Shown here: in pieces, positions 1 to 64,000 of the stretch
Layout of the letters: the number at the start of each line of letters is the position of its first letter
How positions within the stretch are numbered: position 1 is the stretch's first letter
NCBI RefSeq assembly: GCF_000186865.1
Contig: NW_008705577.1
Coordinates: 387,970-451,969, forward strand
Source of the DNA: Aureococcus anophagefferens
Taxonomy: Eukaryota; Sar; Pelagophyceae; Pelagomonadales; Pelagomonadaceae
DNA: 64,000 nt
Direction: 5' to 3'
Notes under the pieces: model-generated
Database searches by the model: none
What the model saw: only the letters and a program-made list of their open reading frames with translations
What the model was told of the DNA's origin: nothing
Translations under genes and position numbers: made by a program

Positions 1-1248
1 AGCGCCTACGCGCCGCTCGACGGCGTCGTCGGCGACCGGCTGGCCCAGATGGTGGGCTTCCCGTCGCTGGCGGCCTTGGCGGGCCCGCAGGACCTCATGA
101 CGTCCGGCGAGGTCGCGCTGCTCGTCTCGGGGAACCTCATGCTCCTCGAGGCTTTGGCGCCGCACCTGCTCTGGCTCCGGCGGGGCCCGCTCTTCACCGA
201 CGACGCGTCCGCGGGGTCCGCCGCCCTCGGCGCGTCGCGGCTGCCCGGCGCGGGCTTCCGCCACACGACCATGTACAAGCTGCGCCACGACCTCGAGCAG
301 TTCGAGTACCTGGCGTCGCGGGGCTGGCGGCCGCGGTGGGTGCGGGCGCAGGTCGTCCCGGCCTACGAGGAGGTGCTGCGCCGCGTCGAGGCCAAAGTCA
401 TCGCCCAAAAAGCCGTCTACGCGACGCGGGGCCACAGCGGCGAGCGGACGGCGCTGCTCACGGGCTTCTACGAGATGGACGCGCGGGACCGCATGCTCCT
501 GGGGTCGACGTACAACCGGGCGCTCGTCTTCGCGGGCAGCCACGCGGCGCTCGGCGCGCGGCGGCCGGGAGGCGAGGCCGCGCTCGCGGCCAACGGCATG
601 TGGGCGTCCAGCGACGCGAACTTCGCCGACGACGGGTCCGTCGTCGTCGTCGACGACGCGCTGACCCCGGGCGCGCTCGACGCGCTCCTGGAGTACTGCC
701 GGTCCGCGACGGTCTTCTACGAAACGAAGCCGCACAACGCCGGCGGCCACCTCGGCGCCTACGCCGTCGACGGCTTCGCGGCGCCGCTCTTATTGCAGGT
801 CGCCGAGGAGCTCCGCGCCGCGCTGCCGCGGACGCTCGCCGACAAGCCGCTGCTGAACTTCTGGGGCTACAAGTACCAGCACGCGGAGAGGGGCATCGGC
901 GTCCACCGCGACCAGTCCCAGGTCAACGTGAACCTGTGGCTCACGCCCGACGGCGCGAACCTCGAGCCGGACCGCGGCGGCATGATGCTCTACGACGACG
1001 AGGGCGCGATCTCCATGGCCGACGGCGAGACGCCGCGGGAGCTCCTCGGGCCGGACGCGGACGCGGTCCTCGCGGACTTCCCCTCCGTCGCCGTGCCCTA
1101 CCGGCAGAACCGCCTCGTGCTCTTCGACTCCCAGCTCCTCCACGCGTCCGACGTGGGCGCCTGGCGGCCGGGCTACGAGCACCGGCGCATCTCGCTCACG
1201 TTCCTCTTCGGCGACCCGTCCCGCGTCGTCGTCCCCGATCCCGCGTAG
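1..1248 (+). CDS. 2OG-Fe(II) dioxygenase, 5' truncated by window edge
   Basis: The frame is open from base 1 and ends at TAG 1246-1248, so the start lies upstream of the window. The C-terminal part carries a double-stranded beta-helix dioxygenase signature: an HRD (H-x-D) triplet around base 904, a distal His in LLHASD around base 1140, and an Arg in RRISLTF about 14 residues later that would bind 2-oxoglutarate. This HxD...H...R order is what Fe(II)/2OG oxygenases of the prolyl-hydroxylase type show. The upstream ~230 residues are not recognised; YLASRGW and RMLLGSTYNRAL segments look helical. Substrate is unknown. It converges on the two-RRM gene with only 6 bases between the two stop codons. 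Confidence 0.75.
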   Translation, partial: SAYAPLDGVVGDRLAQMVGFPSLAALAGPQDLMTSGEVALLVSGNLMLLEALAPHLLWLRRGPLFTDDASAGSAALGASRLPGAGFRHTTMYKLRHDLEQFEYLASRGWRPRWVRAQVVPAYEEVLRRVEAKVIAQKAVYATRGHSGERTALLTGFYEMDARDRMLLGSTYNRALVFAGSHAALGARRPGGEAALAANGMWASSDANFADDGSVVVVDDALTPGALDALLEYCRSATVFYETKPHNAGGHLGAYAVDGFAAPLLLQVAEELRAALPRTLADKPLLNFWGYKYQHAERGIGVHRDQSQVNVNLWLTPDGANLEPDRGGMMLYDDEGAISMADGETPRELLGPDADAVLADFPSVAVPYRQNRLVLFDSQLLHASDVGAWRPGYEHRRISLTFLFGDPSRVVVPDPA

Positions 1249-1254
1249 TTGCAT

Positions 1255-1869
1255 CTACCGTCGCGGGGCCCGCGCGTCGAACTTGCAGCGCATCGGGCGG
1301 CCGTCGATCTCGAAGCCGTCGAACGCGTCGATGGCGCGCGCGGCGTCCTCCGCGGAGCCGAAGCGGACGAGGCCGTAGCCCCGGCTCTGGCCGTCGCAGT
1401 CCACGGTGAGCGTCGCCTCCGCCGCGCCGGCGCCCGCGAAGATGCGCTCGAACTCGAGGGGCGTCGTCGCGAAGGGCACGTTGCCGCAGAAGACGCGGTC
1501 GCACGCCGCGGTCTCGGGGGACCGCTTGGGCTTGGCGACGCGGGGCCGCCGCTCCGGCGCGAGGTCCGCGCGGACGACGAGCGTCCTACCGCCCATTTCA
1601 GTGTCGTGGCAGAGGCCGATGGCCCGCCGCGCGCACGCGTCGTCGGCGAAGGTCGCGAGCGCGAAGCCCTTGCTCTGGCCGCTGTGGTTCCGCGACACCT
1701 TGCACGACACGACGCCGCGCGTGCGCGACGCGAGGAAGTCGAAGAGCACCTCGTCCGTGACGGTCCAGGACAGGTTCCCGACGTAGACCGTCACCGTCTC
1801 CGACGGCTCCTTGAGCAGGAAGGAGGAGTGGAGCGGCAGGCCGAAGAGCGTCCCGGCCTCCCAGTGCAT
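1255..1869 (-). CDS. RNA-binding protein with two RRM domains
   Basis: Single-exon frame of 204 aa. RRM1 spans about residues 27-100: RNP2-like VYVGNLS and RNP1-like KGFALATF. RRM2 spans about 123-200: RNP2-like VFCGNVPF and RNP1-like RGYGLVRF. The two domains are joined by a basic linker (RRPRVAKPKR). This is the usual compact architecture of nuclear or hnRNP-type RNA-binding proteins, but nothing in the sequence names a specific orthologue. The start codon ATG at 1869 is the only one upstream of RRM1. The gene is divergent from the gene at 1994, sharing about 125 bp of intergenic DNA. Confidence 0.8.
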   Translation of the reverse strand: MHWEAGTLFGLPLHSSFLLKEPSETVTVYVGNLSWTVTDEVLFDFLASRTRGVVSCKVSRNHSGQSKGFALATFADDACARRAIGLCHDTEMGGRTLVVRADLAPERRPRVAKPKRSPETAACDRVFCGNVPFATTPLEFERIFAGAGAAEATLTVDCDGQSRGYGLVRFGSAEDAARAIDAFDGFEIDGRPMRCKFDARAPRR

Positions 1870-1993
1870 TTTTGTTCCGCGTTATCCTGTTACGAGCTTG
1901 CGTGCTCCGTGAGCTCCATAGATCTAGCCCACAAAAGTCAACACCAGATCAACACCTGTGCTCCACTGACCTTTGACCGAGCAGCCCCTAAGC

Positions 1994-3253
1994 ATGGAGG
2001 CCTCGATGAAAGTCACCATCCGCGGCCTCGTCGCGGGCGAGCTCGTCTGCGTGCGCGTGACGCTGGCGGCGTCGAAGCTGGCGCTGCCCCTGCGGCGCGT
2101 CGTCGTCGAGCCGTTTTGCAAGCACGTGGCGAAGAAGTTCGGCGCGTCCGCCGACGCCGGCGCCGCGTCGGCGAAGCTCGACGGCGCGGCCCTCGACCTC
2201 GCCGCGACGCCGGCGGACGCGCTCGCCGACGGCGCCGTCGTCGACGTGTTCCTCGGCGGCGCCGCGGCGCCGCCGGCGTCGCCGCCGCCGGCGGAGCGGG
2301 AGCCCGAGCACGCGGTCCCCGAACCCGCGCGGCCGCGCGCGTGGGCCGACGCGCCGCTGACGTGGACGTGCACGTTCAACGGGCGCCTCGAGCCCTTCTT
2401 CCGCACGCTCGCCTCCTTCCTGCGGGAGACGTCCGCGGCGAGCCAGCGGCTCGTGCGCGACTGGGTCGTCGTCGCGGACCGCGGCGCGACGACGGCCGAC
2501 CGCGTCGCCATCGTGACGCGCGCGCCCTGGGTCACGCTCGTCTGCAAGGGCAAGCCCCTCCACCGACACCCCTACAGCATCAACCTCCTGCTCGACGGCT
2601 TCGTGAAGACGCGGTGGTGGCTCGAGTGGGAGGACGACTGGGTCATGCCCCCGGGCAGCGGCGCCGCGCCGGGCGGCGACGTCGTCCAGCGCGCGCTCGC
2701 CGTCCAGCGCGCCAGCGGCGCGACGCAGGTCGCCATGAACGGCGCCTTCCTCGACATCCCCGCGGACTGCGAGGACTACGCCGTGCGGGACGGCGCCGCG
2801 GGGCCGGTCGACTACGTCACCGTGGCCCTCGGGCCGGAGCAGCACGCGGCCGTCGTCGGCTGCGCGTCGCCGGAGGTTTTGGCGCAGAAGATGGCGCCGG
2901 ACCGCTGCGCGGAGAACATGGCCGGCGGCCGCGTGCCGCCCTGGCCCCTCTTCAGCCTGCAGCCGAGCCTCCTCGACGCGGACTACGTCCGGACGCACAT
3001 GTACCCCTTCGCGGAGCGCGCGCACATGAACGACCAGGACGCGTACTGGCTCTGGGAGCTGGAGGCGGCGCTGAAGTTCGTCAAGCACGGCGCGACGAAG
3101 GCGTCGATCAAGTCGCGCCACGTCGCGCGGCAGATCGACGTCGAGACGTCGAGCTTGGACGACCCGGCGGACCGCGCGCGGCAGCGCGCCGCGGGGCGGG
3201 CCGCCGGGCCCCGGCCCGCGAAGAAGAAGTTCGCGATCAAGAGTAAGGGCTGA
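1994..3253 (+). CDS. Ubiquitin-like domain plus glycosyltransferase-like protein
   Basis: 419 aa from the ATG at 1994 (a second ATG lies four codons later). Residues ~5-90 look like a beta-grasp ubiquitin/SUMO-like fold: a central helix region containing RRVVVEPFCKHVAKKFG, then LDGAALDLAATPADALADG and VVDVFLGG, the pattern of Rad60-SLD-type domains. After a Pro/Ala linker, residues ~115-385 look like a GT-A type transferase: TFNGRLEPFFRTLASFL at the start, an acidic WWLEWEDDW motif around base 2620 in the place of a DxD metal site, and NDQDAYWLWEL near the end. The tail is basic (KKKFAIKSKG). The fusion is unusual; each half is inferred from pattern only, and substrate is unknown. Confidence 0.5.
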   Translation: MEASMKVTIRGLVAGELVCVRVTLAASKLALPLRRVVVEPFCKHVAKKFGASADAGAASAKLDGAALDLAATPADALADGAVVDVFLGGAAAPPASPPPAEREPEHAVPEPARPRAWADAPLTWTCTFNGRLEPFFRTLASFLRETSAASQRLVRDWVVVADRGATTADRVAIVTRAPWVTLVCKGKPLHRHPYSINLLLDGFVKTRWWLEWEDDWVMPPGSGAAPGGDVVQRALAVQRASGATQVAMNGAFLDIPADCEDYAVRDGAAGPVDYVTVALGPEQHAAVVGCASPEVLAQKMAPDRCAENMAGGRVPPWPLFSLQPSLLDADYVRTHMYPFAERAHMNDQDAYWLWELEAALKFVKHGATKASIKSRHVARQIDVETSSLDDPADRARQRAAGRAAGPRPAKKKFAIKSKG

Positions 3254-3258
3254 GTTAG

Positions 3259-4401
3259 TCACTTCTTCCCCATCTTCTTTTTCAGTTTGTCGAGCTCGTC
3301 GTCGACGCGGCGGTCGCCGTCCGCCTTCGCGGCGGACCTCCGCGGCGGCGCCGCGCGCGGCGGCGACGAGCCGCGCGCGCGCTTGAGCTTCTCGAGCTCG
3401 TCGTCGACGCGGCGGTCGTCGCCGGGCGGCGGGCGCCGCGGCGGCGGCGGCGCCCGGCTCCGCGGCGGCGGCGCCGCCGCCCGGCTCCGCGGCGGCGGCG
3501 CGGCGCCCCCGTAGCCGCCGCCGTCGGCGGGCGGTCCGCGGCGGCGGAGCGCCTCGAGCTCGCGGCGCGAGTTGCGGATCTGCCGCTCGCAGGCCGTCTT
3601 CTTCGCGGCGAGTCCCGCCGAGAGCTCGATCTTCGCGAGGAGCTCGTCGACGTCGCGGCTCGCGTCGGCGCGGCAGGCCCGCTCCGCGGCCTTGGCGTCG
3701 ATCAGCGCGGGGTCGATCTCGTCGCGGAGCCGCGCCGCGAGGCGGTCGGCCAGCGCCTCCGCGTCGGCGACGGCGTTTCGCCACTCCCTCGCCGTCGCGA
3801 AGTCCGTCTCGAAGCTCCCGTCGTCCGTCGTCGCCTCCAGGACATCTAACAAATCCGACGCGACGCTGCGGACCGTGCCCCGCACGCCGTTGGACGCGAC
3901 GCCGCGGAAGACGTCGCCGAAGATCGCGCCCCAGGTGTCGCCGCCGGCGTCGTCGTAGTCCGGCGGCGGCGGCGGCCGCCAGCCCGACGCCGCGCCGCCG
4001 CCGCGCTCCGACGGCGGGCGGTAGCCGGGCGGCGGCCGGCGGCCGGCCGTCGACGACGAAGGTCGCGCGTTCCGGCTGTTGAAGTCCGCCTTGCGCGCCT
4101 TCTTCGGGTCCGAGAGCGTGTCGTAGGCCGCCTGCACTTTCGCGAACTCCTCCGCCGCCGCCGGCGAGTCGTTGACGTCCGGGTGCGTCTTCAGCGCGCG
4201 CTTCCGGAACGCCTTGCGCAGCTCGCTCTTCGACGCGCCGCGCGCGACGCCCAGCACCTCCCAGGGGTCGCCGTCGAAGTTGGCGCTCCGCAGCGGCGCG
4301 GCGCGCCGGCAGGATGGGTGGGCCGGGACGAAGGCGGTCGTGGCCCAGGGCGCCGCAAGGACGAGGAGCGCCACGGCACGTCGCGGCCACCAGCGCGCCA
4401 T
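3259..4401 (-). CDS. DnaJ (Hsp40) J-domain protein, probably plastid-targeted
   Basis: 380 aa from the ATG at 4401. The N-terminus is a hydrophobic signal peptide ([14 protein letters not shown]) followed directly by [15 protein letters not shown]. An A-F-V-P junction followed by a basic, Ser-containing stretch is the bipartite plastid leader (ASAFAP-type) of algae with complex plastids. The J domain covers about residues 42-110: [21 protein letters not shown], with the catalytic HPD in THPDVND. No Gly/Phe-rich or zinc-finger region follows; instead there is a long low-complexity Pro/Arg/Asp region with a repeated [11 protein letters not shown] motif near the C-terminus. It would act as a co-chaperone of an Hsp70 in the stroma. 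Divergent from the bestrophin gene. Confidence 0.75.
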
Positions 4402-4574
4402 CGATGCACGGGACGACGACGCAAGCAAAGCAGATCAAGAGCTGCCGACGGAGCGAATGCTTCAAGCATGCAATGTTTACCCTCCAGGTCTGTCGCGCAT
4501 CGCAACGTTCACCAAAGCGGGCCTCGCAAAAATCCACAGGAGGGCTGCCCACTGCCACCGGAGGATCCGCCGCC
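4402..4574. promoter_or_regulatory. Shared divergent promoter region, DnaJ / bestrophin
   Basis: 173 bp separate the two start codons. It is locally less GC-rich than the flanks (GCAAAGCAGATCAAGAG, CAATGTTTAC around 4430-4480), as expected of a promoter in a genome this GC-rich. No TATA box or known element is identified. Confidence 0.4.
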
Positions 4575-6077
4575 ATGAGCGACAAGCCCAAGGTGGCCGG
4601 GACCGTGTCCAAGTGGCACGGGAAGGAGGGCGTCTTCCAGTGGCGCCACGAGGGGAAGACGCAGAAGCTCCACCTGCGCTACCTGGGCCGCGACCGGGTC
4701 GTGTCCCACAACATGGTGGACTGGTTCATCACCATCCTCGTCTACGAGGTCACGGGCGTGGGCCTGGGCCTGCTGAGCCTCTACTACTTCGCGTCCCTGC
4801 GCGACGGCCCCGGCAGCTCGAAGCGCGCGCGCGCGGAGGGCTGGCCCGAGGTGCCCGCGCTGTCGACGGGCACGTCGATCATGGGCTCCGCGCTGAGCTT
4901 CCTCCTCGTCTTCCGCCTGAGCTGGTCCTTCGGCCGCTGGTGGGAGGCGCGCGGCCTCGTGGGCACGGCCATGACCAAGGTCCGCAACGTCGCGACGATG
5001 CTCACGGCGAACGCGGACGCGCCGACGGAGGCCGAGGCCAAGGCGATCCTGGAGTTGAAGTTGGTGTCCAAGCTCCACATCGCGACGCTCGTCGACATCC
5101 TCGTGCAGGACCCGGCGCAGACGCCGTCGCAGAAGCTCATGCGCTCGTCCAAGGCCGTCCGGGGGCTCATGAAGGAGCTCGAGCCCGCGGAGCTCAAGGC
5201 TTTAGGCGAGGAGCGCGCGAAGATTTTAGCCGCGTCGCCGCGGCGCATCCTCGTCTGCCACAGCTGGCTCGCCCACGCGATCCGCACGTGCTGCGACCTC
5301 GACCTGCTCAAGGGCTTCGAGCAGGCGACGGCCGTCGACTGCCAGAACGAGCTCCTGCGCTGCTTCTACGGGTCCATGAAGATCAAGACGACGCCCATGC
5401 CCGGGGGCATCCAGAACATCTCGCTCGTGGTCCGCTTCTGCTTCTGCGTCATCATCTTCCCCCAGTACATGTCCTACGCCTACGTCGTCAAGCTCAACGC
5501 GAACCAGCGCGAGATGGGCATGCTCTGGAACATCTCCGGGGGCATCTACATCACGTGCTACGTCGTCCTCGTCGCCATCATGATCGCCTTCTTCTCCGTC
5601 ATCCACATCGTGGCCTTGGAGCTCGACGACCCCTTCGGCGACGACGACTCGGACCTGCCCATGGACAAGCTCCGGACGTCGCTCTGGGCGGACCTCGACG
5701 CCATCAACGAGACGCTCTACGCGAACGCGAGCCTCGGCGGCGGCGCGGGCCTCGACGCCTTCACGGCGACGGCCGACTCGCCCAAGGGCAAGCAGCGCCT
5801 CGCGAAGGCCGAGAGCTTCAAGCTCCACCCGGCGACGCACGCGGCGCACGAGATCACGGACGCGGGCAAGCTCGCCCTCGAGAAGACGAAAGAGGTCACG
5901 CAGGAGGTCACGGGCGTCCTCAAGAACGCGGCGAACATCGCCCTGCTGGGCAAGGGCGAGCACCGCAACGAGTACGCGTCCGCGGAGGTCGAGGAGGAGG
6001 CCAAGGAGAGGGAGGCCGCGCTCCTCTCCGCGGCCATCGCCGCCGACTTCCACGACCCCGGCGACGACAACGCCTAG
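4575..6077 (+). CDS. Bestrophin-family anion channel
   Basis: 500 aa from the ATG at 4575, which lies in a good GCCGCCATGA context; the frame is open further upstream but has no family similarity there. The family signature is in the region after the second hydrophobic segment: ALSFLLVFRLSWSFGRWWEARG, corresponding to the conserved R-x-x-x-R-(F/W)-W-E-x-R stretch of bestrophins (bases ~4890-4955). Further hydrophobic segments are at WFITILVYEVTGVGLGLLSL, VVRFCFCVIIFPQ and GGIYITCYVVLVAIMIAFFS, and ALELDDPFGDDDSDL matches the acidic post-TM4 region of the family. Such channels carry Cl- or HCO3-; in algae some act at the thylakoid, but there is no clear plastid leader here. The C-terminal ~110 residues are charged and unassigned. 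Confidence 0.8.
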   Translation: MSDKPKVAGTVSKWHGKEGVFQWRHEGKTQKLHLRYLGRDRVVSHNMVDWFITILVYEVTGVGLGLLSLYYFASLRDGPGSSKRARAEGWPEVPALSTGTSIMGSALSFLLVFRLSWSFGRWWEARGLVGTAMTKVRNVATMLTANADAPTEAEAKAILELKLVSKLHIATLVDILVQDPAQTPSQKLMRSSKAVRGLMKELEPAELKALGEERAKILAASPRRILVCHSWLAHAIRTCCDLDLLKGFEQATAVDCQNELLRCFYGSMKIKTTPMPGGIQNISLVVRFCFCVIIFPQYMSYAYVVKLNANQREMGMLWNISGGIYITCYVVLVAIMIAFFSVIHIVALELDDPFGDDDSDLPMDKLRTSLWADLDAINETLYANASLGGGAGLDAFTATADSPKGKQRLAKAESFKLHPATHAAHEITDAGKLALEKTKEVTQEVTGVLKNAANIALLGKGEHRNEYASAEVEEEAKEREAALLSAAIAADFHDPGDDNA

Positions 6078-6537
6078 AAGATCCCCGCCCACCAAAAGTT
6101 CTGCGGCGCCCCGCCGCCGCGAAGAACCGCTCCCCGCCCAGAGTTCTGCGGCGACGCGCCGTGAAGAACGAGACCGCCCCGCCCCCGCGGCGCTCCGACC
6201 GCGGGGGATTCCGAGAGGCTGGTAACGAGTTCAAAGCCCGCCAGCAGCGCTCAGTGTGTGCACGTTGACGGCAATTTGGCGCATCTCCGGGTCGAGCCAG
6301 GGTGGCGAGCTGCTCAGTGTGTGCACGTTGACGGCAATTTGACGCATCTCTGGATCGTCGGATCGATCCAGGGTGGGGCGCGAAAGCCTCGGACCCGCGC
6401 CTCCAGTGCGAGCTGCACGCACCCACAAACGCGCCACCGCTCCGGCGCCGCCACGCGCGACCGCTGCGACACCAGCGACAACAAAAAACGAAACGTCACG
6501 CCACGACGAGAACCAAGAGCGCTCCCACGTTCAAACG
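6078..6537. other. Intergenic region, bestrophin to ATM
   Basis: 460 bp with no supportable gene. It holds a partly repeated AGTTCTGCGGCG stretch (6098-6160), a 63-bp tandem duplication (6249-6377) and, just before the ATM start, an A-rich tract (ACAACAAAAAACGAAACG). Confidence 0.6.
6249..6377. repeat. Two-copy tandem repeat, 63-bp period
   Basis: GCTCAGTGTGTGCACGTTGA recurs at 6249 and 6312 and is followed in both copies by CGGCAATTTG(G/A)CGCATCTC and, further on, CCAGGGTGG. The second copy carries a short insertion (GATCGTCGGATC). Confidence 0.85.
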
Positions 6538-9500
6538 ATGTCGCGCCTGTCGCACCAGCTCGGCGAGCTCATCAGCAGCAAGCAGGCGTCGCGCAAGAAG
6601 GCCGTCGAGGCCATCACGTCCATGCTCGAGGACGTGCAGCGGCGCGGCGCGCTGAGCGACCGCGAGTGGCTCGCGCTCGTCCGCTCCGCGGTCGCGTGCG
6701 CCAAGCACGAGCTCGCGGTCGCCGCCAAGGGCCGCAAGCCGCCGAAGCGCGAGTTCGGCGACTTCGTCGAGCGCGTCGTCAAGTGGGCCGACGGCTCCGG
6801 CGCGGGCCGGCGCCTCGCGGCCGTCGGGCGGCCGCTCGTGACCCACGTCGTCGAGACGCTCTACGCGGGCGACGCCGCCGTCGTCGAGGGCTTCGGCGGC
6901 GCGTACTGCCGCCTGCTGGAGCACGTGCTGGCCCAGCCGGAGTACGTGGCGTCCATGGATCGCCGGGACCTCGCGCGGATCTGCGTGAAATACGCGCGCG
7001 CGGTCGCGCTCGGCGACTTCGCCGGCGCGCCGACGGCCGCGGCGAAGCTCGCGATGCGGCGCTGCGCCGCGGGCGCGCTGCGGCGCCTCGCGGCGCGCGG
7101 CGGCGACGTGCGGAGCCACCGCCAGCCCCGCGAGGCGCTGCTGGCCTTCTGCCACGCGGCGTGCGAGCAGCTCGCGGACGCCGACGGCGGCGACGCCGGC
7201 TTCCCGGCGGCCGAGGTCTTCCACGCGCTCGCGCGGCTCCACGAGCGCGCGCCCGTCGAGGCCGCGGCGCTCGGCGAGAGCGGCGGCGCCGCGGCGGCCG
7301 CGCGCTGCGTCGCCGCGGGCGTCAAGGCGGCGCCGCGGGCCGCGCAGTGCGCGATGCTCGACTACGTCGCGCGCGCGGCGGCGCTCGCGTCGCCGCGGCT
7401 CCGGGCGCTGCTCCCGGGCCTCTACAAGAGCTTCGCCGCCCCGGAGCAGGTCGCGACGGTCGCCGTCGCGGCGCCGGGGCACGCCGGCGAGCTCCTCCCG
7501 GCGGCCGCGCGCTACCACCTCCGGCTCTGCGGAGCGCTCGCGGCGGTTAGGGACGGCGGCGACGCGACGGCGCCGACGCGCTTCGACGCCGTCGCGGAGC
7601 TCTGCGCGGCGCTCGGCGCCGTCACGCGGCGGCGCGTCGCGCCGGACGCGCGCGCCGCGGGCGCGCGGGGGCCCGAGCGCGCGCTGCTCGCGGCGTTGCC
7701 CGCGACGTCCGCGGCGCCGCTGCTCATGGTCCTCTGCGGCGTGCTCGAGGCGCGGCCGCCGCCGCGGGCCGCGGCGCCGCGGCGCGTCGTCTGGGACGGC
7801 GACGCCATCGTCGTCGCGGCGGCCCACGGCCTGGCGCTCGGCGCCCTCGTCGAGCGGCGCGAGGCCTGGTGCGCGTGCCTCGCGAAAGCCGTGAAAGCCG
7901 TCGCGCGCGTGTTGGCCGTCGACGGCGCGACGCCGCTGTCCTGGGCCTTCGACGACCGCCGCTGGGCGCTCATCGCGCTGGAGAAGCTGAGCGCCGAGTC
8001 GGCGGCGGCGCTCGACGCGGCGGACAAGGCCGCGGCCGCCGCGGACCGCGACGCCGCGGCGCCGGGTCTGGACTTCTGCGCCGCGGCCGCCGCGGCGCCG
8101 CCGCCGCCGGCCGCCGCGGGCTCCGCGGCGCTGCGCGGCGCCTGGCGCCGGGGCTGGTCGTCGCTCTGCGCCGTGCTCGGCGACCAGGAGCCGCGGCGCG
8201 CCGCGCGCCGCGTCGGCAGCCGGTCCCTCGACCTATCGGCCGCGGCGGCCGCCGCCGCGGGCGCGCTCGGCCGCGGCGTCGTCGACGCGACGGGCCTCGC
8301 CGACGCGCAGGCCGCGCGGGCCTTCTGGCGGTCGCCGCTCTTCGCCGCGGCGCACCTCGAGGGCGACGACGACGACGGCAAGGCACAAGTGCTATCGTGC
8401 GCCTGCGCGGCGCTTCGGGGCTTCGTCGCCGCGTCGCCGCGGGACGTGTCGCTCGCGGGCGGGCCCGACGACGTCGCCGACGTCCCGCGCGAGACCGACG
8501 GCGACGGCGACGAGCCCAACGACGAGCGCGCGCCGCCGAAGCACCGGCGCCACCGCCTCGCGCGCTGGGCGACGCGCGTCGTCGAGCGCGGCCTCGAGCG
8601 CGCGCCTGTGTGGAAATCAAATCTTCAACCCGACTTCAATGTGAGCGTACGCGATAGTTTCGACGCAATTTCTTCGGCTGGGCTTCGAGAACTCGACGAG
8701 AGCGATCGATTTGTCCAAAAATCAGCCGAATCGACTTCGATGTGACCGAGCTAGAGAATTCTGAAGTTTGGTCAGGACCGCCCAAACCAGCGGTTGAATT
8801 CCACACAGGCGCGCGCCCGGCGCGGCCGCGCGGGCGCTGCCCGGCGCCGTCTGCGTCCTCGTCGCCCTGCTGCGCGCGGGCCCGCCGCCGCCCCTCGCCG
8901 TCCCGGCCGGCGACCGGGTCTTAGAAGACGACGGCTGCCTCGGCGGCGACGAACGGAGCGCCGTCCCGGGCGCGTGGCGCTACCTGGCCGCCGCGCCGGC
9001 GCCGGCGCTCGCCGCCGGCGGGAACCCGGCCTTCGACGACCGGGACCGCGCCGTGCTCTTCGACGAGGTGCTCGACGCGCTCGTCGTCTGGCGCGAGCGC
9101 CGGTCGTCCGCCGCCGCCGGCGACGGCGCCGACGGCTCGTCGCCGAAATTGGCCGCGCGCGCGGTCCGCCGCCACCACCTCGCCGCGGCGCTGGGCACGC
9201 TCGTCGCAGAAGACGTCGCGGGAAGCGACGGCGAGCGGAAGCGCCGGCTCGCGACGCACGCGAGCCGCGCGCTCAACGGCTTGGCGCGGACGTGGGACCA
9301 GCCGCTGGGGCCGCGCGGCGCGGCGGACGCGCTCCGCGCGCTGGACCGCCTCGCCGACGCGGCGCTGTTGCTCGGCGGCCTCGCGGAGACCCTGGACGAC
9401 GCCCAGTGCGCGCCGTCGCTCGCTGGGCTCGCGGACCTGGCCGCGCAGCGGCTCGGCGACTACGGCGCCGCGCGCCGCGAGCGCGCGGGGGACGACGACG

Positions 9501-12500
9501 ACGAGCCGCCCGCGGCCGCGGCCCCGGCCTCGCAGCAGAGCGACAGCGACGACATGATGGACGACGACTCCGACGACGGCATGACGCACACGCCCGCGCC
9601 GGCGGCCTACGACGAGGCCCGGGACGCCGCGGCGCCGCCGCTGCCGACGGCGGCCGCGCGCCGCGGCGTCGTGGGCCTCGCGCGCGCGGCGCTCGCGCCG
9701 GCGTCGAGCTTCGGCCACCGCGCCGAGAAGGTCGCGGCGGCTTTCCAGGGCGTGCTGGCGACGAGCTCGGCCGCGGCCGCGGACCTCGACCGCGGCGACG
9801 CTNNNNNNNNNNNNNNNNNNNNNNNNNNNNNNNNNNNNNNNNNNNNNNNNNNNNNNNNNNNNNNNNNNNNNNNNNNNNNNNNNNNTCGCGGGCGCGCGCG
9901 AGTCCCCCGGCCGCGAGGCGCTCCTCGACGGCGCCCGACAGCTGCTCTTCGCGAGCGACGACGCGGCCGGCGGGCGCCTCGGCGCCGCGGCGGAGCGCGA
10001 CGGCGGCGCGCGCGCCGCGCAGCTCGCCGCGGCCACGCGGGCCTTCCGCGCCTGGGGCGGCGCGCCGGCGACGGCGGGCGTCAAGGCCCTCAAGACGGCC
10101 TACGTCTTCCTCCTCATGCGGCGCTTCCGCGACGACGACGCGCGCGCGCGCGCCGCGGCCGCGGACGGCGCGGGCGCCCTCTTCGAGTCCTACGGCGTCG
10201 CGAGCCACGCCAAGGTCTGGGCCCAGCTCTTAAAGAAGCTGCCGCCCCTCGAGAGCGACGAGGCCGCCGCCGACGCGGCCTACGCGGACGGCGACGACGC
10301 CGCGGCGGCGCCGCGGCGCCGGTGCCTCGAGCTCACGGCGCTCGAGGCCGTCGGCAGCGTCGCCGGCGTCGCCGGCTGCGGCGTCGCGCGCCTCGCCCTC
10401 GGCCGGCTCGTCGCCCTCGGCCGGCGGCCCCACCTCGCGGCGCCGGCCGCGGCGGCCGTCGGCGCGGCGGCCGCGCGCCTCGGGTTCCCGAGCGCGCGCG
10501 CGCTCCTCGAGGCCCACGTGGGCCACCTCCTCGCGGACTGGGTCGGCGCCGGCGGGGCGCCGCCGCGGCCCCTCGCCGAGTTCCCGGCCAAGTTCGCGGG
10601 CCTCGCGCGGAGCGGCCGCGCGTTCCTCGCGCGCGCGGCGCCGCGCGTCGCGCCGCTCCTCTGCGGCGCGGAGGACGCGCACCTGCGCTTCACGCTCTTC
10701 GCCGAGCTCGCGGAGCACCTGGGCTTCGGCGCCGACGACGCCGCGCGCCGCGCGTTCGTCGCGTCGTGCGCGCCGCGCGTCGTCGCGTCGTCGTTTTTGG
10801 CGGCGCCGGCCGCGGCGCGGCGCATGACGGAGTTCCTCGACCGCGAGCTCGGCGGCGAGAAGCGCTGCAACGCGGCCATGCGCGAGCGGCTGCCGCGGGT
10901 CGTCTTCTACCTCGTCGAGGCGGTCTACGACGACCCGGCCGCGGCCGCGCCGGCGACGGCCGCGCTCCGCCAGCTCGGCGCGGGCTTCGACGGCGCGCCC
11001 AAGGACCCCGCCGCCGCCGCGCGCCACCTGCTCCACCGCTGCAACGCCGCGGAGGTCGTGCTCTCGCTCGCCGCGGCGCTCGCGCGGCCCGCGGGCCGCG
11101 CGGGCGGCGCCGCGCGCGCGCTCGCGGCGCTCCGCGTCGTCCTCGACGCGTCGGGCCTGTCGACCTGCGAGGCTACGGCGGCCGAGGCGCCCCACTACGC
11201 GTCCTGCCTCACGGCGGCGCTCGCGGCCCTCGTCCACGCGTGCGCGGGCGCCGGCGAGCCGGCGGCGGGCTTCCCGGAGTCGGACGAGGCCGCGTGCGAT
11301 TTGCTGGACCGGACGGTGCGCAGCGCCGCGGCGACGGCCGAGGGCTGCAAGGCGCTCGCGCCGCTCCTGCCGACGGCGGCCATCCTCGCCGGGTCGCTGG
11401 CCGCCGCCTACGGCCGCGCGGAGGACGACGCGGGCGACGCGGGCTGGATCGCGCTGCCGCGCGCGCGGGCCGCGCGGGCGGCCGACGGCGGCCGCTGCGC
11501 GGCGCTGGCGCAGCGCGCCGCGGCCCTCGCGGCCTTTTGCGTCCTCAAGCCGCCGCGCGACCTCCGGAGCGCCGCGGCGCTGTCGCCGGCGTTCCGCTTC
11601 GACGCGCGCGCGCCCCGCGACCGCTGGGACTGGCGGCGGTCCATGGACGCCGCGGGCGGCGGCGCCGGCCCGCTCGCGCGGCCCGCGCGCATCTTTGCCC
11701 TCGCGAGCCTGCGCCTGCTGCTCGCGGACGACGCGACCCGCGGCGGCGCGGGCTCCGTGGACGCGCTCGCGGAACTCGTCGCGTCGTCGGGCGACGCGCG
11801 CGAGCGCGCGCTCGCGGGCGACTGCCTCGGCGCGCTCGGCGCGCGCGGCGCGGCGGCGCCCGGCGCCGCGGCGCCGGCGCCGCCGCGGACCTTCGACGGC
11901 GCCAAGGGGGAAGCCTGCGTCGCGCTCGCGCGCGCGCTCGTCGACGGCGACGGCGCCGTGTCCCGCGCGGCGCGCGCGACCGCGAAGGCGCTCGCCGCCG
12001 ACGATGAAGCGAACGGCGACGTCGCCGCGGCCGCGCGGGACGCGGAACATGACGCCCACGCGGCGCTGCTGCTGCCGTTTCTCGAGACGCGCGCGGTCGC
12101 CTACGCGGCCACGGCCGCGGGCGACGCCGCGGGCGACGCGGACGAAGGCGTCGACTGCTGGGGCGACGGCGTCTGGGCCGTCGACGGCGACTTCGGGCGC
12201 TGGGTCACGGGCCTCGTGCCGGCGCTGTTACGGGCGCCGCGCGACGCGAAGGCGTTCCCCGGAGACGCGTTCCTCGGTCGGTGCTCGGCGCTCGCGGCCG
12301 CGGCGCCGTCCTTCGCCGCGCTCGTGTTCCCCGCGGTCGTCTATGATTTGGTGGGGTCGCGGGCGGGCGACAATGGCGACCGGTGCCGCGACGGTTTGAG
12401 AGATGCACTTTGCGTGAAGCTCCGCGACGTCCTGGACGCGGCGACGGCGCCCGCGGCTTCGGCCGCGGACCGCGAGGCCGCGCGCCTGGTCGTCGACGCC

Positions 12501-15500
12501 TTCGAATTCTGCCGCCACCGCGAGCTCGCGCTCTTTCTCGAAAAAAGCCGCGCGCCGGGCAAGCGGTCGCGCGACGACGGCGCCGTTTTCGTCCCGAGCG
12601 GGCGCCGCTTCGTCGCGCGGAGCCGACGGCGCGAGGATTTCGGCAAGAAGCTCGGCGACGGGACGTCGCGCCTGCCCTACGGGTGCCCCCTGGGCGGCGT
12701 GCCCCACGCGGCCGTCGCCCTCGCCGCGGCGGCGGCGGCGAAGCCCTGGGCCGCCGTTTTATACGGGGAATTGGCGCTCGATCCCGGCGCGGCGGCGGCG
12801 CCGGGGAGCCCGCGGCGCGACCGGGAGACCGACGACAACGACGGCGAGGCGGGGGCGGAGGGCGTCGCGCGCGACGCCATCGACGCCGCGTCGGCCCTGC
12901 TCGGCGACAGCGACGCGCTCCGGGGCGGCGCGGCGCGCGTCGAGGTCGAAGCAGACGCGGACGCGTGGCTCTCGCGCGTCGTCGAGGTCAAGCGGTCGAC
13001 GGGCGGCTGGCGCGACGTCCTGGGCGAGGTCGACGCGGCCCTGCACGCGCGGCGCGTCGAGGGCGCGCCGGGCGCCGGCGACGACGCGCGGTCGCGGGGG
13101 CTCGTGGCGACGGCGCTCCGGCGGCTGGGTCTCCACCACGTCGGCGACGCGTACCTCGGCGCGGCGGCGGAGCTCGCGGGCGGCTTCGGCGCCGAGGCGC
13201 GGTGGCGGGCCGCGGACTGGGCCTGGGACGCCCCGGACGACGCGCACGACACCTTCGACGGCGCCTTCTACGGCGCGTTGCGACGGCTGAGCGCGCGCGA
13301 CGGCGCCGCGGCGCTCGAGCGGCTCGCGCGCGCGAAGACCCTGGCCGTCGACGGCGGCGCCGCGTCGACGCTGTCGCCGAAGACCGTCGCGGCGCTCCGG
13401 GGCCGGCTGTTGGCCGTGGCGGAGGCGTCGGAGGTCGTCGGCGCAGTCTGCGGGCCGGGCGACGTCGCGGGCGTCTTGGATCTGTGGCAGCGGCGCGGCG
13501 GCGCCGCGGATCTCGCGTCCGGCGCCTTGTTCGGCGACGTCGGCGAGGTCGCGCTCGCGAGCCGCGAGGCGACGCTCCGCGCCGCGAAGACGGCGGCGTC
13601 GTCCGTCGCGCCCGAGGCGCACGACCTCCTCGCGGGCGCGCTCCGCGCGCATCTGCTGGATTTCGTCGACGAGGCCTGCGCGCGCGGCGCGGTCGGCGTC
13701 GCGTCGTCGGCCGTCGCGCGCCTGCGAGTCGCGGCGGGCGGCGGCGCCGCGGGCGCGCTGCGCGTCGCCGTCCAGTACGGCAAGGTGCTCTGGGCGTCGG
13801 GCGACCGCGACGACGCGCTGCGCCACGCGAAGCGGGTCGTGGAGGCGACGGACGCGCCGCCGGGCAAGCGCAAGAGCACGGCGGCGGACGGCGACGGCGC
13901 GCGCTCGTTGGCCGACGTGCGCTTCGACGCGTTGGTGCTCGCGGGCTCCTGGGCCGCGCAGACGCGGAGCGAGACGTCGAGCGCGATCCTCGACCGCTAC
14001 CTGCGCGCGGCGTCGGACGCCGCGGCGAAAGACCGCGGCGCGGACTGCCGGCGGTCCGCGCGCCTCGCGCTGGGCGATTATGTGGCCGTGCTACAGGCGA
14101 AGCTCGAGGCGCGCTTCAAGTCGCCGGAGTGGCGCCAGGCGCGCCGCGTCGCCGCGGACCGGTCGAAGCAGCTCCGCGACGCCGAGGCGCTCTTCGACGC
14201 CGTGTCCCAGCTCAAGGGGGCCAAGGGGTCGTCGAGGAAGCGCAAGGCCGGCGACGGGCCCGGCGCGCGCGCGGAGAAGCTCGCGGCGGACCCGGACGCC
14301 GTCGAGCACCTCCGGCGCCAGTGCGTCGTGCTGCGGCGCGAGTGCGACATCGACGACGAGGCGCTGGAGAACCTGACGTCGCAGCGCCGGGTGTTATTAG
14401 TTGAAGCGCTCGAGGCCTTTAGCGCCGTGCTCACGGACGGCGGCGCGGGCGCCGAGGGCTGCGACGATTTGGCGCGGCGCGCGGCGTCGGCCGCGGTGTC
14501 CGCGTGGCTCGCGCGGCCCGAGTCGCCCGAGGCCTGCGGCATCATGGCGACGCTGGCGAACCGGTGCCCGGCGCCGCGGCTCCGCGCGCTGGCGCCCCTG
14601 CTCTACCAGCTGAGCTCGCGTCTCGCGGCGCACGGCGACGTCTTCGGGAACGCGCTCGACGGTTTATTGTTAAAACTGTGCGACGCGGCGCCCGCGCGGA
14701 CCGTGCTCCAGCTCGTCGCGCTGGCCAACGGCGGCGACGTCGAGCCCGGCGACAAGGGCGCGGGCACTTTCAAGGAGAACCACGCGTCGAGCGGCGTCGC
14801 CGGCGGCCGCGTCGCGGCCGCGCGGCGCCTCCTCGACGCCGTGAAAGCGTCCAAAACGTCGCCCGCGGCGCCCCTCGTCGGTGGCCTCGAGGAGCTCGCG
14901 GCGGCCTACGTGGACCTCGCCCTGGCGCCGACGGAGCCCGTGCTCGCGAAGGTGCGCAAGGGCGAGCTGCCCAAGGGGGGGAAGTTCCCCTTCGCCGTCT
15001 TCTGCGGCAAGGGCCGGGGCGCGAAGCCGCTGGACCAGCGCGTCAAGGCGCTGCTCAAGGGCGCCGCCGTGCCCGTGGTGACGCGCCTCGGCATGGGCGC
15101 GGCGTCGGGCTTCGACGCGCCCCTCGTCTCCGGCTTCGCGCCGAACCTCGCGCTCACGGACACGGGCATCCACCGGCCGAAGATCGTCGAGTGTTTAGGC
15201 GCGGACGGCCGCCGGCACAAGCAGCTCGTCAAGGGCCGCGACGACGTGCGCCAGGACGCGGTCATGGAGCAGGTCTTCGAGGCCGTGAACGCGCTCCTCG
15301 ACCGCGACGGGGCGCGACTCGTCGCGGGCCGCGCGCGGATCCGGACCTACGCGATCGTGCCGCTGAGCCCCCAGGCCGGCGTGCTCGAGTGGGTGGACCA
15401 CACGATCCCCTTCGGCGCCTACCTCACGGACCGGAGTGGTTCCGGCGCGGGCGCGCACAGCCGCTACCACCCGTCGGACCTGTCGCACCAGGAGTGCCGC

Positions 15501-16477
15501 GCGAAGCTGACGAACGCGAAGGACGGCAAGGGCTCGGCGAAGAAGGCGGACGAGGCGCGCCGGCGCAAGCGGCGCGCTTTTGATGATATCTGCGCCAAGT
15601 TCCGCCCGGCGTTCCGGTTCTTCTTCGTCGAGCACTTCGCGGACGCGCGCGACTGGTCGGATCCAGGGCAGCAAAAGGGTGATTCAACGTCGCTTCAACG
15701 TGAGTGTTCCGCGCGCGCGCGTTCCGGAAAAAGCGTCCACGCTTCGAGACCGTCCCGAGAGATGATCGCTCGTCCAAAAATCAGCCGAAACGAGCGGAAA
15801 ACGACTGAGATAGGAGCCTTTGAAGTTGGGAATTTCGCACCCTTTTGCTGCCCAGGTTGGACCGCCGCGGCGCGTACACGCGGTCGGTGGCGGCGAACGC
15901 GATGGTGGGCCACGTGCTGGGCATCGGCGACCGCCACGCGCAGAACATCCTCGTGGACACGCGGTCCGGCGAGCAGGTCCACATCGACTTCGGCGTCGCC
16001 TTCGACCAGGGGAAAGCCTTGACGGCGCCGGAGACGGTGCCGTTCCGGCTCACGCGCGACGTCGTCGACGGCATGGGCTGCCACGGCACGCACGGCGCCT
16101 TCACCCTGGCCGCCGAGGCGACGATGAAGACGCTGCGAAGGCACGCGGGCGAGATCGTCACGATCCTCGACGTGCTCATCCACGACCCGCTCTACCGGTG
16201 GATGGTCTCGCCCAAGGACGCGCGGCACCGCCAGCGCCACGACGACGCGGACGACGGCGACGACGCGTCGCGGCCGGGCGGCGGCGAGTCCAACGCCGGG
16301 GACGCGAACGACGACGCGGAGCGCGCGCTCTTCAAGGTGAAGCAGAAGCTCCAGGGCTACGAGGACGCGGGCCACGACGTCCTCTCCGTCGAGGGCCAGG
16401 TCAAGAACCTCGTCGCCGACGCCACGGACCCGGAGAACCTCTGCGTCCTCTTCCCGGGCTGGGCGCCCTGGCTCTAA
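6538..16477 (+). CDS. ATM: ATM/Tel1-type PI3K-related protein kinase
   Basis: Exons 6538-8597, 8809-15655 (interrupted by an N gap) and 15856-16477; about 3,170 aa, close to animal and plant ATM. The N-terminus has a TAN-like motif (LGELISSKQASRKKAVEAI), which favours the ATG at 6538 over one at 6373. A long helical-repeat region follows, then the kinase domain near 15,130-16,100: DDVRQDAVMEQVF, the catalytic GIGDRHAQNILVD, the DFG-like HIDFGVAFDQG, and VPFRLTRDVVDGMG. The protein ends in a FATC domain, DPENLCVLFPGWAPWL. ATM signals DNA double-strand breaks and, as Tel1, telomere state. Two introns are introner elements. Removing intron 2 joins DW to LDRRGAYTRSVA, matching the IWFEKRLAYTRSVA region of human ATM. 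The frame changes across the N gap. Confidence 0.92.
8606..8808 (+). mobile_element. Introner element, family B copy 1 (in ATM)
   Basis: 203-bp element with terminal inverted repeat CTGTGTGGAA...TTCCACACAG. It is flanked by an 8-bp direct repeat GCGCGCGC at 8598-8605 and 8809-8816 (low complexity, so weaker evidence than other copies). The intron is 8598-8808: it begins with GC of the left repeat and ends with the AG of the element. Splicing gives GA|G CGC, moving from frame 1 to the frame that continues to the N gap. Base composition is sharply AT-richer than the exons. Confidence 0.9.
9803..9885. other. Assembly gap (83 N) inside ATM
   Basis: Run of 83 N. The ATM frame before the gap is complete to base 9802; after it, the conserved frame has codons starting at 9888. 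The real missing sequence must therefore be of length 3n+1 if purely coding, which 83 is not; alternatively it contains an intron, possibly another introner, since such repeats break assemblies. Confidence 0.95.
15664..15855 (+). mobile_element. Introner element, family A copy 1 (in ATM kinase domain)
   Basis: 192-bp element. The left end is CAGGGCAGCAAAAGGGTG and the right end, reverse-complemented, is CTGGGCAGCAAAAGGGTG. The flanking 8-mers are GTCGGATC (15656-15663) and GTTGGACC (15856-15863), a duplication with two later differences. The intron is 15656-15855 (200 bp): GT from the left duplication, AG from the element end. Splicing restores W-L-D-R-R-G-A-Y-T-R, which matches ATM proteins across the junction, so these splice sites are strongly supported. 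Confidence 0.95.
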
Positions 16478-16493
16478 GGCGGACTCTCTGTCA

Positions 16494-16859
16494 TTACAGC
16501 AGGCCCTCGTCGAGCATCATGTTCGGCCGCCCCTCCTCGATGGGGAAGGTCTGGCCGCTCTCCTCGCAGACGAGCTGGCCCTCGATGACGTGGACGTCGA
16601 AGAGCACGTGCTGCAGCGCGCGGAGGAACGCCTCGTCGCCCCGGAGCGCGTCGTCGAGCGCGGGCGGCAGCGTCACGCCGACGGTGCTCGCGGACGCGAC
16701 GAGCGACGGCCACTCGAGCGTCGGGAGCACGTGCTCGAGGAACTCGGCGTCGAACTCGCTATTCTGGCGCACCTCGACCTTCGTGGCCACGAGGCGCAGG
16801 CGGCCGTCCGTGACGTCCTTGCGCGTGCACTTGAGCGTGTTCAGAGTGAGCAGGCGCAT
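16494..16859 (-). CDS. TRM112: TRM112, methyltransferase activator subunit
   Basis: 121 aa, the usual family length. It starts MRLLTLNTLKC, has LEWPSLVAS in the middle and ends with VIEGQLVCEESGQTFPIEEGRPNMML, which is the family's C-terminal zinc-knuckle-like and IPNML region. TRM112 binds and stabilises several class I methyltransferases acting on tRNA, rRNA (BUD23) and the release factor eRF1 (MTQ2). In this copy the usual N-terminal zinc Cys residues are partly absent (one Cys at residue 10) while C-C spacing in the second half is retained only in part. Its stop lies 16 bp from the ATM stop (convergent). Confidence 0.92.
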   Translation of the reverse strand: MRLLTLNTLKCTRKDVTDGRLRLVATKVEVRQNSEFDAEFLEHVLPTLEWPSLVASASTVGVTLPPALDDALRGDEAFLRALQHVLFDVHVIEGQLVCEESGQTFPIEEGRPNMMLDEGLL

Positions 16860-16870
16860 CGTTTGCGTTG

Positions 16871-16974
16871 TTATGCGCGTGCGAGGAGCGTCGCGCGCGT
16901 CTCAGGCGATCGGAGGTGCTGTTTATGCGCGTGCGAGAGCGTCGCGCGCGTCTCGGACGGTCGGAGGTGCTGTG
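16871..16974. repeat. Two-copy 52-bp tandem repeat in a divergent promoter
   Basis: TTATGCGCGTGCGAG starts at 16871 and again at 16923, with GCGTCGCGCGCGTCTC and ATCGGAGGTGCTGT / GTCGGAGGTGCTGT following in the same order. It lies between the TRM112 start (16859) and the secreted protein start (17093), so it could affect both promoters. Confidence 0.85.
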
Positions 16975-17092
16975 CGCGGGCGCAGTTGTTCGCGCAGGCG
17001 CAGCTCCTATCGTGCGGGCTCGCCAAGTGGAGGTGCATCAAAACGGTTGTTGAAGTGGTTGAAGTGGTAATTGTGAGCCGCCTGCCATTGGA

Positions 17093-17968
17093 ATGGGCAG
17101 CTCGTCGATGCTCGCTGCCAGCTTTGGTCTTCTCGCCCTTCTTGGAAGCACACAAGTCGGAGCCGGGCCGTCTGGGTGTGCGACGCTGGAAGAAACGTGC
17201 CTCGACACGACATCGGCGCACACGATCGAGAGCTACAAGAGCATCGGCGATCCCAACGCATGCTGCACGCTGTGCACTGCGAGCAAGAACTGCTCCGCGT
17301 GGGTCCTCGGTGACGACGACACCTGCACCGTGCTTGACGCATTCACGGCGCTGTCCTCTGGCAATTGCACGGCGGGCTACCTCCAGGGCACGGCGACGCA
17401 CTACGGAAACCCTTTCAACGGGAGCTGCCTCCCGAATGAGGCGAACTACTCCGCGCCGGACGTGAACGGACGTTTCTGTGCCGCGTCGTGCAACCCCTAC
17501 AGCCCGCCCGCGGGCCGGCATTGCCCCGCTGACGTACCGTACGGGGTGACGGCCAAGCCCGAATGTGTGCTCAACGACCCGATCGGCAACGGAAAGCACT
17601 GCGCGCTGGTCTGCTCCACCGACGCCGAGTGCGGTGCCACTGCGACGTGCGCACAGCCCTACGGTGCTGGTGGTATCGGCATCTGTCGTTACGAAGAGCC
17701 CATCGCGATTGCGAGCTGGACGAGGTACGAGCTTGTCACGGGAGACCAATATACACCCGACTCGACAGACAGCAGCTCGTGCGAAGGCATTAGCACCATG
17801 CCGCATACGACGTGCGAATACGCTGGCATTTTGATGATGAATGGTTATAGCCTTGGTTATGGTCCGCAAGAGGTGGTTATCGGCTCCAACAAGTCCCTAG
17901 TACATCCAGGCTACGGCGGCCCCGAGTACCGCACAGGCGTCTGCCGCTGCACGACGACCTCCCGTTAG
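17093..17968 (+). CDS. Secreted cysteine-rich protein with PAN-like segment
   Basis: 291 aa, single exon. Residues 1-25 form a signal peptide (MLAASFGLLALLGSTQVGAG). The mature part has many Cys residues: CATLEETCLDTTSAHTIE...CCTLCTASKNCSAWVLG...CTVLDAF, which resembles a PAN/apple module, then a second Cys-rich part with CSTDAECGATATC and CRYEE. There is no membrane anchor. Several NxS/T sites are present (NCS, NCT, NGS, NYS). Base and codon use are less extremely GC-rich than in neighbouring genes, which could indicate a newer or less expressed gene. Function not recognised. Confidence 0.65.
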   Translation: MGSSSMLAASFGLLALLGSTQVGAGPSGCATLEETCLDTTSAHTIESYKSIGDPNACCTLCTASKNCSAWVLGDDDTCTVLDAFTALSSGNCTAGYLQGTATHYGNPFNGSCLPNEANYSAPDVNGRFCAASCNPYSPPAGRHCPADVPYGVTAKPECVLNDPIGNGKHCALVCSTDAECGATATCAQPYGAGGIGICRYEEPIAIASWTRYELVTGDQYTPDSTDSSSCEGISTMPHTTCEYAGILMMNGYSLGYGPQEVVIGSNKSLVHPGYGGPEYRTGVCRCTTTSR

Positions 17969-18133
17969 ATACGTTCTCATAAGAACCACGCGTCTCTGAA
18001 TGCTGCCTCCGGGCGCACGCGTACGAACATGGATACCGATGGATACGGAAACGTTCAAGTTGAGTCAAACTTGCAGAGCGCTCGAGTTGGTTGAGCTCTG
18101 CCTATGAAGAGCGCTTGAGTGAGAGCGCAGCCT

Positions 18134-18610
18134 ATGGAGAGCACATCTATCCAGCTCCGACCACCGGTCTTTCCGGACGACGTCGCGACGATAGCGCAGC
18201 TCGACGGCGACTGCTTCACGCGGCGCGAGGAGCGCTTCGTCTCCGGCGATGTTTTGGAAGCGTTCGTGCGCGCGGCGGCTACCGACGACCGCCAGCAACT
18301 CTGGGCGCGGATCGCGGTCGACGCGGTCGGTCCCTGCGGCTTCGCCTTCGCGGACCCGTCCCACAGCCGCCTCACGAAGCTCTGCGTGGCGCCGCGCGCG
18401 CGGCGGAGAGGCGTCGGCCGGGCGCTCGTCGAGGCCGCCGTCGCCGCGCTCCGCGACCGCAAGGCGCTGAGCGTGTCGCTCTTCGTGCGCTGCGACAACG
18501 CCGGTGCGCGCGCGCTCTACGAGCGCTGCGGCTTCATCGGCGACGCGGTCGTCGCGGACCACTACGGCCCGGGCTGCGACGGCGCGCGCATGCTAAGGGA
18601 CTGCTTCTAA
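18134..18610 (+). CDS. GNAT-family N-acetyltransferase
   Basis: 158 aa from the ATG at 18134. It has the GNAT core: motif D/A strand LTKLCVAPRARRRGVGRALVEAAV, where R-R-R-G-V-G-R-A is the Q/R-x-x-G-x-G/A acetyl-CoA pyrophosphate loop, then motif B with NAGARALYERCGF. The layout fits ribosomal-protein- or small-molecule-type acetyltransferases. The substrate cannot be told. No targeting signal is seen. Confidence 0.85.
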   Translation: MESTSIQLRPPVFPDDVATIAQLDGDCFTRREERFVSGDVLEAFVRAAATDDRQQLWARIAVDAVGPCGFAFADPSHSRLTKLCVAPRARRRGVGRALVEAAVAALRDRKALSVSLFVRCDNAGARALYERCGFIGDAVVADHYGPGCDGARMLRDCF

Positions 18611-18631
18611 TGCGAAACCTTCCTCTTACTA

Positions 18632-20314
18632 CTATCGCGGGTCCGCGTATTTCGCGCCCTCGCCCATCATCTTCTTCGACCGCGGGCTGAGCTCCGAGTC
18701 CATGAGGCTCTCGCCCGTGATGTCGCCGTAGCGGCCGTAGCGCTTGCCGACGTAGCGCTTGTTCTCCTCGTCGAAGTCGCAGTCGGAGGCCCGTCGAGCG
18801 CACGCAGGCCGTCGCGGCCTTGGGCGCGCCGACCTTGGACCGCGAGAGCTGCTCGACCTGGTCGTGGAAGGAGATGGGGATGCCCTCGACGCCTCGTAGG
18901 CCTTGACCAACTCATCCCACGCCGCGGCGCCGAGCGTCCGCTCGCGGAAGATCTCCAAGAGGTGCGTCGCGGGGAAGAAGAGCATGGGGAAGGCCTCGTC
19001 GAGCTTCAGGAACTCGCGGAAGCCCACCGTGCCGTCGCCGTTCTTGTCGAACGTCTCCAGAAACGTCGCGTAGTCGTCCGGGAACAGCGCCCCGCCCAGA
19101 TCCCTCACGACGTGGTCCAGCTTCCGGAACTCGGCGACCTCGATGCCGCCGCTGCGGTCGCCGTCGAAGAGCTCGAAGACGAGGAACATGAGCTGCTTCC
19201 GGCTCAGCGTGCACACGGTGCAGCACGCGAGGACGTAGTCGGAGAACGTGAGCTGCTTCGAGTCGGAGTCGCCGCAGCCCGCCCAGCCCCAGACGACGGC
19301 GTGCACGAGCGCCCGCGTGAAGCCCGTGTCCGTCGCCCCGAGCAGCGCCATGAACTCGTCCTCGCTGATCGTCCCCGAGTCGTCCGCGTCCTCCTTGCCG
19401 AATTCCTTGTACAGCAGCCGGAGCTGGTCCTCGCTCACGCCCAAGATGTGGACGCAGGCGCAGGCCAGGGGGTCGTTGACGCCGACGTCGTTGTAGGGCC
19501 GGTAGCCCGACCCGCAGCAGCCCCGCTTCGCCAGGACGGCCTCGAAGCGGATGTTCTCGCACTCCGGGCGCGTCGCGTCGACGTGCTTCCGGTCGCGGAT
19601 GGGCCGCACCTTCCGCAGCTTCCGCCAGGTCACCTGCTTGCGCAACGCGACGGACGCGCGCACCGCGCCGAGGCCGCCGCCCTTCTTCTTCTTACCCACG
19701 CCGAGCGCGCCGTGCTCGCCGCCGCCGCCGACGCCGCGGTTCTGGTAGTTCTTGAGGGCCGCCGTCGCGCGCACGGACGTCGCCAAGGGCGGCGCCGAGT
19801 TGGCCGGCATCTCCTCGTACTTGAGCTGGGGCTTCTTGCCCGCGACCTTTTGCACGAACGACTGCTTCTTCCGCTGCTTCGCCTTGATCTCCCGCGCGCG
19901 CTCGTCCTTGGCGTGGACGGCGTACAAATCGCTGACGATGACCATGTGCTCCGCGAGCTGGTCCATGCCGTTGGGCTTGATGATGCCCCGCTCCGCCAAG
20001 GCCTGGACGTCCTTCTGCTCCTCGTGGAATTCCTCGAACCACTCCTGCGCCTCGCCCAGCGTCGCGTCGAGGTCGTCGACGCGCTTCGGCGCGTCGGGCG
20101 CCGGCGGCGCGTCGCCGGCGTCCAGGGGCTGGAGCTTCACGTTGCGGTTGTAGCCCGGGCCCGTGACGTGCTTGGGCCGCGCCTTGAGCTTCTCGTGGCC
20201 CTTGTCGTGGAAGTTCTCCTCGCCCTTCTTGTGGTGCTTGTGCTTGTGCTTGTGCTCCTTCTTTTTCTTCTGCGACGGCGTCTGCTCCAGCGGCGCCAGC
20301 CGCTGCGGCGCCAT
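18632..20314 (-). CDS. EF-hand calcium-binding protein
   Basis: 560 aa. The N-terminal 40 residues are His/Lys-rich (KKKKEHKHKHKHHKKGEE). The middle is basic and unassigned. Residues ~290-440 contain four EF-hand units: DADDSGTISEDE, a degenerate DSDSKQLTFSDY, DGDRSGGIEVAEF and DKNGDGTVGFREF; three keep the acidic 1, 3, 5 and 12 ligands. The C-terminal tail contains KRYVGKRYGRYGDITGESL. Between about 18,890 and 18,797 the annotated frame reads as low-complexity Ser/Arg, while the +1 frame reads GIPISFHDQVEQLSRSKVGA, far more protein-like. A missing base then an extra base would restore it (see findings). Divergent from kinesin. Confidence 0.75.
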   Translation of the reverse strand: MAPQRLAPLEQTPSQKKKKEHKHKHKHHKKGEENFHDKGHEKLKARPKHVTGPGYNRNVKLQPLDAGDAPPAPDAPKRVDDLDATLGEAQEWFEEFHEEQKDVQALAERGIIKPNGMDQLAEHMVIVSDLYAVHAKDERAREIKAKQRKKQSFVQKVAGKKPQLKYEEMPANSAPPLATSVRATAALKNYQNRGVGGGGEHGALGVGKKKKGGGLGAVRASVALRKQVTWRKLRKVRPIRDRKHVDATRPECENIRFEAVLAKRGCCGSGYRPYNDVGVNDPLACACVHILGVSEDQLRLLYKEFGKEDADDSGTISEDEFMALLGATDTGFTRALVHAVVWGWAGCGDSDSKQLTFSDYVLACCTVCTLSRKQLMFLVFELFDGDRSGGIEVAEFRKLDHVVRDLGGALFPDDYATFLETFDKNGDGTVGFREFLKLDEAFPMLFFPATHLLEIFRERTLGAAAWDELVKAYEASRASPSPSTTRSSSSRGPRSARPRPRRPACARRASDCDFDEENKRYVGKRYGRYGDITGESLMDSELSPRSKKMMGEGAKYADPR

Positions 20315-20733
20315 GGCCTAGGGCTCCGAGGGCCGCGCCGTCGGCGGGCTGCGTCGGCGATGGGCTGCCGCGGTGCAACTTTTGGACGGCGCCGGGTGCC
20401 GCGCGGCGCCGCTCGTGTGGCCGGCCGGCGTGGCCTCCTCCGAGGTCGTAGCGGTGCACCGCGGGCCACCGACCCGACGGGCGTGGCTGCCTGCAGCCAC
20501 CGCCGATGGGCGCTCCCACGAAGAAATTCAAGGTGTTTTGCCCAAGGGGCGGAGTTGATACTTCCTTTGTTGACGATTGACGGGTGTGGACAAGCCGCCC
20601 AAACGGCCGGGGCTGCCCGCGTCGGTGCGACGCGCTCGCGCGCCGGACGCGGCTCCGTCGCTCCCGCGCAACGGAAGACCGCGCGTTTTGGACGCACACA
20701 TACGGCCGCGCCGCGACCGACGACCGGCCGACC
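20315..20733. promoter_or_regulatory. Divergent intergenic region, EF-hand protein / kinesin
   Basis: 419 bp between the two start codons, no supportable gene. It has an AT-richer core (20515-20585, AAGAAATTCAAGGTGTTTTG and TTGATACTTCCTTTGTTGAC) that is the likely promoter. No named element recognised. Confidence 0.4.
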
Positions 20734-23700
20734 ATGCCGGAGGCGGAGGTGACGAACGTGCGCGTCGCGCTGCGGTGCCGGCCCCTGAGCAAGAAGGAGC
20801 TGAGCGAGAAGGACATCAACGTCTTCAGCAAGGAGGGGAACATCGCGAAGCTCGTCGACCCGGAGAACGACAAGCCCGTGGAGTTCGCCTTCGACCACGT
20901 CTACGACGACAGCAGCAAGCAGAGCGAGGTCTTCCAGGACGTCGGCGTGCCCGTCGTCCAGTCGGCCTTCGACGGCTTCAACAGCACGGTCTTCGCCTAC
21001 GGCCAGACGGGCTCCGGCAAGTCCTGGTCCATGACCGGCGACCTGAGCAGCGAGTCGAACCAGGGCCTCATCCCGCGCATCAACACGGCCATCTTCGAGC
21101 GCATCGCGTCGGAAACCGCCGCGAACGCGTCGCGCCTCTTCCTCGTGCAGTGCTCCTACTTCGAGATCTACAACGAGATCATCTACGATCTGCTGGACCC
21201 GCGGAACCGCAAGGACAAGGAGAAGTCCGGCGGCCTCCAGGTCAAGGAGCACCCCGTGCTCGGCATCCACGTCCAGGGCCTCCAGGCGCTCGTCGCGGAG
21301 AACGCGGCGAAGATCGCGGAGCTCATGGATCTCGGCGCGAAGAACCGGACCGTCGGGTCGACGCAGATGAACAGCGAATCGAGCCGCAGCCACTCCGTGT
21401 GCCTCATCACGGTCCACCAGAAGGACACGGAGAACGAGTCGAAGAACGTCTACTCGAAGCTGAATTTGGTGGACCTCGCGGGCTCCGAGCGCGCGGACCG
21501 CACGGGCGCGACGGGCGCGCGGCTCAAGGAGGGCGCGAACATCAACAAGTCGCTCACGACGCTCGGGTCCGTCATCAACGGCCTCGTGGAGCAGGCCCGG
21601 GGCAAGAAGGGCGTCTTCATCCCCTACCGCAACTCCAAGCTCACGCGCGTGCTCCAGGAGTCGCTCGGCGGCAACGCGCTCTGCACCATGCTCGCGACGC
21701 TGAGCCCCGCGCGCGCGAACGTCAAGGAGACGATGTCGACGCTCCGCTACGCCGCGCGCGCCAAGACCATCAAGAAGTCGGTGACGAAGAACGAGGAGAG
21801 CGGCCAGATCGACAAGCTCAACGAGGAGGTCGCGCGGCTCAAGAAGATGCTCGCGGAGAAGGCCGCCGAGGCCGCGAGCGGCGGCGGCGACTCCGGCGGC
21901 GGGCCCGTCAACGACGAGGAGTTGAAGGCCGCGCAGAGCATGCTCAGCACCCAGATCACGGAGATGGAGGCCCTCACGCGCCAGACCTGGCAGGACAAGC
22001 AGCAGGCGTCGCGCCAGCACGAGGCCGAGGTCGCGAAGATGCGCCGGGCCCACAAGGACGCCGCGCGGCGCGCCGAGGCCGAGCGGCGGAAGCGGTTCCA
22101 ATTGTTGCGCCAGAAGGGCGACGTGGAGCTCAGCGTCAAGGAGCTCGCCCTGCCGTCGAAGTGGGCCGACGCCGCGCGGGCGCTCGACGCGCTCAAGGGC
22201 CGCGTCGGCGAGCGCCGGTCCCACGTCGCGGTGTTCCGCGACGCGCTCGGCGAGGACCTGCGGCTGCTGAGGGAGGCGGGGTCCGGGAGCCTGGACGGGT
22301 CGCGGTCGACGAACCTGGGCGACTCGGCGACGCTCGAGGACGCGACGCGGTCGTCGTCGGACGCCGCGGCCGCCGCGGCGCTCGTGACCAAGGGCGCGGC
22401 GGACGCGATGCGCGCGCGGCTCGACCTCCTGCTCAGCGAGCTCGGCAAGCTCGGCCAGGACGAGACCCTACTGCTCGCGGGCGCGAACAACCTCGTGGGG
22501 GAGGTGGAACGAGCATTGGAGGTCGCCGAGGCCGCGCCGACGCCGTCGAACGGCGACGACCGGAAGGAGGCGCTCAAGGACGCGAAGCGGCGGGAGCGCG
22601 TCAAGCTCGTGCTCGACCAGTGCGTGTCGAAGCGCGACGCGCTCGTCGACGACACGGAGCAGGAGCGGGCGGCCCTCGTCGGCGGCGACGACGGCGGCGA
22701 CGAGAAGACGAACCTCGTCTTCGCCGCCGCGGCGCTGGCGGCGGAGGCGGAGCGCGCGGCGATCGCGGCGTCGAAGCTCGAGACGCCCACCGGCGACGAC
22801 CTCGCGGGCGACCTCGACGGCGCGAAGATGGACCTCGACGAGGCCGCTTCGCGGTCCGCGCAGGCCGCGGGCGAGCTGCGGGCCGCGCTCGCGGCGGCCG
22901 CGGCCAAGGCGGAGGCGTCGCGGGGGCGGCCGCCCGCGCGGCCGACGGGCGCGTCGTCGGGCGACGCGCGGCGCGGCTGCCTCGGCGCCAAGGGCGGCCC
23001 CGGCGGCGTCGGCTGGCGGCCCGACGCCGGCGACGACGAGGCCTGGCTCGGCTTCGAGTTCGAGAAGCCCACGAAGTGCCGGGAGGTCGTGCTCCAGAGC
23101 GGCCTCATCGCGGCGACGTCGGACCACGCGCGCGCGGCCGAGGGCCCCGTCGTCGTCGACGGCGCGGCGCCGCGCAAGACGGTGGCGGCTCTAGGCGAGA
23201 TCATCTCCTGGTCGGCGCTCAAGTTCAAGTCTTTGGACAAGGTCGAGAAGCTGCTCAACCGGCCGCCCGTGCGCTTCCTCCAGGACGTGCTCGCGGCGAC
23301 GGACGCGGCGAGCCCGCCGGGCTGGCTCGGCGAGGGCCGGTCCCTGCCCGTGCCGTCCAAGGACCCCGACGCGAAGAAGGCCTATTTCGATAGCGTCTTG
23401 CAGACTTTGAAGTTGCTGGACTGCGCCAAGGACCTGCTCCTGGACGGCGAGGCGAACCAACTGGCGTTCCGCGCGGGGCCCGTGGCGTCGTCCGAGTCCA
23501 TCCTGAGCGGCCAGGGCGTCGACGGCACGAACGCCATGCTCCAACTCGTCGCCGCGGCGGCGAAGAAGGCGAGCCCCCGGGAGGCGCCCGCGGCGGGCGC
23601 GAAGCCGCGCGTGACGTCGAAACCGACGGCCGTCTCCTTGGAACGCTCCGAGAACGGCGCCTGGATCCCCGTGGGCGACAAGCCCCTCCCCGTCGACGCG

Positions 23701-26219
23701 TCGACGGGCCGCGCCGCGGCGCCCGACGCGCCGGCGGCGGCCGCGTGGCGCCTGCGGGTGGCCGCGTGGGCCTGGGACGGCGCGGAGGCACCGCCGGGCA
23801 GCTGCCGCGCGGGCCTCGTCGGCGCGCCGGACGCGGAGCCGGAGGCCGTCGACGAGGGCGGCGACGCCGAGCGGGCGCGGGCCGTCTGCGCCGCCGCGTC
23901 CGCCGCCCTCGAGCGCGAGGCGTCGCTGCTCACGGGCGCGATGCGCGCGGCCGCGGGCCGCGTCGCGGCGGCGGCGAAGCACGTCGCGTCGGCGACGGCG
24001 CGCGCGCAGCGCGCGGCGGCCGACGCGGAGCGCGGCAAGTACGAGGAGGTCAAGGCCGAGGTCGAGACGCTGCGCGCCGCCGCCGCGCGGCACAACGCGG
24101 CCCTCGAGGCCGCGTCGGCCGCGGAGGCGACGTGCCGCGCGGCCGCGGAGGACGCGGCGCAGCGCGCCGCCGCCGCCGAGGAGCGCGCCGCGGACGCGGA
24201 GAAGGCCGCGGCCGTCGCCCTGGCCAAGAGCGACGCCGCGGAGGGGGCGCGGTTGACGGTCGCGAACGACGTCTCCGCGCTCGAGGACCGCGCCGCCGAG
24301 GCCGCGAGGGCCCTGAGCGACGCGGAGCGCGCGGGCGCGGACGCGCGGCGCCAGCTCGCGTCGGCCACGGAGCGCGCGGACGCCGCGGACGCGCGGGGCG
24401 CCGACGCCGAGGCCGCGCTGAAGCGCGCGCGCGACGACGCCGACGGCGCGCGCGCGACGGTCGAGACGCGCGAGGCCCAGCTCGAGGCCGCGAAGGCGCG
24501 CCAGGTCGACCTCGAGACGAAAACGTCGGAGCTCGCCGCGCGCGCCGAGGAGGCCGAGGCGCGCGCCGCGGAGGCGTCGAGCCGCCTGGACGCGGTCAAG
24601 CAGTCCATGGACCGCGCCGAGGGCGCGGCGACGGGCGAGATCGCCGAGCTCCAGGCCGCGATGGCGTCGGCCAAGGCGTCGGCCGACGCCGCGCGCGAGG
24701 CCGACGCGGCGAAGTTCGGCGCCGCGCTCGAGGAGCTCCAGGCGTCCGAGGCCAAGGTCGCGGACGCGGAGCGCGGCCGCGGCGAGGCCCAGCGGCTCCT
24801 CGCCGCCGCCGAGCGCCACGCGCTCGACGTCGCCGCCGCGCGCGACGCCCTCGAGGGCGAGGCCAAGGCCGCCAAGGACGCCGCGGCGGCCCTGCGGGGC
24901 GACCTCGACGCGGCCGCGCGGGCGCTCGACGCCGCGCGCGCGACGGCCGAGGCGGACCTGAAGACGCTGCGCAAGGAGCGCGACGACGGCGCGTCGGCGC
25001 TCGCGGACGTGCGCGCCAAGGCCGCCGAGGCCGACGCGGACCGCGAGGCCGCCGCGGCGAAGCTCGCGGCCGCGGAGCGCGCCGCCGAGGGCGCCGCGGC
25101 CGCGAAGGCGAATTTGGAGACCGCGCTCGCGGCGTGCCGCCAGGACGTCGACGCGGAGCGCGCGCGCGCCGAGGCCGCGGAGCGCGTCGCGCGCGCGACG
25201 CGGTCCGACGCCGCCGCCGCCGCGGAGGAGGCCGCCGAGGCCGAGCGCCGCGGCAACGACGCGGAGCGCGAGGTCCTCGCGGCCAAGTCCGCGGCGCTCG
25301 CCGCCGAGGGCGACCTCAAGGCCCTCACGGCCCAGCTCCGGGACGCCGAGGCCGAGGTCGAGACGGCCCGCGCCGCCGCCGAGGCCGCGGACGCGCGCGC
25401 GGAGGGCGCCGAGGCCGCGCGCGACGAGCTCGGCGAGCGGCGCGACGAGGCGGAGCTCGCGCTCCGCAGGGCAGGAAAAGGGTGATTCAACGTCGCTTCA
25501 ACGTGAGTGTTCCGCGCGCGCGCGTTTCGGAAACAGCACCCACGCTTCGAGAGCGCTCCGAGAGATGATCGCTCGTCCAAAAATCATCCGAAACGAGTGG
25601 AAAACGACCGAGATAGGAGCCTTTGAAGTTGGGAATTTCGCACCCTTTTCTTGCCCAGGCGCTCCGCGTCGCCGAGGAGGAGCGCGACGCGGCGCGCCAG
25701 GAGGAGGAGCAGCTCAGCGCCGAGGTCGAGATCGTCAGGGAGGAGCGCGACGTGGGCTCCGAGGCCTACGTGCGGCTGACGAACCAGCTCAACGAGACGC
25801 GCGACGAGCTCAGCGACGCGCAGGAGCGCCTCGAGGCCTACCTCGAGTCGGAGCAGCACCGCACGCGCCAGTTCCTGTCGACCAAGGGCGAGGCCGAGGC
25901 CGCGGCCGCGGCGACGGCCAAGGAGCACGCGGCGCTCCGGAGCGGCCTCGACTACCTCCGGTCCAAGCTCGAGCGGCACCTCGACGCGGCCGACGCGGAG
26001 AAGCCGCGCCGCGGCGGCGGGCCCGACGACGCCGACGCCGCGCTCGCGCACCTCGCGGCGCTCGTCGACGCGACGCTCGAGGCCCGGGCGGCACCGCCGC
26101 CCAAGCGCGCGCCCGCGTCGCCGCCCGCGACCCTCGACGGCGGCACCGCGTCCATCGAGGCCGCGACGACGGGCAACGAGTACGACGACTACGACGACGA
26201 CTTCGACGACGAGGAGTAG
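20734..26219 (+). CDS. Kinesin, N-terminal motor with long coiled coil
   Basis: Exons 20734-25458 and 25659-26219; 1,761 aa. The ATG at 20734 sits directly before the motor (VTNVRVALRCRPLSKKE). Motor motifs: P-loop GQTGSGKSWSM, switch I NSESSRSHS, switch II LVDLAGSERA, and GARLKEGANINKSLTTLG with IPYRNSKLTRVLQESLGGN. The motor ends near residue 350 and most resembles kinesin-3-like motors. A second globular stretch follows, then from ~1,050 a very Ala/Glu/Arg-rich coiled coil of about 600 residues. The tail is acidic (YDDYDDDFDDEE). The only intron is introner A2, in the coiled coil; its removal gives ELALRVAEEERD. Cargo is unknown. Confidence 0.92.
25467..25658 (+). mobile_element. Introner element, family A copy 2 (in kinesin)
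   Basis: 192-bp element, ends CAGGGCAGGAAAAGGGTG and (reverse complement) CTGGGCAAGAAAAGGGTG. It is flanked by perfect 8-bp duplication GCGCTCCG at 25459-25466 and 25659-25666. The intron is 25459-25658 (200 bp), a GC-AG intron in phase 0. Excision restores GAG CTC GCG CTC CGC. The perfect duplication suggests a young insertion. Confidence 0.95.
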
Positions 26220-26366
26220 GCATGCGCCCTAAGGCGGCTCATGCGACTGTCCGCGCGGGGCGGCCTCCTTTGTCGCGAGGGATTCGCCCTTGGGCTGCGC
26301 GAGCGACGACGCGAGCGGCTGGGCGGCGACGCGAAGTTCCGTTACGACGACGCGCGCGCGGGGCCC

Positions 26367-27281
26367 TCAGAGGGACATGGTCGGCGACGCGAAGTTGTAG
26401 GCGTTGGGGTTGTGGACCTTGATGAGGTCGCCGGGGCTCTCGCGGACGAAGGACGCCGTGTCGGACCACATCCACTGGCCCTCCTGGCCGTTGAACTCGA
26501 AGACGCCCGAGTGCTGGAACGACCGGATCTTCTCCGTGGGCCGCGTCGTCATGCGGTTGAAGGACGCGGAGGGCGCCGGGTCCCGGGGCCGCGTGAAGAG
26601 GCTCGGCTTGCCCGTGAACTCGGCGTCGGACTCCTCGGGCTTGACGGGCGGCGGCGCCGTCGGCAGCGGCAGCTTCTGCGGCGGAATGTACGACGCCAAT
26701 TTCCGGTTCGCGCGCCGCGAGTTGCGCTTCGCCTTGCCGTCCTCGGCCTTGGCGCGGGCCGCGCGCTCGTGGTCCTCGGTGTAGGACGACGAATTCCACG
26801 ACGTCTTGCCCAGGAGCTTGCGGTTCACGGGCATCTCCGAGTTCGTCGCCTTTCCCGCGAGCACGGGGTCCGCGGCTTTCGCCGCGCGGATCGCGGCCTT
26901 GCGCTCGTCGCTCATGACGTCGATCTTGAACTTGTGGGGCTTGGGGATGTGCTCCAGGTTCTTCGGCGGCAGGTGCTCCGCGCGGAGGTTGTACGCGTAC
27001 ATGTTGGGCCGATCGTGGTCCGAGTTGACGCGCGTCCGCCGGAAGACGAACTGGTCGACGTAGGACGACCCGTCCCACTTGGGGCTCTCGCCGGGCCCGA
27101 CGCCGCCGCGCTTCCACTTCTTCATGAAGGCCTTGTTCTCCTTCTTGAGCGCCGGCACGTCGTCGGGGTGGAACACGGTCTCCTGCGCATTGTAGTTCGT
27201 CGGCCCCTTGCAGGACCCGATCTGGAACTTGGCCGTGAGGAACTTCTTCGTCGTCCCCAGCTCGCCCTCGGCGGCCTCCAT
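26367..27281 (-). CDS. Unrecognised conserved-looking protein, 304 aa
   Basis: Single-exon frame with good start context. No signal peptide or membrane span. It is rich in short basic and aromatic motifs (FRRTRVNSDHDRPNMYAYNL, HIPKPHKFKIDVMSDERK, SGVFEFNGQEGQWMWSD, NPNAYNFASPTMSL) and Pro-rich linkers, without low complexity. The style (many isolated W/Y/N motifs, no catalytic pattern) fits a structural protein such as a microtubule- or axoneme-associated factor, but this is speculation. Its 3' end faces the kinesin 3' end (147 bp apart). It is divergent from the gene at 27513. Confidence 0.65.
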   Translation of the reverse strand: MEAAEGELGTTKKFLTAKFQIGSCKGPTNYNAQETVFHPDDVPALKKENKAFMKKWKRGGVGPGESPKWDGSSYVDQFVFRRTRVNSDHDRPNMYAYNLRAEHLPPKNLEHIPKPHKFKIDVMSDERKAAIRAAKAADPVLAGKATNSEMPVNRKLLGKTSWNSSSYTEDHERAARAKAEDGKAKRNSRRANRKLASYIPPQKLPLPTAPPPVKPEESDAEFTGKPSLFTRPRDPAPSASFNRMTTRPTEKIRSFQHSGVFEFNGQEGQWMWSDTASFVRESPGDLIKVHNPNAYNFASPTMSL

Positions 27282-27512
27282 GGTGCGCGCGGGGCGGCGG
27301 CGTGCGGGGCACCGGGCTGCGCTATCGAGCTATCGTTTCGGGCTGCGGCCGTATCAGCGTCAACATCGAGGCAATTCCACGCGTCTGGATTGGTGAACAC
27401 GTTGCGAGCGCCTTCCTCTGGTGCTCTCCGAAGGAGACGATGCCCAAACCCAAGCACACGCGCAGCTCCACGTTCGAGAACCAGCACACGCACCGCAACC
27501 AGCCAGCACACC
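27282..27512. promoter_or_regulatory. Divergent intergenic region (27281 / 27513 starts)
   Basis: 231 bp between start codons. AT-richer centre (27325-27400, including CTATCGAGCTATCGTTTCGG). No named element recognised. Confidence 0.35.
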
Positions 27513-28577
27513 ATGCAAGAGCAAGAGGAGTACATCATCCTGCGGGACGACGACGACGACGAGGTCGTCGCGCCGCCGCCCAAGGCCGAGACCGAGGCGA
27601 CGCCTGAAGACGAGGCCAAGACCGAGCCGTCTGCGGACGAGACCAAGACCGAGGTGAAGCCTGACAAGACCAAGGCAACGCCTCAAGCCAAGAGCGACGC
27701 GCCGCCGCCCACGTGCAACGCCTGGTGCGCCGTCGGCCGCCGCGCGCTCCCCAGTTGGGCGTGGGCGATGCTCGCGACGTTCGCGATGTCGTTCCTCCTG
27801 ACCGCGGCGTTCGCGGGCGGCTACAACTACGGCCGCGTCGCGCCCGCGGCGCCCGGCGGCGCGCCCGCGACGTCCGGCGGCGCGGTCGCCGAGCCCCGCG
27901 TCGTCGCGCCCGCCGATGCGTGCGCGTCCCGGGACCAGGTCGCGTTCGTCCCGCGCCGCCGCGACCCGTTCCATGCGCTCGACTACTTCTTCGACGACTT
28001 CTTCTCCCCGCTCGAGCTCCTCGCGCCGCGCCGGCACCGCCGCCACCACCATCGCCGCGAGCGCCGCGCGGCGCCGTACCAGTCGCGCCGCGCGGCGCCC
28101 TTCCGCCACGCGGCGCCGTACCAGCACCTCCACCGCGCGGCGCCGTACCAGCAGTTCCAGCTCTTCTTCCACACGCCCGGGGACGACGCCGTCGCGGCGC
28201 CCGAGCGAGACTCCGCGAAAGACGCGGCGCCGCCCCGAGACGCGGCCCGAGACGCGGCCCGGAAGCCCGACGAAGCCGTCGCGGACGTGCCCCGCGAGTC
28301 GGACCGAGGCTTCGCGGATCCGCGCGAAACCCTTCGCGAACCGGTCGAAGACGCCGCGCCGGTCCGCGCGCCGGCCGCGGACCGCGCGGCGCCGACGGCC
28401 GTCGCGCCGGCGCCGAGCCCGCGCCGGCCGACGGCGACGACGAGCGACCGCGCCGCGCTGCGCGGCCTCAGCATCAAGCAGCTCCAGAAGATCCTGGCCA
28501 AGCACGGCCGCGCCTGCCCCACCTGCAAGGAGAAGGACGACCTCGTGAACGAGGTCATCCACGCGCTCAACGACTAG
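27513..28577 (+). CDS. Single-span membrane protein with SAP/MANF-C-like tail
   Basis: 354 aa. An acidic/Lys N-terminal domain (~70 aa, EEYIILRDDDDDE then TE/TK repeats) precedes one membrane span, SWAWAMLATFAMSFLLTAAF (~residues 88-107). The following domain has repeated RAAPYQ/RAAPF units in a His/Arg-rich stretch and then low complexity. The last ~40 residues, LRGLSIKQLQKILAKHGRAC followed by PTCKEKDDLVNEVIHAL, match the pattern of the C-terminal SAP-like fold of MANF/CDNF/ARMET proteins, with a CxxC between helices. The frame is open upstream, but the ATG at 27513 has the best context (CACACCATGC). Role unknown; an ER-membrane location is possible. Confidence 0.6.
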   Translation: MQEQEEYIILRDDDDDEVVAPPPKAETEATPEDEAKTEPSADETKTEVKPDKTKATPQAKSDAPPPTCNAWCAVGRRALPSWAWAMLATFAMSFLLTAAFAGGYNYGRVAPAAPGGAPATSGGAVAEPRVVAPADACASRDQVAFVPRRRDPFHALDYFFDDFFSPLELLAPRRHRRHHHRRERRAAPYQSRRAAPFRHAAPYQHLHRAAPYQQFQLFFHTPGDDAVAAPERDSAKDAAPPRDAARDAARKPDEAVADVPRESDRGFADPRETLREPVEDAAPVRAPAADRAAPTAVAPAPSPRRPTATTSDRAALRGLSIKQLQKILAKHGRACPTCKEKDDLVNEVIHALND

Positions 28578-28621
28578 CGCCCCGCCCCCGGCCCCTCCCC
28601 GATAACCCGCCTGCCTGACAT

Positions 28622-29863
28622 TTACGGCCGCCCCGCGAGCCACTGGGTGACGGCGACGCGCCGCCGGTTCGTCGGGTAGACCTCGTGGAACGAAGAACTC
28701 CGAAAGACGACGAGCCGGTCGAGCGCGGGGGCGACGTCGACGTAGGGGCAGTCGCCGCCGGGCGCGAAGACGCGGCGCGGCCCGCGGAGGTCCGTGGACT
28801 CGCGGCCGAGGTAGAGCCGGAGCCGGCCCCCGTCCGCGCGCTCGTCCCAGCCCTCGTTGAGGTAGGCGATGCACGTGAGCAGCCGCGCGGGGAAGGGCGT
28901 GTGCTCGTCCATCGTGTCCCGGTGGAGCCGGTAGCCGAGCGTCGACGGCGAGTAGCACGCGAGCTGGACGTCGTCGGGGTTCTCGAGGTCGAAGTCCTCG
29001 TGCTCGCCGAGGCCCGAGACGCCGTCGATGAGCTTCGGCGCCCAGCCTTGGCCGCCCGCGGCGGCGATCGCGGCGATGAGCGCGTCGCGGACCGCGTCGA
29101 AGCCGGCGAGCACGTCGAGCAGCGGATCCGCGGCCGCCGCGGCGTAATTCTCGCCGATTCGCTTCGGCTCGCCGGCCTGCCCGCCGTCCTCGGACGCCTC
29201 GATGAGCCCGAGGCCGCCGCGTTCGAGCGCGCGGAGGTAGACGACGGCGTCGCCGCGGACGCGCGGCTGGAGCGGCCTCGCGGACGCGCCCGCGCCGCCG
29301 CCGGCGACGAGCGCCGCGGCCGCGGCCGACCGCAGCGCCGCGGCGCGGCCCCGCCAGCCGTCGACGACGACGTACTGCGGGCCCGCCGCGTCGAGGAGCG
29401 GGCCGAGCCAGCCGAGGTTCCGCGCCTCGAGGACCGCGGCGGCGGCGGGCGGCACGCGCGCGGCCGCGCGGTCGTAGCCGCATTTTTCGTCGCCCGCGCG
29501 CGCGAGCGCCGCCGCCGGCGTGACGAAGGGCGTCCGGCGCGGCGCCTCCCGGAGGCACTTCAGCGAGACCCAGCCGAGCGCGGCGTCGTCTGGCGCGTCG
29601 TCCGGTGCGTCGCCGTCGCCCGCGCGCTCGTCCGAGCCGCCGCCAGCGTCGTCCGCGCCGTCGTCCGGTGCGTCGCCGTCGCCGTCGCCGTCGTCCGGGG
29701 CGACGAGCGCACGAGCGACGCCGAGGCTCGAGGTCGCCGTCGCGACGCAGCGCACGCGCGCGCCAAAGGGCAGCAGCGCCCTTTCCTCGCTCGTCGTCTC
29801 GACGTCCGCCCGCACGATGGCGCCCTTGAGCGCGCGCGCCTCGAAGCGGCGGCCGGTCGCCAT
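28622..29863 (-). CDS. Prolyl 4-hydroxylase (PHD/EGLN-type 2OG dioxygenase)
   Basis: 413 aa. The catalytic domain is in the last ~200 residues: YRLHRDTMDE (metal H-x-D), TCIAYLNEGWDERADGGRLRLYL, then DRLVVFRSSSFHEVYPTNRRRVAVTQW, with the distal His and the Arg that binds 2-oxoglutarate. The YLN-x-x-W-D and F-x-S...HEV pattern is the one of EGLN/PHD and related P4H enzymes that hydroxylate proline in HIF-like, Skp1 or ribosomal substrates. The N-terminal part includes an acidic Asp/Gly/Pro repeat (GDGDAPDDGADD and similar, bases ~29,590-29,700). No signal peptide, so cytosolic or nuclear. Confidence 0.85.
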   Translation of the reverse strand: MATGRRFEARALKGAIVRADVETTSEERALLPFGARVRCVATATSSLGVARALVAPDDGDGDGDAPDDGADDAGGGSDERAGDGDAPDDAPDDAALGWVSLKCLREAPRRTPFVTPAAALARAGDEKCGYDRAAARVPPAAAAVLEARNLGWLGPLLDAAGPQYVVVDGWRGRAAALRSAAAAALVAGGGAGASARPLQPRVRGDAVVYLRALERGGLGLIEASEDGGQAGEPKRIGENYAAAAADPLLDVLAGFDAVRDALIAAIAAAGGQGWAPKLIDGVSGLGEHEDFDLENPDDVQLACYSPSTLGYRLHRDTMDEHTPFPARLLTCIAYLNEGWDERADGGRLRLYLGRESTDLRGPRRVFAPGGDCPYVDVAPALDRLVVFRSSSFHEVYPTNRRRVAVTQWLAGRP

Positions 29864-30099
29864 CGTTTAGGGTTGCGGCTAGACCATGTTAGGGCTGCGT
29901 CGATCGCAGCTGGACCATCGTCAGGGCTGCTCGAAGGGGACCATGCCCATCTCGCGCTTTACTTGAGCATCAAGTTGACGTGACCAAAATTACCTTTGCC
30001 TCTCAGTCTGAGCTGTCGCTCTCCAAGGCTGTGCCGCGCCGCTGCGGAAGCCCGCGGGCCGTGCGCATCGATCGCGCCGCGCCGTAGCCGCACGCATCG
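29864..30099. promoter_or_regulatory. Divergent intergenic region, hydroxylase / NnrU-like gene
   Basis: 236 bp between the starts at 29863 and 30100. It contains short imperfect repeats (AGACCATGTTAGGGCTGC and TGGACCATCGTCAGGGCTGC) and an AT-richer segment at 29950-30005. No gene seen. Confidence 0.35.
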
Positions 30100-30831
30100 A
30101 TGAGCCTGCTGGCGTCCAAGGCCGTGCGCTGGTGCGGCGGCGGCTGGTGCTTCTTCATCGCCGAAAATGCGGTCATGTCCGAGAACCGCGCCGCGGTCAT
30201 CGACGCGGTCGGCGAGCAGGGCTACCGGGGCTGCTACGGCGCCCTGAGCACGGCGTCGCTGGCGTCCATCGCCTACGGCTACGTCCGCCACGGCCCGGGC
30301 CCGCGGCTCGCGGCCGGGCCGCCGTCGGCGGTCCGCCTCGCGGCGGGCCTCGGCTGCCAGGCGCTCGGCCTCGCGGCGGCGGCGAACGTCGCGCCCAAGC
30401 TCCGGAGCCCCCTGGACCCGGGCTTCCTGAGCAGCTGCCCCCTGGACCTCGAGCACGAGCGCGCGGCGAAGCTCCGCCCGAAGGACGAGGTCCGGGGCCT
30501 GCAGCGCGTCACGCGGCACCCGACGTTCTGGACCCTCGGCATCCTCGGCGTCGGCGCGGCGCTGCGCACGCCCTTCGCCGGCACGGCCGTCGCCGCCCTC
30601 GGCTTCCCGCTCGTCGCAGCGCTCGGCGGCGCGCACATGGACTACCGGCACCGGCGCGGCCGCGGCGGCGCGCTGTCGCCGGAGAAGGACGCGGCGACGA
30701 GCGCCGTGCCCTTCGTCGCCTTGCTCTCGGGCGCCCAGAGCTGGTCCGCCCTCGCCGACGAGCTCAAGCCCGTCAACTGCGCCGCGGGCGCCGCCGCGGC
30801 CGCCGCGCTCGCGCTCGCGGGGCTCATCTAG
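30100..30831 (+). CDS. NnrU-like integral membrane protein
   Basis: 243 aa with about six hydrophobic segments (for example [61 protein letters not shown]). The region GLQRVTRHPTFWTLGILGVG...GGAHMDYRHRR resembles the conserved core of NnrU-domain proteins (R-H-P near a helix start and a G-x-H/Q-x-D-x-R-R/K loop), the family that includes plant zeta-carotene isomerase Z-ISO. There is no clear plastid leader. Assignment to Z-ISO itself is not supported; the domain call is moderate. Confidence 0.6.
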   Translation: MSLLASKAVRWCGGGWCFFIAENAVMSENRAAVIDAVGEQGYRGCYGALSTASLASIAYGYVRHGPGPRLAAGPPSAVRLAAGLGCQALGLAAAANVAPKLRSPLDPGFLSSCPLDLEHERAAKLRPKDEVRGLQRVTRHPTFWTLGILGVGAALRTPFAGTAVAALGFPLVAALGGAHMDYRHRRGRGGALSPEKDAATSAVPFVALLSGAQSWSALADELKPVNCAAGAAAAAALALAGLI

Positions 30832-30971
30832 TCGGGGCTCTTTTAATTTCGTTCGAGGTCGGAATTGGGGTTACGGGGGGTTGCGGGACGTATGTCGACA
30901 CTTCGTAGTCGGAGCTCGGGTTGCCGGACTTATGCTTTGTAGTTGGAGCGCTCGAGCGCGGGATGGGCTCC
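30832..30971. other. Intergenic, convergent gene ends
   Basis: 140 bp between the NnrU-like stop and the MYND/Sel1 stop. T-rich at the start (CTTTTAATTTCG), probably 3' UTR. No gene seen. Confidence 0.4.
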
Positions 30972-32054
30972 TCACGTCGCTTCGCCGACGATGTCGCGCT
31001 TGTCGACGCCCTCGTAGGTCTTCAAGATGGCCCCAGCTGCTTCGATGTATCGCGTTGCCTCCATGTATCGTTCGATCGCCCCGGCCTCGGACGCCTCGAA
31101 TCGCCCGGTGCAGCCCCGATTGTCCTTGAGCATCTCGCCGAGCTGGAAGTTCGCGCCGAGGTGGCCCTGCTCCGCGGCCAACTTCATCCACTTGAACGCC
31201 TCATCTTCGTCCTTGGGCACGAGGCGGCCGTGGATGTACATCGCGGCCGTGTGGAACTGCGCCTCCGCGTTGCCGCGCTGCGCGGCGAGGATGTGGTACG
31301 CGACGAAGTCCGCCTGGTTGCCCGCGATCCGCGCCAGCTGAATCGCCGCGATGCCGCTCCCGAGCTCCGTCCCCCGCTTCAGGAGCGCGAGGGCCTTCTT
31401 CTTGGACTTCTTCAGGCCGATGTGGCCGCACGCGAATGCTTGCGCGAGCTGGGCCATCGCCATCGCGTTCTGCTGCCCGACGCCTCGCCGCAGCCGCGCG
31501 ACCTGCTCCGCGTCGTCGCGACAGGCCGGCGCGCGGCAGAGCGCGCACTTGCCGCTCTTCGCGTGCACCTTCCGCGTGCAGGCGGAGCAGACGCGCTTGT
31601 AGCAGCAGGAGAAGAAGGTCGCCTTGAAATTCACGTTCCAGTCCTCGAGGCAGACCGGGCATCGCGTGTCGTCGACCCACGCGTCGAGCGCCTCCGGCTC
31701 CGGGTTCCGCTCGCGCCGCGCCCGCGCCGCCTCGTGCTCGGCGGCGATGCGCGCGCGCACGTCGTCGGCGAACGACCGCGGCGCGGGGCCGTAGAAGACG
31801 TCGCGCGGCGGCGACGGCGGCGGCGTCGGGGCCTCGGCGCGCTTCTTCGCCTCCGCTTCCCGCGCCGCTTTGATCTTAGAGCACACTTTTTTGTGACCGC
31901 GCTCCTTCCAATCCACCGTTTGGCAGGCTTTGGAGCAGTAGCGTGCGATAGAGCAAACGCACAGGAGCTTGGCGGAGTCGACGCCGCAGACCGTGCACGG
32001 CTTATCAACACTCTTGAAGAGCTTCTTCGTCGCTTTCTCGAGGTCGCTGCTCAT
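30972..32054 (-). CDS. MYND zinc finger, RING-like and Sel1-repeat protein
   Basis: 360 aa from the ATG at 32054. A MYND finger starts the protein: CTVCGVDSAKLLCVCSIARY followed by CSKACQTVDWKERGHKKVC. A RING-like Cys array follows near residues 128-180 (CPVCLEDWNVNF, CCYKRVCSACTRKVHAKSGKC, ALCRAPAC). Then four Sel1/TPR-like repeats: AMAMAQLAQAFACGHIG, ALALLKRGTELGSGIAAIQL, AAQRGNAEAQFHTAAMYIHG and KLAAEQGHLGANFQLGEM. Combined MYND-RING-Sel1 proteins are common and multicopy in stramenopile algae. Probably a protein-interaction adaptor or ubiquitin ligase; no direct evidence for either. Confidence 0.85.
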   Translation of the reverse strand: MSSDLEKATKKLFKSVDKPCTVCGVDSAKLLCVCSIARYCSKACQTVDWKERGHKKVCSKIKAAREAEAKKRAEAPTPPPSPPRDVFYGPAPRSFADDVRARIAAEHEAARARRERNPEPEALDAWVDDTRCPVCLEDWNVNFKATFFSCCYKRVCSACTRKVHAKSGKCALCRAPACRDDAEQVARLRRGVGQQNAMAMAQLAQAFACGHIGLKKSKKKALALLKRGTELGSGIAAIQLARIAGNQADFVAYHILAAQRGNAEAQFHTAAMYIHGRLVPKDEDEAFKWMKLAAEQGHLGANFQLGEMLKDNRGCTGRFEASEAGAIERYMEATRYIEAAGAILKTYEGVDKRDIVGEAT

Positions 32055-32332
32055 CGATAGGGCGACGGGGGGGGCGACGCTGCTCGACCCGAAATTAATA
32101 ACAACTGCCACTCATCGAGCGGGAGGTCGGCGTCGACTCGGCGATCGCGTTTGTGGAGGCGCGACGATTCGAAAACGACGTCCGAAAACTCGACGCGGAC
32201 TCGACGGCGCCGAGCCTCGCGCCGTCGCTTTCCTCGGCGCCGTCGTCGTTGCCGTCGTCGAACCCGTCGACGAGCCTCCCCAGAACCGCGGCGCCGTCGC
32301 CCTGCCCCACGGTCACGCCCGCGCCGTGCGCC
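32055..32332. promoter_or_regulatory. Divergent intergenic region, MYND/Sel1 / K+ channel
   Basis: 278 bp between the starts. A poly-G tract and AAATTAATAACAAC (32091-32104) suggest the promoter core. The channel frame is open from 32153 but has no ATG before 32333. Confidence 0.35.
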
Positions 32333-34101
32333 ATGGCGCCGCCCAAAAAGCGGTGGCCCGTCGTCGCGTTGGCCGCTTATACGTGCGTGAAAGTGGCCGC
32401 TTATTATATTTTCGGTTGGTTGATCCTCCGTGAACTCGAGAAGGATCACCCCATCGGAAACAAGCTCGAACATACGACGCACTTCACCGGCGTCGTCTCC
32501 CACGCACGTGCGCTCACCCGTCGCCGTAGGTATTACCTCACGGTCACATTCACGACCGTCGGTTACGGCGACTGGACGCCGAAGACGGACGCGGGCAAGG
32601 GCTTCGCGATGGCCTACGCGCGCGCCGCGGCGTCGGGTTTTCCGCCGACCCGCGCCCGCGACCCCCGCCTTTCAGGTTCGTCGGCGTCGCGTTCCTGCTG
32701 CCCGTCGTGCTCAAGCTCGGCGAGGTCGTCGTCGCGGGCCTCAACAAGACGGTGCTGTCGTCGCTCGCGTCGCGGACGCACCGGCCCGTCTGGCCGCAGG
32801 TCGTCGTGTCCGCGGTGCTCTTGGCGACGCCGCTCGTCGTCGGCGGCGAGTCGCTTTTGGCTCGGACGGAGCGGCACCGGCGCAAGCACGAGGGCGATCT
32901 CACATTCGAAAAGCTCTGCGCGACGCGCTGGGACAGGATGGACGCGTACTGGTGGGCGTTCGCGACGATCACGACGATCGGCTACGGCGACCTCGACACC
33001 GCGTGCCTCGGCGACGTCTACACCCCGATGACGTGCTACGTGCTCGGCAGCGTCGTCCTCGTCGCCGCGGCCATCGCGAATTTGACCGCGGCCCTGAAGG
33101 AGCGCGGCGAGGACCTCGAGGAGCGGCGCCTGCTCGAAGCGTTCGACGTCGACGAGATCATGGCGCTCGACCTCGACGGCGACGGCGTCTCCAAGGCCGA
33201 GTTCCTGCTCGGCATGCTCTCGGCCATGGACGCCGTCGACGCCGCCAAGCTCGAGCTCTACGCGTCCCACTTCGACGAGCTCGACGTCGACCGCTCGGGC
33301 ATGCTCCTGGGCAGCAAAAGAGAGCGAAATTCCCAACTTCAAAGGCTCATATCTCGGCCGCTTTCCACTCGTTTCGGCTGATTTTTGGACGAGCGATCAT
33401 CTCTCGGAACGGTCTCGAAGCGTGGATGCTTTTTCCGGAACGCGCGCGCGCGGAACACTCACGTTGAAGCGACGTTGAATCTCTCTTTTTCGGCCCAGGC
33501 CGGCTCACGGCCAAGGACCTCGGGCGCGTGCGGCCGCGCGGCGTCGCCGTCTGTGTGGAAACCAGACTTCAATGTGCGCTTAATCGAACGATTTGGACCA
33601 GACTCTTTCGCTGTGCTTCGAGAACTCGACGAGAGCAATCGATTCGTCCAAAAATCAGCCGAATCGACTTCGATTTGATTGAGATAGAGAGTTCTGAAGT
33701 TTGGTGGGGACCCCCCAAACCAGTGGTTGATTTCCACACAGGTCGCCGTCGAGCCGCCGCCGCTGGACGAGGAGGCGAAGGCGGCCGAACCGGTGAGGCG
33801 GACCGTGTCTTTCGACGCGTCCGTCGACGAGCAGGCGGCGGCGCGCGCGGCCGCGCTCCGCGCGAAGAAGAAGCAGGAGCGCCGCCGCCGCCGCCGCCGC
33901 CGCCGCGACCGCGCGGCGGCCGCGGCGGCCGACGACGACGAGGCGACGTCCCTCTGCCCCTGGTGGCTCCGCTGCGACTGCACCGCGGCCGACGTCGTCG
34001 ACGACGCCGGCGACGTCGAGGACGGCGGCGTCGAGGCCCGCGTCGTCGACGCGAGCGTCTCCGCGCGCGACGTCGAGCCGGACGCGTGCCGCGTCTGCTA
34101 G
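32333..34101 (+). CDS. Two-pore K+ channel with EF-hands (TPK-type)
   Basis: Exons 32333-32619, 32676-33298, 33499-33542 and 33742-34101; about 437 aa. TM1 is ALAAYTCVKVAAYYIFGWL; pore 1 has TFTTVGYGD, pore 2 has TITTIGYGD, both K+ selectivity filters. TM2-TM4 follow in order. Two EF-hands lie C-terminal: DLDGDGVSKAEF, and DVDRSG|RLTAKDL, which is split by introner A3 and whole again after splicing. This is the plant/algal TPK layout, giving Ca2+-activated K+ leak. The intron at 32620-32675 is short; a GT donor at 32632 is possible instead. A further 51-nt in-frame intron (32483-32533 or nearby) before pore 1 is possible. The tail has a poly-Arg run and an acidic end. Confidence 0.88.
33307..33498 (-). 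mobile_element. Introner element, family A copy 3, reversed (K+ channel)
   Basis: 192-bp element in the opposite orientation to copies 1 and 2. Its ends are CTGGGCAGCAAAAGAGAG and (reverse complement) CTGGGCCGAAAAAGAGAG. The flanking 8-mers GCATGCTC (33299-33306) and GCCGGCTC (33499-33506) differ at two bases. The intron is 33299-33498 (200 bp, GC-AG, phase 1); it splits EF-hand 2 and splicing restores D-R-S-G-R-L-T-A-K-D-L. A T-rich tract (TCTCTCTTTTTCGG) precedes the acceptor. Confidence 0.93.
33551..33741 (+). mobile_element. Introner element, family B copy 2 (K+ channel)
   Basis: 191-bp element, ends CTGTGTGGAAACC and (reverse complement) CTGTGTGGAAATC. Perfect 8-bp duplication GTCGCCGT at 33543-33550 and 33742-33749. 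The intron is 33543-33741 (199 bp), GT-AG, phase 0; excision leaves GGC|GTC GCC GTC GAG. It lies only 44 bp after introner A3. Confidence 0.95.
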
Positions 34102-34156
34102 GGCTCGCGTCTCGGCGCGCGACGTCGAGCCGGACGCGCGCCGCGTCTGCTAGGGC
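34053..34156. repeat. 52-bp tandem duplication covering the K+ channel stop codon
   Basis: CGCGACGTCGAGCCGGACGC and GCCGCGTCTGCTAGGGC occur twice with a 52-bp offset. The first copy encodes the last ~15 residues and stop of the channel; the second lies just downstream with its own in-register TAG. Confidence 0.85.
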
Positions 34157-34252
34157 GCGCCCTCCCCCCCCCCCTTCCCCGGCGCCGGGGCCGCGCGGCG
34201 CCGCGACGGCGCCGCGGGCCCCGCGCGTCTTTTCCATAACCCTTTTTTGCGA

Positions 34253-35610
34253 TTACGCGCGCCGCCGCTGGCGCGCGCAGGCGGCGACGGCGGAGTCCTG
34301 CGCGGCCGCGAGCTGGGCGACGAGCGTCGCGCGGTCGCGCTGGCCCTTGGCGTCCTTGGGCCCCGGCGCGGAGGGCGTGTGGGGCGCCTTGACGCGGCGC
34401 GCGAGCGCGCCGGCGTCGTCGAGGCCGAGGAAGGGCCCGAGGCGCGCGAGCGCGGCGGCGTCGCCCTTGGCGAGGTCCTCGAAGGCGAAGTGGTCGCAGA
34501 GCGCGAGCGGCGGCGGCGGGAGCGCGTCGACCTGGGCCGCGAGCGCGCCGGCGCCGAGCGCGAGGATCGCGACCTCGGACGCGCAGCCGCCGACCTGGAA
34601 ACGCGCGCGTAAAAAAGTTGGAACAACACGGAACGCCGGCCGCGGACGGACTTGGCGAAGTTGCGCTTGTCGCAGACGGAGCGCACGATGGCCGCGGCGT
34701 CTCGCGTCGCGAGAGACACGCGGAGCTGGGCCGCCGCGGGCGCGCCGTCGCGGAACGCGTCCGCGAGCGCGCCGAGGCTCGGCATCTGGAGCGCCTTGTG
34801 GTCCGGCGTCGGCGTGCCCCACCAGTTCCTGCGAAGCGACGCTCGGCCGAGAAGAAAACGGTCGCGGCGCCGGCGCGCGCGGGTAGGACGCCATGCCCTC
34901 GCCCTCGGTCCAGGCGAGCGGCGCGCGCTTCTTCAGCGCGGCCATGGCGTCGTCGTTGCGCCCGCCCAGCGCGTTGAGGATCCACGTCGTCGCGCCCGGG
35001 CCCTCGCCCGCCTCGCGCGCCGCGGCGGCCGCGGCGAGCTCCGCGGCGGGCGCGTCCGCGGCCATCTTCGAGTTGAAGACGGCGGCCGCGCGCTGCCAGG
35101 CGAGGGGCCCGACGAGCGACGGCCGGCAGCGGCGGCCGCACTGCTCGAAGAGCGACTTGTACCAGTGGTGGCCCGTGCCCTCGAGGCCCGCGACGAACAC
35201 GAACGGCGCGCGCGCGCCGTCGACGGTGGCGCCGTCCGCCGCGGGCGCCGCGGCGGACGGCGCCCGGGCCAGCGCCTCGGCGACGGCGCGCTCCGCGGCG
35301 CCGCGCGCGGCCGCGCGCTCCTCGGCGCCGCGCGCGCGGCCGCCGCCCCGTCGGCGACGTCGCCCCGCTCGAAGGCCGCCACGGCGCTCCGCGTCGCCGA
35401 CGCCGACGACGCCAGCGACGCCAGCGTCTTTTCCTGGCGCGCGGCCGTCGTCGCGAGGCGCTCGGCGACGAGGCCCAGCTCCGTGAGCGCCGCCGCGTGC
35501 GCCACGGGCGGCGGCGCCGCGCGGCTGCGGGACGTGGACAGGCGCAGGGACGAGATGCACAGCACGGCGATGACGGCGGCCGCGACGACGTAGGCGTCGC
35601 GGCGCGCCAT
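34253..35610 (-). CDS. Type II membrane sulfotransferase-like protein
   Basis: Exons 35610-34881, 34828-34648 and 34594-34253, about 417 aa. The N-terminus is a signal anchor (YVVAAAVIAVLCISSLRL), fitting a Golgi type II enzyme. FVFVAGLEGTGHHWYKSLFE resembles the 5'-PAPS loop of sulfotransferases. Introns 34829-34880 (GC-AG) and 34595-34647 (GT-AG) join SYP|NWWGTPTPDHKALQ and NFAKS|VGGCASEVAIL in frame. The frame changes by one base near 35,330-35,345, in a GC-rich stretch: upstream reads ERGDVADGAA and downstream AEERAAARGAAERAVAEAL. A single missing base or a very short intron would explain it. The acceptor sugar or protein is unknown. Confidence 0.65.
34595..34647 (-). other. 53-nt intron with introner-like flanking repeat
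   Basis: The intron starts GTCCGCGG and the following exon starts GTCGGCGG, 7 of 8 bases alike, in the position where introners show their target duplication. It ends TTTCCAG. No introner terminus remains. Confidence 0.6.
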
Positions 35611-35777
35611 CTTCGTGTGGGGCTGCCCGAACTGCTCGTGTGGCTTTTTGCCGAGATAGTGAAAATGCCCGATCGGGCGATCTCAGACGCAGGAGCGCGT
35701 AGCTTTGAACAGCTCTCCGAGATAGATCGGTGTCGGAACTGCCCAGCCCGCCGACCGGCCGCGCCGCCGTCGCGACC
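35611..35777. promoter_or_regulatory. Divergent intergenic region, sulfotransferase / SMP-like gene
   Basis: 167 bp between start codons, AT-richer core around 35640-35720 (GTGGCTTTTTGCCGAGATAG, AGCTTTGAACAGCTC). No gene seen. Confidence 0.35.
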
Positions 35778-37676
35778 ATGCGCGCGCGCGGCGCCCTCGT
35801 GCTGTGCCTCCTCGACGCCGCCGCCGCCGAGCCGGCGTCGCTCTTCAGCGAGCCCATGAGCGCCCACTTCGACTACGCCGCCGCCTGGCGCGGCGCGGCG
35901 GCGCGGGGGTCGCCGCCGCGGGCCGGCGGCGGCGCCGGCGCGACGAACGAGCAGCGGTCGAGCGGCGCGGGCATCCCGGACCTGCTCGTGGGCGGCGCGC
36001 TGCGCGCGACGGGCGTCGCCACCCGCCGAGCGTCGAAGGCGCTCCGGCGCGCGTCCAAGGCCCTGGAGGCGTCGTCGTCCAAGTTCGAGAGCGCCGGGGA
36101 CCTCGTCAAGACCCTTGGCGGCCGCGCGCCGACGCGGCGGCCCGCCGCGCGGCCCGCGCCGCGGCCCGCGCCCGCGGCGCCCGCGCCCGCGGCGGCGCCG
36201 ACGCGCGCGGCGCCCCGGGCCGCGGCGCCCGCGAACGGCACGACCGCGCCGCCGCCCGCGGACCTCGTGTTCCGGGGTCTCGCCCTCGCCGGCCGGCTCG
36301 GCGCCGCCGCGGAGCGCGTGGGCCGCGCGGTCGAGCGCCGCTCGGGCGTCGCGCTCGCCGTGCTCGCCTTCGCGATCGGACGCGCGTCGAAGCCGCGCGA
36401 CGCCAAGCCCGCGTCGCGGATCATGGCCGTCCTGCGCTATCTGGTCGTCGCCGCCGCGCTCTACGCCGCCGCCGCGCCGGGCGGCGGCGATGATGTGCCC
36501 GCGGTGGCCGACGCGCCCGCCGCACCGCCGGCGCCGGCGGACTGGCTCGCGTCGCTCCTCTTCGCGCGCCGGTCCCTCGAGACCATCTGGGCCGCGGGCC
36601 TGCGGCGCCACGTCAGCGAGCGCGCGCGGGGGGTGCTGCTGGAGACCATGGCCTACTACGACGGGTCCTTCGAGGTGCTGGAGGCGTCCGTCGACTTCGG
36701 CGCGGGCCTGCCGCCCTTACACCGCGTCGAGACGCGCGAGCCGACGCCGGCGCTCGTCGACGCTTTACGGCCCGGCGCCAAGATGTTGGCCTACGCCGTC
36801 GAGGTGGGCGACTGGGCCCTGGAGGCGCCCGGCGGCTTCGCGTCGCTCGACCTCGAATTACAAGGCCGCTTCGCGAAGTACGCCGTCCCCCGGTTGGGCG
36901 TGACCTTCGAGAGCGCGACGATCGCCGCGTCGACGCTCGTCGTCGCCGTCGAGGTCACGGACGCCTACCCGTTCCTCGGGACGGCGGCCTTTGGCTTCGA
37001 CGGCGCGGCGGGCCGGCCTCGGTTGGACGCGACGTCGTTCGTCGGAGCGGAGGCGGCGCGCGCGGACTTTGAGTTCGCGCCCTTCGGGTCCATGGTCGCC
37101 GACGAGATCCACCGGTCCCTGCCCGTGGCGCAGCGCGACGTCTGGACCTTCGACCTCGGCGCCTGGCTCGTCACCTGCGACGGCGGCGGCCAATCGAACG
37201 CGACGCGGCGCGAAGCGCCGGAGCCCGCGCCGATACCCGAGGAGCCCGTTTCTCGAAAAACGCCGCCGCCGACGCGCGTCGTCGACCGCGTGCGCGAGCT
37301 CGACGCGCTCTGCGACGACGGCGCGCCGCGGCGCGGGCCGTTGCGCAAGCTCAACGCGTTCGTCCGCTGCCGCCTGCCGCGGCCGACGTTGCCGGACGAC
37401 GCGCCGCCCGCCGCGCCGCCCGCGGACGTCTCCGCGGACCGCGAGCCGACGGCGCGCGAGCTGCTGGCGGCCGCGCGGAGCGTCCAGCGCGAGCGCGACT
37501 CCATCCTCGCCGACGCCGAGGCCAAGCGCAACGCCGCGGAGGCGTTCCGCGCGCAGCTCGCGCGCGAGCTCGCGTCGCTCGGCAACACGCTCCGGCCGAG
37601 GACCGTGACGCCGCGGCCGAGCGCCCAGGGCGCCAAGGTCGACCCGCTGCGGGACTACCCCCACCACCTCGTTTAA
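35778..37676 (+). CDS. Membrane protein with probable SMP/TULIP lipid-binding domain
   Basis: 632 aa from the ATG at 35778. A short hydrophobic N-terminus (ALVLCLLDAAAAEPA) may be a signal peptide. A Pro/Ala-rich stretch follows, then hydrophobic GVALAVLAFAIGR and AVLRYLVVAAALYAAAAPGG that could be membrane hairpins. Residues ~280-450 (TMAYYDGSFEVLEASVDFGA, LPPLHRVETREPTP, YAVEVGDWALEAPGG, SLDLELQGRFAKYAVPRLG) have the alternating-strand, 'lower leaflet' pattern of SMP domains, which shuttle lipids at membrane contact sites. The tail is a charged predicted coiled coil (AARSVQRERDSILADAEAKR). The domain call rests on pattern alone. Confidence 0.45.
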   Translation: MRARGALVLCLLDAAAAEPASLFSEPMSAHFDYAAAWRGAAARGSPPRAGGGAGATNEQRSSGAGIPDLLVGGALRATGVATRRASKALRRASKALEASSSKFESAGDLVKTLGGRAPTRRPAARPAPRPAPAAPAPAAAPTRAAPRAAAPANGTTAPPPADLVFRGLALAGRLGAAAERVGRAVERRSGVALAVLAFAIGRASKPRDAKPASRIMAVLRYLVVAAALYAAAAPGGGDDVPAVADAPAAPPAPADWLASLLFARRSLETIWAAGLRRHVSERARGVLLETMAYYDGSFEVLEASVDFGAGLPPLHRVETREPTPALVDALRPGAKMLAYAVEVGDWALEAPGGFASLDLELQGRFAKYAVPRLGVTFESATIAASTLVVAVEVTDAYPFLGTAAFGFDGAAGRPRLDATSFVGAEAARADFEFAPFGSMVADEIHRSLPVAQRDVWTFDLGAWLVTCDGGGQSNATRREAPEPAPIPEEPVSRKTPPPTRVVDRVRELDALCDDGAPRRGPLRKLNAFVRCRLPRPTLPDDAPPAAPPADVSADREPTARELLAAARSVQRERDSILADAEAKRNAAEAFRAQLARELASLGNTLRPRTVTPRPSAQGAKVDPLRDYPHHLV

Positions 37677-37980
37677 AAAAACTGCACACAAGATCGTCCG
37701 GTGTCGCCCCGCGTACGAACGACGGACGAATCCGCCACCGCCGATCTCGGCGCCATCGACGCCGTCGTACGCGCCCCTTGGTTTCGGGACGCGTGAGGGG
37801 CCGAGGCTTCGGGAACACCAAAAAGCGGAACATCAATCGACCGCTGAGGAGCGATGGCGGCGGCGGCGCGCGCGGCACTATGCCGGCAACTTGAGGAGAC
37901 TTTTGAGGAGCCAGAGCTCTACTAAGTAGAGCTTCCGGCGACAACTCTTGCGAGGTGTGGGCCCGAAGCGCAGAGCATCG
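37677..37980. other. Intergenic region
   Basis: 304 bp with no supportable gene. AAAAAAACTGCACAC follows the stop at 37676. A near-perfect inverted pair lies at CTCTACTAAGTAGAG (37916-37930), a small hairpin in the probable promoter of the next gene. Confidence 0.45.
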
Positions 37981-39405
37981 ATGGCCGAGCTCACATCCAA
38001 GGAGCGCCGCCTGGCCAAGCGCGCCGCGGCGCGCGAGGCGGCCGGCGCGAAGCAGCCGTCGGATGCTACCCGAAGCCGCCCGCGGCCGCGCCGTCCGACG
38101 GCGGCCTCACGGCGAAGGAGCGGCGCAAGCTCAAGCGCGCCGCCGAGCGCGGCGAGGCGGCGCCGGCGCCGACAAAGACGACGTCGGCCTTCGACGCCGC
38201 GGCCGCCGGCGGCACGTCCAAGGAGCGGCGCGCGGCGAAGCGCGCCGCGGCGCGCGGCGAGGCCGGCGGCGGCGCGAAGAGTTCCAAGAAGCGGCCGCGC
38301 GAGCCGTCGTCCGCGCCGCTCGTCGCCTTCGTGGGCCAGCTCGGCTTCTCCGTGACCGCCGAGCGCCTCAAGGCGTTCTTCACGTCCCAGGACGTGCCCG
38401 GGACCCTCAAGGTGCGGCTCCTCACGGACGCGAAGACGGGCAAATCTCGGGGCATGGCGTTCGTGCAGTGCGAGACGGCCGAGGCGCTCTACGCGTGCGT
38501 CGCGCTCCACCACGCGCAGATCGACGGCCGGCGCATCAACGTGGAGCGCAGCGCCGGCGGCGGCCGCGAGGCCAAGAAGGGCAAGCTCGCGGAGCACCGG
38601 GCGCACCAGTCCAAAAAGGTCGAGGAGACCGTCGACCGCGTGCTCGAGGAGTTCGTCGCGTCGGGCCAGCTCCGGCGCGACGAGGTCGACGACGGCGTGC
38701 GCCGCCTGCTCCAGCGGCGCAGCGGCCGCGTCGCCCACGCGGCGCTGACGGAGTACGCGTCGCTCGTCGGCCGCGAGAAGTTCGAGAACCCGGCCGCGTA
38801 CCTCACGAAGATCATCTGCCGCGTGTCCACAGGAGGAGAACCCCTTCGAGAAGTACTCCCACGAGCCCCGCGAGGCGGAGATCGTCGTCCCGAAGCCCTT
38901 CCGGGGCGACGAGCCCGACGAGCCCGCGGCGTGCCCCGGCGACGACGCGGACGCGCCGCCGACGACGGCGAAGGAGCGGCGCGCGGCCAAGCGCGCGGCG
39001 CTCCAGGCGCCCGCGCCCGAGCTGCTGTCGCTCAACCGCGACGACGCGCGCGCCGACGACGCCCAGCTCACGGCGAAGGAGCGTCGCGCGGCGAAGCGCG
39101 CGGGCATGGCGCGCAAGGAGGCGCCGGCGGCCGAGGCGCCGGCGGCCGAGGCGCCGGCGGCCGAGGCGCCGGCGGCCGAGGAGGCGGCGGCGGCGGACGA
39201 ACCGCAGCTCACGGCCAAGGAGCGGCGCGCGCTGAAGCGCGCGGGCATGGCGCGCAAGGAGGAGCCGCCGGCGCCCGAGGCGCCCCCGGCGCCCGAGGCG
39301 CCCCCGGCGCCCGCGCGGCGCCCCCCGGCGGTCGCGGCGCCGCCGCCCCAGCGGTCGGCGCCGTACCAGCACGACCTGTCCGCGATCTTCTCCGCGCTCG
39401 CTTAA
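37981..39405 (+). CDS. RRM protein with repeated basic KERR motifs
   Basis: About 474 aa from the ATG at 37981 to TAA 39403-39405. One RRM lies near 38,320-38,545: VAFVGQLGFSVTAERLKAFF, KTGKSRGMAFVQC, IDGRRINVERS. Around it are at least five copies of a basic motif, (L/T)xxKERRxxKRAA: TSKERRLAKRAAA, TAKERRKLKRAAE, TSKERRAAKRAAA, TAKERRAAKRAGMARKE and TAKERRALKRAGMARKE. This suggests a nucleolar or ribosome-biogenesis factor (inference). Two apparent frame changes exist: one base missing near 38,068-38,071 and one extra near 38,825-38,832. With both corrected the frame reads continuously through EENPFEKYSHEPREAE. Confidence 0.6.
39115..39190. repeat. 15-bp coding minisatellite (Ala-Pro-Ala-Ala-Glu)
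   Basis: GAGGCGCCGGCGGCC recurs four to five times, encoding EAPAAEAPAAE. A second similar array, encoding APEAPPAPEAPPAP, lies at 39270-39315. Confidence 0.85.
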
Positions 39406-39412
39406 ACTAGGC

Positions 39413-40333
39413 TTACCCCGCCTCCGGCTGCGGCTCCGCGACCCAGGCCTCGATCGTCGACGTCGCCTCGCTCAGGGGCGTGCCCGGCTTGGAGCCCTCC
39501 TTGAAGAAGGTCGCGGTCCGCCCCGCGCCGAGGTCCCCGAAGAGCGCGGCGGCGAAGACCGTCGCGCCGAGCGCCGCGCTCTTGGGCTCGCGGCCGCCCA
39601 TGGAGCCCTTGGGCCCGCAGATGTCCGTCTTGCAGAAGCCGGGCGAGCACGCGTTGACGAAGAGGTCCGGCCGGTCGCGCGCGAGGAGCCGCGTGTACGC
39701 GTTGAGGAGGCACTTCGACGCGCCGTACGCCGGCGTCGCCATGCGGCAGTAGGCGTGGCCCGGGTCCATGAACTTGGCGACGAAGGACGCCGCGACCCGT
39801 CGGAGTTGGGACTCGTCGAGGTCGGCGGCCTCGAGGGCCGCGCGGTCGCTTTTGGTTAGCAGGCCGTGGGTCCGCGTCCCCACCGACGACGACACGTTGA
39901 GGACCTTCGCGCCGGGCCCGAGGAGCGGCAGGAAGGCATTGGTCGCGTCGATGGCGCCGTAGACGTTGACCGCGAGCGTGCGCCGCGCGGCCTCGTCGCG
40001 GAGGCCGTCCTGGTAGTTCTCCAGGAGCACGCCGGCGTTGTTGACGAAGACGTCGACGGTCTTCGCTTCGATCTCGTTGTGGCCCGCGTAGTTCGGCGCG
40101 TTCGACGTCGCCACGGCGGCGGCGGCGCGCGCGATCGACGCCGCGTCCGTGACGTCGAGCTCGACGGCCTCGACGCGCTCGCCGTAGGTGCTCGCGAGCT
40201 CGCAGGCGAGCACGCGCCCCTGCTGCAGGTTCCGGCAGCCGAGGAAGACGAGCTCGCAGCCGTGCTCCAGGCAGACTTTGACGCACTCGAGGCCCAGGCC
40301 TCTGTTGCCGCCGGTGACGAAGGCGCGCACCAT
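39413..40333 (-). CDS. Short-chain dehydrogenase/reductase
   Basis: 306 aa, single exon. It has the classical SDR cofactor loop at the very N-terminus (VTGGNRGLGLE, TGxxxGxG), VNNAGVLLENY in place of NNAG, and the catalytic Ser in NVSSSVG with Y-x-x-x-K in AYGASKCLLNAY. NACSPGFCKTDICG corresponds to the PG motif after the active site. Composition and length fit carbonyl-reductase-like SDRs (NADPH-dependent ketone reduction), with an insertion between Ser and Tyr as in that group. No targeting signal. Substrate unknown. Its 3' end converges on the RRM gene with 7 bases between stops. Confidence 0.9.
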   Translation of the reverse strand: MVRAFVTGGNRGLGLECVKVCLEHGCELVFLGCRNLQQGRVLACELASTYGERVEAVELDVTDAASIARAAAAVATSNAPNYAGHNEIEAKTVDVFVNNAGVLLENYQDGLRDEAARRTLAVNVYGAIDATNAFLPLLGPGAKVLNVSSSVGTRTHGLLTKSDRAALEAADLDESQLRRVAASFVAKFMDPGHAYCRMATPAYGASKCLLNAYTRLLARDRPDLFVNACSPGFCKTDICGPKGSMGGREPKSAALGATVFAAALFGDLGAGRTATFFKEGSKPGTPLSEATSTIEAWVAEPQPEAG

Positions 40334-40550
40334 GGGCTACGAGGAGCAGCGCAATGCGCTGCAAAGCTTTGAAAAACACGGCCCCAGCGCTCCTCCGCCG
40401 CGCGGTAATGATGCCGTCATGTTGACGTATGACAAGCAGCCGCCCGTGATGATGGAGGCGTGCTAAGTAGCGCGTCGTTTTGGTGCTGCACGTCGGCTCA
40501 TCACTGCGGCCGGGCGCAAAGCACGCAGCCGCGTTGCGGCGACGACCGCG

Positions 40551-41875
40551 ATGGGCCTCGCGCTTCGGCTCGCGTTCCTGGCGCCCTTCGCCTGCGGGAA
40601 CCACGGCGGGACGCCGTGGTGGAAGGAAGAGGCGGCGGACGCGCGGCGGTGCACGTCGCGGGGGCGGGAGGTGGCGTGCCTGGACGTGTCGACGTGCGCG
40701 CGGGGCGCGGCGAAGAAGGTCGCGATCGCGTCGGTCTTCGACGCGCACGTGCCGCTCGAGGCGACGCGCGGCGCGGAACTCAAATCTTCAACCCGACGTC
40801 AATGTGCGAGTATGCGACCGTTTCGACGCACGCTCTTCAGCCGTGCTTCGAGAACTCGACGAGAGCCATCGATGCGTCCAAAAATCAGCCGCATCGACTG
40901 CGAATTGACCGAGATAGAGAGGTTTGACGTTTTCGCCGGACGGGGCGTTCCACCGGTCGATTGCCACGCAGGCGACGTGCGGCGAGGCGAACCGGACGCG
41001 CTGCGACAACGGGACCGCGGTGGGCCACCGCCTCAAGCTCGCCGCCCTCGGGCGGCGCGCGGGCGTCGACGTCATCCTCGTCGTGCCGCGCCGCGACCTT
41101 CAGCGCGAGCCCATCGACGCGGGCGTCGCGCGGCGTCTCGCGGAGGGCGGCGTCAAGGTGCGCCACGCGGACTGGGTCGCGCCGCCGCAGCTCAGCCCCG
41201 GCGTCCCCCTGGAGAGCGGCGGCTGCTGCGGCGCCCGCGAGTTCATGAAGCTCCACGCGTTCGGCTTCGCCGACTACGACGCCGTCGCCGTCGTCGACAA
41301 CGACTTCGACGTCGACGACGTCGAGCGCCTGCGGCCCATCTTCGACTGCGCGGCGGCGGGCCACGTGATCACGACGCGGGGCGCCCACAGCGCCATGAAC
41401 GGCGCCTTCGCCGCCGTCCCGCCGAGCGCCGCGCTCCGGGACGCGCTCCTCGCGGCGCTCTCGACGGCCACCGCGCGGCGCCCGGCGCCCGGTCCTCGCC
41501 CCCCCCCCCCGACGCCGACGGACGCGTCTTTGGCAGGTCGACCGGGAGACGGGCTGGAACGGCGCGGGCTGGGGCCCCTTCCACCGCAAGTTCGACGCGC
41601 GCATGCAGGCGCGCGCGCCGCGTCCGCGCGGCCGCGCGCGTGCGCGAAACCCGCCGGCGTCGTAGGGCTTCATCTACTGGTTCTTCTACCAGAACTTCGA
41701 CGACCCGCGCTGGAAGCCCGTCCAGGTCGACCCCTGCGTCTGGAACGTCCAGGCCTTCCTCGCGCAGATGTGCAAAGCCGAGATCTGCGCCTCCGCCTCC
41801 GTCGCCGCCGGCCACATCGGCCTCATGGACCAGACGCGCCGCGCTTTGGACTGCGCCAAGGGGGGAGGCGGGTAG
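40551..41875 (+). CDS. GT8-like glycosyltransferase
   Basis: Exons 40551-40760, 40972-41466, 41537-41608 and 41666-41875; 328 aa. A signal peptide starts it (LALRLAFLAPFACG). Exon 2 has the GT-A core: HRLKLAALGRRAGVDVILVV, KLHAFGFADYDAVAVVDNDF with a DxD-type metal site (DNDFDVDD), and SAMNGAFAAVPPS. Exon 3 gives RETGWNGAGWGPFHRKF and exon 4 GFIYWFFYQNFDDPRWKPV, as in glycogenin/GT8 and fungal GNT1-like enzymes. Intron 1 is introner B3; introns 2 and 3 are 70 and 57 nt, with GC donors (the donor of intron 2 is uncertain). Reaction: transfer from a nucleotide sugar in the secretory pathway; acceptor unknown. Confidence 0.8.
40769..40971 (+). mobile_element. Introner element, family B copy 3, decayed ends (GT8 gene)
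   Basis: 203 bp, the same length as copy 1. The interior is clearly family B (CAAATCTTCAACCCGAC, GTCCAAAAATCAGCCGCA) but the left end is eroded (CGGCGCGGAACTC) while the right end keeps CTGCGTGGC in reverse complement. Duplication GCGACGCG (40761-40768) against GCGACGTG (40972-40979), 7 of 8. The intron is 40761-40971 (211 bp), GC-AG, phase 0; splicing restores LE|ATCGEANRTRC. Confidence 0.9.
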
Positions 41876-42162
41876 CGAAGTTGAAGTTTCGAAGCAAAGG
41901 GCCGCGCCGCGCGCGGGGGTACGGTGGGACGGTCTTCTAACATCGTCCCCGGCTGCGACAGGGACGGGCGGAGCTACCCCTACTCGCTGAGACATGAGGA
42001 GTAGGTCTACGTGCGCGCGTGCGTGCGCGTGCAGGTGTACGAAAGGCCCCTAGTTGCATGAAAGTTGGGTTTTCCGGTAGACGGTGCTGTGATCGCCTCG
42101 TCAGCACCTCATTAGACCTCATCGACTCAGACGCCGCCAGCCGCGCCGCACCAACCCCAACC
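41876..42162. other. Intergenic region, GT8 to ABC gene
   Basis: 287 bp with no supportable gene. AT-richer 3' half (42055-42130) just before the ATG at 42163, with CTTGTG- and TAGTTGCATGAAAGTTGG-like stretches; probable promoter of the ABC gene. Confidence 0.45.
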
Positions 42163-43212
42163 ATGGCCGCGCAGATGGAGTTGGACGCGTCGGACAAGCC
42201 CGTCGTGAACATCCGCAACCTGACCTTCGCCTACGAGACGGGCGGGCGCAAGAACATCAACGGCCTGAACTGCGTCATCCCGCCGAACGCCAAGGTCATC
42301 CTCGTCGGCGCCAACGGCGCGGGCAAGTCGACGCTGCTGCGCATCCTCACGGGCGTCATCTACCTGGGCCTCGAGCACGACGAGTTCGACATCAACGGCA
42401 ACGCGACGCCCCACGACCAGGCGAACGGCGTCGCGTACCTCGGCGGCGTCTGGAAGCGGCGCCGCACGGGCTTCGAGGGCATCGAGCCCTTCTCCATGGA
42501 CATCGCCGCGCGCGACATGATGAAGAAGTGGCAGGCCGAGAACCTCGAGCGGCGCGACGAGCTCGTGCGCGTGCTGGGCATCAACCTCGACTGGCGCATG
42601 CACGAGTGCTCCGACGGCCAGCGGAAGAAGGTGCGCATCATGCTCAAGCTGCTGCGCCCCTTCCGCCTCTGCGTCATCGACGAGTTCGCCGCGGACCTCG
42701 ACATCTTCTCGCGCAAGCGCTTCTTCGACTACCTCACGCGCGAGTGCGCCGCGCGCGGCGCGTCGGTCGTCTACGCGACGCACATCTTCGACCAGGCCGA
42801 CGTCTGGGCGACGCACGTCGCCTTCATGCAGCTCGACAAGGTCCTGTCGCCCATCCACGCGCTGGCGACCTACGCGCCCTACCGGGAGATCCTCGCGCGG
42901 ACGGGCGCGGACCGCGCCTTCTGCCCCATGTACGTCCTCGTGCTCGAGGAGCTCGAGCGCCAGTACCGCGACCACAGCGACTTCTTCACGGACGACAACC
43001 AGTGCCTCACGGACGTCATCATGGCCTCCCAGGCCGCCGAGAAGGAGGCCGACGCGGGCGAGGAGCGGCTCGCGACGAAGAAGAACAGCGGCTACGAGGC
43101 GGGCCGCCTCGCGCGCGCCATCGCCATCGACGACATGGACGAGCACCGCAAGGAGCGCCGCGCGGCCGAGAAGCGCGCCGAGGCCGAGGAGGCCCAGCGC
43201 GTCGTCGCCTAG
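42163..43212 (+). CDS. CAF16: Soluble ABC ATPase, CAF16 type (CCR4-NOT associated)
   Basis: 349 aa with a single nucleotide-binding domain and no membrane spans. Walker A is GANGAGKST (bases ~42310), the signature region is ECSDGQRKKVRIML (SDGQRK in place of SGGQ), Walker B is FRLCVIDEFAADLD, and the H-loop is YATHIF. FAYETGGRKNINGLN gives the A-loop region. An SDGQRRRV signature, Walker B ending DE(F/V) and 'YATHIFDG'-like H-loop are typical of yeast Caf16 and plant ABCI19-21. The C-terminal ~70 residues form a charged helix. In yeast Caf16 associates with the CCR4-NOT complex; role here inferred from family. Confidence 0.9.
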   Translation: MAAQMELDASDKPVVNIRNLTFAYETGGRKNINGLNCVIPPNAKVILVGANGAGKSTLLRILTGVIYLGLEHDEFDINGNATPHDQANGVAYLGGVWKRRRTGFEGIEPFSMDIAARDMMKKWQAENLERRDELVRVLGINLDWRMHECSDGQRKKVRIMLKLLRPFRLCVIDEFAADLDIFSRKRFFDYLTRECAARGASVVYATHIFDQADVWATHVAFMQLDKVLSPIHALATYAPYREILARTGADRAFCPMYVLVLEELERQYRDHSDFFTDDNQCLTDVIMASQAAEKEADAGEERLATKKNSGYEAGRLARAIAIDDMDEHRKERRAAEKRAEAEEAQRVVA

Positions 43213-43240
43213 CCGGGAATTTATCGCATTCGGTCGTGTA

Positions 43241-43966
43241 TTAGAAATCGCGATCGCTGCGCCAGAACTGGAGGACGAGGACGAAGACGTCGTCGGGGAC
43301 ATTCGCGTCGAGGAAGAGCCGCGCTTGCACGCGCTCGGCGCAGGGGCCGTAGCGGCGGAGCGTTGGCAAAGCCCGGCGGAAATCGAGGAGCTCGGCGCGG
43401 TCGGCGCGCCGAGCGGCCACGTGGGCCGTCCAGCCGCCCGCGGCGCGGACGGCGGCGAGGAAGTCGGCCGTGTTCGCGCGGCCGCTGTCTAGCGCGCGGG
43501 CCTGGGGTTTTCGGCCGGCGTCATTGCGCGTGTCGAGCGACGCGCCGCGACTCAGCAGAAGCTTGCACCTCTTGACGAGATTGTTCGAGGCTGCGATGTG
43601 GAGCGCGGTCTGGCCAGTCCAGTCGCGATCGTCGACCCGCGCGCCCGCGTCGAGCAGCAGGACTGCGGCGTCGCACCCGGTCCGGCCGCGAAAAGAGGCG
43701 CTGTGCAGTGGCGTCTTGCCTTTGGATGGCCAGCCCAAGTTGACGTCGGCGCCCTGTTCGAGAAGGAAAACTATGACCGAACACCACCCTTCTTGCGCTG
43801 CATAATACAGGCGCGTCCATCCATCATGGATGATCGAATGGTCGGATTCAGGGTCATCCTCGACACCAACGTCGCCTGTCAAGAAATAAAGGGCGTCGAG
43901 GTCGCCGCCCGACGCGTGATAGCGGACAATTTGATTGACGAACGAGCGCTCCTCAGAGCTGACCAT
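43241..43966 (-). CDS. Ankyrin-repeat protein
   Basis: 241 aa. Three to four ankyrin repeats span about residues 45-150: GWTRLYYAAQEGWCSVIVFL, KTPLHSASFRGRTGCDAAVL, GQTALHIAASNNLVKRCKLL and ASLDTRNDAGRKPQARAL. The C-terminal module, LRRYGPCAERVQARLFLDAN followed by PDDVFVLVLQFWRSDRDF, is a short helical tail that often follows ankyrin arrays in pelagophyte-type proteins (from memory of general pattern, not checked). A protein-interaction adaptor; partner unknown. It is divergent from the gene at 44034, with only 67 bp between starts. Confidence 0.85.
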   Translation of the reverse strand: MVSSEERSFVNQIVRYHASGGDLDALYFLTGDVGVEDDPESDHSIIHDGWTRLYYAAQEGWCSVIVFLLEQGADVNLGWPSKGKTPLHSASFRGRTGCDAAVLLLDAGARVDDRDWTGQTALHIAASNNLVKRCKLLLSRGASLDTRNDAGRKPQARALDSGRANTADFLAAVRAAGGWTAHVAARRADRAELLDFRRALPTLRRYGPCAERVQARLFLDANVPDDVFVLVLQFWRSDRDF

Positions 43967-44033
43967 CGCGTCGACCCGGGCTGCCGTGCTTCAACAAAAT
44001 ATTCAAGCAGCGCAGCCCGCTTGGTCATCGACG

Positions 44034-44531
44034 ATGGAGACCGAGGATATTCCCGAGTACGACGTGCGGAGCGAGCGCGCGGGCCGCGTCCGCATCCTTT
44101 TTCGTGACGCGCTTGGGCGTGTTCGGAGTTCTCGAGACTGTGAACTCCCCGCGGGCGTGCTCCGGCTCGGATTTCGCGACAAAGACCGCGTTGACTCCCC
44201 CTTGGTTAGGTATTCGCTCTTGCAGCGAGGGAAGACGCTGTTCCTCGAGACCTGGGTGTCCCTCGAGGACACGCCCGTGCTCTCGACCGTGCTGCCGGCC
44301 GTCCAGGACGTCTGCGAGACGGTCGCGCTCAAGGCCACGGGCAAGACGCTCGGCCAGCTCGACAACAGCCACATCTCGCCGCTCCTCGCGCACATCGACG
44401 TCGAGTACCTCGACGGCGCGGCGAGGAAAACGGTAGACCTCTGGAGCGTCGTCATCCAGAAGCTCGCCGCGGACATGCTCATGAAGCACGTCCACGACTT
44501 CAAGGCGGAGATGTTTTCGAAGGAGGACTAG
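44034..44531 (+). CDS. Unrecognised small protein
   Basis: 165 aa as an open frame, or 132 aa if an intron of 99 nt at 44111-44209 (GC...GTTAG) is removed. The part inside this putative intron has a composition closer to non-coding DNA, and its removal joins RVRILFRDA to YSLLQRGKTLFLETWVS smoothly. The C-terminal part is helical and regular (LPAVQDVCETVALKATGKTL, DLWSVVIQKLAADMLMKHVH). No known motif. Confidence 0.55.
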   Translation: METEDIPEYDVRSERAGRVRILFRDALGRVRSSRDCELPAGVLRLGFRDKDRVDSPLVRYSLLQRGKTLFLETWVSLEDTPVLSTVLPAVQDVCETVALKATGKTLGQLDNSHISPLLAHIDVEYLDGAARKTVDLWSVVIQKLAADMLMKHVHDFKAEMFSKED

Positions 44532-44677
44532 GGGGTCGCCGCTCGTGTACATACGCCTGTCTGGTCGTCGACTCTCCCGGCTTCGCACGGGCGCCGGGGA
44601 TTCCACACACAAGGAGACTGGGTTTGGGAAATATTAAACGGCGAGCGAACAAGCCGGCGGGTCGGGGGCCGCCGCGC

Positions 44678-44848
44678 TTACTTGAGCTTCTTCTTGGGGC
44701 GGAGCTGGTTCGTGTGCCCGCACGACTTCTTCCGGCAGTTCTTGGCGCGGGGGGGCAGGCGCGCGTAGCACTTGCGGCAGATCATCTTCTCGCAGTTGTA
44801 CGTTTTCGCCAGGGCGGCGAGGGAAGGATCGTACACCATCTTGACGAC
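44678..44848 (-). CDS. RPL40: Ribosomal protein eL40, last exon
   Basis: This exon encodes [20 protein letters not shown], then [20 protein letters not shown] and TAA at 44680-44678. The C-x2-C-x11-C-x4/5-C zinc ribbon and LRPKKKLK end are diagnostic of eL40, 60S subunit. An acceptor, TTTCTCGCAG, lies directly before the exon at 44849-44858, so there is at least one upstream exon. An ATG at 44840 ([15 protein letters not shown]) would give a 53-aa stand-alone protein, one residue longer than the mature family length. In most eukaryotes eL40 is fused behind ubiquitin ending RLRGG; the residues before VYDPS here are VVKM, not RGG, and no ubiquitin is visible up to 46 kb. The gene is on the minus strand, so an upstream exon would be at higher coordinates. 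Confidence 0.85.
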
Positions 44849-46003
44849 CTGCGAGAAACGGGGAAACGGTGAGCGGACCGCGCGCGGATTCGAGGGGCGG
44901 AGCGAAGCGACGTGTCCTCCCCTCTCGCGACGGCCGGGGGGCGTGGAGAGCCTCGCCGCCGAACGGCCGGAGCCGGCCGTTCGGCGCCGCCGCCGCGCCG
45001 GGCGCGCCCGGGCACGGCGGGCGGCGCGACGGCGACGATCCGCGGGGGTGAGGAGGCGCTCCCCGCTCGTCCCGGAGGAGGGGCGGGGGGCGCCCGTCGA
45101 CGGCGCGGACGAACGGCGGCCACTTGAGGCGGTCCGCCGTGGCGCGCCGCTCGCCGACGTCGTCGCCCCGCGAAACTTCGCCCGTCGCTCCGTCGACGCA
45201 AATTGACCACTTCCCCCGGCTTGAGGGCGGCCCCTGTGCGCGCCGCGCGCGTCGCTACCACTGGACGCCGACCAGCACCTCGATCGGCTTGGCGACTCAG
45301 GCTGAGGCGATGGCTAGGTTATCCGGCTAACTAGGTTTATCCGCCGGGGGTCGAGGGCTGGGCCAGCGCTCCTGTGCCGGCTTCTCACGTGTCCCGAGCG
45401 TGAGATGTACGTCCGATGGCGCGGCCAGGCCGACCAGCGCCCGGCGCACACGTCCGACAGACGCCCGTCGCGCGGCGTCGGTCCCGGCGGCGCGACGCGA
45501 TCCCCGAGACCCCCCGCGACGCGGACACCGTGACGAGACCCACCACCTGCCTGAGCCTGCTGACTCCGCCGGGGGTCGAGGGCTGGGCCAGCGCTCCTGT
45601 GCCGGCTTCTCACGTGTCCCGAGCGTGAGATGTACGTCCGATGGCGCGGCCAGGCCGACCAGCGCCCGGCGCACACGTCCGACAGACGCCCGTCGCGCGG
45701 CGTCGGTCCCGGCGGCGCGACGCGATCCCCGAGACCCCCCGCGACGCGGACACGAGACCCACCACCTGCCTGAGCCTGCTGACTTTAAAGACAGTTCTAC
45801 GCTCTACGTGACTCACAGTACGCCCTAGTCATCGTCTATCCCCTAGTCATCAAACTACCTCTAACTAGAACACCAACAACGCTGCATAATCTGGATATGG
45901 AAGCTGCGGGGGACGCCAAAAATCTGGCAGCAAGGCCGTGCGGCTTCTTGGCTGTGGCAGCCCCGGGCGACGTTCCTCGGCGGCCCCGGAGCGGCGCAGT
46001 CCC
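44849..46003. other. Intergenic/intronic region with no clear gene
   Basis: 1,155 bp between the eL40 exon and the surface-protein start. It holds the 5' part or first intron of eL40 (not identified) and a 225-bp tandem duplication. A short stretch on the minus strand, [12 protein letters not shown] then stop (about 45,289-45,253), looks coding-like but cannot be linked to a gene. Confidence 0.5.
45341..45790. repeat. 225-bp tandem duplication
   Basis: CCGCCGGGGGTCGAGGGCTG starts at 45341 and again at 45566. The two copies stay nearly identical to CCACCTGCCTGAGCCTGCTG, the second ending about 45,782. They differ by a 6-bp CGTGAC-like indel near 45,529 / 45,753. Near identity indicates a recent event. 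No coding sequence is convincing in either copy. Confidence 0.9.
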
Positions 46004-49000
46004 ATGGTGCCCCGGCGGGCCCTCGCCGCGCTGGCGCTGGCGCTCCAGCACGGGAAAACGAGCGCCGCCTCCTGCGACGACGTCTGCTGGGACGACGCCG
46101 ACGCCGTCGCCGCCTGGGACTGCGTCGCGTCGCCGGAGCCGATCCAGGTCATGGAGCGGGACGACGAGGACCACTACAGCGTGCGCTACCTCGACACGCA
46201 GACGGGCGAGTACGAGCTCGTCTACGAGATGGACTGGTTCGACGGCCACGTCAACGGCGCGGCCATGTACGAGACGCCGGGCGGGTCGTACTACACGTTC
46301 GCGTCCATGGCGGGCTTCCTCTGCCGCTTCGACGCGAGCGGCCAGGCCTGCTTCGACACGCCCCTGGAGTACAGCGCCAACGTCGGCACCATCGTCGGCA
46401 ACTCCTACTACTACTCGAAGAACACCGGCGAGGACGACGACGGCGACTCGTTCGTCTACTTCGTCGAGGACATCAACGACGCGGACCCGACGTTCCACGC
46501 CGACCCCATCCTCGCCATCGCCGACGACGTCTTCCAGGAGGCCGTGCTCGACGTCATCCCCCTCGACGAGGCCGCGGCGTCCGACGACGAGTTCTCCGGC
46601 GCGCGGGTCTACGTCGACGACGACGACGCCGCGGGCACCTACCTGCTGGGCCTGTCCCAGGACTACAAGGTCCTCGTGATCCATCTCGACGACACCGGCT
46701 ACCCCGACAAGTACGCCGTCCTCGACACGTCCGTGGACTGGGGCGACGCCGAAGAAGGTGGGGAGACGGCCTTTGGAGCCGCGTTCGCGTACCACAGCGC
46801 GGACGGCGGCCGCCGCGCGTACTTCGCGTCCAACGACGGCTACGGGTTGCTGGAGCTGGACCTGCCCGTGACCGTGCCCGATGCGTGCTGGAATTCGGGG
46901 TTGGATACGTCGGGCCACAGCGCGTGCGCGTCCGGGTCGTCCGAAACGTTGGAATGGCTCGCGTACTCGCGCGAGGCCTCGAGCAACGACGGCCTCAACT
47001 GCCCCGTCTTCTGGTCCGTCTACGCCACCTACGCGCCGACCCTCGCCCCGACGAAGGAGCCGAGCGGCGCGCCCTGCCCGAGCGGCGACGTCTGCTGGGC
47101 CGACTTTGGGGTCGACGCGTGGGACTGCGACCTCTACGCGGCGCCGGTGCAAGTCTTGGAGCGCGAGGGCGACGACCACTACACGGCGAACACGCTCGAC
47201 GTCGACACGGGCGAGTACACGCAGATCTTCTCCCTGGACTGGTTCGACGGCCACGTGAACGCGATCTCGCTCTTCGACGGCGGCGACCATGGCTACTACG
47301 CGTTCGGCGAATTCGAGCAGAAGCTCTGCCGCTTCGACGACTCCGAGGCGTTCTGCTTCGAGAAAGATCTTGAGCTCAAAGCGAACGTGGGCACGATCTC
47401 GGGGGACAACTACTACTACTCGAAGAATCTCGGCGACGGCGAGGACGTCATCTACGTCGTCATGGGCATCAACGGCGACGCGCCGCGGTTCCACACGGAG
47501 ACGAACTTCGCCGTGAACGGCGACCTCTGGGAGGGGGCTGTGCTCGACTTCGTCGCCGTCACGGAGGAGGGCGACAACGGCTTGGTCGTCGACGGCGAGT
47601 CCTCGGGCACGTACCTCTTCGGTCTGGGCAAGGACTACGAGCTCCTCGTCGTCCACGTGGACCCGGACAGCGGCTACCCGGACAAGTACGCCGTGCTCGA
47701 CAGCGACGTGGACTGGGGCGACTACGACGGCGACACGGGCACGACGGCCTTTGGGGCCGCGTTCGCGTACGAGCCCACGGACGGCAAGCTCACGGAGATC
47801 TACTTCGCGAGCAACGAGGGCTACGGCCTCTTCCAGCTCGTGCTCCCCTTTTCCATCGACGACGCCTGCTGGAACGAGGGCTTCGACTCGTCGACGCACG
47901 CCGCCTGCGCCGCGTCGCCGGACGTCGACCTCCGGTGGCGCGCGGAGAGCCGCGACGCGTCGTCGAACGACGGCATGAACTGCCCCGACGGCGACATCTT
48001 CGCCACGGACCCGCCGAGCCCGGAGCCGTCCTACGCGCCCACCGTGTCGCCGACGCCCGAGCCGACGCCCGTCCCCACGCCCGCGCCCACGCCCGAGCCG
48101 AGCCGGACGCCGACGCCCGCGCCGACGCCGACGCCGACGCCCGAGCCGTCCTACGCGCCGACGAAAACGCCGACGCCCGAGCCCAGCGAGGCGCCCGCGC
48201 CGGACCCGACGCCGACGCCGACGCTCGTGCCGTCGCCGGAGCCCACGCGGACGCCCGTGCCCGCGCCGACGTACGCCCCGACGGAGCTCCCGTCGCCGCG
48301 GCCGTCGCCGCGGCCGACGCACTCGCCGTCGTTCATGCCCATCGAGCCCTGGGACTGCGACGTCCACAGCAACCCCGTGCAGGTGCTCCAGTGGGGGGAC
48401 ACGGACGAGTACAGCGTCCGCGAGCTCGACCTGTACACGGGCGAATACTCCAAGGTCTTCGACATCGACTACTTCGGGGACCACGTCAACGCCGTCGCGC
48501 TCCTCGATCTCTCCTACGCCGGCGACGGGCCCTTCTACGCGTTGGGCTCCTTCCAGGGCTACCTCTGCTACTTCGACGTCGACCGCGCGGAGTGCTTCGC
48601 GGACGCGCTCGCCGAGGAGAAGCCGAACGTCGGCGCGATCGTCGAGGACCGCTACTACTACGCCAAGGAGCCGGGCAACAACGGCGAGAAGTCCTTCTAC
48701 TGGGTCGAGGGCATCGCGGGCTCGAGCCCCGCGTTCCACGACGACGCGCGCTTCGCGGTCTCCGAGGACCTCTTCACGAAATCCGTTTTAGACGTCGCGC
48801 CCGTGACGGAGGTCGACGACGACGGCCTCGTCCTCGACGGCGTCACCGCGACCTACCTCGTGGGCCTCGCCTACGACAAGAAGGTGTTCATCGCGCGCGT
48901 CGACGACGACGGCTACCCCGGCGCGTACGCGGTCCTGGAGTCGTACGTCGACTGGCGGGGCGGCGACGAGGACGACGGCGACACCGCGTTCGGCGCGGCC

Positions 49001-52000
49001 TTCACCTACAGCGACCCGAGCGGCGGCCTCCACCTGCTCTTCGCCGCCAACGAGGGCACGGGCGTCTTCGAGCTGTCGCTGCCCGTCGACGTGCCCGACG
49101 CGTGCTGGAACGAGGGCGCGGACGTCGCGGACCACGTCTTCTGCGAGGGCGCGACGCTCCTGGAGCTCGTCAAGGTCGGCGAGTCCCAGGAGACGTCGTC
49201 CAACGACGGCCTCAACTGCCCCTTCTCCGCGAGCCTCTTCCCGCCGACGGCCGCGCCGACGGCCGCGCCCGCGGGCACGCCCGTCGAGGCGCACGACTGC
49301 GACGCGCACGACAACCCCATCCAGGTCATGCGCTTCGACGGCAACGACCAGTACAGCGTCCGGGAGTTGGACGTGATCACGGGCGTCTACGAGGAGCTCT
49401 ACGAGCTCGACTGGTGGGACGACCACGTCAACGCCGCGGCGCTCTACGAGGCCGCCGACGGCGCCTACTACCCGTTCGCGTCCTTCGGGGGCTACCTCTG
49501 CAAGTTCGACGCGGCCCACAAGGTCTGCTTCGACACGGCGCTGGAGCACGCGAAGCCCAACGTCGGCGCCATCATCGAGGACAACTACTACTACGCCAAG
49601 GACGTCGGCCGCGACGACAACAAGCACTTCTGGTGGGTCGAGGGCCTCGACGGCGACGACCCCGTCTTCCACACGGACACGCTCTTCTCCGTCTCCGACG
49701 AGCTCTACACCGAGGCCGTGCTCGACGTCGCGCCGCTCGTCGAGCAGCCGGGCGAGGTGTCCATCGACGACGGCGTCGACGGCAAGTACCTCGTCGGCGT
49801 CGGCGAGCGCTTCGAGGTCCTCGTCGTGCGCCTCGACCCGGCGGGCGCCCCCGAGGCCTACGCGGTCCTCGAGGGCGCCGTCGACTGGCACGTCTGCGAC
49901 GAGGGAGATGACGAGGACGAGGAGTTCGGCGCCGCCTACACCTACCTGGGCAGCGACGGCGCGAGCCACCTCATCTTCTCGTCGAACCAGGGCGCGGGCA
50001 TGTTCGAGGTCGAGCTGCCGCTCGTCGTGCCGGACGGGTGCTGGAACACGGGCGACGACGTCGACGACCACGTGGCGTGCTCGTCCGGGACGACGGCGGA
50101 CGTGAAGTGCCTCGGCCCGTCCGACAAGGCCGAGAGCAACGACGGCTTCAACTGCCCCTTCAACACGAACATCTTCGTCCCCACGTCCGCGCCGACGGTC
50201 GGCCCGACGCTCTCGGACGTCAACGCGCACAACTGCGAGCTCTACGAGAACCCGACGCAGGTCATGCGCTACGACGGCGCGGACGAGTACAGCCTCCGCG
50301 AGCTCGACGTCGTCACGGGCGTCTACTCCGAGGTCTACACGATCGAGTACTGGGACGACCACGTCAACGCCGCGGCGCTCTACGAGGCCGACGACGGCCG
50401 GTTCTTCCCCTACGCGTCCTTCGGGGGCTACCTGTGCAGCTTCGACGCGACGAAGAAGAAGTGCTTCGACACGCCCCTCGCGGAGGAGAAGCCGAACGTC
50501 GGCGCGATCCTCGGGTCCAACTACTACTACGCCAAGGACTTCGGGCGCGACGGCAACACCGACTTCTGGTGGGTCGAGGGCATCGACACGCCGTCGCCCG
50601 AGTTCCACGAGGGCACGCTCTTCGCCGTGTCCGAGGACCTCTACGCGGAGGCCGTCCTCGACGTCGCGGCGCTCCCCGAGGCGGCGGGCAAGACGTGGAT
50701 CGACGACGGCGTCGCCGAGGGCCAGTACCTCATCGGCCTCGCGGAGCAGTTCGAGGTCCTCGTCGTGCGCATCAACACGGCGACGGGCTACCCCGAGTCG
50801 TACGCGGTCCTCGAGAGCGCCGTCGACTGGCACGTCTGCGACGAGGACGACGAGGACCAGGAGTTCGGCGCGGCGTTCCACTACCTGGACAAGGACGACG
50901 ACGCCCACATCCTCATCTCGTCGAACCAGGGCAGCGGCATTTTCGAGGTCAAGCTGCCGCTCGTCGTGCCGGACGAGTGCTGGAACACGGGCGACGACGT
51001 CGACGACCACGTGGTCTGCACGGCCGGGTCCACGGCGAGCATCCAGTGCCTGGGCCCCTCGGAGGAGACGAGGTCCAACGACGGCCTCAACTGCCCCTAC
51101 AGCGACAACCTCTTCGTGCCGACGGCCGCGCCGACGCTCGCGCCGACGCTCAGCCCCATCCTGCCCTTCAACTGCACGGCCTACAACACGCCCGTCCAGG
51201 TGCTCCAGGTCGACGACGACAGCGACATGTACAGCGTCGCCAGCCTCGACGTGCTCACGGGCGAGTACGAGGTCCTCTGGGACATCGACTGGTTCGACGG
51301 CCACGTCAACGCCGTGGGCCTCTACGCGCCCGAGGGCGAGGACGCCTACGCCTGGGGCTCCTTCGGCGGCTACCTCTGCAAGTTCGACCACGTCCGCAAG
51401 GAGTGCTTCGACACGCCCCTGGCGGAGGAGAAGCCGAACGTCGGCGCGGTCCTCGGCGACGACTACTACTACTCCAAGGACGTCGGCCGCGACGAGGAGC
51501 GGGGCTTCTACTGGGTCGAGAACATCCTGGACGACGAGCCCGTCTTCCACTCGGGCGTCGAGTTCCTCGTCTCCGAGGACCTCTACGAGGAGGCCGTGCT
51601 CGACGTCGCGACGGTCAGCGAGACCGACGGCCAGGTCTGGATCGACGACGACCTCGTCGACGGCTCCTACCTCGTCGGCCTCGGCGAGGCCTTCGAGATC
51701 TTGGTGGTCAAGATCAACAAGGACTCGGGCTACCCGGAGGCCTACGCGGTCCTCGAGAGCGACGTCGCGTGGAAGGACGGCGAGCTCGACGACGACCAGG
51801 AGTTCGGCGCGGCCTTCACGTTCTACGACCCCCAGGGCGACGTCCACGTGCTCTTCTCGTCGAACCAGGGGTCGGGCATGTACGAGCTCGCGCTGCCGAT
51901 CGCGATCCCCGACGGCTGCTGGAACACGGGCGTCGACACGTCGTCGCACGCCGGCTGCGCGGCCGCGGGCGCGCAGCCCATCAACTACATCGGCCCGTCG

Positions 52001-55000
52001 GACGAGACGGACAGCAACGACGGCATGAACTGCCCCTACGACCTCGAGATGTTCGTCCCGTCGGCCGCGCCGACGCGCGGCCCGTCGTTCTCGCCCATCG
52101 AGCCCTTCGACTGCGCCGCGCACAGCAACCCGCTCCAGGTGCTCCAGGTGGACGACGACAGCGACATGTACAGCGTCGCGGAGCTCGACGTGGCCACGGG
52201 CGAGTACGAGGTCCTCTGGGACATCGACTGGTTCGACGGCCACGTCAACGCCGTGGGCATGTACCTCGGCGACCAGGACGCCGACTTCCCCGAGTACTAC
52301 GCCTGGGGCTCCTTCGGCGGCTACCTCTGCGGCTTCGACCTGACGCGCAAGGAGTGCTTCGACACGCCCCTGGCGGAGGAGAAGCCCAACGTCGGCGCGG
52401 TCCTCGGCGACGACTACTACTACTCCAAGGACGTCGGCCGCGGCGAGGAGCGCGGCTTCTACTGGGTCGAGGGCATCCTCGACGACGCGCCGACGTTCCA
52501 CAACGACGTCCAGTTCGTCGTCTCCGAGGACCTCTACACGGAGGCCGTGCTCGACGTGGGCATCGTGCGCGAGATCAACGGGAACACGTACATCGACGAC
52601 GGCGTCGACGGCGGCAAGTACCTCATCGGCCTCGCGGAGCAGTTCGAGGTGCTCGTGATCCGCATCAACACGGACACGGGCTACCCCGAGTCCTACGCCG
52701 TCCTCGGGACCTACGTCGTCTGGGGCGACGGCGAGGAGACGTCGGAGGACCAGGAGTTCGGCGCCGCGTACACGTTCTTCGACGACGACGAGGACGTTCA
52801 CGTGCTCTTCTCGTCGAACCAGGGGTCGGGCATGTACGAGCTCGCGCTGCCCTTCGAGATCCCCGACGGCTGCTGGAACACGGGGAGCGACACGTCGTCC
52901 CACGTCTTCTGCACGGCCGCGGGCGAGCAGCGCGTCAACTGGGTCGGCCCGTCGGACGAGACGGACAGCAACGACGGCATGAACTGCCCGGACACCATGA
53001 ACCTCTTCCGGCCCACGTCCTCGCCGACGCTCGCGCCGTCCCAGTCGCCCATCGCCGAGTTCAACTGCGACGAGTACAAGAACCCGATCCAGGTCATGCA
53101 GACGGACGACGACGACTACTACACGGTCCGCGAGCTCAACATGGTCACGGGCGAGTACGAGTACCTCTTCGGCCTGGGCTACTTCGACGGCGACCACGTC
53201 AACGCGGCGGCGTTGCGCCACAAGTCCTTCACGAAGACCGACGGCTCCACGGGCCACAAGTACTACCTCTGGGCGTCCTTCGACGGGTCGCTCTGCTCCT
53301 TCGACCGGGGCCACAAGATCTGCCTGAGCGAGCCCCTCATGGAGGCGAAGCCCAACGTCGGCGTCATCGTGCGCCAGAACTACTACTACGCCAAGGACCC
53401 GGGCCGCGACGGCGACAAGCCCATCTACTGGATCGAGGACGTCGACGGCGCCGCGCCCGTCTTCCACGACGACGCGTCGCTGGCCATCGCCGACGACCTC
53501 TACACGGAGGCCGTGCTCGACGTCGCCCCGCTCATCGAGACCGCCGACGACGAGGTCTACGTCGACGACGGCAAACTGTCCGGCGCGTACCTCGTCGGCC
53601 TCGCGGAGCAGGCCGAGCTCCTGATCGTGCGCCTCGACGCGGCCACGGGCGAGCCCGAGGCCTACGCGGTGCTCCCGGGCGCCATCGAATGGTACGGCGA
53701 GCCCCACACGGACGAGGACCAGGAGTTCGGCGCCGCGTTCGCCTATCTGCGCTCCGACGGCGACCCGCGGGTCCTCTTCTCGTCGAACCAGGGCTTCGGC
53801 ATCTTCGAACTCACCCTGCCCGTCGTCGTCCCGGACGGCTGCTGGAACACGGGCACGGACACGTCGAGCCACGCGGCCTGCGACGAGGCCGACGCGGTCA
53901 CGCTTTCCTGGATCGCCGACTCGCGCGAGGCGGAGTCGAACGACGGCCTCAACTGCCCCTACAACGAGGAGCTCACGCCGCCGACGCCGCAGCCGACGGA
54001 GGCGCCGAGCGAGACGCCGCTCCAGCCCTTCGACTGCGCGTCCCACGGCAACCCGGTCCAGGTGCTCAAGTGGGACAACGAGGACCTCTACTCCGTCCGC
54101 GAGCTCGACATGACCACGGGCGAGTACACGCTCGTCTACGACCTCACGTGGTTCACGCGCCACATCAACGCGGCGTCCCTCTACTTCGACGGGACGGACT
54201 ACTGGGCCGTCGCGTCGTTCGCGTCGAAGCTCTGCTTCTTCGACGGCTACCAGGAGCGCAACGACTGCAAGGGCACGCTCGTCGTCGAGAAGCCGAACGC
54301 GGGCGCGGTCATCTTCGACAACTACTACTACGCCAAGGACGTCGGCCGCGACGGCGAGAAGCCCGTCTACTGGGTCGAGGGCATCCGCGACGACGAGCCC
54401 GCCTTCCACGAGGACTACAACTTCCTCATGTCCGAGGACCTCTTCGCCGAGGCCATTTTAGACTTCGCGGCGCTCGTCGAGAAGAACGAGAACGTGCTGG
54501 GCAGCGGCTACGACGTCGAGGTCGACTTCGTCGTCGACGGCGTCGTCGGCGCGAACTACCTCGTGGGCCTCGGCGAGCAGGGCGAGGTCGTCGTCATCTA
54601 CGTCGGCGACAGCGGCGAGCCGACGAAGTACGCCGTGCTGCCGTCGACCTTCGACTGGGACGGCCAGGAGTCGACGTCCGAGAACCAGGAGTTCGGCGCC
54701 GCGTACACGTACGTCGACTTCGACGCGACGGCCGACGACCCCTACGCGTCCTACTCCGTGAGCCTGCTCTTCTCCTCGAACCAGGGCTACGGCGTGTTCG
54801 AGCTCGAGCTGCCCATCACCGTGCCCGACGAGTGCTGGAACGCGGGCGACGACACCAGCTCGCACGTCTTCTGCGACGCCGCGGAAGGCGTCGTGCTGAA
54901 GCTCGTCGGCGAGTCCGACGAGACGTCGTCGAACGACGGCATGAACTGCCCCTTCGCCGCCGCCAACGCCTACGTGTCCGCGCCCGCGCCCGCCCCGACG

Positions 55001-57142
55001 GCCGGCGAGTTCGTCGACGCGCCGGCGCCGACGGCCGGCGCCGATTGCGCCGACAGCGAGTCCTGGTACAAGAAGGGCACGACCTGGAAGGACTGCACCT
55101 GGGTCTCCGAATATTCGCCGAACCGCTGCACGGTCGTCGGCGAGGACGACTCGCTCGCGGAGGACGCGTGCCCCGCGGCCTGCGACGCCTGCGACGGCGT
55201 CGCGCCGGCGCCGACGGCCGGCGAATTCGTCGACGCGCCGGCGCCGACGGCCGGCTTTGTCGACGCGCCGGCGCCGACGGCGAGCCCCGTCGCCGCGCCC
55301 ACCGCGGCGACCGTCGACGCCCCGGCGCCCACCGCGGCGACCGTCGATGCCCCAGCACCGACCGCGGCGACCGTCGACGCGCCGGCGCCGACCGCGGCGA
55401 CCGTCGATGCCCCGGCGCCGACCGCGGCGACCGTCGATGCCCCGGCACCGACTGCGGCGACCGTCGATGCCCCGGCGCCGACTGCGGCGACCGTCGACGC
55501 CCCGTCACCGACCGCGGCGACCGTGGACGCGCCGGCGCCGACTGCCGCGACCGTCGACGCGCCGGCCCCGACTGCCGCGACCGTCGATGCCCCGGCGCCC
55601 ACCGCGGCGACCGTCGACGCGCCGGCGCCGACCGCGGCGACCGTCGATGCCCCAGCACCGACTGCGGCCACCATCGATGCCCCGGCGCCCACCGCGGCGA
55701 CTGTGGACGCGCCGGCGCCCACCGCGGCGACTGTGGACGCGCCCGCGCCCACCACGGCGACTGTGGACGCGCCGGCGCCGACCGCAGCGACTGTGGACGC
55801 GCCCGCCCCCACGGCCGCGACCGTCGATGCGCCGGCGCCGACGGCAAGCCCCGTCGCCGCGCCCACCGCGGCGACCGTGGACGCGCCCGCGCCGACCGCG
55901 GCGACCGTGGACGCGCCGGCGCCGACCGCGGCGACCGTGGACGCGCCCGCGCCGACGGACTCGGACGCGAACGTCGCCGCGATCGTCAGCAGCGAGATCA
56001 CCATGGAGAACGTGACCCAGTCCATGGTCGACGACGCCGCGACGACGTCGGCCGTCATGTCGAGCGCCCTGACGGAGGTGTTGACCATGGTCGACTCCGA
56101 GGACGACGTCGGGGACGTGTCGCTGACGCTCGCGCGGCGGCGGCGCCTCGAGGCCGGCTCCGTCGCGCGCGCGACCTTCACCGTGACCATCGACACGCCC
56201 GCGGACTACGGCTTCGCGAGCGCCGACGACGCGTTCAACGCGCTCATCGCCGAGCTCGCGGCCGCGGCGGAGGACGGGAGCCTCACGGCGTCCATCGCCA
56301 CGTACGCCGAGGCCCTTGGCTGGGCGCGGGACCCGACCGTCGGGCCCGAGGGCAACTCCCTCGAGGATCTCCGGGACGCGTCCTCCGTCGAGTCCGCCGA
56401 GGCGGAGGCGACCGGCGGCGGCTCGTCGGGCGGCGACGACGAGGCGGCGGACGCGGCGTCGGGCGGCCTGCTCATCATCATCCTCTGCGTCGTCGTCGCG
56501 CTGCTCGGCGCCGCGGGCGCCTTCTGGTTCTACAACCGCGAGGGCGCCAAGGAGCAGGCGCGCAAGGAGCGCTTCGACGCCATCAACAACGAGGCGGGCG
56601 ACGCGGGCGACTACCGCGTCGACGACGACGTCGAGGGCTACGGCGGCGAGTCGCAGGACGACGCCTACGGCGGCTACGGCGGCGACGCCTACGGCGACCG
56701 CGCGGCCAAGGAGCACGCGGCCTTCATCCCCGTCGACGACCAGGCCGCCGTGAAGCCGCCGCCGCCGCCGTCGCCGCCGCAGGCCGCGCCCGGCGCGTTC
56801 GACGCGCCGCCGCCCGCGCCCTACGCGGCGGCCGCGGACCCCTTCGGGGCGCCCCGCGACCCCTTCGCCGCGCCGGCGGCGCCGTCCGTCGCCGCCGTGC
56901 CCGTGGCGGCCCACGACGACATGGCGGACCCGGACGGCGTCGGCTTCAACTTCAACGAGCCGCCGTCGGCGCTCGACGCGGACGACGCCGCGGAGATCGA
57001 GGCCATGGGCTTCCAGCTCAACGAGGACCCCGGGCCCGACGGCGTCCGCGCCGCGAGCGCGACGGAGACCATAGACCACCCGCCGCTCTTCGCCGCCCAG
57101 GTGTCCCGCCGGCCGTCCCAGCAAATCGGCAAGGACCTCTGA
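46004..57142 (+). CDS. Giant repeat-containing type I membrane surface protein
   Basis: 3,712 aa in one exon. The ATG at 46004 opens a signal peptide ([14 protein letters not shown]). Nine tandem ~310-aa repeats follow (46,120-54,960), each with the order NPxQV, YSVRELDxxTGEY, DWFDx[19 protein letters not shown], YYYAKDxGR, VLDVAP, YAVLE, FGAAFTY, SSNQGxG, CWNxGxD and SNDGxNCP, then a short PTxAPT linker. The linker after repeat 2 is a longer Pro/Thr-rich stalk. After the ninth repeat: a Cys-rich ShK-like module ([17 protein letters not shown]), the [10 protein letters not shown] array, an unassigned ~130-aa domain, a single span ([20 protein letters not shown], ~residue 3,490) and a tail with [10 protein letters not shown] and Pro-rich motifs. 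Strand-rich repeats suggest a propeller-like fold; ligand unknown. Confidence 0.85.
46120..54960 (+). repeat. Nine coding tandem repeats of ~930-1,000 bp
   Basis: Repeat starts, judged by the DC-x(5-8)-QV motif: about 46120, 47122, 48352, 49292, 50228, 51169, 52108, 53062 and 54031. Repeats 4-7 are the most alike, for example AEEKPNVGA is shared by 3, 5, 6 and 7 and nearly by 4. Repeats 1, 2 and 9 are the most divergent, as expected for terminal units. Confidence 0.85.
55301..55950 (+). repeat. 30-bp minisatellite encoding [10 protein letters not shown]
   Basis: About 21 head-to-tail 30-bp units inside the surface-protein gene, interrupted once by an APTASPVA variant unit that also precedes the array. 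Most changes between units are synonymous (GTCGAC/GTCGAT/GTGGAC), so the peptide is conserved. Confidence 0.9.
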
Positions 57143-57314
57143 GCACCCCCGCCCCTCCCCCTCCCGCGCCCGAGGCAGGACCGCAACCGCTCCGAGCCCG
57201 CGCCACCCGACCCTCCTCCTAAAACCCGCCCCTTCACTCGTGTTATGGGACCTAAAAACCCCGGGCCCTCCTGTCAGAGTCCTGAAGGCTTGGATAGGTT
57301 TATGGGAGGCGAGC
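57143..57314. other. Intergenic, convergent gene ends
   Basis: 172 bp between the surface-protein stop and the DNAAF4-like stop; C-rich 3' UTR-like start. No gene seen. Confidence 0.4.
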
Positions 57315-59317
57315 TCAGTCGAGCGCGGCGTCCGCCTCCGCCGGCGGCGGCGGCGGGCTCGCCTCCGCGGCGTCGGCCTTGGCTTTCAGCGCGTGCAAGT
57401 CGGACGCCAGCTTCTCGTCGCCCGGCGCGATGGCCGCGGCCGTCTCGTAGTCGGCGACGGCCGCGCGGAGCTCGCCGAGCGCCGCCAGCGCCGCGCCGCG
57501 CCGCGCGAGCGTCCGCAGGACCCAGGCGCGGCGCTTGTCGCTGCCCGCCGGGGGCACGGGCCCGGCGGCGCGCGCGCCGTCGTCCGCGCCCTCGAAGAGG
57601 GCCAGCGCCGCGGAGCAGTCCGCGACGGCGCCGGACGCGTCGTCGCGCGCAAGCCGCGCGGCCGCGCGGTTCGCGAGCGCGGAGACGAAGTGCGGCTCGA
57701 CGTCGAGCGCGGCGCCGTAGGACGCCTCGGCGCTCGCCGCGTCGCCGCGCTGGAGCGCCGCGTCGCCCGCGGCCTTGGCGTCCGACGCGGTCGCCAGCGT
57801 CCGCGCGCGCGCCGCGTCGTCGCGGAGCTGCTGCTGGCCGAGCGACGCCGCGTCCGCGAGGGCCGCCGCGTCCCCGAAGTCCGCCGCCGCCGCCGCGTAG
57901 GCGCCGAGGCCGCACCGCGCCGCGCCGCGCCGCGCGAGGATCTTCGTCCGGAGCTTCGCGGCGACGTCGCCCTCGAGCGCCTTGGCGCAGTCGGCGACGC
58001 AGTCCGCGTGGCGCTCGAGGCGCAGGTAGCAGGCCGCGCGGTTCGCGCGGCAGGCGTGCTGGTCCGGGTCGAGCTCGAGGGCCGCCGAGTAGGCGCTCTC
58101 GGCGCTCCGGTAGTCGCGCGACGCGTAGAAGTGGTCCGCGCGGCCCTTGAGCCAGGTGGGGTCGCACTCCTCGATGCCGCGGCCGTCCGTGCCGACGATG
58201 GACTTGCCGAAGAGCATCTTGTTCTTGTGGAGGTGCGTGCGGTTCTTCGAGATCCACTCGTTCTCGTCCCGGAGCTTGGACTCGCGCATCGGCGTCGGGA
58301 ACCTGGGCAGCAAAAGGGTGATTCAACGTCGCTTCAACGTGAGTGTTCCGCGCGCGCGCGTTACGAAAAACACATCCACGCTTCGAGAACGTTCCGAGAG
58401 ATGATCGCTCGTCCAAAAATCAGCCGAAACGAGTGGAAAACGGCCGAGATCGGAGCCTTTGAAGTTGGGAATTTCGCTCTCTTTTGCTGCCCTGTCGGGA
58501 ACACGCGCGGCGTGTGGCTCACGTTGACGACGGCCGTGCCGCCGCCGCGGACGGCCGCGGCCGCCTTCTTCCGCGCCTTGCGCGACTTCTTCTTCGGCGC
58601 TACGTTCTCCGCGGCCGGGGCGTTCTCGGCGTCGGCGGACGCCGCGGGGACTTTTGGCGGAGGCGCGGGCTCCTCGGCGGCGCCGTCGAGGTCGAAGCCG
58701 CCGTCGTCGCCGACCTCCCGCACCTTCTCCTCCTCCTCTTCTTCCTCCTCCTCCTCCTCTTCCAGGAGCTTGGCCTGCTCGGCCTCGGCCTTGAGCTTCG
58801 CCTCCTTGACCTTCATCTCTTTAAAGGCCTCGTACATGTCCTCCTCCGCGCGGCTCTTCTCCGTCGCCTTCTTCTCCTCGACGGTGCACCGCTCCGTCTC
58901 GTCGAGCTTCATCTGCTTCCGCAGGGCCGTGCGGTCGTCCTCCTGCTTGCGGTCCTTGGCGCGCTCGCCGATCTCCTGCTCGCGCGCGGACCGCCGCGCC
59001 TTGGCCTCCGCGCGCCTTTCGAGGAGCTCGCGCTTTTGGAACTGCTTGCGGTCGAGGACGAGGGCGCCCCAGGTCTCGCCGGGCTGCTTCTTCGGGAGGC
59101 TCAGCGTGAGGTGGCCGTCCTTGATCTTCGCCACGGCGCCGTCCTCGTCGACCTCGTTGATGAGATCCAGCTCCACGAGGCGCGGCGGGTAGCTCACCTT
59201 GGCGTAGACGTCGGCGGCGTAGACGTCGACGCTCTTCGCGCTGCAGCCCCGCAGGTTGATGCGCACGATGACCTTCTCCGCCGTCTCCTTCCATTGGTAC
59301 TCGCCGGGCGTCGACAT
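57315..59317 (-). CDS. DNAAF4: Dynein axonemal assembly factor 4 (DYX1C1-like), CS + TPR
   Basis: Exons 59317-58503 and 58302-57315, 600 aa. The N-terminal p23/CS domain (YQWKETAEKVIVRINLRG; YPPRLVELDLI; DGHLTLSLPKK) is followed by a charged coiled coil with a 12-Glu run. The CS domain plus a conserved hinge, VSHTPRVFPTPMRESKLRDE, matches human DNAAF4 (FTPRVFPTALRES...). TPR repeats follow (RADHFYASRDYRSAESAYSA, CRANRAACYLRLERHADCVA, RRGAARCGLGAYAAAAADF), then three further TPR-like units, so it is longer than the 420-aa human protein. DNAAF4 is a co-chaperone that assembles dynein arms in the cytoplasm of cells that build motile cilia. The hinge is split by introner A4; splicing joins PR|VFPTP exactly. 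Confidence 0.88.
58303..58494 (+). mobile_element. Introner element, family A copy 4 (DNAAF4 gene)
   Basis: 192 bp, same plus-strand orientation as copies 1 and 2, but the gene is on the minus strand, so it works antisense relative to them. Perfect 8-bp duplication TCGGGAAC at 58295-58302 and 58495-58502. In the gene's sense the intron is 58502-58303 (200 bp): GTTCCCGA at the 5' end (GT donor), GCCCAG at the 3' end. Splicing yields CGC GT|G TTC CCG ACG, giving R-V-F-P-T. Confidence 0.95.
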
Positions 59318-59409
59318 CGTCCGCTGCGGACGCGTCCAAACCCGTGAAACAGCGCTTCGAGAGCTGCCCCGGGCTGCCCCGCCGGGGGTCCGATGGCACC
59401 TGAAGGTCC

Positions 59410-60793
59410 TTACGTCTCCGGCGGGTCGTTTCGGGGCTCGCCCGCGTCGTCGCCGCCGCGGGGCCGCGCCGGGCCGAGGCGCGCGCGGAAGCTGCGGTCC
59501 TTGAGGGTCCCGTCGGCGGCGACGAAGTTGGCCTTGTTCTCGAAGGACGCGGCCGCGCGGAGCAGCGCGGCGTCGTCGACGTAGACCTCGTCCTCCGCGT
59601 CGCCGTCGTGGTCGCCCCGGCGGCGGTCGGCGGCGTCGACGCCGGGCCGCCGCCGCGCGAGCGCGGGGCCGCCGCCGTCGCGCGTCGCGGCGCGCGGCCG
59701 CGTGCGCGGCCCACGGCGGCACGGCGTTCCGCCCCTCGCAGAGGTCGCGCCAGAGCGTCCCGTTGAACTCGCGGCTCGCCGCGACCTCGCCCCAGTTGGC
59801 GACGCGGGCCGCGCAGGGCACCCACTCCGACGCGTCGTCGACGCCGCCGTGGCCGAGCGTCGCGACGTCGTCGTCGTCGCCGGCGCCGCGGGGCGCCGCG
59901 GCGTCGACGTCGAAGCGCGCGCAGCGCCCGAGGCCGATGGCGTTGCGCACGGCCCGGAAGTAGGCCGGCGCGCCGTCGCCGACGAGGTGCTCGTGGGCCA
60001 CGGTGACGCAGGTCGCGCCGAACTTGCCGCAGGACGCGTCCAGAAAGTGCTGGAGGTGCCGGTTCTGCCGCGCCTGCGCGCGCGCGAAGAGCAGCGCCTT
60101 CGCCACGTCGACGGTCACGCGGCTCGCCGGCGCGCCGCTCCGGCTCAGCGCCGTCGGCGCGCCGTCGGGCGCGTGGTAGGACGCGGCCGGGTCCGCGTCG
60201 ATGGCCGCGAGCGAGATGAAGCGCTCGAGGTGGTTCAGCCGCACGAGGTGCACGACGGCGATCTTCGACTGCGCCGCGTACTTGAGGAAGCCCTTGAGGG
60301 TGACGTTGCGCAGCATGCCGCTCTCGGCGACGGGCGCGCCGGGCCCGTGGAGCGGCAGCTGCGCGTACATGAGCTTAAAGCCCACGGCCCGCACGGGGCT
60401 GAACGACCGCAGCGACGCCGCGAGGTTCGGCTCGCCGACGGCCGCCGCGAGCTCGCCGCGCCAGCCGCGGCCGGCGCCGAGCTCGTCGAACGTGCCGCGC
60501 ACGTAGCGGACGTAGTCGACGAAGCGCAGCGGCGCCTCGGCCGCGCGGCCCAATATCCGCGGCGCGGCCTCGGCCAACGTCTCCGGGTGCAGCACCTCGC
60601 CGGCGGTGACGACGCCGGGGCACTGCGCGAAGAGCCGACTGTACTTGACGAACCACGTCGAGCCGGACCGCGGCTGCGTGATGACGACGAAGCGCGCCGC
60701 CGTCTCCGGCACGTCGATGGGTGCGATGTGCGCCGCATGTTTGTGCGTGCGTGCGCCGAGCAGCGCGGCGGCGACGAGCAGGAGGCGGCGCAT
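59410..60793 (-). CDS. Sulfotransferase-like enzyme
   Basis: About 460 aa from the ATG at 60793. A short hydrophobic N-terminus (LLLVAAALLGA) suggests a signal peptide or anchor. The PAPS 5'-phosphosulfate loop is TQPRSGSTWFVKYSRLF (R-S-G-S-T). The 3'-phosphate region is VVHLVRLNHLERFISLA. This pattern is seen in carbohydrate and Stf0-like sulfotransferases. After WAAHAAARRDAR the same frame becomes Arg/Pro-rich and runs on into the DNAAF4 gene without a stop. The alternative frame gives DHDGDAEDEVYVDDAALLRA and SFENKANFVAADGTLKDRSF, ending TAA at 59412-59410. One extra base (or a short intron) near 59,675-59,690 would unite them. Confidence 0.7.
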
Positions 60794-60971
60794 GTCAGCG
60801 GCCGAAGAGGCGGCGCATGCAAAAGCGGCGACGCGCTCGCTTTGTCAGCTCATGCTGCCGCAATTTTTTTATGAAGCTTTACCGCGGCAGAACTTGAAGT
60901 GAGTTTGCCGTTTAAAAACGACTCATCAGCGCTCAAACTCGCTGAGAGCGCGCAATTGCAATCCAATCAGT
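60794..60971. promoter_or_regulatory. Divergent promoter region, sulfotransferase / phosphatase
   Basis: 178 bp between start codons, clearly AT-richer (CCGCAATTTTTTTATGAAGC, GCCGTTTAAAAACGACTC near 60,850-60,925). A palindrome-like GTTTAAAAACGAC stretch is present. No named element recognised. Confidence 0.45.
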
Positions 60972-62065
60972 ATGGTCCTCCGCGCCACCATCGGTGGCCT
61001 CGTCGTCGCTGCTGCGGCAGCGACAATCAACGACACGACCACCGCAGCAGCGACCATCAATGACACGACCACGCACACCTTCCTGAGCATCGGCGATTGG
61101 GGCGGGGCGTCCATAGACGAGCACGCGCAGGCGACGCACGCCGTGGCCGCCGCTCTGGAGAAGGTCGCGGCCGCGACGAGTCCGCAGCTCGTCGTCAACA
61201 CGGGCGACAACTTCTACTGGTGCGGCCTCGTCGACGCACAGGACAAGCAGGTCCAGACCGACTGGGTCGACACCTATTCGACGCCCGCGCTGAAACGCCT
61301 GCCCTGGTACAACAGCCTCGGCAACCACGAGTACGGCTACAACGTGTCGGCGCAGATCGCGCTCGCCGACGCGTACCCGACGTGGATCTTGCCGGCCCGC
61401 TACTACGCGGAGCGCGTCGAGATCGGGAGCACGGGCAGCCACATGTCTCTGATCGTGCTCGACACGACGCCCTGCACCGCGGCCTACCGCGGCGACGACC
61501 CCAAGGAGTGGGACCCGTGCTCCACGGAGTTCCCGACGTGCTCCTTGAACGACGGCAACGACGACTTCGAAGGGAAAGTGCGAACTTTCACGCGAACGTC
61601 GCGACGCAGGACTGCCAGGCGCAGTTCGCCTGGTTCCAAAAGGCGCTCGCGGCCGTCCCCGCGGACGACTGGCTCGTCGTCGTCGGCCACTCGCCCGCGG
61701 ACGACGTCGACGTCGTGGATATCGTCGGCGCGATGCAGACCCACGGCTTCGACCTCTACCTCAACGGCCACGTGCACACGCTCACGCAGTACACCGTCGA
61801 CGGCGCCGGCGCCTACGTTACCACGGGCGCCGGCTCCATGGTCGCGACGCACGACCAGGACCAGGGCTCCGTGCCGGAGAAGCGGAACGGCGGCGATCCC
61901 ATCGCGGACGGCGGCCGCCATTCCTACAAGACCGTCTGGAACTCCAAGGTCGCGGGCTTCACGCTCCACACGTTCTCCGCGGACCTGAAGGAGCTCACGA
62001 CCGACTTCTACGACTACACTGGCGCGGTCATCCACTCGTTCACCGTCACGAAGCGCGGCGCCTAG
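60972..62065 (+). CDS. Purple acid phosphatase / TRAP-like metallophosphatase
   Basis: About 364 aa. Signal-peptide-like start (TIGGLVVAAAAATINDTTT, with a 24-bp internal repeat of the TINDTTT codons). Metallophosphatase motifs in order: FLSIGDWGG (GDxG), VNTGDNFYWCG (GDxxY), LGNHEYG (GNHE), VVVGHSPAD (VxxH) and LNGHVHTL (GHxH). This is the five-motif set of TRAP-type purple acid phosphatases with an Fe-M centre. The frame changes by one base at about 61,570-61,582 (GAAGGGAAAGTGCGAAC): upstream ends NDDFEG, downstream runs NFHANVATQDCQAQFAWF. A missing base in the G/A run is the simplest reading; a 32-nt GT-AG intron (61580-61611) would also keep frame but delete NFHANVATQ. Confidence 0.82.
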
Positions 62066-62085
62066 AACGTCCGGCGCGCCCCTTG

Positions 62086-62163
62086 TTACCCCTGTTCTGC
62101 TGCTTCTCGTTGATGATGCGCCCGAAGTTGTTACCCCCGTCCTACTGCTTCTCGTTGATGATG
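62086..62163. repeat. 45-bp duplication of the KPR gene 3' end
   Basis: GTTACCCC(T/C)GT(T/C)CT(G/A)CTG, then CTTCTCGTTGATGATG, occurs twice with a 45-bp offset (TGCTTCTCG at 62101 and 62146). The inner copy encodes the IINEKQ-stop end of the reductase gene; the outer copy is downstream and carries CTG instead of the CTA (stop complement). Confidence 0.8.
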
Positions 62164-63197
62164 TCGAGGAGGGCCGCGAGCATGTGGAGGCGCGGCGCGT
62201 CGACGCCGAGCTTCGTCGCGCGGCGGAGCGGCTCCTTGAAGATGGCCTCGACCTCCATGCGGTTTCCCGAGAGGAAGTCGCAGGTCGTCGAGGGGACGTA
62301 GTCCTGCTCGGCCATCTTGTCCGTGATGGCGCAGAGCGCGTCGACCGTCGCCTCCTCGTCGAGGCGCGGCTCCGCGCCCGCGTGCGCCAGATCCGCGTTC
62401 GCGGCCCGGATGACCTCGCGCATGAGGCCGATCGCCGCGGCCTTGCCGCCGTCGCTCCGCCAGAGCGTCCCGACGTTCGAGTTCGAGCACACCGTCGCGC
62501 CGTTGAAGGGGATGTTCCAGGCGAGCTTGGACCACTGGGCGAGGCGCAGGCACGGCTGGGGCGCGTACACAATCGCGCCCGGCGGCGGGGCGCCGCCGGC
62601 CGCGGGGCTCCAGAGCCGCTCCGCGGCGGCGATCTCCGCCGGGTCGTCGACGAAGGAGCCGCCCCGCAGCTCCGTGGCCATGCCCTCGTGGAGCACGGCG
62701 TCCGGCGCCGGCCGGCCGAAGCCGCCGTAGACGAGGCCGCCGTGGATTTTCGACGCGCCGAACGCGTCCGCCGCGAGCTCCTCGGCGCCGAGGCCGTTCA
62801 TGAGCAGCTGGACGCGCGTGCCGTCGCCGACGGCGGGGCCGACGAGCCTCGCCATCTGGCCCGCGCCGTCGCCGTCGAGCGCCGTCGACTTGAGGCCCAC
62901 GAGCACCCAGTCGAGCGCCTCGCCCGCCGCCGCGAGCTCGCCGGGCGACGACGCGTAGGTCGGCGCGTCGAGCTCGAAGTCGCCCTGCCAGGAGTTGACC
63001 GTGAGCGCCTTCGGCGGCGCCTCGCCGGGGTTCAGCAGGAACCGCACGTCGTGGCCCAGCTCCGCGAGGCGCACGCCGAAATAGGTGCCGACGGCGCCGG
63101 CGCCGACGATGCCCACCTTGAGCTGCATGGCCTCGCCGCTGAGCCTCCGCGCCGAGACGCGCGACAGCAGCTGCCGGGACAGGCGCGACGCCAACAT
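62142..63197 (-). CDS. 2-dehydropantoate 2-reductase (ketopantoate reductase)
   Basis: 351 aa from the ATG at 63197. The first ~25 residues (LASRLSRQLLSRVSARRLSG) are an Arg/Ser/Leu amphipathic presequence, fitting mitochondria. The Rossmann fold follows: LKVGIVGAGAVGTYFGVRLA (GxGxxG, NADPH), then VLVGLKSTA (the KST/KxxQ-type loop), LLMNGLGAEE and, in the C-terminal domain, WSKLAWNIPFNGATVCSN with the conserved K-x-x-x-N and CDFLSGNRMEVEAI with the NE/N-R-x-E site. This enzyme makes pantoate for pantothenate (CoA) synthesis. No other pantothenate gene is near. Divergent from the deaminase gene, 140 bp between starts. Confidence 0.88.
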   Translation of the reverse strand: MLASRLSRQLLSRVSARRLSGEAMQLKVGIVGAGAVGTYFGVRLAELGHDVRFLLNPGEAPPKALTVNSWQGDFELDAPTYASSPGELAAAGEALDWVLVGLKSTALDGDGAGQMARLVGPAVGDGTRVQLLMNGLGAEELAADAFGASKIHGGLVYGGFGRPAPDAVLHEGMATELRGGSFVDDPAEIAAAERLWSPAAGGAPPPGAIVYAPQPCLRLAQWSKLAWNIPFNGATVCSNSNVGTLWRSDGGKAAAIGLMREVIRAANADLAHAGAEPRLDEEATVDALCAITDKMAEQDYVPSTTCDFLSGNRMEVEAIFKEPLRRATKLGVDAPRLHMLAALLDIINEKQ

Positions 63198-63337
63198 GCA
63201 GCTCTGGCAGGCAGTGGTTGCTGCCAACGCTGTCGGTGATGTGCCGAGCCGCGGCTTCGTTTGCCGGAGGGGTTCAACGACGCCTCCTTGAACACCCTTC
63301 TTGAACGAGAGAAGCACAGCCCCTCATCATCCGCGAT

Positions 63338-64000
63338 ATGAAGCTCGTGATCCGCGACGACGTGCACTCGCTGGCGGGCTACGCGGCGTCGCAGGTCGCG
63401 GCGGCGATCAACGCGGCGAAGAAGGCGGGCAGGCCCTGCGTGCTGGGGCTGCCCGTGGGCAACACGATGCTCCAGACCTACGCGACGCTCGCGACGATGC
63501 ACAAGCGCGGCGAGGTCGACTTCGCCCACGTCGTCGGCTTCGTGCTCGACGAGTACTGCGGCGTCGACGTCGCCGACGCGCGGAGCCACCACCACTACAT
63601 CTACGCCAACTTCGCCTCGCAAGTGAACATCAAGCGCGAGAACCTCCACGTCCTCGACGGCGGCGTGGACCGCGAGGCCTGGGCCGACGAGTGCGCGGCC
63701 TACGAGGCGAAGATCGCCGCGGCGGGCGGCTTCGACCTCGTCTTCTGCTCCACGGGCGGCGACGGCCACGTCGCGCGCAACGAGCCCGGGTCCTCGCTCA
63801 AGTCGCGGACGCGGCCCAAAACTTTAGCCCACGACACGAAGTCGCAGCTCGCGGAGCGCTGGCAGTGCCCCGTCGGGGACGTGCCGTCCGTGGCGCTCAC
63901 CGTGGGCGTCGGCACGATCATGGGCGCGCGCCGCGTGCTCGTGCTCTTCGCGTCCGTGCACCGCGCGTACGCGCTCGAGCGGTGCCTCGAGCACGGCATC
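63338..64000 (+). CDS. NAGB: Glucosamine-6-phosphate deaminase, 3' truncated by window
   Basis: The first 221 codons are present; the frame is open to base 64000. Family motifs in order: LGLPVGNTMLQTYATL (LGLPTGxTP-like), FVLDEYCGV (catalytic Asp region), HHHYIYANF (in place of SYxxFM), and GGDGHVARNEPGSSLKSRTR (catalytic D/H loop GxDGHIAFNEP). The Phe of FNEP is Arg here. TVGVGTIMGARRVLVLFA corresponds to TVGVGTLLDAREVMIL. The enzyme converts glucosamine-6-phosphate to fructose-6-phosphate and ammonia, linking amino-sugar use with glycolysis. The ATG at 63338 starts directly at the domain (MKLVIRDD). Confidence 0.9.
   Translation, partial: MKLVIRDDVHSLAGYAASQVAAAINAAKKAGRPCVLGLPVGNTMLQTYATLATMHKRGEVDFAHVVGFVLDEYCGVDVADARSHHHYIYANFASQVNIKRENLHVLDGGVDREAWADECAAYEAKIAAAGGFDLVFCSTGGDGHVARNEPGSSLKSRTRPKTLAHDTKSQLAERWQCPVGDVPSVALTVGVGTIMGARRVLVLFASVHRAYALERCLEHGI

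Follow-up and report, generated by a model that had tools for sequence, protein, structure and literature searches.

Seven short elements in a 64,000-nucleotide stretch of Aureococcus anophagefferens DNA (the window) are best read as introners. These are DNA transposons with terminal inverted repeats (TIRs) that would insert into exons, duplicate 8 bp of target and be spliced out together with the upstream repeat copy. We put the probability of this reading, which is built on sequence, at about 95%. It draws on what is observed in the DNA: the anatomy of the elements, the target duplication, the match of strand and frame, the intronless paralogues and the copy number.

The proposed mechanism starts with non-autonomous TIR DNA transposons of two families (A, 192 bp; B, 203 bp), which would insert into exons and duplicate the 8-bp target. 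Movement is presumably driven by a trans-acting transposase. The spliceosome would then remove the upstream repeat copy and the element as an intron. The upstream repeat copy begins with GT or GC, the predicted 5′ splice site, and the element ends in CAG, the predicted 3′ splice site. Because one repeat copy remains in the exon, the mRNA would regain its pre-insertion sequence. Copies that cannot be spliced would be removed by selection. Introners lend strong support to the view that transposition generates new introns in bulk, and this genome holds thousands of copies, little diverged in our sample. The predicted co-opted donor is often GC with little other consensus, so the survivors may reveal the minimum needed for splicing.

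Seven elements and their predicted introns

The seven elements span 191–203 bp and fall into families A (four elements, 192 bp each) and B (203, 191 and 203 bp). Their 8-bp flanking repeats are perfect in four cases, differ at one position in one and at two positions in two. A preliminary description of the window had placed seven mobile introns at these sites, and its positions and repeat tally were both reproduced. Taken as left repeat plus element, all seven predicted introns begin with GT (15656, 33543 and, on the minus strand, 58502) or GC and end in CAG, in line with the GT/GC start and AG end first proposed. They measure 199–211 nt, and none is a multiple of three. The frame is open across all seven joined junctions, as expected if removal restores it. 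Read-through of the unspliced intron was scored for six, the 33543 intron being left out; four contain an in-frame stop, and the stop-free two are those at 15656 and 40761.

Two of the introns probably lie in one ATM-like gene. The first (8598–8808, plus strand) opens with GC in the left duplication copy GCGCGCGC (8598–8605), which matches the exonic right copy (8809–8816) at 8/8 positions. Its 203-bp family B element (8606–8808) has ends matching at 13/14, the joined frame is open and a TAN domain, found at the ATM N-terminus, lies upstream. The second (15656–15855, plus strand) opens with GT in GTCGGATC (15656–15663), a 6/8 match to the exonic GTTGGACC (15856–15863). Its 192-bp family A element (15664–15855) sits inside the PI3/PI4 kinase domain, which scores 39.9 bits up to the intron and 177 bits once joined. 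The joined protein fits the ATM family as claimed, and domain matches support a PI3/PI4 kinase with FATC.

The kinesin gene, with a kinesin motor (PF00225) upstream, holds a plus-strand intron at 25459–25658. It starts with GC and consists of the left copy GCGCTCCG (25459–25466) and a family A element (25467–25658); the right copy in the exon (25659–25666) is identical (8/8). An ion-channel gene on the plus strand, identified by ion-channel and weak EF-hand domain matches, holds two introns. Inside the EF hand, the intron at 33299–33498 begins with GC in GCATGCTC (33299–33306), which matches the exonic GCCGGCTC (33499–33506) at 6/8, and its family A element is in the reverse-polarity form (33307–33498, minus strand). 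After a 44-nt exon comes the intron at 33543–33741, a GT-starting left copy GTCGCCGT (33543–33550) followed by a family B element (33551–33741, plus strand), with an 8/8 right copy in the exon (33742–33749). Its joined junction matches P0039 and P0040.

In a DNAAF4-like gene on the minus strand, supported by CS/TPR domains, the intron (58303–58502) starts with GT in the sense 5′ copy GTTCCCGA (58495–58502). The family A element (58303–58494, minus strand) is again of the reverse-polarity form, with its core on the plus strand. The exon copy (58295–58302, minus strand; TCGGGAAC on the plus strand) matches at 8/8. Here too the joined protein fits its family as described, with the motif HTPRVFPTPMR invariant in all nine aligned sequences. 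The joined proteins agree with homologues at the junctions examined, and homologous proteins lack the insert.

The last intron (40761–40971, plus strand) starts with GC in GCGACGCG (40761–40768), a 7/8 match to the exonic GCGACGTG (40972–40979), and contains a family B element with diverged ends (40769–40971; 9/14). Two intronless paralogues in the same genome (L117 and L118) provide a clear empty site here. A less clear one exists for the 33299 intron, where a same-genome paralogue (L119) lacks the element. The gene at 40761 had been called GT8, a name left unproven since it gave no Pfam match; domain matches bear out the other names (kinesin, ATM-like, ion channel and DNAAF4-like).

Predicted donors and coding context of genome-wide copies

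The core shared by the elements has 3,973 matches genome-wide at up to three mismatches, compared with 12 in a reversed control. From 110 loci plus the window we took 134 candidates, of which 120 passed the repeat and end thresholds and 14 failed. A set of 107 copies (57 A, 50 B) was assembled with repeats of at least 6/8 and with gene strand assigned from codon usage alone. At that cut, 87 have perfect repeats, 16 match at 7/8 and four at 6/8. The preliminary description had suggested a genome search with tabulated 8-bp repeats, and these counts favor its view that insertion creates the intron in place, as do strand agreement, frame, joined proteins and intronless paralogues. TIRs are present in the window elements and in the sampled genome copies. 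Mean divergence from consensus among sampled rows is 4.5% for family A (57 rows) and 7.0% for family B (54 rows).

On the sense strand, the repeat starts with GY in 106/107 sampled copies (63 GC, 43 GT), against a background of 20.6%. The binomial p of about 1e-71 is indicative only, given the relatedness of the copies and the non-random sampling. Every one of the 107 elements ends in CAG in sense. GC-AG would therefore be the majority intron type among sampled copies. The splice strand is the coding strand in all 86 unambiguous copies, and frame continuity holds at 82/83 confidently coding sites and at 97/99 of all scored. Coding-like sites account for 83/86 copies, compared with 458/591 window tiles and 245/342 flanking tiles. 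Counting against the mechanism are the single copy without GY, the candidates below thresholds (14/134) and the two window repeats that differ at 2/8.

The donor could lie elsewhere than in the repeat, either at a strong GTGAGT-like site within the element or at a nearby upstream GT. On the sense strand, 26/57 family A and 20/50 family B copies do have GTRAG in their first 60 nt. In family A this site resembles the usual donor consensus more than the GC of the repeat does, and why it would be bypassed is unexplained. However, the 26 family A copies that carry it are all of one polarity and the remaining 31 lack it in the first 60 nt. By hand count, splicing from it would retain 44 extra nt and cause a frameshift, and the GY at the repeat start, nearly universal in the sample, would be superfluous. 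Upstream GTs are the donors chosen for the 40761 intron by two deposited A. anophagefferens gene models, JL721_1892 and JL722_13091 (read by eye), yet these donors lose 4 and 9 residues, respectively, that the intronless paralogues encode. We consider such alternative donors highly unlikely. Automated gene prediction in this harmful alga may misread such introns, a sign that comes from the one GC introner compared.

Ends and polarity of the two families

Family A has AG at one end and is found only in the orientation that splices, while family B usually has AG at both ends and is found in both orientations (25 and 26 of 51). Family A itself comes in two splice-polarity forms. The sense 3′ end of family B is CAG in 50/50 rows, with the 5′ end lacking CTG in 10/50; the sense 5′ end of family A is CAG in 46/57. 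Together, the two families and the polarity forms of family A indicate that the AG is borne by one particular element end.

These orientations bear on two other explanations. Introns might have spread by reverse splicing, an RNA-based transposition in which the flanking repeats are incidental. The near confinement of sampled elements to coding sequence, nearly always in spliceable orientation, would suit such a route. An excised intron would, however, arrive with a 5′ splice site of its own, and its insertion would not create an 8-bp duplication specific to the locus, whereas here the first eight intron bases differ between copies and equal their own right flank perfectly in 87/107 (cut 6/8). 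Nor would an RNA intermediate of single polarity yield both internal orientations of family B. We regard reverse splicing as the least probable explanation of all, close to negligible.

The GY at the repeat start might likewise stem from where the transposase prefers to insert and not from selection for splicing. Few copies are non-coding (3/86 not confidently coding) or non-GY (1/107), which fits preference and purging alike, and family A repeats ending in RC are enriched (21/57 versus 11.7 expected). In family B the corresponding figure is 14/50 versus 10.3 expected. A preference acting through near-symmetric ends should affect both strands, but GY sits on the sense strand of the gene, and target choice alone leaves unexplained why element orientation tracks the AG-bearing end. 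We judge target preference unlikely, though with more in its favor than the other two explanations.

With insertion and selection for splicing as the preferred reading, family A may be a natural experiment in the passage from transposon to intron, in which polarity forms switch and spliceability decides which survives in genes. We offer this tentatively, as a minority expectation. One end would keep CA(GGG) and the other would have been altered to CT(GGG), which is CAG on the opposite strand, the predicted 3′ splice site. The CT(GGG) change is on opposite ends in the two polarity forms, and the tree suggests several switches. Possibly, recombination between an element's own inverted repeats flips the interior while the splice-ready ends stay put. 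The predicted GC-AG majority and the two-polarity pattern are additions of the present analysis.

Three of the predicted introns have folds in which the ends pair (z −3.2, −2.5 and −2.0), and within-copy TIR matches exceed shuffled ones at some positions (9, 11 and 15 in A; 11 in B). We do not claim a splicing role for an RNA hairpin, since inheritance explains the within-copy matches equally well.

Possible carriers and related systems

The hAT superfamily is characterized by an 8-bp target duplication and CAGNG-like termini. MITEs of this superfamily share with our elements the 8-bp duplication, and the sense 5′ end of family A, CAGGG, is also alike. At its 3′ end family A reads CTG, as do the majority of family B ends. 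The elements here differ in the ends of family B, CTGTGTGG, and in their predicted splicing as introns. Searches of the genome by end pattern and by Pfam found neither an autonomous partner nor any longer element sharing these ends. End patterns enclosing sequence unlike the short elements occurred at one place for A, against one in the reversed control, and at three for B. The three B places include the window copy at 33551; the other two and the A place proved to be short or diverged versions of the known elements. Such patterns would miss degenerate ends or partners that share subterminal sequence. The hAT dimer PF05699 (four candidates scored) and the hAT-like RNase H PF14372 had no genome matches and were silent in the control genomes too, as was the KDZ Pfam search, which makes these three weak negatives; the MULE search also gave no genome match, though it gave matches in the control genomes.

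A virus was considered as carrier and rejected: among IMG/VR contigs, one contained the core pattern and two contained the A-end pattern, which we treat as chance. The contig L114 has 39% GC and a single core match with no element around it; its open frames look phage-like, by impression only. L115 and L116 were judged on length and GC alone. A generic search of the window for 8-bp repeats with inverted ends returned 186 places, against a mean of 22.5 in two shuffles, and was swamped by GC-rich sequence. Its places below 58% GC comprise just four of the known seven elements and no further introner family. Neither an Rfam nor a tRNA scan gave matches in the window.

This way of making introns is already known, in the same or the nearest species; homologues of the encoded proteins assign the genome to A. 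anophagefferens or a close neighbor. Huff, Zilberman and Roy reportedly described A. anophagefferens introners in 2016 as short non-autonomous transposons, which are said to carry one splice site and to co-opt the other from the duplicated target. The suggestion in the preliminary description that these copies and families may be new is probably wrong, as the characteristic length of about 210 bp given for Aureococcus introners in a passage of PMC9481584 fits our 199–211-nt introns. An excerpt of PMC7789003 describes Aureococcus introners as having canonical splicing motifs and as constant in the length of their direct repeats and TIRs; in contrast, 63/107 predicted donors here are GC.

Other introners resemble ours in part. 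Introner family 4 of Aureococcus sp. TARA, in the section of Gozashti et al. 2022 that treats it (PMC9860276), shares the genus and the 8-bp target duplication. It carries both splice sites, however, and lengthens the mRNA by 12 bp, where the window introners would add nothing; the example given there spans 77 bp by its coordinates. Symbiodinium microadriaticum introners, as outlined in the same source, are alike in their TIRs, carried 3′ splice site and 5′ site from the duplication, but have a 4-bp duplication and another host. Amoebophrya introners, in the part of PMC7789003 that concerns them, have, as here, inverted repeats with the potential for pairing in RNA as well as direct repeats at exon ends, but largely non-canonical splice motifs and direct repeats of 3–5 nt.

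Introns probably formed by two element families

The window (contig 17, bases 387970-451969, of a 49.05-Mb assembly in 86 contigs) contains seven elements of two families. Family A elements are 192 bp long with ends CWGGGCAGCAAAAGGG, and family B elements are 191-203 bp long with ends CTGTGTGGAAWTCA; certain copies of each deviate. Both have the interior core GTCCAAAAATCAGCCGAA, whereas their ends differ. The predicted introns lie from 8598 (probably in the ATM-like gene), 15656 (ATM-like gene), 25459 (kinesin), 33299 and 33543 (ion channel), 40761 (a gene called GT8) and, on the minus strand, from 58502 (DNAAF4-like). An 8-bp direct repeat brackets every element; taken in this order, its two copies agree at 8, 6, 8, 6, 8, 7 and 8 of 8 positions, the tally reached in the preliminary description. 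As had been proposed there, each intron is taken to be the upstream repeat plus the element. It starts with GT (3/7) or GC (4/7) and ends with CAG (7/7), and its removal leaves the reading frame open across all seven joined junctions. In the ion-channel gene, an exon of just 44 nt (33499-33542, plus strand) separates introners of different families.

At the junctions examined, the joined proteins also fit their family motifs, as had been claimed. In the ATM-like protein, the score of the kinase domain is 39.9 bits unjoined, ending at the junction, and 177 bits joined, covering positions 5-239 of 241 with FATC downstream. Close to where the ATM-like open frame begins, a run of 83 N (9803-9885), either an assembly gap or withheld sequence, accounts for the low-GC island at 9681-10000. 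The DNAAF4-like junction, HTPR|VFPTPMR, is unchanged in 9/9 aligned sequences (the window sequence and 8 of 38 matches), one of which, P0009, is present too in the transcriptome collection MMETSP. The best match to this protein is 97% over 100%. The second, the gene model JL720_2780 (86% over 70%), is near-identical where the models agree and dissimilar where their reading frames or exon choices seem to diverge. The ion-channel protein has four matches, three of them aligned. Homologues P0039 and P0040 match it across both junctions (95% over 97%), their source DNA being intron-free or its splicing predicted. The third, P0041, continues into element sequence; judging from the protein residues in that part, the left repeat would formerly have matched the right.

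In A. anophagefferens, Huff et al. 2016 reportedly described introns made by short DNA transposons, with one splice site carried and the other co-opted. Introners of this species have a characteristic length of ~210 bp according to PMC9481584, close to the 199-211 nt of the introns here. PMC7789003 describes them as invariably having direct repeats and terminal inverted repeats of constant length. The finding is confirmed. The suggestion that these copies or families might be unreported is probably wrong: the phenomenon is known in kind, and families A and B are very probably known as well.

Copies across the genome and their predicted splice sites

The core has 2,210 exact matches in the genome and 3,973 at up to 3 mismatches, against 12 for a reversed-pattern control. 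Copies were sampled, not at random, from the window and 110 loci: the top 30 matches for each of two copies in the window, and the first 30 and 20 further core matches on contig 1. As the preliminary description had proposed, flanking repeats were tabulated; 120/134 candidates passed both thresholds (repeat 6/8 or better, ends 8/14 or better). Certain of the 14 rejected are genuine copies with misplaced or diverged ends. L112 (G000:C13:46200-46490) is a shortened family B copy of ~125 bp, and L113 (G000:C10:630250-630500) is a family A copy with clipped ends; each retains a near-matching 8-bp repeat (6/8 and 7/8, respectively, counted by hand). Searches for a transposase, which are weak negatives, found none.

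To avoid circularity, gene strand was called from codon usage alone, with a model trained on window open frames. Dropping 3 unclassified, 3 short-flank and 6 unclear-strand copies left 108, and removal of one spurious family B row left 107. The repeat begins with GC or GT on the sense strand in 106/107 (63 GC, 43 GT), compared with 20.6% in flanking DNA, and the element ends with CAG in 107/107. A previous tally using longer flanks covered 99 of the 120 copies. There, the strand called from the repeat was the coding strand in 86/86 unambiguous copies; the reading frame carried on unbroken in 82/83 confidently coding copies and in 97/99 overall. Element sites were coding-like in 83/86, versus 458/591 window tiles and 245/342 tiles near elements.

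Beyond the initial dinucleotide, the repeat shows a G excess at position 3 (28/57 and 29/51) and otherwise little donor consensus. Measured against the background frequencies (GC 15.6%, GT 5.0%), GT is enriched about eightfold and GC about fourfold, so the GC donor looks usable but less favoured. GC donors here (34/57 and 29/50) exceed the 0-50% per introner family in Gozashti et al. (PMC9860276), where introns were annotated as opposed to inferred.

Polarity of the two families

Genome-wide, the families have similar interiors through the core and unlike terminal repeats, as if ends had been swapped or the interior kept for a function of its own. The sense 5' end of family A is CAG, CGG or CCG in 56/57 rows and CTG in one. 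Its 3' end is CAG in 57/57, irrespective of interior direction (26 forward, 31 reverse). As a rule, then, only one A end carries AG, and the only orientation found places that end downstream. Family B has CTG at the sense 5' end also (40/50), and its orientations are equally frequent (25 and 26 of 51, counting the row later discarded as spurious). The T is lost in 10/50 at the unneeded 5' end and in 0/50 at the 3' end, which we read as purifying selection on the 3' AG.

The two family A forms differ also at linked interior sites. On a tree of interiors only, A polarity requires five changes (4-5 on bootstrap trees, 19 when shuffled), and well-supported branches force only one. Repeated switching of polarity is thus suggested, not shown.

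Empty sites and gene models

Six joined junction regions were searched against the same genome. For the 40761 site, C61:33876-34138 aligns over 263 bases at 92%, directly across the junction, and C71:39665-39907 over 243 bases at 82%. Inspection of both sequences shows no element; 8 bases replace repeat, element and repeat, matching the right repeat at 6/8 and 5/8, respectively (hand count). At C19, an ion-channel paralogue aligns for 131 bases at 78%, ending at the junction; beyond it, by eye, the paralogue runs on through an EF hand with no element within the 421 bases fetched. No paralogue across the other junctions in this query was judged countable. Since the matches are paralogues and not alleles, they illustrate the pre-insertion form and leave the ancestral state unproven. 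The 40761-40979 gene and its C61 and C71 paralogues make up a small family with intronless members; it has no Pfam match, and GT8 is the preliminary description's label only.

At the 40761 intron, the deposited A. anophagefferens models JL721_1892 and JL722_13091 take an upstream GT, dropping 4 and 9 residues, respectively, that are encoded in the paralogues lacking the intron. Before its donor, JL721_1892 is identical to the window at all 53 aligned residues. With the JL720_2780 match above, this makes the genome probably that of A. anophagefferens or its closest relative. Judging from this one site, automatic annotation may conceal GC donors.

Elsewhere in the window, a single open frame of 3,750 codons (45890-57139, plus strand), with no Pfam family at E 0.01, carries as many as nine internal repeat copies at intervals of about 930-1,250 bp, along with an array of 30-bp repeats around 55115-56128.
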